NCBI RefSeq assembly: GCF_964275005.1 | Contig: NW_027307674.1 | Location: forward strand, 62,001-126,000 | DNA from: Diadema setosum | Taxonomy: Eukaryota > Echinodermata > Echinoidea > Diadematoida > Diadematidae | DNA length: 64,000 nucleotides | Direction: 5' to 3' | Shown: piece after piece, positions 1 through 64,000 of the stretch | Numbering within the stretch: the first letter of the stretch is position 1 | Layout: each line of letters starts with the position of its first letter | The notes under the pieces: generated by a model | What the model was told of the DNA's origin: nothing | The model's database searches: none | What the model saw: only the letters and a program-made list of their open reading frames with translations | Translations under genes and position numbers: made by a program

Positions 1-619
1 GACCAAGAGTAGTTAACAGGACATTAATGCCCAACAATATATTACATAAGACGTTGCGAATCTGTTCAGTGTGTACAAACAATCCATTCAATAAAAAAAA
101 AAAAACCTCGCTTTCTTTTGCGTTTAAAGAAATAATAAAGACGAGTAGTTTGTTATTTTGGGGAGAGATCATTCCTATATCTGGGCCCTGTATTTTTTTT
201 TTTGTGTGTGTGTTATGTCTGAGTACGTGGAAGGTTAAATGCGTCACTTTGGCAAGCAGGATACCAATGAATCAAATTATCATTTTTCTTTTTCTGACCA
301 TAAAGAGAGAGAACATGTGGTAACTGTTCGGTGGGAACTTTATTACATAAATATAAACTATAAAACACATCTGTTGTTTTCAATATATTTTTTTTTTAAT
401 ATACTTTTTTGGTATGAGGCAAATATCCGACATCATTCGTATTTCCTATGGCAGGTTTTTCAAAGCGAAAAAGGATATCTAGCAAATTCTTCCCCATACA
501 AAAATGCCATAATTATGGTACGGGGTAGATAATCATGCAGAGTAGAAGGAACACGTACAGTCTCTCAAAGTGTGCTCACAGTGTTACTATTGTCAAGTAT
601 GTGAAAGTACTCGAATTTT

Positions 620-1187
620 TTAAAGGACAAGTTCACCTTCATATACATGTGGATTGAGTGAGGGCAACAATATTAGTAGAACACATTAGTGAAAGTTTGG
701 GGAAAATCTGACAATCCGTTCAAAAGTTATGAATTTTTAAAGTATCTGTGCAATCACTGCTGGAGGAGAAGACTACTACAGTGTATGATGTCACATGCGT
801 ACAGCGATATAAGGAAAATAAAAAGAGAATTTCACAAAACTCGACTTTTTGAACAAAGTGCACATTTCTTCGACTTGTTACTGACTTATGTTAGGGGTAA
901 TAATTATTCCCCCTGACTTCTGAAAGACAGAAGTCAAGTGTTCTTTTATTATGTGAGAAAAGTGAGAATATCTTGAATTTTCTTCATACTTTCTTTATAT
1001 GGTTGTACTCATATGACATCACAAGCTATAGTAGTCTTCTCATCCAGCCGTGACTTAGCAGAAACTTCAAAAATTCATAACTTTCGAACGCATTGTCCGA
1101 TTTTCCTCAAACTCTCATCGTTGTGTTCTACTAATATTGCTGCATTCACTCAACCCACATGTCTATGAAGGTGTACTTGTCCTTTAA
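620..1187. mobile_element. Palindromic MITE, family 1
   Basis: Two long arms (about 620-815 and 990-1187) are inverted copies: TTAAAGGACAAGT at the left end answers ACTTGTCCTTTAA at the right. Both carry the AAAGTTATGAATTTTT and AGAAGACTACTA blocks. No coding capacity. The right end abuts the next MITE. Confidence 0.8.
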
Positions 1188-1794
1188 AGGAGAAATGCCG
1201 TCCAAATATAAGCTAGTCTGAATAGAAAGAGTAAAACCTTACGAGTTAAAAGGTAAAAATATGACTTAAATCAGATAAAAAATAAGGAAGTTATGATATT
1301 TTGAAGTTTCGCATTTTTTTTTTCAGGAAGCATCTCTTGAACGGTCAATATGAATAATTATGCAAATGACAAAGTGAGCATGCCATCCCCTCACAATTTG
1401 CCATGTAGTTTGTTCATAAAGTTTGAAATTTCCACTTTTTTCATTCAAACCCAATTATGTCCAAGGCACAAATCCTGATAATAACCTCTAACTGATCACT
1501 ATTATGAAGTTATTCAACCAGGAATAACATAATGTTTTTGACTTTAATGACAGATATGAATTATTTGTACACAAGCAATGGAAAATTACAAGGTTATGAC
1601 ATGGTCAGATCACTCATTTGCATAATATTATTCACAAACACTGTACAAGAACAGTTTTGCAGAAATTAACAAAACTTCCAAATGTCATAAGTTCCTTATT
1701 TCTAATCCAATTTCTGTCAAATTTTTACCGTTGACTTTGTAAAATTTTACTCGTTTCTATCAAACTAACTTATTTTGCATTGATTTCCTCTTTA
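1185..1794. mobile_element. Palindromic MITE, family 2, copy 1
   Basis: Inverted terminal arms start TAAAGGAGAAATG on the left and end in CATTGATTTCCTCTTTA on the right, with matching GTAAAA and AAGGAAGTTATGA blocks inward. Shares the family of 3915-4425. Confidence 0.7.
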
Positions 1795-2784
1795 GTAATG
1801 TGAAGATGATTTATCGTTGTGATGTGTGTGTGTGTTGTTGTTTTTTTCACAGAGTGTTCACATAGAGTGTTCTGGTTCACACTGTAAATTATGCATCACA
1901 ATGTGCCCACAAATTTAAAACAATTGGAATTACAAAATGTGACGAGCTATTTCACACTGTGTTCACAGGGTCTTCAAAATGTGTCTACGCTGTGTTTCAC
2001 ATTGATTTTTGTTTCACACTGTGGGAAACTAATCTGTTCAGCACCATCCCCCCCCCCACACACACACACGCATACACACAGTGACGCATTCCCTGGGAGA
2101 TCATGCATTACAGCAGCTGCTTCGGCCATCTTCAAATATATTGCAGCAATGGGCTAAGTTTCCGAAAAAGCGGAAGTGAAAGTGGTATCCTTTAAACAAA
2201 CATAATGAGTAACGGTACTTTCTCGTTGTGTAACGAGATTTATTAAAGTGATAAATCAAGTCATAACATTTCGTCTTCATCACTCTCTGACATTACCAAG
2301 CAGTAGGGGTAGGCCTATTGGCTGATTAAGCCATGTATGCAGAAGAAGAAAATTAATTTCATCTAAACGAGTGTTAACCGGAATTCCAGCAACAATTATC
2401 GAGGAGTATTATGATTCTTGCTTTCAAACAAAGGAACCACACATATTGTTTTGAAATGATATCAGACTGATGTTCGGCTTCAAGAGTTACAACATCACAC
2501 GTTAGATTGCTCAGACTCTTTTTCTGTTACATGCAATATTTTTGAAACGAGGTGCTCTTTATTTATATACCGCCCACGCATTAGCAAATAAATTATGAAG
2601 ATGCTGAAAGCACACAAATCTCCAATTGATCGAGTAGGCGAAATGTGAAGGGCTGATGAAGCAAGGATGCGTACCATCGAACATGATGTGTGTCATGTCC
2701 ATGAAATGAGAGTAGGGCTTTTAATTTGGAAATGCAGAAAAAAAAAAAAGAGAAAAAGACAATGAAAAAATGACCTGCCCTTAC

Positions 2785-2955
2785 CGTTGAGGGCATAGTT
2801 GAGCGAGTTGATGAGACACGATTTGCCAGCAGCAATTTCACCGAAGAAGACGACGTTCACCTTTGATGGTATTTTACCGCGAAGACGTACCTTGTATCTC
2901 GCCATTCCAGGAGCGTAACTCCATATTTTTCGTCGAAGTTTGTTTCGTTGATAAC
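2785..2955 (-). CDS. Gene A P-loop exon of IFI44-like GTPase
   Basis: 171 nt, phase 1 to 1, acceptor CTCTCAG, donor G|GTAAGG. Reads YQRNKLRRKIWSYAPG and later VNVVFFGEIAAGKSCLINSL. The Walker A octet GEIAAGKS is identical to that of gene B. The YKP motif before the P-loop is changed to YAP here. Confidence 0.87.
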
Positions 2956-5900
2956 CTGAGAGTACAAGCCGAGGTTTTAGATTGATTGGTGAAATCCAAA
3001 TAATGTCTAATATGTGTATGACAAAGTATTGCTTACATACCTTGATAGCTTCTCGTTATTTATTGATCTGGATGTATTCAGCAATCTATGAATCGGTGAA
3101 AAGTCAAAATCATTTGATTACGAATGCAAGTGCTAAACAAAACAAAAACAAAAACAAACAAACAAATGAGCAACAAAGTCATTGTTACATTCCTGGTCGG
3201 CTTTTTTTTGCAAATATTTTCAATTTTCAAAAACGATTAGATTAACGACTAACGTACGTACTTTTCTCCTTCAATTACTTGAATGCAATCGTAGTGGCAA
3301 TATCGACCATGAGAGCATGAAATAACAGGACTGCGTTATGACAGCCAACGGCCTTCTCTGCTGATGTCAAAAGTAAGACGAGACTTCTTTATGTACCAGG
3401 TTCGCAACCCAGACTCAGTCGACGGCAAGTCAAGTTCGCATATTCTCATACGCACAGACTCGCCCAATCCGATCGATAAATCGCTAAATATCACAGTGCA
3501 TTGAAAGAATGTCTCGCTATTCCAATCCTCTCACGTGTATCTAGCTTACATGACGTGGCGTTTGACCATCAAACGTTATGCCCTAGTGGATCTGCTAATA
3601 AATTTGAAGTTTCTGTCACTGTTTTTTCTTAAAAAGCCATGACACTACAATAATGTAGATACTGGTCATGTAAAAGAAAAATAATCAAAGATTAATTTGT
3701 TTGATAATATATATCTAATCTGAGCTTGACAGCTTCTATCTTTAATAAACAACCTCGATCACTTCATATTCATGTCTGTAGTAAAAAAAAATAAAAATCT
3801 GTGAAAGTTACATACATTTGAAATACCATAATGCTTTCTGTAAGAAAGCATGACTACGCTGGTGTCTGAGAATAGTGTGGCACACAGAAAGTTTACATCA
3901 TTGCACATAAATAGATAGAGGGAAAATCTAGTCCAAATATTAGCTAGTGTGATAAAAAAAGAGTAAAATGTTACGAGTTCAACGGTAAAAGTTTTGACTG
4001 AAATTTAGTGAAAATCGGATATTTGCTAATTTCCTCAAAACTGTTCTGGTACAGTGGATACGAAAATGGAAATGAGTGAGCTAACCATGTCAAAATCTCA
4101 CAATTTTCCATTGATATTGATTCTGAAACATTATGTTATTCCTGGTGAAATAACTTCAGAATAGTCATCAGTTATATATTCGAAAGAAAAACAGGAAATT
4201 TCAAAATGTTATGCATGTACAAACGATACAGTTAGTTGTGAGGGGTGACAGGCTCGCCTTGCCATTTGAATATTAATGTAGAACTGCCCCCCCCCCCCGG
4301 AGAAACTTCAAAATGTCCTAACTTCTTTATTTTTCATCCAATTTAAATTATACCGTTCTGTTAGACCGTAATGTCTTACTCTTTCTTATCAGACTAAGTT
4401 ATATCTGAACTTGATTCCCTTTTTACATCCCGTTTAACTTTTTGAAAATTTACAGAAATACAGGATGGATGTCGAGAGAAAAGTGGCTTTTGACTACAGA
4501 GCACAATTAAGCACATTTACGTGTAGACCCCAAAATTGAAACAAATTTTGTTGCTGCTGATGAATATTAATACCTACTTGCGCGCCCCGTATTAATACCA
4601 GAAGGACCAAAGAAAAAAAAATGAAGAAAGAAATTACATTACGTACAAAATTAATAAATGCCATTATTCATGTAAGGACCGTACAGGATATGTCTTTAAG
4701 TTTTATGTAATCTTACAAAATTAAATGTTCCATACACTCTCAAAAGTTGTGTGTTGTTTACTGTTTCTCCGAAGATAAACCTCTTGTAAGGAGACAATCA
4801 CGGAACCGGAGAAGCTCTGTCGGCTTGAATGTGTTCACTTGCGTTTGCGTTTTGCGTTTGATAATAATGTAGACCTACGGTTGGGATGATGTGGCAGTGA
4901 TTGCTGTTAAAAAAAGTAAACTCTTGAAAATTAATGATTCTTCACCTTCTCATCATTTGCTCAAGGACAGGAACCTTCCGAATTAAATGAAAGGCAAGTT
5001 CCACTTCGAGCCTCACTATTGAGAAGTATATTATGAAGGCTTATGTGCTGATGTAACACTATGAATTTGTCCGCAATAGCTGAGAGCCATGCCTAACGCT
5101 CAATCAATACACTACAACCCTGATCTCATTTCTAGTCAGCAATGCAATTACTTGTCACAACCTTTTATTATTACTTTTGTTGATATCACAGAAAAACCAA
5201 GAGTAATATGTTTTATAGGAACCCCCCCCCCCCTTCCCGACTCTGTTTAAGACGAGGACCGCAGACTTCGGAACAGTTACAAAATATAGAGCCAGTAGCT
5301 CCATATCTGTATTTTTTTTTCCAGCTAAAAATACGTCTGTGTATTGATACATTGATATGATTTGGTGTGTTTCAAATAAATACAGCAATTTTGACGCGTT
5401 TTTTAACACTTACCCCTTAAAACAAAACTTTATTGTTATTTGTAATACTAAAATTAATAATAACAGAAACCTTGTTTAATTAACTTCGTTCTTGTTTCAG
5501 AACTTTGTATTCAAACAAGATGTTTGAAAAAATAAATGACATGATGTATAGTTTCACTTCGACATGACTGAGGGGAAATAAAAGTTAACAAGATGAAAAT
5601 TGGTTTGTAAATTATTCAAATATGAAAAAGAAAACCAAAGTAAAACAAAGTGATCCAGAACAGAGTGACCGGTGCGGGAGGGGTTGGCTTGAGCGGCCAC
5701 GTTTGCTATTGTCAGTTTTTCTTTTTCTGTGAAATGCATGTGGAGTGAATATGCATGCAAATGAATGCTGTGAAAGATTAGCTGGTACCCGATCAACTGT
5801 TGTAAGTCCACTCAGAAGGACAAGAAAACGAGAGTGAAGTACCTTTTCCTGTTACCTCAACCGCTGCTGCAAGGGGGTCGAAATTAACATGAATGGTTAG

Positions 5901-8900
5901 GGACACCTTGATTGAAAGTTAGTGGTTATCAACAGAGCGGTATCAGCACCTTAACATTGCTCGGTTCCAATGGTGTTGAGTGGTCGGCTGTCATCAATTT
6001 GATTTAGGTGTAATAGCTTTAGTTACAAAAATAAAACCTTCACACCTTTCCACAGAAATCGTCGAGCAAGCAACAATAGGATGAAAACAGCGCATGGTAC
6101 ACCAATGGCCAGTCCGATGATGAGACCCAAGTTTTCACGTTTTCCTGGAAGTTTGGTACCTGCAGATACCATTGAACCATATAATTAGTCCATTACTTCA
6201 TTTACATGAATCATTGGATATACAGATACCCTTTGTGCATTCTGTGTAACGAGTAACAAAGCAAACTTAAATTTGATAGACTAGAATCAAATTAATTTGT
6301 ACTAATGTTGCGGGGGGGGGGGGGTAACCAAACAGTCGTAAGGCAATCTTTCTTTATTTATGACGAGAGAGGGCGCTATAATATGAATGTAAGAAAGACC
6401 CAAGTCCTTCATTCTTACATTCATATAACATTTAACTCATTTATTTCAGGCACTTCCGGGGGTAATTAGGATTTATCATTTATACACAAGATGAGTCCAT
6501 GCATAAGCTACAATTTCACATGTCAAACTGAATTTGGCCAAAAATTGGACTTGGGTCGTTCTTATATTCATAAATTATAATCAAATGTTTGCTGCAGTAA
6601 ACGCGCAAAGTCACAGTTTCCTTCCCCTCACATAATATAAGAATAATTCATGCCAAAATACCTAATTGGGATGAAACTCCTAGTAACTGACAAAAATCAA
6701 AGTTTCTGTTTTGTTTTCCATGGTCTGAGTTGTTTTTCTCAGAAATTTACCTAGTTTTAGCATAGATATAGTTTAGAAATTAGTCATTTCTTTAAGAGGA
6801 CTGCAAACTACAAACCCTGATGCTTTCAAGCAGTCAACCCCCCCCCCCCACGTCCGATAACTTTGAGTCAGTATTAGTATAATAAGTTAAAATGCTCGTG
6901 TATTTCAGTTCGTAATATTTCCTTGTTTACATTGCTGTTATTTTGTAACGTTGTGTGTATTAAAATGTTTTATAGCAATAATTCAAAAAATCAAAATGTA
7001 ATCATACCATGCACCAATAGATTGTCATACAGGTTACCACTGACGATAAAAATGTTAGTCCGATGTTGTTACAAAACATGCTATTTAAATTCATCATTTT
7101 CTACCACTCATGTTCTTCTAACTGCCAGAAAATAACCATTGCCCTTCATCGAACCAAAGAAACACCAATTATTCAGTATTTTGAGCAAAGCCACAAAAAG
7201 AAATCATGGACAAACATACACGGTGTTGTGTGCCCATGTTATTTATCATGACCATGATGACTATAATCTCATAAACTTAAGATTTAACTTGTTTATCTGA
7301 ATCAATGAGGGGGCAATTAGATAAGTAGTTGCTATATGCACTGATATTAGTCGGAAACACAAGGTAATCAACGTTTCAGGAACCTGAAGGTGGAGGCAGA
7401 ACAGTGATTTCAGCGCTAGACGTTCCATTTACAGATTCCCCGGTAGCCGTGCACATGAAAGTTTGTTCAGTCTCTTGTTTGGCTGAAACAGTGATTATCT
7501 CCAACCTCTCGTATGTGTCATCAGGGAGTAGTGTCTGTTGTGAAACCACGGAATTCAGTGTCTTTCCCGACTCCTCTGTCCAGAGCATGGTAACGTTAGG
7601 CTTGAATCCACTCACGACACACGTAAAGTCAATCGAAGAAGTATTCAAGGGAGTTTGGTATGTACAACGGCTTGGATTCGGCTGCCCTTTGTCGACGCAT
7701 TCCTCGATTGCATGTTGAGATGCCATTGCTGTGGAAAGAAGAAATTGTATTTGAAAAACATTCAATTCCAAACTTTGTTGCCGCCCCCCCCCCCCCACCA
7801 TAACACAAAAACACACAAACAAATATGCGTATTTGTGACTATTTTCATTTTGTCAAAAATTTCTAAGGCATGAAAAAAAAAAATAATTTGCTTTAACTGG
7901 CCTGTTGATACGATAACAATGATAACATTTTGTTGAAGTCGAATCACTCTGGCGCGACTTCGTGATCTTTTCACCGCAAGGTTGTCCTAATGGTTTATGC
8001 AACAGTGAACTATCTTGGAAAAACTAGTTGCACTGGTCAAGTCAATTTTATCGCCCCTAGATGGACTCATCCGTGACATAACACTACCACAGATGCCAAA
8101 GTAGCAGTATTGATTCCTTTCAAAATGGCTTTTCCAACTGCCTTCACGTTTGACATGTGATAGGTGGTTTTGTGATTTTCCTCATTGACAGAATCGATGG
8201 AATGACGAATAGATTATTTTGCAGAGCTTGGCTGTTAGGTCCTTATAACAGATATCTTATTCCTATTTGCCATTTTTGTAAATGCCGATTTTCACTCATT
8301 CTTTGGTAGTAGGTAATTCCATTTTCATGTGTCGTCCAATATCTAAAGCATAAGTCTGAATGCAAAGTACAAAGATAAACTGACAAAAAAATGTGTTTGT
8401 ATCAGATTAGGTAGGTGACTAATATTTCCAGTCCATGATCCCATATCAACAGCGGAGCAGAAGAATCATTTGCCTCACAAAGACAAGTTAGAACTAAAAA
8501 AAAAAAATTTAAAAAGGAAAACAAAGGAAAACATTTTCCATGCTTTGTTTGTGGCATTTTGTTGGTCAGAAATAACAACCGGGTCCGCAGTCGTTGATTA
8601 TTGATGCCAATTATAATCAATGATCTGCAGTTATAGTGATCACGCAACTGGCTTTTTGTAACTTTGTATTTGGAAAGCCCATGAGGTGGGTAGTATACGA
8701 GCAATAACTCACAGCTCACAGTCACGCGGGAGGAATTAGAGAAATTCTCGAAGGTCTGAAGCACCACTTGGCAGATATAAAGACCCTCATCTGCTACTTC
8801 CAGGTCTGTTATGAAAAGGTTGAAGTTCTCGTCGATGTCGAACCGTTCCTCCATGCTCACGAAATTCCCGTCGTAGAATGCCTTACTCGTCGACAGCTCG

Positions 8901-9371
8901 GGATTTGACATGCTCTCCTTGACCCAGTACACAGCAAGAGGCTCATCCTTGAAGTCGCACGGCAATTGGATGTCTTCCCCTGTCCATCCATGGATTGAAG
9001 GGGCCGTGTCTATGACTGGGACTAAACGACAGGAAACGTTTATAATATGACGTGTCATTTGTGTCTGCTACAAGAATGATCCATGGCACAAAGAAGGTTC
9101 TGTGAGTAACAGATAAATTAGATAATATGTTACGTGCATATACTTATATTTATGACTGGGATAATGTGCACTGTGTTCATCCTGCTCAAATGATTATCCA
9201 ATGCATTCCTTTTGCTTTTATATCAATTGAATATTTCTAATAATCTTTTCGATGTTTGCTCAAATGAAGACTGATGAAATATCTTAATTTAGGTATTTTT
9301 CTGTAATCTCATACCAGTTGGTTATGGTGCAGGGGTGAGTACAATGCTATTTACAGCTCTGAAGAAAGTGG

Positions 9372-9405
<34 letters not shown>

Positions 9406-12400
9406 TAATAAAATTAAATATTTGTTTAAAAAAAAAAACATTTGAATCCCTGGTTCTGTTTTATCCCCTGGCAAGTATGTAAATGGATTTATGAAACGGT
9501 TAATTTCTTTTGGAAAACACAAGTGGAGTGGGTTAAGTTCAAAGTTTGCGTTACCATATTCCGTTGTTGCAGATGATGTGTGATGTCGAAGCAGTAGGAG
9601 AACAATATAGCTGGTATGGTTAAGAGCAAGTTCATAAATTGCTTTCCATAAAGTATCATGTTATCCATAATGATTATTGAATGATATATCGTAAATTTTA
9701 TGTCTAATACAGTTGTACCAGAGAGCTATTTCATTGTTGGTCAATGAGGATGAACATTAGGGTCCATTCGCAACTTTCCCTAGAAGGGTAATGAAATTAA
9801 ATTGTTTCGCAATTTTCATCCACAAAATTCTTTCCCCAGTAGGTCCTTCCTAATGTGTCATGACAACAACAACAAAAATTACTTACTGGTAACCGCCAGA
9901 TTAGTTGAATTGAATAGAATTTCGAAATCTTCCAACATCACTTCGCAATAGTAGCGACCCTCATCTGCCACTTGCAAGTTGGTGATGACGAGACTAAAAT
10001 TCTCATCGATGTTAAATCGTTTCTCTTCGCTCGCAAAGTACCCATCGAAGAATGAAGCTTTCCTTGTCTCAACTGTCTGATTTGAAATGCTCTCCTTCGT
10101 CCAAAACACGGCAAGAGGCGCCTCCTTTGAGTGACATGGCAGTCGGATGTCTTCCCATTTCCATCCCCGAAAGGTGGGGACAGTCCCTAGAACTAAGGCT
10201 AGACAATGGGAGAATATTAGTAAGATGAGTTCGTTCTTTTTATTGATGCATAGTGCTTGTAAAGTCAACATTTGCTGATGAACCTGCCTAATAGGCGAAC
10301 AGAGTTGGCAATGTATGTGTTTTTGTGGGCAATGTATGTGTTTTTCGTTTGAGTTTTTTTTTTCTCCTTTGTCTCTTCGTTGTTTTTTTTTTTCCTTTTC
10401 TAACACTAACCTAACAATATTACCTTGGTACTTTTATTCTCAATATTGTGCGTGTTTCAGTTAAGTTCAATATCATTTGTAACCTTTGATTTTAAGAAGT
10501 GGAGATGGCAGTTAATTCTGACTATACATGCCCAGAACATTTTGATATTTCAGTCAGCAACAAACCAATAAATGAACAGTGTATTGATTAGATCGGACTC
10601 CTTGACAATGGATTACAGTCAGAACAGTTTAAAAACACTGAAAACGTTAATTCCTTCGGTGAAACAATGTCAAAAGTAACGGCTGGAATTCTTGAATCTA
10701 TATAGAACCAAGTCCTCGAAAATTATCCTATTTCTACATTCAAAATGAAACGAGTACTGATTGAAATAAATGATTGAACTGATTGTTGTGTCAGTACTCC
10801 ATGACATCTGTTTTACCCTACAGATGGGTGGGTGTAAACGACACAAGATGACAAGTCATTCTTCTATTTGTATTGTTTTTAATGATTGTCTTCATTTTTT
10901 TTTCCACTAACCCCTTTTATGGTATTTTGTGGTGTTCACACTCAGGTTTTATCAATTGTGCGTCATTAGAGTAATTACACAGGGCTTTTTCTTTTTTCTT
11001 TTGAATAATTCCCTTCGTCTACGCCAACTTCTGTATGTATGTCAGTCTCCATGGTCTCGTATCTTTTAAAGCGTGTATTGATTTGTGTATGTGTGCTACT
11101 TGTACATGATTTTTGTGACGTCTATTGTAGTCCAGTGATTTATCGTGTATTATGTACACAGGGCTCCCCTAGAAAGCAGTTAGATGACAGAATAAACAAA
11201 TGAATATCTAAATAAATAAATGAATACACCTCGATAATCTCGCTTTACTGCTTTATCTGTTGATGTGTTATATGGTGTATGGGGGTAGGAGTGATCCAGA
11301 GTCATGTGCCTAGTGCCAAATGGATTGATTACTTGAAGAAGCATGAAATACTATAAACTTTGATATTAAAGCCAGCAGTATCATTCCATGTCAATCGGTA
11401 TCATATTACAATTTTAGAATCCATTGTTATCAAACGTTGGGTTTTCGCATTTTATAGTTTTCCTTCCGAAAGAGGGGATGCAAGTTATACCAACTATGCA
11501 TACTTACCAGATTTTTGTTTTCAATATTATCGCAAGACAGTGTACTCTGATAGTGAACTCTGGAAGAACAACGCCATGTCGTGAGTTTTAAAGTAATTCT
11601 AGTGGGTGTAAACATTTCTGCTGATGTATAGCACTTCGAGTTCTTAGGTATTTTTGGTTCAAGTATACAAGTGATAAAGAGAAAATGTATTTCTTAACAC
11701 GAGCTTGGCTAATATTTTGATGAACATTCCATTACAGAATATGTTTCATCACGGGAAGACATATTAAAAAGAACAAGTTAATCTGGTAGATCGACATTTC
11801 AAGATTATCAAGCTTTTTTTTTTAACAATAGGAAGATTATCAATTCACTTGGTCGAGAGGAAGTTTTATTCAAGTTCTATGGATACCTTGATAGATACCC
11901 CCCTCCCCCCTCCATATCAATGACATAGGCCTAATTCTTCACAATCTGAGTGCATCCGTGCATATTCGCTATGTGGCCTTTGATACAATTATAGACAGTC
12001 TACTAAGGTCGCTTGAGTCACATTGTGTCGCTTTTACGTCTGTAACACCTTGTACCGTTCATGACAATATTTCGGTCCAAACATGCTAAAAGTTGCATTC
12101 ATTCAGTTTCCGTCATGACATGTGCGGGAATCGAAATGAGGGTATTGGCGTAAATTATGAGATGAGTTATGTATTATTTATGTACGTAGTCGATATAAAA
12201 CAGATTATAATTTGGTTGTGTTACTTCTTTGTCGTAGAAGGGGGTTGCGGGGATTGAGAGAGATTTCGTGAATTCTATACAGCAACATGCCTACATTTGG
12301 GATAAAAGTGGGCTAATGTGTATACCCATCATTACGTTTTAAGATACTAATAAGTCCTAAATGAAATGAATCACACTCAGAAGAGTCTCGTCTACGTCCA

Positions 12401-13459
12401 ATAGCCAGAGAATGCTATGCGTCATACAACCCATACTACAAGTAGTGTGCTACTCACTTTTGTTTTGTTTACATAAAAAATTTCATAAGGCTATCTTTTT
12501 TTTTTCTTCTTAAAAAGAACTTGGCAAAGTATCATTCCTCATTAGTAATTGAAAGGATCATTTTTTTCTGCATTTTCTTTCCATTTGTGTCTTTGTTTTT
12601 ATGCGTGCATTGTATTAGGGCCTAGCCAGTAGGCCTACCACCACCTATGGCACTAGTATATATTTGCTATGACTGCTATCTTCTATGAACATTTCTCACA
12701 TAACGCGTTGGGACCAAAGTTCATGTGGCTCTTATAATAGCTCGAATGCATGTACCAATATCATACATTCAATGGTTTTGGCAAGCAAACACGACACCCT
12801 TGTATGATAGAGGCTCGTTTTTATTTCTGTGAGAAGCAAACGGGGTACCCTTTCAAGCATGAAGACATGGACGCTGCTTGTGATATTTGGTTTGAATCAA
12901 ATCCAACGGACTTGTGAGTGACTGTCCCTACTTTTTCTAGAGTGGAAGGGGAACACAAATTAATGACTACGACAATGTAAAACAGAGTTGAACATTGAAA
13001 CACATTATTCATCTTCACTCCCAATCTCTACACCGCTTAGGCCTACGTGAGTCACGACGGAAATGAAATTTTATAAAAATGCAACAATCCATTTTTATAC
13101 TTACACTCAATGAATCTGAACACACATTCCATGATCCAAATGCATGACTATTGACAGGTAAAGAAGCAGTAACATTAGCAACTGTTCGCGAACTGGCTAT
13201 GTAGCAGAACTGATATCAATGAAATTTTCATTTACGCAAATGCCTTCGTAGTAGATATTTGTTTGTTATAAAATTCAACTGTTGTTAGCCGATAATCAAA
13301 ATTATTTTCCAGCGTACTATTCTTGCAAATGTCAGAAGTGGTCTCGTCGTTATGCAAATCCAAACCTGATATTCACCTCTTACCTTCTAAAACGGGACAA
13401 TAGTCCACGGAAACAAGAACTACTAGCAGCAGAACGCGGTAAGCGTAGGCTCTATCCAT
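2785..13459 (-). CDS. Gene A: Ig(V)-Ig(V)-Ig(C)-TM-IFI44-like GTPase receptor, 3' end outside window
   Basis: Coding exons in order: 13384-13459 (signal peptide), 9887-10198 (V-set), 8713-9021 (V-set), 7384-7728 (C-type), 6046-6159 (TM), 2785-2955 (P-loop). Every junction is phase 1 with AG/GT borders. The later GTPase exons (G3, beta strand, 68-nt, G4), present in genes B and C, must lie left of base 1 if the gene is whole. Compared with gene B it has two extra Ig exons and no recognised linker exon; TM to P-loop splicing is still in frame. About 440 residues are encoded up to the P-loop donor. A type I membrane receptor is predicted; its ligand is unknown. Confidence 0.8.
2956..6045. other. 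Gene A intron between TM and P-loop exons
   Basis: 3.1 kb. Holds one MITE copy (about 3915-4425) and poly-C runs near 4290 and 5223. A 24-nt segment at 5843-5866 with AG/GT borders and phase 1-1 could be a microexon (AVEVTGK), but it has no homologue in gene B. No other exon was found. Confidence 0.5.
3915..4425. mobile_element. Palindromic MITE, family 2, copy 2
   Basis: Left arm carries GTCCAAATATTAGCTAGTGT; the right arm carries its diverged inverse (AGACTAAGTTATATCTGAAC). Same internal order as 1185-1794, with a poly-C run inside. Ends are approximate. Confidence 0.65.
6046..6159 (-). CDS. Gene A exon 5: transmembrane segment
   Basis: 114 nt, phase 1 to 1. Reads TKLPGKRE and then the helix NLGLIIGLAIGVPCAVFILL, followed by ARRFLWK as a basic stop-transfer. 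Acceptor TCTGCAG, donor G|GTGTGAAG. Homologous to the gene B TM exon. Confidence 0.83.
6377..6580. mobile_element. Short TIR element in gene A intron
   Basis: Inverted ends: ATGAATGTAAGAAAGACCCA on the left, GGACTTGGGTCGTTCTTATA on the right. About 200 bp, non-coding. It lies between the TM and C-type Ig exons. Confidence 0.6.
7384..7728 (-). CDS. Gene A exon 4: C-type (C1-like) Ig domain
   Basis: 345 nt, phase 1 to 1, 114 codons. The core reads IDFTCVVSGFKPNVTMLW and later FMCTATGESVNGTSSAEITV. The C-x-V-x-GF-x-P-x-V-W pattern is that of C1-set domains, although C2/I-set cannot be excluded. Two extra cysteines near the start (EEC and SRCTY) may form another disulphide. NTS, NVT and NGT are possible glycosylation sites. 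It ends in a PPPS hinge joined to the TM exon. Confidence 0.82.
8713..9021 (-). CDS. Gene A exon 3: V-set Ig domain 2
   Basis: 309 nt, phase 1 to 1. Contains DIQLPC, VYWVKE, RFDIDENFNLFITDL, ADEGLYIC and NSS. Similar to domain 1 but diverged, so it is an older duplication within the gene. The open frame continues past the GTGAGT donor to 8402, but that part has no Ig character and is intron. Confidence 0.87.
9375..9403. repeat. CA microsatellite
   Basis: Uninterrupted AC dinucleotide run in the intron between the two V-set exons of gene A. Confidence 0.95.
9887..10198 (-). CDS. Gene A exon 2: V-set Ig domain 1
   Basis: 312 nt, the same length as the gene B V-set exon, phase 1 to 1. Marks: DIRLPC (first Cys), VFWTKE (Trp), RFNIDENFSLVITNL, ADEGRYYC (DxGxYxC with the second Cys) and NST near the end. 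Donor A|GTAAGTAA. The most conserved V-set copy with respect to gene B. Confidence 0.88.
10199..13383. other. Gene A first intron
   Basis: 3.2 kb between the signal peptide and the first V-set exon. I see no exon or clear repeat beyond simple A/T runs and a polypyrimidine stretch near 11900. Confidence 0.45.
13384..13459 (-). CDS. Gene A exon 1: signal peptide
   Basis: ATG at 13459, 25 codons reading MDRAYAYRVLLLVVLVSVDY plus CPVLE, with donor G|GTAAGAGG in phase 1. The hydrophobic core VLLLVVLV fits a secretory signal. It splices in frame to the first V-set exon 3.2 kb downstream. Too short for ordinary ORF calling, but the phase and donor agree with gene B exon 1. Confidence 0.72.
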
Positions 13460-14334
13460 CGCAGGTGGAATGAAATGATGCTCTCATTGCCTTATATGAT
13501 AGTAGTCCGTAGAGATTTCGATGGGACGAAAAACGATCATGCCAAGTTTATCGACAGACTAGTTTTCCGTGCGCTTAAACGCCGTGATGCGATCGTTATT
13601 TTCTGTGAATATTACTCTCGTCACGTGATCACTCGACTTACTATTGACGTGTAGGCTGCTGGGGGCCGGGGAATTCCGAGGACAGACTCTGAGAGCTATA
13701 ATTCAAAGAAGATGACTACATTATGGTACAGTAGCTGCAATCCGTCCGCTACTGAACTATGTGACAATTTTCATTCCACACGGAGTTGAGCAAGAAATGA
13801 GATACGATTAGAGACCAATTGTCTATTGCACTACTCCTCTTCCTCTCTGCATGGCGAAAATTGAACAATTCTCATCATGAAACGTTTTGGGCAGATATGA
13901 GAACTGTAGCACACGAAATAAGACCCAACAAAGTTCGGTTCAGATCGGTTCAGTGTTATTTTATTTAGTACAGATAACAATTCGATTAGTTTGAACGTGC
14001 TGGGGGCACATAGATAAAGAATGTGGCTGCGCTCTTGAAATTACTCGAGTTTGTGTATTACAGTGTAACGTCAGTAGCTACTGAATGTTTCATATTTGAA
14101 ACCGATGTCTTTGCCCCTACCAATTTACAGTAGCCCTATATGATGGAAATGGTAGAATGAGGGTACAATAAAGACAGCTGATAATGATCGTATGACACTT
14201 AAGGGCTTGCTTAAAATATAGGGCGGACAGAAAGAAAGCATTGTTTCTACACACAGGGGTGTGACAATAGCGAGATATAATGAGGCCATGCATCTCATGA
14301 CCAACAGAAGTCGCAAGCCCTGGTGGGGATTCAA

Positions 14335-15023
14335 AATTGGCAAAATAGGTCAACCTAGTCAATGTTGAGTTTTTCGTAATTTTATGAAAGATTTTCTTTT
14401 TTCTTATTCATTCGATAGACTGGGACCACAAAATGACGGGAAAATGTGTTTCAGTCGTTTTTCTATAACGCTTTTTGGAGAATAGTGTAATTAGGTATGT
14501 CTTAGAGGTTAATTTTATTAGATACCCTTTACACACTTCGCTCTCAACTCTAATAACGTTAAAAAGGATACAACTGGTGCTTTGGAAATTGGTAGACCTA
14601 TTAGTCATAAATAGAAAGTGTTAATAGAGCATGTCCACTTTCAGCTTCATTTGATAATCAATTCATGGTTGTCGCTAGTATTTGTAAATCCTTTTTTTTT
14701 TCCATTTCTGCTTTTATTTGTTCGTTCGTTTGTTTTCGTTTTGTTTTGTTATTGGTCCCGTTCATTGTACATAACACTGCTTGGTATATTGAAGATTAAA
14801 TGTTTAAACTTCAGCGCCTAATTTCTCAGTACACACTTTTCCAGAGTGTAGGCTTCCTTTCCAATATTTGTATAGTTAGGTAATATAGCAGAGTTTAAAC
14901 ATTTGAATTGAATGATACACAATTTTCTAAGGTTAAAATATGCCCTTTCAAAATCTGTCCTATGCAAATGACTGAAAGTCCATATCTGGCAAGCTCTTGT
15001 TTGTTTTGTGATGCAGGGTCACA
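14335..15023. mobile_element. GTGACC-family MITE, left end lost
   Basis: The right end GATGCAGGGTCACA and the internal order (GGTCAACCTAG, ..., TTTTCCAGAGTGTAGGCTT) match the copy at 60973-61664. The first terminal repeat is missing, so the left limit is approximate. Confidence 0.6.
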
Positions 15024-16107
15024 TATTATATAGATAGTGCATAATTTGAATGCACTATACTAGATTGTATGCGAGGCAAATGCAAAACTTGCACAAGTGC
15101 GGTTTTATTTCACCGAGGCAGAATGCCGAGATGAAATAGAATTGCACAAGAGCTTATTGTGCATTTTGATTGTATATTGTCCGGTAATATAATTATAGTT
15201 GAAAGGTTACAATTCGTTTTTTCCGAAGATTCGTAATTACGAATTTCATTTTCGGATTAACGAACCTCTATAGGTATAGGGAATTGTGTATTTCGGATTA
15301 ACGAACCTTCGGAGTAACGAACAGCACCCGGAAGAATATGTATACTATTTTTTTTTTATATATATATTGAATGAAGAGTAGTCCATGGCACTGACACTCA
15401 CTGATTTCTTTCGGCTAAATTTAGGCTATGAATACGGTCTAGGCCAGGAGCGCAAGTTACGTATTAGACACTGCGCAATCAAACAGAATTCCAGTGTAAG
15501 ACTACGAATTGCATTTATTGACATAACGCGTGGCATATCAATACCCTGCACAGTCCAAGAGGAATCAAGCCTGTATTTCCTTTCCAACAAGTATAAACCA
15601 CTTTGATATTCAGATGTCGCCGAAATCTTTCAACGTTATAGGTCCAATAGGACCCATTGTTGTGTTAAGACCTAAGGTGGGACTTTGCGGTTCACACCAC
15701 TTACCTTTCATAACTCCGTAGAGTTGCAATAAGAATAAAACGAGTAGATAACAAGAACTTTACAGATTCAAATTCGGATTCTCTGGCACACGTTTCCACA
15801 GAAGAGACAGACTTGACTCAAAATCATACCATAAAATCAGAATTATCAGCTCGTGTATATATTTTTCAGTCGCACACACACACACACACACAAAACAACA
15901 AAAAACACGAGTTGTTGACAAATGAAAAGCGAACATTGGATAAAAGGCTCAGCTACCGCTAAGGACAGAGACATCAGCTGTTACAGAGAGCTGTTATGAA
16001 ATAACGATAGCAAAATTGATATACTGTGAAACATATACAAAAACATCATCCAGGTATGAATAAAACCATGGGATAATATAATACCTACATCCGTCAATCC
16101 GTATATA

Positions 16108-16260
16108 TAATTATACAATATTGACTGTCCTCGAGGGAGATACCAGAAAATATTGCCCAAATTGAAAGAATATTGCCCGAGTCGAAGACGAGGGCAATAT
16201 TCTTTCAGTGCGGGCAATATTTATCTGGTATCTCCCTCAAGGCCAGTCAATATCATAATT
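16108..16260. repeat. Foldback repeat
   Basis: The arms are near-perfect inverses built around GGGAGATACCAGA and AAAGAATATTGCCC, with a short centre near 16182. Non-coding; probably a small MITE. Confidence 0.7.
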
Positions 16261-16691
16261 GTTACCTATCCCCTAGGTAAATTAGGAAAGTATGTGAATA
16301 CGGCCATACACTATGATATAGATCAAGCCACATTTGACTACCTGTAGATCATCGCCAATATGTCGAATAATTGAACAATTGTTCATCAATGTATATCATT
16401 CAACTCCAACTTCAAAGATATATATGTAGTTGTAACAGGCGAACTTCAAACATCTGAACGCTTTTACACTTTATTTTTGCTTGTGTTTCAATTTGGAGAG
16501 TTGTAATAACTGATAGTCACTGTGCAGTTATTGAGCACAAATGGACTAATCATTGTTTGACGCGTAGTGCTGCTGGAAGTGGTCGACCTTGTTATGAGTT
16601 GATTTATCGGCGTTCCTCTGCGGGGCGTCTCATCGACACGCAGCGACCTCCTTGAATGTTTTCTCTTCGTGGTCGATCGGAATGTTTACAT

Positions 16692-16746
16692 GTAAAGCAG
16701 GGAGGTGGGAAGAGACATTCCACTCCTTCTCTTCCCACCTCCCTGT
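16692..16746. repeat. Short hairpin
   Basis: AGCAGGGAGGTGGGAAGAG and its near inverse CTCTTCCCACCTCCCTG are separated by about 14 bases. It adjoins the Pogo-like MITE. Confidence 0.6.
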
Positions 16747-16750
16747 TTTA

Positions 16751-16936
16751 CAGTGCACTCCTATTATAAAGAACACGGTTATAAAAATATTCTGGTCATA
16801 ACGAAGTAAAAATTTGGGCTGCGATGTCATCCACTCTACGTATTTCTATTGTTCATTTGTTCAGTTATAAGAAAATTCCGATATAACGAAAGAAAACTGC
16901 CGGTTTCGAGGATTTCGTTATAACAGGACTCCACTG
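16751..16936. mobile_element. Pogo/Tigger-like MITE
   Basis: Ends CAGTGCACTCCTATTATAA and TTATAACAGGACTCCACTG are inverted and flanked by TA on both sides. This is the form of Tc1/mariner-superfamily (Pogo/Tigger) TIRs. 186 bp, no ORF. Confidence 0.7.
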
Positions 16937-17704
16937 TATTATGTAAAAACCCGGATGCTCGTGATATGCTCTAATGTCGCCTGCTGAACTCCCGACCCTA
17001 CAAAATACCAACTGTAATTGCCTCGCAAAACTACCTCGTATAGGTAATAGTATACAATATATCTTTGTTCATTGATGTTACATTTATAGGTTTGCATATT
17101 CACTAAATTGATAACTACAAGGCAAATCTGTTTCTCCTTTTATTGCAAAAGTTGCCAACTTTTGCTTTTATTGCGTACTGCGCAGAAGAAAACTATGAAG
17201 TATATACACAAAGCACTTCATTTTTTAGAAGCACATTATAAGGTGCTTTAGAAGTACTCTTCCTCATACGATATATAATTACAGTAAAAAAAAATCTACA
17301 ATATAGCATCGTTTATTGATATTTTATGCGTACGCAAAAGGTTTTATTTCTCGCGCTAATTATGGTAACTGTAGATTAGCCTTTAGAAATCAGATCCAGC
17401 TGTGGCTGAAGGAAACTCCTACACCAATTTCAGAAACATGATGATGATTGCCATATCTACAGCTTGTAACTTCATTACAAATGAAATTTTATTTCCAATA
17501 ACACATGTTTGTTGTCATACAATTCAATGAAAAAAATTACAATGTATTACAACAGAAAATGCATACAATGTGGAACTTTGTTCAAAATTGCGTTAATAGA
17601 ACAGAGGGGCCATGTAAAAGGCCAGCTTTGTACAAATATGGGCCACTCAATATATTGAACCTACAATAGGTCCGAAAAAGGTCCCGAAACACACAGACAC
17701 ATAC

Positions 17705-17707
<3 letters not shown>

Positions 17708-17736
<29 letters not shown>
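17708..17736. repeat. CA microsatellite
   Basis: Uninterrupted AC run upstream of gene A. Confidence 0.95.
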
Positions 17737-17739
<3 letters not shown>

Positions 17740-18566
17740 ACAAGACATGACAAGCAATGAGACAAAGGAAAGGGGCAGGTTAGAGGGAGAAGAAAGGATG
17801 TAAGGAACAGATGAGAAGGGGACTAACGAGAGGAAGCAAGGGTCCACAACAAATGCGGAGCTATCGCCAGACACTGTTCACAGTGAACAGTGTCTGGCAT
17901 GGGCAAGATGATTAACGTAAAGGTTGTTTTAGAAACAAAATGACATATATATATGAAAAGCCTGCCTCCAAGGCGCTAAATCCATCATGTTTAGCACATA
18001 GAGCGTAGGAGAGAGAGAGAGAGGGGGGGGGGGGGGAGAGAGGGAGTCTATAACAAAATACTAATGATAATATTTTGGAGTCACAAACTCAATAAAGAGT
18101 GACTTAGCGGTTGTTGTTCATACAGCACATGATTATCATTAATCATAATCAAAAATTTTTGGAATATACACTCCGACTTCTCTGCCAATTCTATCTTGCC
18201 TATTTTTGCCACAAAACTATAACCAGAGAGGTAAAAAAAAAATACAATTAATATCCGACTATCAGTTAAAACAATAATATACGTCATTAATATCTTAAAC
18301 ACACTCGATGTTTCTATAACAAAAAAAAAAGAAACTACATGAGAATATTGCATGAACGATACAAACGCCTGACCGCAACGCATTTATATACAATATATGT
18401 GAATGATTGGTAATTTGAACCTAACCTACTTCAGTTCATTCCCGAATTCTTTATTCAGTTATGGAGAGAATGTTCCATTTAAAGCCAGTCCAAACACAAA
18501 ACGTCAGAACAAAAATATAATACGCATGAAAGTGTGGATAGAATGACTTTGAAGAAACAGGACATT

Positions 18567-19266
18567 TGTGACCCTGCACCGCAAAACCAACAAAAAGTCG
18601 CCAGACATGATATTTTACTTAAGGGCAAATTCTGAAAAAGCAGACTATAAGCTTTAAAATGATGTATAACTCAATTCACATGGACTTTCCTAACCTACCT
18701 AAATAGTGGAACGAAAGCACACATGCTGGAAAAGTGTAGACTGAAAATAGAGTCTCTGAAGTACAAGGTATATTCAAGCACTTAATCTTTCACCCAGCTG
18801 CGCTATGTAGGTGTGCCATGAAAGGGACAAAACACAGGATGCGATATACAGGAGCAACAACAATGAAGGGATTATTGAATTAAGCTGAAATTGAGCATGT
18901 TCTATTCACACATTCTGTCCATAATTACTGCTAACTTTCCAAGCAGTAGCATTATCCTTCCAAAAGTTATTAAACTTGAAAGTGAAGAGTGTACAAAGGA
19001 TTTCAAGAAATTGAAAGGGGCCTCTACGAATACATACCTATATAATCATTCTACTCTTCCCCCCAAAAGGGCTGTTGAAAAACTGCGGAAAACACACTTT
19101 CCCATTCGTGGTATGATCCCAAAATTAAGAATAATGTAGAAGCAACAAAGCTCTTTCTGAAAATGTAAAACACTTAAGATTGACCTAGTTGACCCATTTC
19201 ACCTCTTTTGCGTCATGTGAAATCAAGGGGTGCGACTTTTTGTTTGTCTTGTGATATACTGTCACA
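18567..19266. mobile_element. GTGACC-family MITE, intact-looking copy
   Basis: TIRs: TGTGACCCTGCACC...AAAAAGTCGC on the left, with the inverse GCGACTTTTTGTTTG...GTCACA on the right. About 700 bp, without a credible ORF. Reference copy for the family in this window. Confidence 0.75.
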
Positions 19267-21292
19267 TTTCAGCATTGCCTATACCATGCAGTGAAAGGCG
19301 GCAAAGGTGGCATATTTATGATTATTGCTACAATAGGCCTATACATGACAACATAACTAAGCTCTAAACAATTTTAATGGTAATCACTAGATGTCGCAAG
19401 AGAGGGTATATGTGCACCATTTATCGTTATGCTTGGCTTCGTCCATTATATACTTTTTCCACTACGTGCAAAGCACTGCTTGCACTGTAATTTAGGCAAT
19501 TAAAATCACCTGTTAACAACCTCAAGTAATGAAGAATAATGAGAAAGAGGTTAAAGCAATGACGAGAATACTTTCCCTCTGAAAGGATATTCTTAACATA
19601 AGATGTAACCAGGATATTTGAAGAGCTTGCAACCAAAAGGCGCTAAATCCATTCCGGCTACTTTCGAGTAAATTGATGTTTTTTAATTACACATATTACA
19701 GCTTGTTTATTCATTAGCTCTATGCTCCTAGTGGAAGAGGCATCACAGTAGGTAATAAAAATGCACATTAAAAAAATCCTGCACACACCATTTATTTTTT
19801 ATGAATTTTTATATTTCAGATTTTTTCGGATTTAGCGCCTTTTGGAAGAAATCATGGATTTAGCGCCTTTTGGAAGAAATACTTTTGAGTTGTTCAATAA
19901 CATTGGTATTAGGGAATGTCATTAATGTACAATCCAGGTAAATACTAGAGAACTGCATGAATTTACATCACAGTAGCCACACATACCCACACACACGCAC
20001 ACCCACACACACACACACCCACCCAAACACACACCCACATACACATACACACACAAATGTACCAAAACACACACACATCAAAATGTGAAATCCTTCCCAG
20101 CATGCTGCTTTTAATTTTACTCATAATAGCAGCATACTGTACACCTATTCATTATACATTCCACACATGCAAAATACAACTGCAGCAGCAACAACAACAA
20201 ATTAAATACTTTGATCTCCTAGAGTCCTAATAACACTTTGCACTGAATATCATGAAGTCTATACAGAAGGTACAGTGACTCAAGGAAAGTGAGGACTTGC
20301 AGAGATTGTGAAATCATGTTGACGGACAGTATTTACTTCAGGTGAAAATAAAATACAGGTTGTCATGCAGAAATCTGACTGCAACAGACATGAAAACAAA
20401 TCACTATGATAAGCCCTCACATTGTATGCTTTACCTATTAATACTAAGAAAGCATCGCAAGGCTTTGCTGGAGGCTTTTTGATTTGGACTAACCAAACAT
20501 CTGTTTAAAAAAAATGTCAATTTGCTAAAACTGTAGTACTTATTAAGAAGGCAACAGATGCACATGAAAGCACATCTGTGGACAAAACTCTTTGTTTATA
20601 CGTAAGTCAACAGCAATAAGGCCTACATCTAGGCATCTGTACTGTGAATCACATTGTCTTTTTTTGTCTTCTTACCATGTTCATTTCTAAAAAGTAAAAA
20701 TTGAGTCATTTACAGCCAAAACAGGAGGTTTACCGCATGAAATGCATACCATCAAGTCCATGGCAGAATATCTCAACTAGTTAAAGTGCCTGCCCTAGGA
20801 ATCATAATGTCTTGCCATAATCTCGAGTCAGAGTTCCGTTCATCATTGGTGGCCACTGTTGCTTCATCCTCATTGCCAGAGATGTCCACTGTATTCAATA
20901 TCAAGGAAGTCATTCAAAGCACTGGCCACTTGGTTAGTCCCTCGCCGAATTCCTGTCCACCGCCTAAATGCAAGCAATGTCACCTTGATGTTGTTTTCCA
21001 GGGATGTTTTCTCCTCCTCTCAGCTTAAGTTTAATGATGTCAAAAACACACAGCCACTCGAAGTACGTTGCACCTACCGGCGTACTCAAGAAAGCTTGAT
21101 TCAGCATTCAATGAGATTAAGACCACTGTGATGGTTCCGTTGTCTGGTTCAGTACGCATGAGCTCAGAAATGAACGATAAGCTCTGTGATTTCTCGCAAT
21201 CCTCTGATTCACGAAATCTTGGCCTTTCATGTACTGCTATGAATGCATCCTTTCACCCTCCTGGTATAAGGCATGGTAAATGTCATCGATGT

Positions 21293-21710
21293 GCGCTTCT
21301 TCTTCTTCTTGCATATGAGGCAGCGGCAGCTAAATAACGTCCCTCAGTTGTTGTAGCCAAGTTACAGTCTCAGGAGTAGGGTGTGTCAGGTCCATGTTGT
21401 CAGGAGGGCGGAGATCAGGGCACTCACTCAAGATGTGTTGAGCAGTCTGTTCTGGTGCACCACACTGGCAGGCTGCTGACGGGCGTAGCCCCCACCGATG
21501 CATGGCTGCGTTGAAACGCCCAACTCGGGTTCGAATCCGATTTAATGACACCCACTCCCTCCTTGGGAGGTTTGCTCCTGGGGGGACAGATGTATTGGGC
21601 GTGACAAGGAGTTGGGCAGGTCGTTGGGTGTCTTGCCAGCTCAGTGACACTTGCTGCTTGCAGATATGCTGTAGGTTGTATGACTTCCAAGGATGATTTG
21701 CCATTAACCT
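21293..21710 (-). mobile_element. LINE 3' end (reverse transcriptase C-terminus), 5' truncated
   Basis: A minus-strand frame ending at 21330 reads LPRREWVSLNRIRTRVGRFN, MHRWGL and CQCGAPEQTAQHILSECP. This is the C-terminal zinc-binding tail common in jockey/CR1-like LINE polyproteins. It is followed by a short 3' end with a GAA-type repeat tail (near 21293). The rest of the element is absent, as usual for 5'-truncated LINEs. It sits inside the 4.7-kb TIR element, so it inserted later. Confidence 0.75.
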
Positions 21711-22768
21711 GAATTGGGAGAAGAATAAGAGAATTCAATCAAAAGTAATTAATACCGTTGGCTTAGAATATCTGTCCACGGGTAGCAAACACAACCTCAA
21801 ACTTCCAATTTTGATACATTTCTCAATAGCTTCTAGACAGCCATAGTGATTTGGAGCAACACTTACTCTACTAAAAGACCAAAAAGAAAGGGACTAGTTT
21901 GATTTACAGATTTTTTAACATAATTTTTTAATGTTTAATATAACCATAAAAAAACCACTAATGCAATCATATCAGGATTATAAGATCCATCAGTGAATAT
22001 TAGACAGGCTCTAATTCTATCATTACCAGGGCAATGCACCCGTGCTGCATAGACCAACTCGAACAGTTAGAAAAGTAGGTAACCAGGTCATTACCATTGC
22101 AACACAGCATAAGCAGTACTGTATAGACTGACTTGAATAGTTACACGCTGTAGATCTACAGAAAACTTAACTGAGAAAATGAGTCAAGGTAACTTCATTT
22201 ATTGATTACAGTTCCTTCAACAGATAATTAGTGACATACTTGTGAAATGGACCCCACCACTGTCTCTCTATCATCAGTACTAAATAATACGGCAGCTTAC
22301 CTGTTACATCCCCACCATGTGGTGTTCAATATGGTGCTTTCTTGCACAATACAGGGCTAATACTGAGGAATGTGGCCCCACCAAACGACACTTTAATATG
22401 CATGATTGATACAGCAACAGGACCAGTTTCCACTGCATACAATGTAGCAATACACTTCACTTGGCATACTCGTGAAGTAGGCCCCACCACTGCGTGTCAG
22501 TACTAATACTACAGCGGCTCGCCTGTTTATACTCGTGAATTCAGCCCCACCGTGTGGCGTTCATCAGTACATAAGCACGGCGTTGGGGCTTTCTTCCATA
22601 GTATAATACTTGTGAATGCGGCCCCACCAAACGGTGTTGGCGGGGCCGATTTCCACAGCATACTCCTCCCTTTCTCCCGTTTTTTTTTTCTTTGGTCTTC
22701 ATGTTTTATTCTTGGAAAGACTCCCTAATGTCCCTCGACTAATTCAACAGCCAATTCAACTATAAGTA

Positions 22769-22824
22769 CAACCCTAACCTAACCTTAAACCCTAACCCTA
22801 AACCCTAACCCTAACCTAACCTTG
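22769..22824. repeat. Telomere-like CCCTAA tract
   Basis: Imperfect CCCTAA/CCTAA/TAAACC repeats spanning about 55 bases. The unit is the complement of TTAGGG. The tract is degenerate and short, inside the TIR element. Confidence 0.6.
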
Positions 22825-23019
22825 CTTAATTGCTAAATGCACGAGTGCAAGCACACTGCTATGGGGCCGATTTCACGATTTTGCCCTTCATTCTATCCTT
22901 GGAAAGACTTCCTCATGACCTTTGATTATTCTTACCATAGGTATACAACCCTAAGCTAAACTAATGGCATACTTGTTAAATAGGCCCCACCACTGCATGT
23001 CAGTATTGGTTCACAGCGG

Positions 23020-23345
23020 CTCGCCTGTTTATACACACGCAGCCCTGTTGCTGTAAGTCCACCCTATGTTAGTAACGTTAGTAGTAATTTACCTTGCTTG
23101 GCATTGCATCGCCGAAAAGTACCCTGTTTATACACACACAGCCCTGTTGCTGGAAGTCCACCCTATAAGTTAGTAGTAGGCCTACTGGTAATTTACCTTG
23201 TTTGGTATTGCATCGCCGAAAAGTACCGGTAAATTTACCCTGTTTATACACACGCAGCCCTGTTGCTGTAAGTCCACCCTATAATATCTGGTAGTATAGG
23301 CCTAGTAGTAAATTTACCTTGCTTATTGGTATTGCATCGTCGAGC
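23020..23345. repeat. Tandem array, unit about 100-115 bp, three copies
   Basis: CCTGTTTATACACAC begins units at about 23024, 23123 and 23239. Each continues with GCCCTGTTGCTG, AAGTCCACCCTAT, AATTTACCTTG and TTGCATCG. The units differ by short indels. Confidence 0.75.
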
Positions 23346-24444
23346 AGAACCCGTAGATCAAAAGGTTTAATTTACTAAAAACTTATTATATAGTGGGTAC
23401 TAACATTTAATAGAGCTCTAACGTTAGAGCTCTACACTACAGCCTTGTACTGGTAAACATTTAGCCGGTAGCTAACACGTAAAATACATAATTTACATTG
23501 ATGCACGACGACAAGCCCTGTTTGTGGTGCCGGTGCATGGTGGGGCCCATTTCACGATTTTCCCCAGCAGATTATTGATCCCAGTGAATGATTAATTATA
23601 AAATTTGTAATAAAACCCAAATTTGACATTCTACGTTGCTCATAAATCAACTCAACATGTTCAAAGTAGGGTATGATGCCCATCTCGGTCCCAACACCAA
23701 GACGCACATATGGGACTGACTTAATATGGGCGTCGTACAGATAAGTAAACTCACCTTTCACAGCTGTATTTCCACTGCTTAGCCTTGCATTTCTTCAACA
23801 CTGCCTCATTTTTCCACTTTTCGTACCACTTTTTAGATCACCGGCAGTCTTGGGTCTTTCATCCATTATGAAACTGTCATGTACTTTCGACTGATAGCCA
23901 TGGTTCTGTACAGCACTACAGACAACAGTGGTAGTGATCCATGACCGTGAAGAATTGCCATTGAACTATGTAGTGCAGTATCGCTGCATGTAATAGTACG
24001 TGTTGCATGTTCTCATTGGTCAGAGCACCCCTAGCTGGCGTGCTCTGACCAATCAGAGACCGGAATAGAGAAATTGGATATAGCGCCTTTTGGTTGAAAG
24101 CAAAAATGGATTTAGCGCCTTTTGGTTGAAAGCGTGAATTTCATGCTTGATTTTTTCATATTTCCTCAAACAATTTTGATTAAATTTTTAGTGCCTTATG
24201 TGCACATGTCAAAGATCTGTTCGAATCATGCGAAAGATGGAGTTCGATAAAAATTGGATTTAGCGCCTTTTGGAAGCAAGCTCTTCATTTGTAAGCTCTA
24301 TAGCCAAGCTTGCTTTCCCGGGAACATCGCTTGATTGACTTGTGTTCGTTTATTAGCAATCGTCTTTTTATCACATTTTCCTGGTTACGAGCAAAACAAA
24401 AAAAATACATTCATTAGGTACAAATTGAATTGCCGTTTACAATG

Positions 24445-26296
24445 ATCACACATTGCCGGTTTAGATGGCGGTTCATGGCGGTTCTCAAACCGCCGTGAAC
24501 CGTGTCCCAATGATGGCGGAAAGCACTTTGACTACGTTCTCAACACGTTTTGAACACGGAGCAAACGCGGATTGACGCGGTAGTAACACGTATCGTCCCG
24601 GAAGTTGGAGGAGTCCATACCAAGCCCATGTAGTTGGATGCAATCAGAGCCCTTTAACTTTTCCTCAATGGGTTTCAACAAGGAGTGTTTTGCTTTGTTA
24701 GGTAAACACAATTTTAAAGAAATTATGAAACCTTGTAGTCCCCTGTGTTTTACAGATTAATACATAAGTGATGCAAAAAGCGATTATCTTCAAGTTTCAA
24801 CGTGACTTTTCTCCTTCTCTTTTAATTTTCAAAATATCCGTATTAACTGTCATTAAAAAGACATACACATCAAAGCAGAATCCAAAATAGTTTCCGAAGT
24901 TTCCTGTTCATTTGTAAGTATATTCATCAAGTAATGTACAAGTACTTGCTTGTTTCAACATCTCTCTTTTTTAATTCTTTCTTAATTAAGTTTTCACATA
25001 ATTATTTCGCATGTTGAATTTAAGATCTTGTTGCATGTTTATCCATGTTTTCACAAAATTGCTCCTTCTTATCTTTCACAGCTTCTTGTGAAATATGAGC
25101 CTGGGAGAGTTCCTAAATCGTAAGGGGAATCTGTATGTGATACCCTCGATCCATTACGACAAACTACTATGGCAAACGTGGTTTATGCCGCCCCAGAACT
25201 GTGGAACAGCATCCCAAGTGATAGAACATGCAAGTTCCATCAATAAGTCCAAAATGTTTTTAAATACTTAACTGTTAAAATAGTAACAGCGATTGTAGAT
25301 GATGATTTATGCAGCATGTTACTGTTTCTGAAATTACCTTTTCCTGTTTATCTTTTTGTTCCCCCTCTAAAGCGCATAGAGACCTTGCCAAAGGTATTTT
25401 GCGCTATATAAGAACGGTAATGATGGTAATGTAATAATAATATCTTTAACAACAGTCAATAAAAAAGACATAATATGTACATTATACATTATCAAAGAAG
25501 CATTATCATAGTATTATGTGCATAGTTTCCTCTTTACTTACAGGTTCATGTAACATAATAATGGTGTTTTTTCAAGTTTCAACATTGCTTTTCCCTGTAC
25601 TCTCTTAAGTTTCAACATATCTGTATCAACATGCAGTCTTACAAAAATGGCATACACAATCACGAAAGGAGAACCCAACATATTTACATAAGTCTTCTGT
25701 GTGTAACACGTTGCTGGCCATCTTAAAAGCTGTTAAGCTTTGATAAAATTATGAACTTACCTTTTAATGTAATTGATGTACTATTCAACATACCTAACAA
25801 CTTTTTGAACATTAAACTTTATTTATTACTGCATATGTGTTAAAGAAGTAAGGAAACTGTAGCATTCAATATATTTACCCGATCTTGCATTATGGGTTCA
25901 TCTTTGCTTTTATCTCCATTTTTTATTGCTCCGCCACGAAGTGTCGCCGGAGCCATTATTCTCTTTTGAGTTCATAGTTTCTTTTCGCTGGAAAATTATG
26001 GCGGTGTTAACACGGTATTATCGCGGATCTTGCGGTGCAAACACGGAGGATACCGTTCTTAACACGATGAACGGCGATGTGAACACGGTCCATTTCAAAC
26101 CGCCAAGACCGCCACGAAAAATTAAACATGTTTAATTTTTCTGGCGGTTCCCCGCGGTTCCCCGCTGTTCTAGGGGTTCATGGTGGATGGGTGACGGATG
26201 ACCACGGTTTGTGTACGGTGTAAACACGGTCTTTGGCGGAGCACGGCGATTTGCTGAACCGCCATGAACCGCCATCTAAACCGGCGATGTGTGATT
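24445..26296. mobile_element. 1.85-kb TIR transposon with GC-rich ends
   Basis: The inverted ends share TGCCGGTTTAGATGGCGGTT (left) and AACCGCCATCTAAACCGGCG (right). Subterminal zones are rich in GCGG and AACACGG motifs, unlike the AT-rich surroundings. A LINE 3' piece lies inside. No transposase seen. Confidence 0.75.
25085..25445 (+). mobile_element. LINE 3' end (CR1/L2-type), truncated
   Basis: The plus strand reads VVYAAPELWNSIPSD, the conserved end of CR1/L2-like reverse transcriptase proteins. It is followed by a 3' end with AAAGCGCATAGAGACCTTGC and GCGCTATATAAGAACG. Coding traces are partial and interrupted. Same clade as 37930-38250. Confidence 0.65.
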
Positions 26297-27039
26297 GCAC
26301 CTTTAGTAATGCGTTTGGCGTTTAATTAGACCTGCCTATTACATTGTACATCAAACCAACAGGAGCCGATATCATTTGCGTGCCTTTGGAGTATGGAGAC
26401 AGATTTTATCTGAAATGTACAATCTTCTCTTCGAAGAGAAGTGAAGTAAAATTTATGTGAGAGAATGTGAGTCATTTACATGGGACTGTTAGTTTCCTTT
26501 TTTTCTGTCCTGTTAGTGTTCTTGCTCTTATTTTCACAAAGTCTGTTTGGGTTTTGCTTACTGTTCTAGCGGCTTTCTCTGGGATCGTTTACGAAAAACA
26601 ATCAAAACTGTATTTCCGTTTCTATTCTTTTTTTTTTTCAAATATAGATTTCTCTGTGACTACTCATATTGCTTCATTTCCCAGTCTCTTCGAGTGAAAT
26701 TGAATAGTCGTTGTTTCAGAGAAACATTTCTGTGCTAACTGGTACTTGAGCACGTTATGGATAAATGATACAAAGGAAAGGATACGAAGGAAAACACGCT
26801 TGTTTATAATCTCTTATTCATCCTGCCGTGCTTTCTATAGGCTGGTTAAAGCAGAATACTTCGTGTGTGAGGAGTCCAGTGAGGACTATTGATCATGGGA
26901 TGCCATGTCAAAATGCTTATGTTGCTTAAACATACTGCTACTGCTAATAGTGGCAATATCATCGAAAAATTTCCCTTACACGCACTCAGAGATAAACCAT
27001 CATCAAACATTATGATTTTTATCCTTAACCTTCTTGACA
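26297..27039. other. Region downstream of gene B stop
   Basis: The gene B 3' UTR should start at 27039. No canonical AATAAA on the minus strand was found here, so the polyadenylation site is unknown. No repeat of note. Confidence 0.4.
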
Positions 27040-27272
27040 TTACAGAATCTTCTTCTTGCGGTGATAGATCGTTTCATCACAAGTCTGCAGAGCCGACCAG
27101 AGAAATTTTAGATACTCCACGTCTTTTTCAATGTCTTCATCATCACTCATTGGGGTGTAGTTTTCAAACATCCAAATTTTTCTCTTGCCTGCTGACCCTG
27201 ATATCTCATGACAAACAGCCTCGGGATCAGCATAGTCTTTTTTGTGAGTTATCACAACTAGTGGTTCTGTGC
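27040..27272 (-). CDS. Gene B exon 9: GTPase G4/G5 region and stop
   Basis: Phase 1 entry after TTTTTTAAG, 76 codons and TAA at 27040. Contains LVVITHKKD (strand plus G4-like motif), MFENYT and KDVEYLKFLWSALQTCD. The last corresponds to the C-terminal part of IFI44-type GTPase domains. It ends RKKKIL, about 24 residues earlier than the gene C homologue. No clear AATAAA was seen in the first few hundred bases after the stop. Confidence 0.87.
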
Positions 27273-30200
27273 CTTAAAAAAAGAAACAAGAAGAAGAAGT
27301 AGGGAAAATTCCATAAAATCACTACAAGCAATATGCCACACTTAGATAATATTTGTACATCTCTTACAGAAACTGGAGATCCCGCATGTGACCTTTCTAA
27401 CACAAGGAAGAGGGATAATTTTAGAGTAGATAGCGTTAGGCCAGAAAGAGGCTTGTTGTTCAAACAAACAAACAAATTAACAAACAAATAAACAAACAAA
27501 CAGAAATGCAACAAGGCAAGCAGCTCTGTGGAGGCACTGATGGACAATACAGCTTGAGGAAAACAAGTGTTTCCAGAATTAATTGCTTGATTGTTTGTTC
27601 TAAGGGAAGGTTTGAGCCGTGATTGGTTTTGAAAGCTGCTACCTATTCTAAAGAAAAATTTTTGTTGTAGATCACAAATGAAAAAAAAAAAAAGTTTGGT
27701 TTGGAAGAATCTACAGATAGGTGTCAAAAATTGACAATAGTGTGTTTGATTGGTTCCAATTGTATCTCTCAAATCATCTTCAAATCATTCGAGGTCAAAA
27801 TACATTTTCCTTCGTCTTTCGTTACGTTTCGTTTATTTCATTTCCAACACACTGTAATTACAACATTTGAATACACAATTCTATAACAATTTTAAGACAA
27901 GGGGAGGGGAGTGCTAAAAAGCAGATCTTGTTGGCTGCAGTCCCCTTATTAAAACTATAGTTACAAAACTGTTAAAACGAGACAAAGAAAGTAAAGTAAG
28001 ACAGATATATATTTTAGATATTTGTCTCTTTGTATTGGTCTTCGTCAATTTTAAGTGCTGTTTGAGCGACTGAAGATAATCAAGAACTAAAAAAAACTAT
28101 TCAGAGGAAAGAACTGCATGTGTCGTAAAAAAAAATCTGTTGACAAAATAGACAAATATTTCTGTTACTGAACGAGGGATTACTTGAATGCGTGTTTAAC
28201 AGGTCGAGCCGGCATTTGAGTAAGTTATCTGTTTCACATAAATGAATTATGATTTCTTCGATGTGTTTAGCAACTGCAATGTACCTTAATCTACCCAACT
28301 GAAAAACGAGAAATGATTTCCTGTGTCCTGTGTTGTAAGTTAAGTCAAGCTAACTAAAGGTAACTTTGACCAGTAACGCTGTATGCAATATACTCTTTAA
28401 TTTCAATGTCATTATAACTGTCAACATTACAGAAAAAAAAAATATTATAGATGACTTCCAAGAAACTGCAATGTCTACTTATTGTTATACTAGAAGTTAC
28501 CATTTGTTTGTAAGGGGAGGCATGTCTATTCAGCCTATTATATTTTCTCCGTGTGTGTGTGTGTGTGTGTGTGAGTGCATCAAGGTTTTGACATGTATAA
28601 GTCAAGATGTATTCTTTTTTAAAATCCATACAGTGCGCCTGCTCAACGTACTTGCCTCTTTGAACACTGTTGAATACAAATTTCACGTATTTTCGTCTGT
28701 TTCTAATAATTTTCGAGTAATTCAGATACAGAGTGTCTATTTTGTTTCATTGCCGTATTATCATTTACCTTAACCCAACATTTGTTTTTCCTTCTTCGTA
28801 TTTAGTTCAAATCTCTCATCAGACATTAGATGTTTAGTCAAGTCTATCGTGTTTATTGTTTTATGTTTGGATAAAATGCATCAGGTGATGCATTTATTTC
28901 AAAATTCATTCTTTATTCTTAAGTCTTTTTGGTATTCAAAATGTTGGTTGCAGAGCCTTGAAGAAAGAAAAGACGAATATCTTAAAGCTGAATTAGAATG
29001 ATGACACCTAGGAAGTCTGAATACGTACCGAGATAACGCTTTACCATGTTGCAGAATGTTTTAATGAAGTTCTTCCCGTCTTTTTCCGCGTCTGGTCTGA
29101 AAGTATTCAGAAATATTTCCAACATCTTTGACATGAAGTTTTCTTTACGTTTTTCGTGTGAAAAACACGAAAAACAACACTTCCCAAGAGTAAAATTAAT
29201 TTTAAAAATTTTATCATTCATTGAATGAAAACAAATACGTAGATTAGATATCATTAACATGAATAGCTAATATTGGCTATCATGTTTTTCATTGGGAACA
29301 GTATGGTTACTGGTCGAATCAAATCATGAATTCATTGAAAAACAAAAGACATTGTACACGACCATTGTACTAATGATGGACACCAAAAATCACTAGAGTG
29401 AAATTAAAGTAGATGCAATGAAATGCAATACGGTAGCATAGACGCAAATTAGCAGAAAAAAAAAAAACCAGAAACAAAAGAAAACAAAATTACTAAAAGA
29501 TCCCTAAAATATAGGCCTGCTTAACTTAGCTCTCAATAACTGATGCAACAAACATTCGTGCTTATGTTTGGGTTAAGATTCAAAGAAAGTTCTATAGCTC
29601 CCCCCCCCCCCCCCAAACCTCTCTGTCTCTCTATCCTTGAAGGGAATAATTTCCAAATAGAAATAAATGTATTTCTGTGACTGGTTTATTATGTTCTTCA
29701 TTTTTTTTTCTTTTTTACTGTAGCAGCCCCCTTCCCGTCGTTCCCCGGCTCCTGCATGAGAGGTATGTGTGAGAAAGTTTTACAAGGCAACTGATTTGTG
29801 AAATAATGAAGACTTGCGTAGATACCAGAGGGAGAAAAGGATGATGTCATGGTCACTTCGAACGTCATTTTAGTAAATAACACTGTTGTTTAAAATACGT
29901 TCAACGCAAGAATTGAATTACTCTCTCATTTATCGTGAAATGATAAAACTTGTCTACCGTCCTCATCAATACAAATCATTGTGTTATAATCAAACTACTC
30001 TAACAAATGGAATGTGAACTGATAATATAAATGCTGATAAGTTCACTGTCTGAAAACGTGAAATAAAATATCTCACCTTTGACGATAAACAAATACAGCA
30101 CAATGACATTCTTCTTCCTTTCTTTTGACTCTTGTCTTACTAATTGCGCGGAATATCCCATCTGAAAATAAGTCAGAAGTAAGAGGAAATACAAATGACT

Positions 30201-33200
30201 ATTCATATCGAAATGATGACTACGTTTCACTGTTGATATCGCTTAGTAATTATATGGGATATATAGATGAGGGAAGTGACGTTTGAGTGGTTTGTCGTTT
30301 CTGGTACATTGTAACAGAGTGGACAAGACAGACTGAATTAAAGTGGTAATCATATATTGATATGAACTGTATATTCTTGGTTACATAATATTTATTGAAT
30401 ATAAGTAGGTGAATGTAATTTTCATTGCATTCATTTTATTGCAATATACTTACTACACTCTTCCTTTAGGCGTTCCAAAGTCTTGGAAGACAAATCTTGT
30501 ATACCACATGTGTCGATCAAGTCGATTCTCTCTGCTAATATGTGGTGGAAGCGGCGACGGGTCATTCTTCCTCCGTCTTCCCCTACTCCTTCCTTTGTCA
30601 CGATGGAATATTGTCCTGTTAGTGAATACAAGAAGAAGCACCATTGTTAAATTTCTTATAATATGCAATTATAGAACTCTTCTTTTTTGTCCATCTATCT
30701 AAATGGGCTTTAAAATAAAGTAATGCATATTGCCACCGATAAAGAACATTTATAATCTGTATCTACCTTTGTTTACAAGGAGACTGCCCATAGAATATTA
30801 TTCATTGAGGCAAACTCCCTGTCATCTTGTTGTACTTTGCGTCTGCTATGTACATCACGTATGAAAATAATCAAGATAAATGAACAAGAAGTATATATAT
30901 TGTGCAGCGATCATATTATTGTAAGGCATTCAATGTCATTTTCAAGGTATCTAATGTAGTGCCATTGTCACGACCACCACTTCTTATACTTCTTCCGATG
31001 TATTATGCATAATTCAGTGCGTCATTTACATATCATTCAATTGCACATGCATAACATTATATGTTTGTTCTGGCTCTCTCTATCTGCGGGTATATAAATG
31101 ATGCATGAATAAATTGCATAATGTTCGCTTTCGAAAAGCAAACAAACATGACAAACAGTTGATATAAACCCAAACACGCGGCTTTTGACTACGTGGGTGT
31201 CAGAATTCCAAATGAAGAGTTTGTTCGCAAAAACCGATGTTAGTCCATATTTGCCAAATGGAGATATTTGCGATTAAAGGTCAAGAAAAACAAAGAGAAT
31301 AATAAGAAAATTTGTGCTTCTTTTGACCATAACTTCAAAAATTTACCTTTATATGTAGTGAGCAATATATAATTTAAAAGGTAATATTTTGTGCTTTCTG
31401 ACAGAGACCGTACTTCAAAATCTTCAAAAATGGACTTATCGGTTTTTGCAAACAAACTCTTCAAATATAGTACGGTGTTTCTTCGTTCTCAGATAGAAAT
31501 GTTTCTATAAGTGTTTCTTAAAGTAAGGAATTTATATCAGTGGAAGCTTAGCACTCTCTGAAGTGCTGAAACATGAACAGCAAGAAACAAAATCTGTTAC
31601 CATTTAGGGCAAAGTTGAGCGAGTTGATGAGACATGACTTCCCAGCAGCAATTTCACCGAAGAAACTGATGTTCACCTTGGACGGGTTTTCAAAATCCTT
31701 TTCATAACGTGCCCTTCCAGGTTTGTAATCCTTGATTTTCTGTCGAAGCTCGTCTCGCCGATTCCGTGAATCAATCACTGTGTATAAAAAAGGATTAACC
31801 ATGAATATTCAGATGCTATAATCACGGTAATGACATGAATCCGTAATAGATAAAACGAGGAAGATCTTTTTTGTGTGTGATTGCTGGAGAGATACTAATG
31901 AGACTCACTTTGGCTCCAATGGCATTTCGCTTTGTTTCATCTTTTCTGTGATCACTGTTGCGCTCTCCAGTAGACGAACAAAGAAAATCATTGATGAAAA
32001 ATACCTTATATTCCGTTGATATATTTAACTAGCAGATTAGTAATTGATTCAGTCGCGTAAATATGTAACACTCCGATCTGTACATTGCAGGGATGGGATT
32101 TCAGTAGCACCAGGTGAGATATTGGTAATTCTCTTAACACGATTATATTGAATGATAAAATGATTTCTTATCGTTAAAGAAAGACACGTGCATTGCAACT
32201 GAATCCGACAACAGCATGCTATAATTTATAGAATGATAATGAAAATGTTATAGAAAATTGAAAGCCGCCACACGTGTACTCCCTTGAAATCAGTTTACAG
32301 AAGAAGAAAAAAAAAACATAAAAAAGTTATTGTTTCGTTCTTTTAACAATAGAGAGTTGCCTACAATAGAGTAGGAGACACAAGCCGTAGTTCACAACTA
32401 CAGAGGTCATCAGAGGGTATATAATGATTTTTTTTTTCAATTAATAAAGAACAAAGTTGTCTCTGAACTGAGGCATTTCCGTTTGCACTCTTGATCAAAA
32501 TAAACAAAAAAGAAAGGTTTAATTTACATTGATAGCCCAACTGGAATATTAGGCAGACAGTATACACAACTTTAAAATCAATTTGACTTTATAAGTGATT
32601 AGTTATAGGTCGTCCAAATTTCAATAGAAAGTTTCAAAAACCTTTAAGGATGAAACAACAACAACAACAACAGGAAAGTTATATTCGACCAAAGTCATGC
32701 CACGGAATACTATATATCGTAAATCAATTATCTATACGTCTCTAAAAGGAAATTTAATTCGTCTGCTCTATCTAAAGAAGAAAAATTTAACATATCAGAA
32801 TAGACCATCTCTCTCCTCGGAGAAACAAATACACAAACATGTTCCTTGACTTTTATATGTCTCTGAAAGACACCAATTATTCTTTTCTTTCTTGATTGTA
32901 GAACGACAAATGAAGTCAAATACTGTGTACAGATGATGCACAAAAGAATTGGCTATTTTAATATTGGCTACTGACTAATCACCCCTCCCTCATTTTTCTA
33001 CCAAAATTAATCTGGACAAAAGTGTGCATACACCAAGGATTTTCATACTCAATTCTATTTCCTCTTCAGTTGGCTCTCCTTCCGGTGGTCTCCTCCAGCA
33101 GGGATTCCAGTCACATCCTGTGAGATATTACATAATGAGCAACAACCATACAAGTTAAATGCATAAATGAATTTGTCACACCTTTTGTAGATGCTTGTTG

Positions 33201-36200
33201 AATTCTTAATTGAATGGAAAGCATGATTTTCCAAATGTTGAATAGTTCCTACGGTATACTACATACATTGACGACGCAGAAATTTACTTTCGTTTTTTCA
33301 CAATTTGTATTACTGGCTGATTCATGCGCTGTCTGCCAGTGGTAATCGAAAACCACGAACATGTTCAACACGATAGCACCGGTCACCTTTGCGCATCGAG
33401 AAATACACAATCATTGGTAAAATTAAAGGGATCGTACAGTTTTGGCTGAGACCTAATTTCAGGTTTCTAACATTTTGGGGTGACATAATGAGAAACGTCT
33501 TATGAAATATGAAAGAACATGTAATTCTATGAGGAATTCAATGTTTATTTGACGTAAATTGGTTTTGAAACGGCTGAGATATCCAAATAAGATCAATTCT
33601 AATAAAGTGTGGGACCCACACTTTATTACGATCTTTTTGTTTTACTTTGTTTTTGGATGTTTCAGTCATTCCAAACCCGATTTTCATCAAATAAACTTTG
33701 AATTCCTCTTAAAATGGTATGCTCTGTATTATATCATAAGTGTTTTCTCCGTATCTCGTAAAAAGTTAAAAGCCCAATTTTCATCTCCACCAATACTGTA
33801 CTATCCCTTTAAAGTCTACTCCAGTCGAGATTTTCGGCAGTTTGTGTAGGCCCTTCTTCTACATTGAGATCGATGATTAAGCTATACACAATTCGTTACG
33901 ATCATTATGACCAGATCCTTATGTGTTTTCGTGTATACCATACAGATTCGAAATACTTCTTGTAAGAAATATCAGCATTCTTATGTTTTCATAAAGGGTT
34001 AATTTGGAATCAGTTTAGGTCAGTATATTACAAAATGTTCAGATTGCTATGAAATGTAAATCAATCTGATATACTAATCCAGCGACAATAAAATTAAGAA
34101 ATGTATAGGTTGCTATATGTCTGACATTTTAATCCGTCACAAAGACTAGAAACTGCTAAATATCACTACACCATTGAATGTTTCAGAAATTATAAGAAAA
34201 GGGATGTTGGTGGTCAACTTGAATCATTTTCATCAATGCCTTTTCTTTTTTGATCGACCCTGTTCAAACAAAAAGAAAAAACCCGAAAAGCCTCATAATA
34301 ATCGCTACGACGAATTGAAGAGTTTGTTCGCAAATACAGATAAGTCCATTTTTGAAGATTTTGAAGTACGGTCTCTGTGATAAAGTACAAAATAATACCT
34401 TTTAAATGATATATTGGTCACTACATATAAAGGTACATTTTTGAAGTTATGGTCAAAAGAAGCAACAATTTTCTTATTACTCTCTTTATTTCGACCTTTA
34501 ATCGCAAATATAATAGTCCAGAAACGCCTGTGGCAATAGGCGTCATAGCCTGCCAATCAGCTAACAAACTAAACAAAATAAGGAACACATGTTTGGGGAA
34601 TACCTTTTCGCGGTAGGTAGTCTGGATGATACTTTTGAAGAATCTTTCCAACAAGGAAGAACAGCGTGACTAAGGCACCAGTAACGCCGATGACTAGTCC
34701 AATAATGAGACCTAAGCTGTTATATTTCCCTGCTGTTTGATACAAAAACAATTGAAAGGCGTTAATCATCAAGAATCACATCTAAATGAGAATTTAACAC
34801 GTAATTATCATCTGCTTTGTGTTGTGCAGAAGAGCTAAAAAATAGACCACAATAAACATATTTTTTTTTTTTTACATATTGTACGGAGAAAACACTATGA
34901 ATACTTTTCAAGACTTGCTACTTTTATTTGTAACTGAATTGTCAAGAAGATCGTTCACGTATGGCATGACGCTTCGACATTTGCGAGAGTTTTCCATTGA
35001 AAATGAAAAAACCAACAACAACTTGTCACTGAAATAATTGGAACATTTAAAGAAACTTACTTTTGTTTTTGCTCTTTGAGGCTCATAAAAATATTATAGA
35101 AGTGGTGATTTTGTTCTACTTCCATCAGAGAGAGAGAGAGAGAAAGAGAGACAGACAGACAGATGGGGGGGGGGGTAGGGTAAGGATTGACATCTTATTT
35201 CGGTGTTAATTTCGGAAGAAAAATTAGGTGCATATTTCTCACAAAATGAAATGCCTTAATAGGCCGAGAACAGGGAGGTGTAAAAATGTATCTCTTGTGT
35301 GCTCTTATCAAAGTAAGACACTGTGTTCGTAATGTCCATCCCAGATGTAGAGAACTACATATGTTAAGACAATTCCAAAATAAAGAGGATTTCTTCCTAT
35401 AAACATTCACGTAGCTCCAAACGTCATAAAAACTACTTACTGCTAACTGTTAGAAAAGTGGAATTTGAGAAAACCTCGAAATCCCTCAGTACAATCTGGC
35501 AGTGGTAGCGACCTTCATCTGCCGTTTGCAAATCGGTGATGACGAGACTAAAATTCCCGTCCATGTCGAACCGGTCCTCCTTACTTATAAAGTTCCCATT
35601 GAAAAATGAAGCTTTCCGCGTTGTTAGCTCCTGATGCGAGCTGTTTTCTTTGGCCCAGATCGCAACGAGTGGCTCCTCCTCGAAGTAGCATGGCAATCTG
35701 ATGTCTCCCCCTTCCCGTAACTGAAACGTGGGGACAGTGTCAACCACAGACGCTACGCGACAAGAAAGAGAAGAACGTAATTCGTTATCTAATGCACTTA
35801 GCTGGTACACGATAAAGCTGCTGTTAGCATCAGACTTATAGGATCAAGTATGCAAAAAACTTGTATGTGTACATCCAGCTTACCTCCCCCTCCAAAAAAA
35901 AAAAAAAAAATCAACAACAAACTGTATTCTTCTTTGCTTTAATTCTTGGAATAATTCGGGCCGGTTCACTATCATTTCGAATAGATGCTTTACCTATCAA
36001 TACGAAGAGGTTTTGGCACCCCACTTGAATTACACTCTTGGATTCAGCGGTGGGTTTGTTTTGACACATACACACAATTCAAAACAGAGAAACAAACAGA
36101 ATATCCTAAGTTACGACGACTAAAAGAACAAACAAACAAGCAAGCAAACTATAGTCCAATGCTACATGCGAAACTTGCCATTACCATACGCCTCTTAATA

Positions 36201-39200
36201 CCCTATATTTATAGTTAATAGAAACAAAAAGCAGATGTAAAGTGTATAATGATTATGTTAACCTACCAATATCCATTTGTGGGCTCAACTACCTTTTACA
36301 CCAGTCTTGGAACTGAAATGTAGTTGCACAAGTACTCGATTGTTGCAACGTGTTATTAAAGTACATTCCCATAGACGTACGAAAGTATATAGGCCTACTT
36401 GTCAAGTGTACTAGCCAATTCTTGTTATTCAGTAATCAGTTATATATTTCATTCTTTATCATGCAAAGTTACGTGTCACCATCTTTCTTCCAATACAGTT
36501 TTACGTGCGTTTTCACAACCAACAATACGTGAACAATCATTGTTATGCTCTCTTGCTGTAAAGTTCCCGCCTGCTCTAAACGTTTTTGTTTTCTTCTTCT
36601 TCACGACGTGCTGGATCAAAGTGCGTTTGGGATTCCAAACTGCCTCAGTGCTGACCTTTCTAACCCCAATGTTTGCTTCTGCGCCTTTTTTTTTGAACGG
36701 CATATCATAATTGCCTCCAGACATAGAAACAAACAAAAAAATGCTATACTACGTCACGTGATGTTTGCCCTTTGTCTCTGTAAATGTACGAAGCTGACAG
36801 ATTTTCCACATCGTGAAAATAACTTTAACAACATTTTTCAAGTACTTACAATTTTCATCTGTATAAGCTTGATGGATGTAATTACTCAAATTATGTTACT
36901 AAACTAGTATGTAAGATTTCATTTAGTGTCGTCGGACCTCGTTGCATTACTTAACACCTCGCTTCCAAACTCCATGTACACAATGCATTTATCTATTCAA
37001 TGTCTTCGCAATCAAAACCCTGAATGATTATTACTGCAAAAGGAATAATCATGGAAATGATGGATACAAAATATAACGTGTCTAATCTGGTAAAAACTCC
37101 CTATACAATTAACATTTTAACGGTGGTATAAGACATTTCAATGAATTTATTTGGGTTTCAAAGAAGTAGTGTAGAGTATTGAAATATTCAATATGTGAAC
37201 TCTAAAATGACAATATGATTTACAAATGCTGCTCACATTTCTAAGTTCTATCCTCAATCATATTCCTAAAAAAAAAAATTGACATAAATCTCTTACAAAC
37301 TAAATCAGAAGATATACAAATCTTATTGTGATATTCAGGTATTGATGATATAAACGCTTCACAAGTTAAAATATAAAATTATTAGCAGTGTTAAAAAGTC
37401 GTACGTAAGTCGTACTTAAGTCGTACTTTTCAACATATTATTCCATTCCCCTACGACTTATTACGTTTCCTACTATTCACTTTATATCTATTATACCCAA
37501 ATTTGCGAATACCGTGCAGCTCGACCCACTTTTTTTTTTCAATCGATAGTACATGTATACATGTGTATCGTTTCCACTCGACTCTAGAATACACTTATCA
37601 TATCAATTACGTTTCAATACACATACGGAACTGCTATAAACGTATTATTTTCTGTATCGCAGTAGGGAAGACCTGTCTGTTTGATTTCTTATTAAATCAT
37701 TATATTCCCAAAATTACTTCATATCTCAAAACCAAAATGAACTGATTGAAACTTACATATTATTACAAATACTTTTTTGTTGTGATTACCCATACAACGT
37801 TGATTAAATTTGATCACATATATTTCTCCGTCTGATGATTTGAAACATTCTTGTTTATTTCCTATACTTTTTTTTTTTGTTTCTGCAAAGTTTGTTTCCA
37901 ATCCATTATGAGATACAGAATGTAACGATCGCCCATCATCAAAAAACATCAAAAAATCATTTCAAACATTTTATCGTCTTCGAAGTTCACGGGATCAAAC
38001 ATTATTGAAATATCCATCGGGGAAATCAAAAGTTACTCTTGGTGACAGGGCAATTTTGTACGCTGCACCAAAATTATGGAATAATCTCCCTTTGTTTGTA
38101 AGACAAACAGTTACAAGGTTGAAAAGTCATCTCTTGAAGTAGTGTATTTTCTGTTTGAATTTCTTGTATGCATGTCATTTTGTAATGCGCAGTAGAGTAT
38201 ATCATTATAGTAGCTGCGCAATATAAATGTCCTTTTTTATTATTTATTATATACTCGGGCCAAAATCAGAACTATAAGACAAGTGTGGTCCAGCCTATCA
38301 GATATTTTTTTTTTTTTTGAATACTGCACTCAGTACGTCGCTAATTCATTACAATATCATCATTACAAGTAGATGCATCAGGTCAGTAAGAACTTAGTTC
38401 TGACAATTAAATGAAACAAATTCCATATTAATGATTATGCATACGTACACGTGTAACAAGTAATGCAAACCCATGATGTTTCTGTTAGTTTTCTGGTAAG
38501 AGTTTGCTTTTAAATCATTAAAGAAATAATTTTCACCATTTAAGTTCCGAAATCGATTACGTAACATACATGCTTTATAAAACGGAAATGTCTAAACAGA
38601 AAATAAATGCTCACTTTCCTCTTCTAATGTTGAAGGTATAGAATTGGTTGAGGTGAGAATTCATCTTAAAGTTTCTTTTTTTTTTTTTGCAATATATTCA
38701 GTATTTAAACCACTTCATGAAAATTTTGAAAGTCTACAATTCCAACAGAAATGAAAATCCATTTTGAAACAGCTGATATATAAAAACAAAGTAAAACAAA
38801 GATATCTAAGAAGAGTGGGTTCCATCTTTTTCAGGATTGCTTTTTGAAGGAATATCTCGGCCATTTCAACACCATTTTCATTAAGTAAACTTTGAATTTC
38901 TATTTGAATTACATGCTTGTTCAATTTTGTATATATAGGTTCTCATACCGTAAAAAAAAACAAAAAAAAAAAACCTACAAACTAACAAACTACCAGACAT
39001 ACCATCTAATAATAAAGAAACGCCTGAAACCTCAAACCCCATTTTAACCGAAACTGTACCATCCCTTTAAAGGACATCTTATCACCTTTTCTGAGTATGC
39101 ATAGGCATACGATTGTTGACACAACGTATGACGCTAACAGATTAACCTGTGATATCTGTTTGTTTGAAGCATATCCCGCTTTGTATCAATGAACACGTTA

Positions 39201-41275
39201 TATTTTCAGGCTAATAGATAGTTGCAAGATTGCCAATCATGAGTTTCAGTCACTATCTTTTTTAACCTCCATATGTTGTGACTGCGATTGGTTGCGCATC
39301 CCCCTCCAAACACACACACTTTTTTTTTTAAATATCAGTTCAGCCCTTCTTAGCATCACTCTGATTTTTTTTTCTGATAACACTGAGAGCTTCTTGTGGT
39401 TACTCAAAATGACTTCTTGTGGGTATTACCATTTGTTATATAAGATTACATACTGGACAATGGCTCTTCTATCTGGCTAAAATATTTATAAGCAAGAGAT
39501 GGCTCATTGCATATAATTCAATGGAGATATAACAGATATGTGATGACTTACATTTGTGACCCTGCATGACAAAAACAAAAAGTCGCCAGACATGAGTTTT
39601 TAGTTAAGGGCAGATTCTGAACTAGCAGACTCTATGCTTTAAAATGATGCATAACTCAATTCAAATGGACTCCCCTAATCTACCTAGATACTGGAAAGAA
39701 AGCACACACCCTGGAAAAGTGTGAACTGAGAAAAAAGGTGACCCGCTACAACAAAATGGTCCTAAAGTCGCGCACGGTCGAAGCCGTGAAAATCGAGTTT
39801 GAAGTTAGAGCATCAAAATTGGTCAAAACTTACGATTTTCTGAAGTTGACATATTATTTGAGTCTGACATGTCTTCTATCATCTGTCGAAATTTTGAAGC
39901 AAAATGATGAAAGGAAAGACCAAAAAATAGCGTTTTTCTGGGCCATGTTTTTTTGGCGTTTCAACGAAGCAGAAACTGGTTCGAACATTTGGATTGAGCG
40001 CCACACATAGGCTCCGCCCCTAACAACGACCAGAGTGATCTCATTGGTCAGTTTGCTGCTTGCCGCTACCCGAAGCGTGAAGCTCGCACACTGCCCAGTC
40101 GACTGGTGCGTGCGGGCGGGTTGCGCTATACCTGAGCATTTCGGAGGTTGCTAGGGCTTAACTTCTATTGTCCGGAGGTGAATACTGACTTGCGTGTCTC
40201 TTGATTGTGATTGCATCGCAAGGAGAACTTTTAGGGCGCTTTTCTCGAAACAGTGATCTCCCAGACGTCTTGACATGCTCTCTTTTAAACATTGATATCT
40301 CCGCAGCCGATTATTTTCATAAGACGTGTTATATATCAATTTAAAGCAGAAAGATTAGGGAATTGTGTCATGCAATTTTCAAATAATCGACCTCGCCCGA
40401 CTTTAGGATCATTTTGTTGTAGCGGGTCACAAAGGCTCTGAAGTTCAGGGTTTATTCAAACGCTTTGTCTTTCACCAAGCCGCGCTAGCTGTGCGATGAA
40501 AGGGACAAACACAGGATGTTAACCACATGAGGAGCAACAATGAAAGGATTATCAGATTAAACTGAAATTAAGCATGCTGTATTAACTTATCCTGTCCATG
40601 ATTAATATGAACTTTCAAATAAGTAGAGTTATCCTTTCAAAAGTTATTAGAATTGAAAGTGAAGAGGGTGAAGAGGATTTCAAGAAATGAAAAAGGGACT
40701 GTGAGACATACCTGATCATTCCATTCTCAAAAAAAAAAGAGTCGTAGAAAAACTGCTGAAAACACACATTCCCATGCTTGTCGTGATCCCAAACTTAACA
40801 ATAATGTAGAAGAATGATAGCTTTTTCAGAAATTATGAAAAACTCAAGATTGACTCTGCTTTGACCCATTTCACCTTTTTGAGCCTTCGTAAAATAAAGG
40901 GGTGCGACGTTGTGTTTGTTTTGTGGTGCACGGTCACATTTGTGTATACATTCTGAATTACTTTTGATTGTTTGGTCTCTAAAAAGGTTCATAAAAAAAA
41001 AATTACTGGGTACACAAATCACGCATGTCACTAATCATTCACATGTACTGTATTGATGTATGCCGCTACCACGTGAGCGGCATGTAATCTACTGAGGCCC
41101 AGACTGCTCCTCGTATACATTCATCCTTGTTGAACGTATTAAATGGAGAGTAACAGTAGAAACGCGTAGTGCAAATGTATAAAAAAAAATATGTACACTT
41201 ACCTTTTGCAACGAAGATCACAAAAGCAGTTACCAGTAGAAGAAGTCTAGCGCAGGCTTTCATAAGTGACCACAT
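27040..41275 (-). CDS. Gene B: complete Ig V-set / TM / IFI44-like GTPase receptor, 9 coding exons
   Basis: Coding exons in transcript order: 41203-41275, 35441-35752, 34604-34732, 33034-33117, 31601-31777, 30454-30615, 30077-30161, 29029-29096, 27040-27272. All have AG/GT borders and matching phases (1,1,1,1,1,1,2,1), with no internal stop, giving about 440 residues. Predicted layout: signal peptide 1-24; V-set Ig about 26-128 (Cys46, Trp57, Cys109); TM helix about 134-157; acidic linker 173-199; GTPase from about 205 to the end. GTPase marks: RDELRQKIKDYKPG just before the P-loop, GEIAAGKS (240-247), DTCG (293-296), the HCAVFVYR strand (about 332-339), a THKKD G4-like motif (372-376) and FENYT (399-403). 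The YKP segment before the P-loop, the HC-x-VFV strand and the NYT-to-LWSAL segment are typical of IFI44/IFI44L. Joining such a GTPase to an Ig ectodomain is not an arrangement I know. The structure is well supported; function (a membrane receptor, probably immune) is inferred. Confidence 0.85.
29029..29096 (-). CDS. Gene B exon 8: 68-nt GTPase helix exon
   Basis: 68 nt, phase 2 to 1, encoding PDAEKDGKNFIKTFCNMVKR and two more residues. The acceptor (ACTTTCAG) and donor (G|GTACGT) match those of gene C exon 55210-55277, which is also exactly 68 nt. Likely an amphipathic helix between the HCAVFV strand and G4. Confidence 0.8.
30077..30161 (-). CDS. Gene B exon 7: GTPase core beta-strand exon
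   Basis: 85 nt, entering in phase 1 and leaving in phase 2. In the frame set by its neighbours it reads GIFRAISKTRVKRKE and then EECHCAVFVYRQ, matching the HCxVFV strand that precedes G4 in IFI44 proteins. A second open frame with a hydrophobic run also exists here. It is rejected because it breaks phase with both flanking exons and contains a stop in the gene C copy. Confidence 0.82.
30454..30615 (-). CDS. Gene B exon 6: GTPase switch and G3 exon
   Basis: 162 nt, phase 1 to 1. Begins QYSIVTKEG, has a Gly-rich stretch and MTRRRFHHIL (likely switch I area), then IDLIDTCGIQD, carrying the DxxG Walker B/G3 motif as DTCG. The gene C exon 63566-63733 is plainly homologous (YSIVT, RFHH, IDLID, EEC). 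Confidence 0.88.
31214..31462. mobile_element. MITE family 3, copy in gene B intron 5
   Basis: Inverted ends GAAGAGTTTGTTCGCAAAAA and CGGTTTTTGCAAACAAACTC...; AAAT directly flanks both ends as a target duplication. 249 bp, between the P-loop and G3 exons. Confidence 0.8.
31601..31777 (-). CDS. Gene B exon 5: IFI44-like GTPase, P-loop exon
   Basis: 177 nt, phase 1 to 1. Starts with a charged helix RRDELRQKIKDYKPG, as seen just ahead of the P-loop in IFI44 proteins. Then VNISFFGEIAAGKSCLINSL supplies the beta strand and Walker A (GxxxxGKS). It aligns with the gene A exon 2785-2955 across its length, with a two-residue length difference. Confidence 0.9.
33034..33117 (-). CDS. Gene B exon 4: cytoplasmic linker
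   Basis: 84 nt, phase 1 to 1, with a CTCACAG acceptor and a G|GTGTATG donor. Encodes 27 residues starting CDWNPCWRRPP, then acidic (GEPTEEEIELSMKIL). Only this frame is open in the phase set by both neighbours. It places two Cys and a PTEEE segment between membrane and GTPase. No matching exon was found in gene A. Confidence 0.7.
33423..33812. mobile_element. MITE family 4 (TTAAAGGGAT ends)
   Basis: Ends TTAAAGGGATCGTACAGT and ACTGTACTATCCCTTTAA are inverted. A perfect 30-base palindrome lies inside near 33600. It sits between the gene B TM and linker exons. Confidence 0.7.
34317..34512. mobile_element. MITE family 3, truncated copy in gene B intron 3
   Basis: Starts GAAGAGTTTGTTCGCAAATA and runs through the same internal sequence as 31214-31462 in the opposite orientation. 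It stops near ATCGCAAATAT without the second terminal repeat. It lies about 90 bases from the TM exon. Confidence 0.7.
34604..34732 (-). CDS. Gene B exon 3: transmembrane segment
   Basis: 129 nt, phase 1 to 1. Encodes a short stalk, then the hydrophobic helix LGLIIGLVIGVTGALVTLFF, followed by basic residues (GK, QK, RK) as expected for a type I membrane protein. The start of the helix matches the gene A TM exon (NLGLIIGLAIGV). Confidence 0.85.
35441..35752 (-). CDS. Gene B exon 2: V-set Ig domain
   Basis: 312 nt, phase 1 in and out, 103 full codons. Marks of a V-set fold: Cys in DIRLPC, Trp eleven residues later in AIWAKE, an RFDMDGNFSL strand, then the DxGxYxC signature as ADEGRYHC. NSS and NST are possible N-glycosylation sites. 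It closely resembles both V-set exons of gene A (shared PTF, DIRLPC, KASFF, ADEG), so the three descend from one exon. It is the only Ig exon found in gene B. Confidence 0.88.
37930..38250 (+). mobile_element. LINE 3' end (CR1/L2-type), truncated
   Basis: The plus strand reads RSSRDQTLLKYPSG, then LGDRAILYAAPKLWNNLPLF and a stop, the usual C-terminus of CR1/L2-like LINE proteins. After it come GTAATGCGCAG and TGCGCAATATAAAT, the typical 3' end. It lies in the first intron of gene B. Confidence 0.75.
38700..39070. mobile_element. MITE family 4 relic
   Basis: The right end ACTGTACCATCCCTTTAA and the internal AAACTTTGAATT block match the family at 33423-33812. The left end is diverged and its limit approximate. 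Confidence 0.45.
39555..40938. mobile_element. GTGACC-family MITE carrying a second element
   Basis: Ends TGTGACCCTGCATG and GGTGCACGGTCACA. Removing 39738-40430 leaves about 690 bases that follow the copy at 18567-19266. It lies in the first intron of gene B. Confidence 0.78.
39738..40430. mobile_element. Nested TIR element
   Basis: Inverted ends GTGACCCGCTACAACAAAAT and ATTTTGTTGTAGCGGGTCAC are perfect. AAAG flanks both sides, a likely duplication of host MITE sequence (AAAAGAGGCTCTG in other copies). No convincing ORF. Confidence 0.85.
41203..41275 (-). CDS. Gene B exon 1: signal peptide
   Basis: ATG at 41275 opens 24 codons reading MWSLMKACARLLLLVTAFVI and four more residues, then a GTAAGT donor leaving phase 1. 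A basic start followed by a long aliphatic core is a classic secretory signal. A second Met five residues in could also be the start. It joins in frame to the V-set exon 5.4 kb downstream. The 5' UTR was not delimited. Confidence 0.8.
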
Positions 41276-44200
41276 ATTGTTGAAACTGTCAAAACATTCA
41301 TACCGTAGAAGTGCTTAGTACATAATATCTTCACATATAACTGGAACAACTATGCACTGTAGACCTCTTATACGCAACATCCATAGAGCCAATCTTCCTT
41401 ACGGTCGCTCCCAGCCTTGTGTGTGGGCATGGTAGCATGCATTCATGTTTTACACCAGACGTCATGTGATCACTCCACAAACATGGGTGCCGTTCATGTT
41501 GGCGGGTTATGGGGAATCCCAAGAAGCAAGAAGGATTGGTAGTAACATATGTACTGTATGTACTCCGAGATAAATAGGGAACATCCTAAAGGTTCACGAA
41601 TAACAACGTCGACCTTCCCGAATCCAGCAATTGGTGTTTTCTTCTAAGGAGTTTCATACTTGATACAATTACAATCTCAAGTTTTGTGATAATTGTGATA
41701 ATTGAAACGGGTAATGTCGTTTTCTTAGGGAAAAGCGCTAAGTGCATCTGTACAGCTGAGTTCATTTTGTTTTCAGAAGAACAAACTTTATTTCACTTCT
41801 GGCATGACAAACAATATCTATTTTTCTGATTGACAAAACCACTCACGTTCTGATGCAGGCCTACAAACTACAAGCCTACAGAAATGTCTATCTAACTGTC
41901 CATAATACGTTTCATACATTTAAAGAAGGCTTCTAGATGATTTTTTTGACTTTTGCAATTGAACATCAGAAATAGCTTTACTAGGAACAGAGTTAAAGAG
42001 TTTATATAGTTATTGGGATTTTGAATAGGTACATATTTCTTAAAAAGAAAAAAAGCAACAAATCACGATGAAAAATTAAGAAATATGACACAACATGCAC
42101 CTTCATTTGAGAATACATGATTGGATGATCAAGGCAGCAGAACAAAAGAAGAAAGTGTGCATGAACACTAGACAGGTAAACATGTTGAAAGCAAGTGGTA
42201 TTTTAATTGAACATTACATTTTTACGTCGTAATAACATGTGATTCGCTTATGTCATCATCTGTGTTCCCTGTAATATGTCCGGGTTACCTTGGTTGACAT
42301 GGTTGAACTGCCCAAGACCACAATAAATTCCACAAATCTATACCACACATTGCACTATATATCTTTGTACCGTATGATGTGAAAATTACGTACATTGTCC
42401 AGAATGTCTATTTGTTAAAAATTGGCCGAAAGTCACTGACATGAAATCAATCTTAAGTGAATGTAATAAATAAAAAATTTCTTTTCCTCAGCTTTTCAAT
42501 GGGTTGAACACATCTAATCTTGATGAGTTGCTTCAGAACTTACACAAGAGAGACTAATTTCAAATTTTCAGCTCGATAAAGATTATTCTGTTTGTTTGTG
42601 AAAATATATTCTGCTTATCTGTTGAAACATATATACACTACATTGTAAGAGATAAAACATAACTAGATTACAAAGGGAAAAAAATCACAATACCAAGATA
42701 TGATATTCCAATTTTATTATAAGATATTTATAGTTGCATAACTCAAAGAAGGCTGTAGCCATTATGTCATTCAACTAGGAAGCAGGAGACATTCAGGATA
42801 TGGTAGGCCTATGGCTGGCTTGGTTGACGGCCTCATGGGCAACTAAACTCAAGTTTGCCTCTCCAAGAAGCTAGATTTTTGTAATAGTTAAGTATGTGGT
42901 TAGAGGAAGATGTACGGTAGTGCTATGCGCGTGCAACATGTTTGTACTTGGACCAAGTTATATAAGACTGTTCATTAATATTGATATAGTAAGGGATTAG
43001 ACCAGAATCTAGACAAGCCTGTTTAAAGGAAACAGTTAGGATGTTTGTGTCGTCAGGGAGTAAGAAATTCTATGTCTTGTCCGTGACGTTCTTATGATAA
43101 TGTCGGCTGCCAGTTTTTGGATTGATTCAGTGAGTGTTTTTATTACAATTCAGTGCATTTATCTGCTTAATTGAAGGACGGGCAGAATACGCTATTAATA
43201 GACGGAGTGTAAGCTTTGCTTTGTTTTGTTTACACGGAGTGAATTTGGTTTGTGTCTGATGGGTCAAAAAGTTTGTACATGAACGATTCTGGCTCTATCA
43301 TTTTCAATCATGTGCTTTCAACTGAGCCTTCGTAATTAGTTATCTGTTGGAATATCAAAGATACAGGTGTATTATGTCAGCTCAATTCAATTCAATTCCC
43401 ATTTCCATCATTAGAAGTAATACATAAAAATATGGATTTGTCTGTTCCCTGTGTTGGGCAATGTGAAAAAAAAATGGAGATCATGTCAGATACTTCTGAT
43501 TTGCAGAGTCCTTTCCTGACAAAGACATCCACGCATTTGAGTTGCTCTTTCTATACACTATTTTGATTTAGATTTGTGGTTTTCAAAGCTGATTATTAGT
43601 TAACAGTAATGTAATTTTCGTCGATATAGGTGTATACACCCATTTTGTATTATCATACATCTTCCCAATAAATATAGCTGCTCAGTCTTGGCACTCTGTG
43701 TGCAGATTGCGTCGGGTCATTTGTAGAAGAATGCACATAGACACAAAAAGAGCACTCATGGGTGTCATTTATGTCGATATTAAACTTGAGATTGTAATTA
43801 TATCAATCCTGGAAAAGGGTTAGTGTATGACTACTATAAAAAATAAAATAATTGGTGTTAACTACTCCTGCTACTTCACCACCTCCTGTGCTGACAACCA
43901 TGGTTATGACTAAACTAGACAACATCCGTGCGAGCTTGGGGATGCATGATGCTACAAGTGGCATAGTCAATAGAATAGATGTGATCTGAAGGCATGGAAA
44001 ACTCTGCGTTGAAGGATTAAAATAGTAATTTCGTAGAATGATCTGACATGGTTATTACGCACAGATACAATGAAGGCTCCTTGCAATGCCACTGACTACC
44101 ATTTGGTATTGTTGCACTATAAAAAGTCTGTTTCCTCAAAAGAGTTCCGCTGCAGACATAGTCATTCAATTACGAAGAGAATATCATGCATTTCCCACTC

Positions 44201-44335
44201 AGATCATCGTACATTCATAGCACCGACATTATTTGAACGTGATCAGACAATGATGTTGTCTGCGTGTGGGATTTCCGTAGGGGTCTTTTTTTCGCCTTGA
44301 ATACAATCCCTGTGCCTGTAGTTTCTCTTTTGTCA

Positions 44336-44367
<32 letters not shown>

Positions 44368-44654
44368 GGTGAGTGTGTGTGTGTGTGTGTTTTGTAAGTG
44401 TGTGTGTGTGTTTGCATTTGTCACTGGCGCATGATGTCTGCCCTATGATACCATTTTGAAATCGTATTGTTAGGATTTGTCCTTCCCTCAATACAGTCGG
44501 CATGATCATGACATATTCATCACGCTTTATTTGATTTCATGTCATTCTTTTTTTTTTTCGCTGTGTATCTCTTACATGCTGCTGATATAAGGGTTAGCTT
44601 CATTGTGTAATGCAGGGTGCGTCTGTGCAGAACATGAGACGGGTGAACACAAAT
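41276..44654. other. Upstream flank of gene B
   Basis: Promoter region by position. I see no core promoter motif I would defend and no coding exon. A GT microsatellite lies at the right end (44335-44410). Confidence 0.4.
44335..44410. repeat. GT microsatellite
   Basis: GT run interrupted by GCGTGGGTGA and TTTTGTAA, just left of the 5.1-kb TIR element. Confidence 0.95.
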
Positions 44655-47600
44655 CGGCCGTAATAAGGCAAAACAACGTAACTAAGAATATCATGTTCTG
44701 AGAAAAACGAGTTTAAAAATTCAATTGGTTCCCATTTTTCCGTCATAAGAGTAAAACACTTTTGAAGCAGTGAAGTTTCTTAGGCATTAATAAAGAATAT
44801 CTCGATAAAATTTCAGTAAAATAGGACTTCCCGTTTTAGAGTAATTGCCATGTTTAGAATAGATACAGCATTTTAGCGAATCACAGCACTGTGCAAATGA
44901 GTAATTCTAGTTTGCCAAAAGAGCGTATCCTTACTTACGTTGTGCGAGAATCCTCACGCGGCAACATATCAATTAGGCAAAAGAACGTATCCTGACTTAC
45001 GACGCGTAAGCATTCTCCCGCGAAGCCACTTTAGTATGCCAAAAGAACGTATCTCGACTTACAAATATCTGCGCCTTAACCCTTTCATCAATGTAATTAG
45101 GCAGAATGACGTATCCCGACTCAATGGCAACAATCTCTATCATTTGTTTATTTGACAATTTTGTTAACTGGATAATAAAAGTCCCGTTATATGTGTTTAA
45201 ATATATATTAAGAATAGTAAAACACAGTAGCTTGCAAAATTATCGATGCAAGAGAACATTCATGTTTTTGTTTTTTTTTCTGAAAACTTACCGAGTATGT
45301 GCTAAAATGTAATTAGTTGTTATCTATCAATTACCTTTCATTTTTGTTTTACTTCATTTGCATATACAGTTTATAGTTTATCGAGATGTCCATTCTTTTT
45401 TATTATCTTTAAGTGTATGTTTTTTATTCCTTGATGTAAGATTTTTCATTGGAAACATAATTATATTTGGTTTACCATTCATGTTGTTTTAACAAAAACA
45501 TGGATTTGGATTAATATCGACAACTAAAGTACGAGTTTGGGTAAAGTCTGTAAAATGGACTGGTTGAGAACTGGCAAAATAACAAAATAAAATGGGTATT
45601 AAAAAATTGTATAGACATCTGTACATACACTTCGTTTCAAAGAGGCATACACGCATTTAATGTGTTAATATTGAGACTCCTATTTTAATTTCTATCTTTT
45701 CTTTGATTTATTTATTTATACACGTTCCATTGAGATGAAAGGATTTGAACAGAAAGAATGATATTGTGTACTTTGTTTATCGTTATAAGTTGTTAATGTT
45801 TGGTTGATAGCATGAATTGTATCCGTAAGGTTAAAACTTCTAATGATAATATGCCTCAATTCTTTACAACAACAATAATAACAATGCATGAATCCAGGTT
45901 TTAATGTTTTTAGGTGTAACTTGACCACACACACACACACACACACAGACGCACAACCAAGCAAGTACAAAAACACACAAAACACACACACACACACCTC
46001 AGACTTGTCAGAGTTGCAAACATTCTCTCAGTAGAATAACTTTGAGAAAGACATGACAGAAATGTAGATGCAGAAACTGATTTACATTTTCTGAAACGTT
46101 TATAGGGAAAATGTGTGTACATCTGTTTCTCAAAGATAACAGCATTACAAAAATCATTCGATTATTTGCAAGTTCTAAAAATATGACATAGATATCTACG
46201 CTTTCTTGTTAAAATTTAAGAGAGAGTTTGGTATGCCATTATGCTTTTATCACATTGAAAGCAAATCAGCAGTAACTAAACATTATCATGATGGTTAATT
46301 AGAAATAGAAAAAAATGTCATTTACTTCCCGAGTAAAGTTATTAGCTTACATACGTACCACAGTTGAACAAAACCCTGGGAACAAAATTTTCAACAGAAC
46401 ATAATTGTTGTTGTTGTTGTTGGTTTTTTTTTTTCTGGAGATTAGTTATACTATTACCATATCAGACCTTCGCATCAATTTTTACCTTGGAAGATCAGAA
46501 CATCTACAAATTACAAATTGTAAATAGCACACATAACATTTTTAATCCTTACTGTTGTTGAAGATCAAGTGTAGTAAGAAGTAAATACTTGGGTAAAGAA
46601 CAATTATTAGGCAGCTTAAACGAAGGGAAAATTTGCAACAGTATTCACTTTAAACACATTTCAATAAACGTCTCATCACAACAGCGATTTGCTGTGCTGC
46701 AATTTACATCTGCGTTGTCTGAGAGCTCCCGGAGGGATTAGGCTCAAAATAAGATATGAAAATTTTGCAGGAAATAAGGTTACTATTTCCCTGGTTTTCT
46801 GAAATAAGTTGACATGTTTCAATCGACATGATATTGATTTTGAGGGCAAGCATTTACAACAATATTTGATATGAACAAGTGATAGTTTTACCTAAAGTTG
46901 ATAGTCATCATTTCAAAGGGCAATAAGCCCTCATCATATTTTTTTTTCGAAATAGAACCTTTAGTTTCATATCAATATAAAAAAAAAAATCTTTCTTGTG
47001 CCTTCATAACGTGAGAATAGTCATTAACACTTCACAGTTGAGTTTTGCGAGTTCTTAATCTAACTGTGAAAGATTTACCTGATCCTATATAAACAATCTG
47101 AGTGTTATTATTTTTTTTTTATATTTTGACTGATCTAGTGCACAATCCACTCCATCTTTCATGAGATTCTGACGGGCGTGCACAGCTGTTCTGAAATCTG
47201 TATAGTTGCTCTTTTCTCTGCTTTCGAACTGCTCGGTAGACCACTGCAGGAAAATGTAAAAGAAATGGAAGAGAATAATTAACACAAAATAAGGCACTCT
47301 TTCCGTAAAAGACAGTGAATTTCAACTCTGCTTTAGTTATATCATGTGATTAAATTCTTCATTAGACATGATTGTGTGTAACAAATCCTCTCTCACAGAC
47401 CCCCTTCCCCTCCCCCCCCCCCAAAAAAAAAGGAAAGGAAATGAGAATGAGTATTTAATATCGAAATACACTCACAATATATATTATTCAACATCATACA
47501 AATACCCCTTGAGGATATACAAGGCTGTGTGTTTATTTTTGAGAGAGAATGGTGACTATTTCGTCAGTTTTCATTTCTTATTACTTTTTTTTTCATTGCT

Positions 47601-49798
47601 AAGGAATGAACTGTGAAATGTGGTATTCTCAAATTATCAGAGAGTCATCATCATGGATTTTGCCGTCTTTTATTTTTTTCTTTTATGATTTGTCCAAATG
47701 CCGGCTTATGTCGCCAGTGATAATGACAAAGGTGTGATTCATTTCTTCCCCCTTCTTCTACTTTTGTTGTATGAATCAATAAGTGATTATTCAACTTGTA
47801 CCTTTTATTGTACTTGATACACTGCATTCCTTTTCTGTGCTGGTCTAGGCTGGCGGTTGGTGTGGACACTGAAAAGAGAGACATGCAAATATGTATTTCA
47901 ACACGAATGTTAATATCATCTAAAGTAGACGATTGGGTCTGAATATTTGAACTTTCCATAGTATTTAAAACCACGTAACTTAAGAATAGATATTTGAATT
48001 CCATGAGCTTTTGCCCTTAACATTGTTATGGGGAGGGGTGGAACGTATAACATGTATAGGATCTACCATGGCTACAATGCATTTTTTTTTTTAATCGAAA
48101 TGAAAAAAAAAAATAAATGTTTTAAATAATATGTACAGCTCACTAAAATTGCACCAAGAATACAAAAAAAAAAGAAAAAAAGATAAATCAGGCTTCCATA
48201 GTTAGCAGGTACAGAGTACCATTTAATATGACTTTATTTTTTTAGGCTTATTTTAAGTGGATAAATTCCTGTATGTGTGAAAACACCACAATCACATTCT
48301 TAATTCTTTCAAGAAATAACAAACAAGATCTAAGACTACTTCAGTACTTGTGTTTAACCAAAGATGTAGCCCAAACATTATTAAATAATGTTTGGCTACA
48401 TCTTTGGTTAAACACAAGTACTGACAACAAATTCTGTTGTCCTTACTTTTCTTGCTAGTAATGATGTTAATGTCATTATTAGAACATATCGTATTCCATC
48501 AGTTCATGTTGCCACTGAAGACTAAATGGAATTCATCAGTATCAAGCTTTATTGTCATTAGCTTGAAGTCGAAAATATTACTGTTTACTATAAAGCTGTT
48601 ACTTTTTTAGACTTTTAGACGAAAACTGAATTTGAGGTAGAAGACGTCAAGTCGATGATCATAACAGTATATTAGGGTCCACTCAATGTATTTGCGCATA
48701 GGTAAATTTCTTTTGAGAGTCACTACTTCTACTAGACCACTAGTAGTAGTACTACTACAAGTATCCTACATTTACATAGTCATTATTACATTAGTAGAAC
48801 CACAACCACAACCACACCAATGAGCCACGTTTTGGCAAGCCCACCGAAAGGAAAGGCTGTCATACTCATAGCTCTAAGTTTGCTCTTTATTTTCAATGCT
48901 TGCTGTGTTTTTTGTTTATTTTTTTTTTACTCATCGAGTTCTTAAATCTTAGTGAAAACTATTATCGAAGGTACTGGACCCTACTAGCAAAGCGTACTGT
49001 CGTCCAGTCTGTACAGCCCAATCGCCGTACTTCGCACGGCGTCTGGTCGGGCTAGATCAAACTTAGACCTGACAAAAAACCCGTAAAACTTACCGGTGTT
49101 ACCGCTGATTTTCTTTGTGGTAGCATTAGCTGTTCAGGAGAATATCCATTCCATGACTGCAAAACAGAACAATGGGCATGACTTCATGGTTCACACTGCA
49201 GCAAAGCTTGCCTGCCAGTCAACCAGTCGGTGTAACTGTGCTTAAGCTGTTGTCGCAAGCAAGAAAGCGGTGCGGCAGCAGCGGCGGCACTACAATACAC
49301 TCACTGCCGCGGCTGAAATGGATCTGCAGCACGTAGCCGTAGGTCTAACACATAGAGTTATGCAGTGCAGCGTGTGTTGTGATGGCCGCAATGTTGATAC
49401 GTTGTTTTGCCGTGCTGACTGTAGCGCACATGGCCCTGATTTTACACAGCAAAGCGCTGTATGATGACATACGTTCTTTTGGCGTAGCAATTTCCTTCTT
49501 TTTTCTTGAGAAACCACCATGAAAAAACAGTGTATGTAAAGATACGTTCATTTGCCGTAACAGTGAAAATGCTTTGTTTGTCATTTCTATACGTATCTCA
49601 GGTTACGTTGTTTTGCCTAGCTGGAAACGGCAAAGTTGTGAAAAAGGTGTGTAAGATACGCTTTTTATCTCTGAAATGGTAAACATTTGAGAATTGAGAC
49701 TTTCACCATTTAAAAGAGCGCATTTTATTTAGGAGCCATATGCTCATAACTCAAAATGCCCAAATTTTGAGTTACGTTCCTTTGCCTTATCACGGCCG
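44655..49798. mobile_element. 5.1-kb TIR transposon with subterminal AAGAACGTA repeats
   Basis: Ends CGGCCGTAATAAGGCAAAAC and the inverse GCCTTATCACGGCCG face each other, with AAAT directly repeated on both flanks. The motif GCAAAAGAACGTATC recurs at about 44668, 44918, 44973, 45038 and 45100, and inverted at about 49465, 49540, 49600 and 49770. On the minus strand, 49094-49156 is a phase-0 open segment (AG/GT borders) containing WNGYSPEQLM, weakly recalling the end of an integrase-type core. Other exon-like starts are at 47868 and 47243. Superfamily not determined. Confidence 0.7.
48342..48423. repeat. Perfect-looking hairpin inside the 5.1-kb TIR element
   Basis: The arm CAGTACTTGTGTTTAACCAA... 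and its inverse differ by about one base over about 40 bases, with a one-base centre at 48382. Confidence 0.85.
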
Positions 49799-49987
49799 AA
49801 ATGATCTGGGCTTTAACATAATATGGCGCATACCCTTAGTCTTGTAAAGTTAATCAAACGCGATTGCTGGTATTTAAGATTTTATTAGTTTGCGGAGAGT
49901 ATATCGCATTGTTAAAAATTGGTCGTAGGTAACCTGAATGAACATCCAATATTATGTAGATATATATAGTATTATATATATGTATAG

Positions 49988-50029
<42 letters not shown>
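49988..50029. repeat. TA microsatellite
   Basis: Uninterrupted TA run about 190 bases right of the 5.1-kb TIR element. Confidence 0.95.
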
Positions 50030-50030
<1 letters not shown>

Positions 50031-51036
50031 CAAGAATGGCGCTAGCTCGTTCTGTAATGAATCTCTATCTCTCTCTCTCTCTCCCAACCTCTCATAAATT
50101 TACGGACAATTTGATTCAATTTTGCAGTGTTATGATTAGCGCCTTTTAATTCCGAAATCTTAAATCCTGCAATTCAATGTACAACGTATGGAAAAGCAAA
50201 GTTTTTTACAACACTTGGAAAGAGAAATCTTTGCCAGAAATTAGATTAAGTAATCATATCAATGCCTTCCTATGTTCTACAAAAGATGATTGATCGGTCC
50301 CAGGTAATAACAGGTTTTCTTAAGCCACGTAAGCTATCTCTTTTCGTTCTTTACAACTACGCCTCGCTGTGTTACTTGTTGGCGTTGTGGATTTCGTTGA
50401 CATTTTCGTATGCTATGCGTATAGCTCTAGCTAACTTCAAAGGCGTGCTTGCTAATCATTTTGCGTATCAGAGGAATACTGCGTATGATATGTGCAGGAT
50501 TGAGACTACTCTGGCAAGAAATAGTTGTGTAATAACTCTGGCATAGACATCACAAGCTTTATTTAATAGAACTGTCCCGTGAAGGGTTTTTGTGCCGATA
50601 TCCTTTCCAAAAGTAGTTTTTAATACGTCTGCGTAATTGAAGGTTATATAGTTAATACCCAGAACATGTTGGTGAGTACCCTGCACTTATCATATAGAAT
50701 AAGTTATCTCTAAAACAATACAAAAGAAAAGAAAAAAATGCGAAGTATGTTTCATGTAATAACGAAAATAAATTCATATCAAAGTTAATAATAGATTATG
50801 ACAAAAGTAACTCAGCCTTTATGATGTATGATACAATTTCTAACCATGTACAAAACTAAATATAAAATGACAAAACGTATCACGACGTTGCCAAAAAGCA
50901 AGACATCTAGTTTTGCAAGAGGATCTGATAGCACTGTCTTGGCATCTTCACAGAATTCCTAAAATTCTTCTACAAATGAAGGTATAAGATCGAGTGGGAA
51001 CTTCGAGTATCAATAAGTAGCCCTTTTCATGCGCTC

Positions 51037-51072
<36 letters not shown>

Positions 51073-52471
51073 TATAAACATTGTGCAGCGAATAACATCA
51101 ATCAGCCATGAATTTTGTCAAATAGAAAAAAAGCTTGACTGAGCAAAAATAATAGCAGAGTCATTGACTTTAAGACATCATAAAACAATGCTCTTTCTTT
51201 TAGTCACTGCAAACACTCCATTCCCTTCACCGTTGAATCTTTTACAAACGGTGTAATACCAGATAGGATTGGAGATTCTGTCGCATTCAGTACCGCTAGA
51301 AAAGGAGAAAAACACAATTGAAATGACATTAAACTAAATTGGACATACATCATGTATGTACAAGTATCGATGTATAGAAGAGAAGGAGAAGCCTGTACAA
51401 AAATAATAGATATCAGTTCAGCAGCTAGCATCATTTCTATTATGCATCTGATATTCTTCAAATAAACAAAAGAAAGCACCGAGTAAACACAGCTATCATT
51501 CTTGAATCAATTCAGGAATGGTCTATTCACATGTATTTACTCTGCACTCATACATAATTGTATTTCATGTATACTGACACTTAAAATTTTGCTATGAAAA
51601 ACACCCTCTGTACGTTTACAATTTCGTTACGTGTAATCAATATTTTACTTTTAACTGACCCATGCATGCCATTGTGCAAAACAAAATATATACAACTAAC
51701 ATGTAAAGAATGCAATTATTTTCTGGTAAGGCGGCATTATCATGCTGGTCTAGGGCTATCACCCCCTGGGCAATTACCCCGGACCCTCCCCATGGCCCTA
51801 ATTCTAATCCTAATCCTGAACCCAACCCTCATCTTTACTCTAACCTTACCATTAACCAGTAATTAGACGGGGGTAATTGCCCGGATACGGGTATTATACA
51901 TGAATCCATGGCATAATCATAATAGATTATAAAGGCTTTTAAACTGGTCTCTGATAAATACATAGAAAACGTCTACAAATAGTTCGTTCTCAACACACTG
52001 CAAAATATTTTGTCAACAGTGGGGAAGATATTTGACAAATCGTAAAGAGAGAAAAAAAGGCATGGCTATCAGTATACGTTACAATTCGAGGTCTCTTAAA
52101 AAAGTCATTATTATAACTACTGTAAATTTGTATGTATATAAACTTGTGTACAAGTAAATGTCGTTACGGTGCAGTTTCACAATTATGGATTTGGAGTGAA
52201 CTTATTCTAGTCATTATGAATTTAACCTCGCTTAATATCTCTTTTTTTTTTCTACAGCATTCAAATTCTACGATCTTAGTTGTGACTCATTTTTCCCCTA
52301 ACAGAGGCCACGAAGGAAATAGCACAGGTAGTGTAAAATGGTGTGACGTAATGAAAATTTACATCACCAAATAAAAGCCAGAAAAAATAAAAACTGGAAG
52401 ATAAATTCAATAACAATTCAGAATCCAAATTGCACCGCTACATTTCCAGCTTCGCTTTTTAGATCTACCTC

Positions 52472-52475
<4 letters not shown>

Positions 52476-52509
<34 letters not shown>

Positions 52510-52534
52510 CTCTCTCTCTCTCACACACACACAC
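52476..52534. repeat. Compound CA/TC microsatellite
   Basis: An AC run, then a TC run, then AC again. Confidence 0.95.
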
Positions 52535-52774
52535 AGTCATACATCCATGGAGAACATCTGCTTTCAAACATTTTTAAAGAGTGGTAGAAAGAAAACACAA
52601 AATCTCACCTTTTTTTCTGAGGTCTTTTCATGAAGAAACACATACATGTACTCTTGGTTTCACCTGGTGAATGATGAAACTTGTTTATTTCATGATAGTT
52701 AAAGAGTTGTATTCACAACTCAATGCTTTACCGAAAGATCTGTGTGTCACAAAATTAAATCAAAAATACATTTA

Positions 52775-53131
52775 TTAAAGGTCCAGTTTACCTTTGGGAG
52801 CAGTGATTTCAAAAATGTTCAAGATATCACATTTGATGCATATGTGTAGGTCTGTTGTATCATAAAACATCCTACCATATGAAATATTTGCAATAAAACC
52901 TAAAATATAAGGAAATATCAGGGTTTTTCTCAATAAACCGTAACCGTATACGGTTTAGTCTGGAAACATTTTTATTATAACTATTGTTCACATTTCGTGT
53001 ATTTAACAACACTTAACATCGATTATACGGATTCAAATTTTGACAGTGGTTGTTTCTATCCCTAACTCACATTTTAGAACTATTTTAAAGCACTAATGCT
53101 TTCATCTGCAAATGGTAAATTATGCCTTTAA
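52775..53131. mobile_element. Short MITE downstream of gene C
   Basis: Ends TTAAAGGTCCAGTTTACC and GGTAAATTATGCCTTTAA are imperfect inverses bounded by TTAA. About 357 bp, no ORF. Confidence 0.6.
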
Positions 53132-53306
53132 CCTTTGACCTCTTTCAAATTACGGAATTATAAATTGTATACGAAAAAAAAAAGAATAATAAAACAAACT
53201 ATTAAAAGGCTATCTGACGGGCAGTTTTGGGCGGTTAAGGTTACTAATAGGTTTACCAATAACACATTATGCTTTTAGGAAACGTTGATATACACCCAAT
53301 TACAAC

Positions 53307-53608
53307 TCAATGTTCAGCAGAACTAGATCCGGCCATCCTGCGAAACCACTCCTTCCATGTTTCTCGAACAGGCGTTTCTCGCTCTTTGATCTGGCGTTGA
53401 TAGATCGTGCGATCACAGATTTGCAGAGCAGCCCAGAGGAACTCTAGATAGTCCACGTCCTTCTTGACGTCTTCTTCATGATTTTTAGAGGTGTAATTCT
53501 CAAACATTAATACCGTTGATTCACCCAGCGTGTCAGATATCTCCTGACGAAGACTCTCAGGGTGAGTGAATGAGTTCTTATGGGTTATCACAATGATGGG
53601 ACTTGTGT
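53307..53608 (-). CDS. Gene C: last GTPase exon with extended tail
   Basis: 302 nt from a TTTCCCCAG acceptor to TGA at 53307. Reads IIVITHKNSFTHPE, MFENYT, KKDVDYLEFLWAALQICD, then TIYQRQ. About 24 further residues (including RETWKEWFRRMAG) are absent from gene B. The G4 place reads THKN, against THKKD in gene B. Confidence 0.86.
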
Positions 53609-56600
53609 CTGGGGAAATTAAAACACAAGGAGAAAGAGAGATATACAAAAATGCAGCTGAAACGACGAGCCCCAATGTTCGAAATTACAATTGCTGACTC
53701 AAGAGATCTTATATTCTGATAAGCCTGATTACGCCTGTTTTATTCCTTTCCCTTCAGTATTCTATTGTGTCGTACATTTCATTTCATGTGACATTTTATG
53801 TAATAAAGTGGGACAGTCAAAAGCAAGTTTAATCACCTAAGGAATCGTAAAAAGTAGTAGACACTCTAATGTGAACTCGAATTTGTATTTTATTATTTTA
53901 AACAATATGGTGATTCTATTTAGCATACACACACACACACACACAAAAAAAAAAATCTGTCATTCGAATCACTTTTTCAGCAATGCCCATAATGAGAGTC
54001 GTGATTAAAATTGCACGGTCTCCGCACTTGTGAAAACAGCCTTGCTTGAAAAAAAAAAAAAGTCTTTGGTCTGTGTCCATCATCTATCACGTTCGTTTCG
54101 ACCAAACCAGATCCACAAGATTTCTCATGTCTGCTTCATGTCTGGTCCTTCTTTGTCACAATGATGCATCTCCTCTTTCATGTAATATGTTGTTTTCAAA
54201 GTCTCTCTTTTCTTACGATACTTTAATTTTCATTAGATGCTGCTAAACCAACAAAATCAACATAGAGGTGACGATATATACAACAACTCGAGCACACAGA
54301 AAGAGCAAACCTCCGTCAAGCAGCCAGGATTGAAAAATCGCCATTTCGGAGGCAGTATCTTCAACAAAAATAAAGAGTTATGGAGACATCTACGCAATAC
54401 ATTTAGTGAAAGGCTGATAATACATGTAGATTGTTGAGTTATTGGGAAACTAAGCTTATGTCTTGATGAGCCACTTTGACCTATCACCTTTGATGTCATG
54501 AACCCCAAATTGAACATTTTCTTTCTTTCTTTATTATATACACAAAGTTTGCTTAAAAATCCGATTATCCTTACATAAGTTCTTGAGAGATTACACTGTC
54601 TTTATTGACTTTGACCTTTACCTGATAGTCCCATCACCTCATCACATCATTCTTTTCTTACTTCTCTGCTACTACCCCTGCAAGTTTGGTGAAAATCCGG
54701 CCATCCGTTTATGAGTTATTTGGGGAATTAATTCCATGCCCTTTTTGCCGTTACGTCATTTGACCTTTGACCTTAGGACCCCCTAGAATTGTTTCTTTCT
54801 TGCCTCAGTATAAACACTCAAGGCAAAAAAAAAAAAAAAAAAGAAATGAGGAAACAAACCCTCGCTCATCCGTTGTCGAGTTGTCTCGTACACAACAAAC
54901 AAACAGGCAAAAAGATAGACTCAAAGACCAACATACGGAAACGAAAACATTATCCTCCGCAAGCCGTAAAGGCTTGATGATCTGTCACTTGGTCTACTTC
55001 CACTTTTGCTGATACCGGTTAGTATCAACCCAAAAGGTCTAATCCTGTTTCGTCCACAACCAGTTGTCTAGCAACCTCCCTACCAGTTCGTCTACTATCC
55101 ATTTAGTCCCTCGCAATTTGGTGTATCACATTATCTAATCACCTGACCAATCACCGTCTAACATTCAACTCGATAATTAACATGCCACGATTGTGGATCT
55201 TATACTTACAAAGATTATCCCTCACCATCTCGGAGAATCTTCTGATGAATGTGGTCGCAGCATTTCTCGCGATATCACTGAAAGAGTAAACCATGTGGAT
55301 ATCTACTAATGTTTGCATTTCAAGTATTTTCATCTACTCTTTTTTTTTAAATATCGACATTCCTTTACATGGCACAGACTCGATAACTCAAACTGACAAT
55401 GATGTAATTACCACGTAACGCAAGTTTCCATTTCTTTACACCAAATGGGCACATGTGATATGACTGACAGTCTTGATTTGAACCGCTATTTAGCATTCAT
55501 AAATGCAATGTGCTCGATGTAGCCACAGCTGAACCGCTTCGGGAATATTTTTAACGGCTGGAAGAAAAATATTAACATTAGAATTGTTATGGGAATTAAG
55601 ACAAAGAGTTAGATTACTCAGTCGAAAAAAAAACAACGAAGAATTAATGATACAATTCGTTCAAAAAAAAGTTATGGGAAATACCTCGCATAAAAAAGTC
55701 ACGGTGAAATTGTCGTTAGTAAAAACGTCAGGGAAAATATTGAGTTTCATTTAATGATGGTTGGAAACATGTCATGGGTAAAAATATCGGAGGCAAAGAT
55801 GTCGATAATGACTGAGAGCAATAAGAACGTGCAAGTTACATTTTAATCTCCTTGAGGAAATTGCAGCCTCTAAACAGTAACTTTGGATTCATTGAACCAA
55901 TAACTATAAACATGCATCATGCATGACCTAGATTTGTTTTGACAAGAAAGCAAACGAAAATAAAGAACATTTCTAATCCGTCCGTCAGGTCACATATATA
56001 TTTCTCCTTCGTGGACTACAAGCTTTAAAGGAGATAATTGTTTTTATTTTCATAACCATTACTTTTTTTTTCTGCATAAAATATTTTACCTTCCACTTTC
56101 ATCATTGTTTCAATTCATTAACGTTACAACTGAAACAAAATTATCTTAATCAAGCAAATAGTTAGTCCTTAGAAGCTTCCGTCATTGACGATATTATCAA
56201 CTTAACACATTTTTCTCTGAACTATAATTTCTGTTACAAAAATCATTCTCTTCCGATGCTTTACCTCTTTTCGATTTTTCGTTCAGATATTATCATGCTA
56301 CATCTTTTATGATTGTTTTTATGTTGTTGTTGTGCTATACAGTTTCACTACTACATTAATCTTAACAACGTTTAACCCCTTGTCGTTTTGATAGTCACAT
56401 TTTCTCCCGATGTTTTTTTTTTTCTTTCCAACATTATTTTTCAAATCAAATTTTCTTCTGTAACAGTTTTACAATGACATTTATTTTTTCTAAGTGACAT
56501 CGTTACCCTTGATATTTTGTTTTACACGGTTTTACACGGCACCGCGTCATTGACGTGACTTATCTCATGTGAAGAATGCAGCTTGATGCCTTTGCCAACT

Positions 56601-57117
56601 TCTTTTTGAAAAGGTATGAAGGACGGTGTTAAATATGAAATTATGCTTTTGGATTTGATTTGTACCGAGTTATACTTTATATCGAACTCTTGTCACCAAG
56701 GGACCTATCACATGCAAGTAATCTCTCACCTGTCACGATAGACAAACACAGCGCAATGACATTCTTCATCCTTGCTTCTTTCGACACGTTCTGAGGGATT
56801 TATGCTGCGTTTCCCGTCTGCGAATACAACCAAAATCAATGAAGAAAATAACCATTATAGTAGCTGGCATTATCGTCATTAACCACCTTCCCATCCTTTT
56901 AATGCACCTGAATGTACGTATTCTGCTTCATAGTCCACTTTTTTTTTTCTGCCCAACTTCTTGTCTCATTCTTTTAATCTTGAAGTCGCAACTTTAGAAT
57001 GTACGACGGCAGCAAAATTATAACGTGCCATAGAACAAGACAGCATTACACACGTATACCTTGCGTGCCATGCTTTTTCATCCAATTCCCTTTCAAATCT
57101 TGTTATGACATTATAAA

Positions 57118-57162
<45 letters not shown>

Positions 57163-57613
57163 AGTTTGGTCGCAAAAACCGATAAGTCCACATTTGCCAA
57201 ATGGAGATATTTGCGATTAAAGGTCAAGAAAAATAAAGAGAATAATAGGAAAAATTTTGCTTCTTTTGACCATAACTTGAAAAATGTACCTTTATATGAA
57301 GTGACTAATAAAATATAATTTAAAAGGTATTATTTTGTACTTTATGACAGAGACCGTACTTCAAAATCTTCAAAAATGGACTTATCGGTTTTTGCGAACA
57401 AACTCTTCATATATAGTCGAGACAATGTAATGATGACAAAAGATGTCGCATGAAGCTGGCTGTTACGAAGCTTTCGACCTTGGTCTTCCTCCAAGGTCGA
57501 AAGCTTCGTAACAGCCGGCTTCATGCGACATCTTTTGTCATCATTACATTGTCTCTCGACTATAATTCTTCCTAAGATGACAGAGGCGTACGGTACGAGT
57601 ATCACCATCATCG

Positions 57614-57671
<58 letters not shown>

Positions 57672-60600
57672 CCTGTCATCAACCAAGCAAGCAAACCTGT
57701 TTTCTTTTTATGCAGACTATACCACATTTCGTACTTCCTTTCGAACTCCGACAACTCCCGTGCAATTGAGTGTTTGTTTGCCGGTACTTTTTTTCTGAAG
57801 CATGAAGCTCTATTGAGACTGTTAATTGGACGTGAATTATTCAGAGAACAACGGTAAAAATTAACAGAATCTTAATTCATGAAGAGTGTCTTTATAGAGA
57901 TTCAAGAATGGTATATAGCATTTTTAGTGCATTATGTTGAGTGTTATATATTCTGCTAATTTGATCCCTACAACTCTCTATTTAAAGAAGTATGTTGTAA
58001 CCATAAACTATCACTGAATGTTATTAATACCCCACCTAAACCTGAGAGAGTTAGTGCAATCCACAATATTGTTTCATGCTTTTTTTTTTGTTTTATATGT
58101 GCTGTTAGAATGCAACGGTTTGTACAAAGGTTTGATTTGCTCATTTACAATTTGTATTGGTATTAAACAAAGTCATCAAAGTTCCAAACCTCAAGTTAGA
58201 TATTTAAAAAAAAAAAAAATCGAGGGAATGCGCTAAATCAACTGGTAATTTGTATGATCTTCCTAAGAGAAAAAAAAAGTTTTTGTTTTTTTAATCATGG
58301 CAACCCATTATATGGCATTGAAGAAAGATAAAGTATGCCATAGTTCAGTATAATCATTATGTGCAAAATTTCAGGGCAAATGCTGAAAAAGGAGGGAATA
58401 AGCTAAAAGCTTAAACTGAAAGTTTTTTTTTTTTTTTAATTACAGTAACTATTTATGTTCAAAATCTCATGTCAAATAATCAAATGCTTGGTGAGCTTTT
58501 GACCCACATGGCCAAAATATTTCCCTGCTAAATCATCTTGCAGTAATACATGAATACCCAGTTTCATTAAGCTTATGCATTGAATAATCATCTAGTATGG
58601 GAAAAAAGTAACTTTCTTGCATTAAAGTAGGATTTCAGCATTTCAACCTGACTTTCACCTTTGAATCAAGGAGTCCAACAAAAAACATCACTGCCAGGCA
58701 GCAAATTAATATGCCTGTATCCCCAAACTGAAGAGGATAACTAGAGTCATTTCTGCGATGTATGAGAAAAAATTTATATATTTTTATCACATTCGACTTG
58801 ACTTTTCACCTTTTGCCTATACATGATCCAACGGCCCACAACTTTGCCTAGATAATATTTATCTGGTAATGCATGTATGCGCTGTATAAAAAACCAAACA
58901 AACAGTGAGGCGTTATCATGTTGTGTGCTTGTAAGCACAGTGTACATGTCTTTCATCATAGTTCACATTCTCATTTGTACACTGATTCTGTTAAATATTT
59001 ATTGGGTACAGTTGATCAGTCTTTTAAATACCAATGAATAAAACTAGACCTGGAATTTGTCAAGACTGACAAATTAGGTGATCCGATTTTTTTTTTTTTT
59101 AATCGATGATTCGAGTCCTGATCGCAATAGGCATGACCATACAGGTTTCATCTGTGTTTAATGACATTGGCCGTGTAATGTTTGGATTCTCATTTAGAAA
59201 AGAGAGAGAGGTCTGCCATCTTTGGTACCAAATTCGGTATACACTATAACGAAGATACAGAATGAAACATTTATGACCTTTGACCCTAATTTACCTACCC
59301 AAGATGGTGTTCGATCAAGTAGTTGTTATCTTATAAAATAATGTACGTGACATGAACTAAACATGTGCAAAATATGGGGGTAATAGGGAATGTCTTTCTT
59401 GCGTTATTGCAAAGAAAGTTGCAAAAAGAAATATGAAAATACAGTACATCGTAGCTAAGCTTTAATTTTAGCGAAGTTTTTAGACGTGATTTCGATGTCG
59501 TATGAACAAATAAAAGGCAAAGTAACGATAGCGCAAAGTCTCAGCTACAACATATTTAAATTTTGGAGAAATTCACTGAAGGGTGAGTGAGCTAGTGCTC
59601 GATAAAGAGAATCATGTCAATTTTCACATCTAGAAAAATTCCCTCCAATAGAGGTAACACGTCATAATGAAGATAAAGAAAGAAGTACATATGACCTTTG
59701 ACCCCACTTTGCACAGATAAGATGGCATCTGAGCAAAAAGTGGTAATTTTGTGAAATGATCCTTGTAACATGGTCTTGACGTGTGCAAAATATGGGAAAG
59801 CTAGGACAGGTATTTACCAAGATACAGGGTGAAACATTTATGACCTTTGACCCTAATTTACATACCCAAGGTGGCGTCTGATCAAGTAGTTGTCATTTTA
59901 TGAAATAATGTACGTGACATGAACTAAGCATCTGCAAAATATGGTGTTGATAGAGTATGTTTTTCTTGAGTTATTGCAAAGAAAGTTGCAGAAAGAAAGA
60001 AATATTTCAATACATCGAAGATAAGCTTTAATTTCAACCAAGTTTATTGACGTGATCCCGACATCATATGAAAAAACGAAAGGCACACACACGATAGCCC
60101 AAAGTCTCAGCTACAACATATTAAAATCTGGGAGAAATTTATCGAAGCATAAGTGAGCTAGTGCTCGATAAAGACAGTCATGTTAATTTTCATTTCAAGA
60201 AAAACTGCACTCCCATAGAGATAACTCGCAAATGGGTCAAATTTGACAAGGTTACCTTCAATCCATTTTTACGAGGAGAAGACTTAATCCAGCGAAATTT
60301 TTGATAGTAAAACTTATAGAGTATTAAATTAGCTACAGCATACTGAAATCTGGGTGATAATTGGCCAAGGATAAGTGAGATACGTTCGAGTAAACTTGAA
60401 ATTTGATGACGTCATTTTGAAAACTTACTCTTTTTATTTCATTAAGAAATTTGATATCTTTTCATCATTTTTCCAGCATTGCCAACCCATGGAATGACAT
60501 GTACAACTCATCAGCTTTCAAAATATGTCAAGAAACTGGGGGGTCATTGTCCATCCTGGCGAGTAAATTCGGATTTAAAATTGGCGGTTTTTTGGCATTG

Positions 60601-63600
60601 TTGCACTGTATATCACCATTGACGCGCGCGCGGAATTTCAACTTTAACGGACCCGTATGACGTCATATTGAGTCAGATTGACTTGAAACTTGGTAGAAAT
60701 ATTCCATGACATTTTAGGCATCCGGTAAGTGTAAAAAAACGGGAAATTTCTATTGCATATGAGCTGTGTGTGCGTATATGCGCGCGCGCGTATGCGTCCG
60801 TCCGATTTTTTCAATTTTTCAAAAAATGCTCCAAATGGTCTGAAACGTGTGCGACAAAAAAAAAAAAGCTCGATTGGAGGATACAAATTTTTCAACGCGC
60901 GCGTACGCGCACGTTTTAAGGGTATAGATGAATTTTGAGAATACGAGTAGAATCAGCTTGACTTGAACTATATGTGACCGTGCACCTCAAAACGAACATA
61001 AAGTCGCACACACTGATTTTGCGTGAGGACTGAAAATAAGTGAAATGGGTCAACCTAGCCGAACTTGACTTTCTCATGTTTTCTGAAAGAGCAACTCTTC
61101 TTTTACATTATGCTAAAATTTGGAATCATAAAACGGGCAGGAAAGTGTGTTTTTTTAGCAGTTTATCTCGAACATTTTTGGTAGAATAGTGTGATTAGGT
61201 GTGTCTTTAGAATCCCTTTTTCATTTCCGAAAAACCTTGTCCACACTCTTCACTTTCAACTTTGATGACTTTTGAAGGGATAGTGCTACTGCTTTGAAAG
61301 TTGGCATTAATTATGGACAGAATGTGTTAATGAGGCATGCTTAATTTCAGTTTAATCTGATAATCCCTTCATTGTTGTTACTCTGGTGGTTTACTTCCTG
61401 TTTTTTGTCCCATTCATCGCACAGCCAGCACGGTTTGGTAAAGATTAAGCGCTTGAATAGACACTGTACTTCAGAGCCTCTTTTCTCAGTTCACACTTTT
61501 CCTGAGTTTGTGCTTTCTTTCCAATATTTAGATAGGTTAGGAGAGTCCATTTGATTTGAGTTATACATCATTTTAAAGCTTAAAGTCTGCTCTTTCAGAA
61601 TATGGTCTTAACTAAAAATTCATGTCTGGCGACGTTTTGTTTGTTTTGAGGTGCAGGGTCACATATGTGACGTAAATTTCATTGAAAAATTCCATTCCAT
61701 TAATGAGATTTGCATGAAAATGTGTTTTCATATAATGACGTCATAGTGACGTCACGGTCGACTGATCACTATGATTTTATAAAATGTGTCGTCTTTGGGA
61801 CATGATACATATATGGCATAAATTTGAAATTGATAGGAAGAGCACTTTCTGAGCTAATCGATACACAACTTTTGAGGAGAAATAAAGAAGAAGAAGAAGA
61901 ACACCCAAAGAATCAGTACAGATACAGACGGTGATCCGAGAGGATACTCGGATCACCTAATAAAAACAAAAATGGATAAAAATACGTATTGGTAAAACTT
62001 TGAAATTTCAAGAGTGTGACATTTTGAGAGGCATAACTTTGTTCACTCATACATTCATATGCCAAAGTTCATAAAGATATCTTAAGCCATTTCAGACATA
62101 TGTAGAAAAAAAAAGTGAACCTTTTATATTTTCACACTTTTGGCTTTTTTTTCTTTACATTTGACCATGGTCCAAAACAAAAAAATACCTTGACGCATTG
62201 AATACATATGAGTGAAGAAGTGCAATGTCAAGAATTTGACCATGAACTTTTACCTTTATCATGTGCAAAAAAAAAAAAAAAAAAAAAAAAAAACTTGACT
62301 GGCACAACTTTGTTCACTCATTCAGTCATATACCAAATTTCATTAGGATACCTCAAACTGTGTTGAAGTTTTGCTGTCCACAAAACTGAATACAGACGCA
62401 CGAAAGAGCGGACGGACTGACAACCCGAAGACATAATGCCTCCGGCGACACTGTGTGGCGGAGGCATAAAAACTGAGAAAGTTAGGTCAATCCACATATG
62501 TATGATTTGTAGTAACAAAATGTTATTACCACGGTAACATACTTCCTCACACTCACGCGATACTGAAGAAAGAGGCGTCTACAACCGCCATACGTGCCAC
62601 ATTTGGCGTCAATTGCTCAAGAAAGCGAAGGAGTAGTTCAATTCACAAGATGTTGCAACATCTTGTGAATCGAACCGACTGATCGACCAACTGTCGGGCC
62701 AACCGACCTCACAGTAATTGATAAAAATCATACCCTCATACACACTATGTGCATGATTTGTGGGTGGGTAGAATGAATGCACCAAACGTGACCTTGCATC
62801 ACAAAACCAACAAAAGTTGCACATCTTGATTTTACGTAAGAACTCAAGACCACTTTTCATGACTTGAAATCATTTACACACTCCTAACCATCAACTCCAA
62901 AAACTTTAAAAGGATTATGCTACTGCTTCAAAAGTTAGCAGTAATCATGGACAGAATGTATCTATAGGTAATGTTTAATTTCAACTTAATCTGATAATCC
63001 CTTCATTGCTATTGCTCCGATGGTATACATTTATGTTTTGTCCCTTTCATCGCACAGCTATCACGGCTTGGAAGAGATTAAACGCTTGAATAACCCTGTA
63101 CTTATTCAGAGCCTCTTTTCTCAGTTCACGCTTCTCCAGAGTTTACGATTTCTTGCTCTCGTTTAAATTCGTCCATTTTGATTGAGTTATACATCATTTT
63201 AAAGCCTAGATTCTGCTTTTTTCAGAATCTGTTCTTACCTAAAAATTCGTGTCTCGGGTGTTTTTGTTCGTTTTGTGATGCAAGGTCACAAATAGTCCTT
63301 AAACGTCTCATGCAACACTATATTCTGAGAAACGTTGAAATCTTGATCATTGGCTCTACCTTAATGACCTATACAACTGTATACCCCATCACTGCAATTG
63401 AGTCCGGTATACCATAACTGTAGACCTTCGCAGAAGACATTTCACACCTGTTCGTGTCATGATATAATATGATAGGTCGAATTTCCGAACGGACTACCCG
63501 CAATATGTGCTATTAACACAGCTCTTTCGGTCAAGTGCTAAATGTTTACATTAATTAATACTTACTGCACTCCTCCTGAAGTCGTTTAAATATGTGCTCG

Positions 63601-63733
63601 TTAACAGAGAAGTCTTTCATTCCCCTATTGTCGATCAAGTCAATTTTCCCAGTTAATGTGTGATGGAAGCGAAGTTTCGTCATCCCTCCTCCACGTTGCT
63701 TTTGCCCTTCTTCTGTCACAATGGAATATTCTC
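53307..63733 (-). CDS. Gene C: IFI44-like GTPase receptor homologue, last four coding exons; 5' half outside window
   Basis: Exons in order: 63566-63733 (G3), 56730-56817 (beta strand), 55210-55277 (68 nt), 53307-53608 (G4 and stop). Phases (1,1,2,1) and borders equal those of gene B exons 6-9. The P-loop, TM and Ig exons must lie right of base 64000, so an Ig ectodomain is inferred from its relatives, not seen. Motifs: DNRG at G3, EECHCAVFVYRD, ITHKN at the G4 place (no Asp there), MFENYT. A minus-strand AATAAA lies at 52771-52776, about 530 bases past the stop and at the edge of a MITE. The frames are open, so the gene looks functional. Confidence 0.8.
55210..55277 (-). CDS. Gene C: 68-nt GTPase helix exon
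   Basis: 68 nt as in gene B, phase 2 to 1. Reads DIARNAATTFIRRFSEMVRD plus NL. Acceptor CTCTTTCAG, donor T|GTAAGTAT. The match in length and phase to 29029-29096 is the main support for this short exon. Confidence 0.78.
56730..56817 (-). CDS. Gene C: GTPase core beta-strand exon
   Basis: 88 nt, phase 1 in and 2 out, one residue longer than in gene B. Reads GKRSINPSERVERSKDEECH then CAVFVYRD. It shares ECHCAVFVYR exactly with gene B. Acceptor TTCGCAG, donor AG|GTGAGAG. Confidence 0.82.
57161..57408. mobile_element. MITE family 3, copy in gene C intron
   Basis: Matches 31214-31462 over its whole length in the same orientation, with ends GGAGTTTGGTCGCAAAAACC and CGGTTTTTGCGAACAAACTC. It is inserted at the end of a long AT run. 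Confidence 0.78.
57412..57564. repeat. Long near-perfect foldback
   Basis: The arms (about 57412-57483 and 57491-57564) are inverses with only one or two differences, e.g. AGATGTCGCATGAAGCTGGC against GCCGGCTTCATGCGACATCT. The centre is about 7 bases. Confidence 0.85.
57616..57669. repeat. TA microsatellite
   Basis: Uninterrupted TA run in the gene C intron. A similar run at 57121-57158 sits beside the MITE family 3 copy. Confidence 0.95.
59250..60215. repeat. Direct duplication, unit about 560 bp
   Basis: GAAACATTTATGACCTTTGA, AATAATGTACGTGACATGAA, AAAGTCTCAGCTACAACATA and GTGAGCTAGTGCTCGATAAA occur in the same order from about 59260 and again from about 59830. The copies are diverged. Confidence 0.75.
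60973..61664. mobile_element. GTGACC-family MITE in gene C intron
   Basis: TGTGACCGTGCACCTCAAAA at the left and its inverse ending GGTGCAGGGTCACA at the right. Opposite orientation to 18567-19266. Confidence 0.78.
62360..62472. repeat. Repeat end with GCCTCCGGCGAC palindrome
   Basis: ATGCCTCCGGCGACACTGTG and the following TGGCGGAGGCAT form an inverted pair after a GGACGGACTGACAACCCGAA stretch. A related piece (CCGCCACGAAGTGTCGCCGG) occurs at about 25932. Probably one end of an interspersed repeat. Confidence 0.45.
62788..63290. mobile_element. GTGACC-family MITE, shortened copy
   Basis: Ends GTGACCTTGCATCACAAAAC and GTTTTGTGATGCAAGGTCAC, written across the inverted repeats. About 500 bp, with part of the left half missing relative to other copies. 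Confidence 0.7.
63566..63733 (-). CDS. Gene C: GTPase switch/G3 exon
   Basis: 168 nt, phase 1 to 1, two residues longer than the gene B exon. Reads EYSIVTEEG, a Gly-rich loop, MTKLRFHHTL, then IDLIDNRGMKD with the DxxG motif, ending LQEEC before A|GTAAGTAT. The next exon is 6.7 kb away because a transposon cluster fills the intron. Confidence 0.85.
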
Positions 63734-64000
63734 CTGTCCATACACAGACCACAAACATTGCAAGTTTTATGGATTTGTACAGAACCAACTTTTCTTTTTT
63801 TCTTTCTCTCTCTCTCTCTCTCTCTCTCTTTAATCTCCGAACGATTAAACTACTATCCTCGACCCTAAGCATTATGTGCATTTGGAGTGGTGTCTCAAGT
63901 GTTGTCTACGGATGAAGTATAACTGAAATTGCATATACCATGCGAAAAAGTTTCACTTTGAATATATACAAAATCGCTAGACAGATAACTCTTGATTAAA

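Follow-up and report, generated by a model that had tools for sequence, protein, structure and literature searches.

A tandem gene family in Diadema setosum predicted to join an immunoglobulin ectodomain, a membrane helix and a cytoplasmic GTPase-type domain

Ig receptors with an intracellular nucleotide-binding module

Receptors that couple immunoglobulin (Ig) domains and a transmembrane (TM) helix to a NACHT module have already been published from sea cucumbers. According to the relevant passages of its description, AjNLRC4 of Apostichopus japonicus carries an Ig-like (residues 31-132) and an Ig (251-353) domain outside the cell, a TM helix (483-503) and a NACHT domain (600-757) inside, and a second TM segment is reported at 776-795 (PMC8699970). 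The same passages describe a Vibrio-inducible protein whose extracellular Ig domains bind bacteria, with receptor dimerisation and then Arp2/3-dependent phagocytosis (PMC8699970). A related protein, AjNLR-new, is given the opposite topology in the passage that concerns it (PMC13133943). In Chiridota heheva, V-set NLRs with an Ig V-set and a NACHT domain in one protein occupy part of one sentence, among six NLRs with other domains, and the passages concerned hold no GTPase version, unlike the genes considered here (PMC8913654). Among the open-licence papers listed, judged by title and start of abstract, no receptor joining Ig domains to an IFI44-type or other GTPase was found. The first-pass annotation had assigned the architecture to no named system; this holds for the GTPase version, which was not found in print in the literature searched, whereas its NACHT sister AjNLRC4 is published.

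The window, a 64,000-nucleotide stretch of Diadema setosum DNA, contains one complete gene of the GTPase kind (gene B) and parts of two others (A and C), all on the minus strand (Table 1). Like AjNLRC4 as described in those passages, these genes would encode a single chain in which Ig domains come before a TM helix and a nucleotide-binding module comes after it. Where AjNLRC4 has a NACHT domain they have a P-loop GTPase-type domain, and the likeness is one of described architecture.

Exon structure of gene B and its paralogues

Joined from the DNA, the nine exons of gene B (41275-27040, minus strand) give a single frame of 435 residues (coding length 1308 nt) with GT-AG at 8/8 introns and a sole, terminal stop. 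The order is signal peptide, Ig V-set, TM helix, short linker and P-loop GTPase-type domain, and the in-frame union of Ig/TM and GTPase exons proposed at first pass is borne out at the level of gene structure. All features of a type I receptor of the Ig superfamily (signal peptide, V-set, one TM) are predicted. The signal exon was the sole exon returned by a scan from 52 to 35.8 kb; the V-set is recognised in the whole protein, as the proposed profile check required (Pfam, E 1.4e-11); and hydropathy gives a single TM segment, residues 137-156, with the signal-peptide region excluded. The V-set exon folds in AF2 with a pLDDT of 85.9, and its structural neighbours in the PDB are CD244/2B4, nectin-1 and TIGIT, and also CD166 and CEACAM. 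Pfam scans of the whole protein detected neither NACHT nor LRR, and no TLD domain. Membership of the window genes in the NLRs was rejected because B is without NACHT.

Table 1. Exons of genes A, B and C in the window, with the evidence for each
Gene	Feature	Positions	Strand	Remarks
A	Predicted signal-peptide exon	13384..13459	-	MDRAYAYRVLLLVVLVSVDYCPVLE; phase 1 end; prediction
A	V-set exon 1	9887..10198	-	Pfam E 5.2e-10
A	V-set exon 2	8713..9021	-	Pfam E 1.2e-12
A	Ig C-set exon	7384..7728	-	Pfam C2-set_2 and C1-set above cut-off
A	TM exon	6046..6159	-	-
A	GTPase P-loop exon	2785..2955	-	Further GTPase exons outside the window
B	Exon 1	41203..41275	-	Start codon and signal peptide MWSLMKACARLLLLVTAFVIFVAK; phase 1 end
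B	Exon 2	35441..35752	-	Ig V-set; Pfam PF07686 E 2.2e-12
B	Exon 3	34604..34732	-	Transmembrane helix; hydropathy
B	Exon 4	33049..33117	-	Juxtamembrane linker GCDWNPCWRRP...; DNA pattern matches in genome
B	Exon 5	31601..31777	-	GTPase P-loop exon, GEIAAGKS
B	Exon 6	30454..30615	-	DxxG exon, LIDTCG
B	Exon 7	30077..30161	-	ECHCAVFVYRQ
B	Exon 8	29029..29096	-	Short exon DGKNFIKTFCNMVKRYL
B	Exon 9	27040..27272	-	VITHKKD, FENYT, C-terminus, stop
C	DxxG exon	63566..63733	-	LIDNRG
C	Exon	56730..56817	-	ECHCAVFVYRD
C	Probable equivalent of B exon 8	55210..55277	-	68 nt, DIARNAATTFIRRFSEMVRDNL, flanked by AG and GT; identified by eye
C	Last exon	53307..53608	-	VITHKN, FENYT, C-terminus, stop

Genes A and C, which had been taken for partial genes, are truncated by the window itself, and their remaining exons were located outside it. 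Gene A has two V-sets, one C-set, a TM and a P-loop exon inside the window, and three further GTPase exons to its left (C48:60.5, 56.2 and 52.6 kb, C48 being the 200-kb contig); its candidate signal exon (13459-13384) is the only one in a scan from 26.5 to 10.3 kb. Gene C has its V-set, C-set, TM, linker and P-loop exons to the right of the window (C48:139.3-126.1 kb) and its later exons inside (63733-53307), among them the likely exon-8 counterpart, which was missed by tblastn of the contig.

The proposed tandem family was confirmed and proved larger than the window. Six genes of B's kind, A and C among them, lie on the contig, and at least 23 additional P-loop exons are found at C16:24.05-25.70 Mb. 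The exon order is repeated in 6/6 contig genes, most with a C-set and each with one or two V-sets. No C-set was found in B, no linker in A or in genes 2 and 6, and no last exon in gene 6; exon 8, a short one, gave a search match in B alone. Phase-1 AG/GT borders were found at the joints of the contig genes by a script that considered phase-1 borders near matches only. In the C16 paralogue L034, exons 2-9 of B are kept one for one and in the same order, and when the two loci are compared only the exons align (75-85% nucleotide identity), the introns having diverged. Chance joining of open reading frames was rejected, as the six contig genes and the C16 paralogues share exon order. Exon structure thus supports a reading in which the Ig ectodomain, the TM helix and the putative cytoplasmic GTPase-type domain belong to one gene.

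The association was surveyed on 53 of 130 GTPase matches, those covering the P-loop part; among the matches left out was a broken P-loop-to-DxxG row with two stops. Among the matches listed, 24/29 P-loop exons of the GTPase cluster are preceded on the same strand, at a distance of no more than 30 kb, by a V-set, which in 20 cases lies within 10 kb; for a 25th, at C48:191177, a V-set was found by the contig search. Two counts speak against a fixed association: 5/29 have no V-set within 30 kb upstream among the matches listed, and for four more the nearest listed V-set is 12.9-29.4 kb away.

The GTPase-type domain

Alignment of six members (B, L034, A, C, g1 and g2, with gene 6 left out) shows that the residues of G1 (GxxxxGKS) and G3 (DxxG) are invariant in 6/6, and the domain that bears them is presumably a P-loop GTPase of the TRAFAC kind. 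The P-loop and DxxG motifs named at first pass are upheld, but the G4-like motif is not conserved: the G4 (N/TKxD) region reads THKKD in B, THKNS in C and THESD in A, and across the six members T-H alone is invariant while K and D vary. With G4 degenerate, the domain may not be specific for GTP, and pseudo-enzymes may be among the family members. MMR_HSR1 is matched by 6/6 members with E up to 0.1. The profile check proposed for the GTPase of B came out divided, with 22.0 bits for the GTPase half alone but 20.4 for the whole protein, against a cut-off of 21.9.

Kinship with IFI44, claimed at first pass, is weakly supported and is a lead only. The IFI44 family has an N-terminal TLD-type domain; to our knowledge IFI44 and IFI44L have neither an Ig ectodomain nor a TM. 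By eye they share with the family a motif order of Y-x-P, GxxxAGKSxxxNS, HC-hydrophobic, TH, NY and a helical end. The GTPase half of human IFI44, in an approximate sequence, scores 22.0 bits against the six-member profile, the best of 5000 shuffles reaching 8.2, but the P-loop stretch contributes 15.6 of these bits. A second alignment, in which the C3 row (L044, where GKS was sought on the plus strand only) was empty, gives this IFI44 sequence 25.1 bits and the best shuffle 8.4. The similarity is modest and mostly at the P-loop, gene B has no detected TLD, and a genome search with the same IFI44 string gave no match. None of the eight TLD matches in the genome (on C9, C16:29.57 Mb, C4 and C22) falls in the GTPase cluster. 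A firm IFI44 naming was set aside, as scores from an approximate sequence and an empty genome search do not settle kinship.

Other families were considered. Against 177,635 distinct PDB sequences, the best match of a profile of the six members is Irgb10, an IRG protein, at 16.9 bits (E 0.035, not significant), which is less than the 22.0 bits of the IFI44 half. IRG (Pfam IIGP, E 0.045), AIG1 and septin are each matched by 1/6 members (E 0.01-0.045), and membership in any of them was set aside, these matches not being significant.

GTPase relatives for which no V-set is listed in the 30 kb upstream lie on C3, C6, C7, C8, C12 and C15, so the domain may also occur alone. One relative with no V-set among the matches listed, L043, matches GTPases of various kinds in the PDB, MMAA scoring best (E 0.01), which was a further reason not to name the family after IFI44.

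Over 15 pairs, mean identity is 48.6% for the effector halves and 53.7% for the V-sets; the supposition that the V-set is the more variable part was rejected on these values. Effector divergence on a par with that of the V-sets is unlike a fixed signalling part beneath a varying sensor, and counts against the receptor mechanism favoured below. Between B and L034, dN/dS, computed for a set that leaves out exon 7, is 0.23 for the V exon, 0.31 for the TM, 0.56 for the linker, 0.24 for the P-loop exon, 0.15 for the DxxG exon, 0.41 for exon 8 and 0.35 for the last exon. Between B and its nearest C16 copy, the TM and linker show 8 non-synonymous changes and 1 synonymous change, small numbers that count against the best explanation.

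Linker exon, NACHT sister genes and possible receptor function

A DNA pattern derived from the linker exon has 93 matches in the genome, and a control pattern has 0. Within the GTPase cluster, a P-loop GTPase exon lies no further than 6 kb from 15/15 linker exons, and 0/15 have a NACHT match within that distance among those listed. Outside it, 0/78 have a GTPase exon within 6 kb and 68/78 have a listed NACHT; the ten others, six of which have none within 15 kb either, count against a strict rule. The NACHT exons that follow the linker matched PF05729 in 4/4 cases scanned (E 1.4e-24 to 2.1e-23), and are preceded by V, C, TM and linker exons with phase-1 borders available. Of 150 NACHT matches listed, 103 are preceded by a V-set or linker that is itself listed, and none lies in the GTPase cluster or on C48. 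These NACHT sister genes form a larger family on other chromosomes of the same genome. Two loci showed a V-set alone within the 10 kb examined: L038, which by its coordinates lies about 14 kb upstream of a NACHT match, and L040, for which no partner was found and which falls in no group of the tree. V-set exons with neither a GTPase nor a NACHT partner among the matches listed also occur at C25:0.86-1.03 Mb, C4:39.1 Mb and C1:26.56 Mb and on C15. The presence of the same outer module before NACHT elsewhere implies that two different nucleotide-binding modules share one position behind ectodomains of a single kind; a common receptor front end thus seems to have been combined with either of two inner signalling parts.

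It seems probable that the window genes encode tandem type I receptors in which an Ig ectodomain is coupled to a cytoplasmic GTPase-type switch driving uptake, with NACHT sisters that bear the same outer module. The likeliest mechanism would be that of microbe-sensing receptors. The Ig ectodomain, displayed on coelomocytes, would bind microbial surfaces or modified self, and ligand would cluster the receptors. Clustering would allow the tethered GTPase domains to dimerise or oligomerise in a nucleotide-dependent manner, and the switch would set off a local membrane and cytoskeletal response, for example uptake of the bound particle. The uptake response is proposed by analogy with what the passages on the NACHT sister AjNLRC4 report (PMC8699970). 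That output need not carry over, because NACHT and the window GTPase are different domain families.

Other explanations can be weighed against this one. The Ig/TM and GTPase genes might be separate neighbours duplicated together, the in-frame joint being fortuitous or a product of minor splice forms. The TM-to-P-loop introns, which span about 0.7 to 3.1 kb, and the existence of GTPase relatives without a listed V-set on the six sequences named above would fit such an arrangement, but the contig genes and two C16 paralogues all show in-frame AG/GT joints, a linker exon stands between the TM and P-loop exons, and elsewhere a different effector follows that linker, all of which makes separate genes very improbable. 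It is also rather unlikely that the GTPase half is not a working enzyme but serves as decoy or bait, copied from a cytosolic immune GTPase that pathogens attack and tethered to the membrane: the P-loop and DxxG residues are invariant in 6/6 members and the dN/dS of their exons between B and L034 is 0.24 and 0.15, against a degenerate G4 motif, an effector half diverging as fast as the V-set and the relative L043 without a listed V-set.

The preferred reading of a defence receptor also has to be set against a role in allorecognition, cell adhesion or development, with which the adhesion molecules among the structural neighbours of the V-set (CD166, nectin-1, CEACAM) would agree. Large tandem arrays with nucleotide-switch effectors point the other way, as does the sister AjNLRC4, Vibrio-inducible and binding bacteria in the passages available (PMC8699970), and a non-defence role is judged improbable to much the same degree as a decoy.

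A wider proposal, which is tentative, extends the uptake-receptor reading to a plug-in system in which an Ig-TM-linker cassette, at more than 100 loci in one genome, would be fitted with one of two unrelated nucleotide switches, a NACHT ATPase or a GTPase. Its GTPase members would be single-pass immune receptors that include the GTPase in their own chain and oligomerise under the membrane at microbe contact, a ligand-gated counterpart of cytosolic interferon-induced GTPases. Interferon is not known from the host animal. If the receptor reading is true, a GTPase, possibly of the interferon-induced cytosolic defence kind, would sit directly behind a surface receptor, and the membrane Ig-NLRs would be extended from single described cases to a large repertoire. 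The family would then represent a natural experiment in receptor engineering: with one sensor front end joined to two nucleotide switches within a single animal, the contribution of each switch would be directly comparable.

Structure of gene B and its tandem family

The genome searched comprises 912.7 Mb on 102 contigs, and the window corresponds to C48:62001-126000. All three reported genes (A, B and C) are on the minus strand. Joining the nine exons of B (signal peptide, V-set, TM, linker, P-loop, DxxG, HC, short and last) yields a 435-residue product without an inner stop; all eight introns are GT...AG and the joints are in phase 1 throughout, except that of exons 7/8 (phase 2). The product includes a V-set domain (Pfam, E 1.4e-11) and, apart from the signal-peptide region, one TM segment identified by hydropathy. 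MMR_HSR1 falls just below the Pfam cut-off in the whole product and just above it in the GTPase half by itself (22.0 vs 21.9). The in-frame fusion of Ig V-set, TM and GTPase exons proposed for B in the first-pass annotation is supported at the level of gene structure.

L034, a paralogue of B at C16:25.52 Mb, retains exons 2-9 in the same order and with matching lengths, one joint probably being shifted by a few bases. Alignment of the two loci is confined to exons (75-85% nucleotide identity), and dN/dS for B against this one paralogue is below 1 (0.15-0.56 over the seven exons computed, exon 7 being left out). A closer copy at C16:24.31 Mb also reads through and differs from B in TM and linker by 8 non-synonymous and 1 synonymous changes, numbers too small for judgement.

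The whole of contig C48 (200,222 bases) was searched with the exons of B and the C-set and TM exons of A. Six genes of this type follow one another on its minus strand in head-to-tail arrangement, so A and C are genes that the window truncates. The exon order is V, sometimes V2, C, TM, linker, P-loop, DxxG, HC and last exon; among the six, B has no C-set exon, three have the linker, and the last exon of gene 6 was not found with the exons of B. Borders were assigned by a script seeking only phase-1 AG/GT sites near matches, and a few appear weak. The scan that predicts a signal exon for A returns the B signal exon alone in the B region.

Two C48 genes outside the window end in short motifs, distinct from the C-termini of B and C, which we take to resemble CaaX prenylation motifs; members of this subgroup may carry a lipid anchor at the GTPase end. 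The window also contains an intronic repeat that looks like a short mobile element, its first copy matching the C16 paralogue in inverted orientation and the others having been spotted by eye, and an ORF that probably represents the terminal part of a LINE-type reverse transcriptase.

Coordinates of individual features in the window and elsewhere in the genome
Feature	Location	Strand	Remark
Gene B	window 41275-27040	-	nine exons
Predicted signal exon of A	window 13459-13384	-	only candidate in scan
Intronic repeat, ~200 bases	window 31264-31464; about 34300-34560; about 57170-57400	both orientations	
ORF between genes B and A	window 21330-21734		weak zf-RVT match (E 0.018)
C48 gene ends	C48:184361-184701; 160614-160963	-	WCNVM and WCSVM, after Pro/Lys-rich tail
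P-loop exons on C6	C6:22.67-22.89, 30.18-30.29, 38.96-39.32 Mb		10 rows, same GTPase type
V-set exons with neither partner nearby	C25:858666-1028417; C4:39112382-39147530; C15:3644851 and 5064644; C1:26563135		among matches listed (NACHT <=30 kb downstream)
ORFs downstream of NACHT	L042:5881-6192; 7975-8160		resemble repeated leucine-rich units

The GTPase half of B has at least 130 genome matches (150 of 199 candidates scored). P-loop loci were counted from the 53 matches covering that part: 29 belong to the cluster, on C16:24.0-25.75 Mb (23) and C48 (6), and the remainder lie at C16:36.2 Mb and on C15, C6, C3, C7, C8 and C12. C48 could represent an unplaced fragment or alternative haplotype of the C16 cluster. 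One V-set query gave at least 150 matches on 17 contigs (best 150 of 335 candidates). The C6 P-loop exons have no V-set within 30 kb upstream among the V-set matches listed.

Nature of the effector and the ectodomain

The effector domain is of GTPase type, with P-loop and DxxG residues invariant in all six aligned members and T-H the sole invariant part of the G4 region. Irgb10 is the best PDB match of the GTPase profile (E 0.035). An approximate human IFI44 half scores above 5000 shuffles and outscores every PDB sequence against the profile of the same members, in both cases chiefly via the P-loop; searching the genome directly with this half gave no matches. Kinship of the domain with IFI44 is possible from these sequence comparisons. 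A relative on C8 shares the YKPG...GxxGxGKSAFINS start and has no V-set upstream among the matches listed; its MMR_HSR1 score is just under the cut-off, and in the PDB it matches various GTPases, best of all MMAA (E 0.01).

AlphaFold prediction on 18 aligned V-sets (mean pLDDT 85.9) gave a model whose nearest solved folds are CD244/2B4, CD166, nectin-1, TIGIT and T-cell receptor V domains. Such likeness of a modelled fold does not reveal the ligand.

One front end, two effectors

A DNA pattern for the linker motif GC-x-WNPCW has 93 genome matches, vs 0 for the reversed control. A P-loop GTPase exon follows all 15 linkers of the cluster and C48 within 6 kb; NACHT follows none of them among the matches listed. 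The 78 linkers elsewhere have no GTPase exon among the matches listed, and NACHT lies downstream of at least 62 (within 3 kb), 68 (6 kb) or 72 (15 kb), again among those listed. Likewise, at least 86 of the 115 V-set exons listed outside the cluster are followed by NACHT within 30 kb on the same strand, vs 2/115 in a strand-flipped control, both among the matches listed. The other 29 have no NACHT among those listed (best 150 of 216 candidates); two of them, at C16:36.2 Mb, precede GTPase P-loop exons by 12 and 20 kb. The V-set exons with neither partner possibly belong to genes with a third effector or to secreted forms.

Eight V-set loci outside the cluster (L035-L042) were read. In five (L035, L037, L039, L041 and L042) the V-set precedes C-set, TM and linker exons of the same kind and then one long open exon; L036 shows C-set, TM and the beginning of a similar long exon, and in L038 and L040 the V-set alone is visible in the stretch read. 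NACHT was detected in all four long exons scanned (Pfam, E 1.4e-24 to 2.1e-23). Borders fitting a joint gene are available in all five loci, phase 1 alone having been sought and several exons allowing more than one choice.

An unrooted tree of 18 V-sets (10 GTPase-type and 7 NACHT-type rows) separates the two types with a single label change; support for the dividing branch is not strong (86/86, in 87% of bootstrap trees). This fits one effector exchange followed by separate expansion of each branch, the direction of the exchange not being readable from an unrooted tree.

Relation to known receptors and proposed mechanism

AjNLRC4 of the sea cucumber Apostichopus japonicus is a surface receptor with the layout Ig-Ig-TM-NACHT; it binds bacteria, forms dimers and induces phagocytosis that depends on Arp2/3 (PMC8699970). 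AjNLR-new is a second Ig/TM/NACHT receptor, of reportedly reversed topology, and the same paper reports genes in that species in which Ig, TM and NACHT occur together (PMC13133943); Chiridota heheva has NLRs bearing V-set (PMC8913654). The NACHT branch is therefore known in kind, and finding it in this genome is suggestive, though no proof, of a holothurian. An Ig-TM-GTPase receptor was not found in the literature searched, and the GTPase branch is not an AjNLRC4 member because NACHT is not found in it.

We are highly confident of the architecture itself, an Ig ectodomain, TM and GTPase-type domain in one gene. The GTPase branch may resemble AjNLRC4 in its plan of working: the receptor would sit in the membrane with the Ig part outside and the GTPase-type part inside, the ectodomain would bind a ligand, receptors would cluster in a nucleotide-dependent manner, and the output would be uptake. 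We lean moderately towards this mechanism as a whole.

For the two ORFs downstream of NACHT in L042, a Pfam scan of two stretches found nothing at E 0.01 or better. If they are LRRs, the architecture of these receptors would be Ig-TM-NACHT-LRR, in contrast to that of AjNLRC4, which reportedly lacks LRRs.
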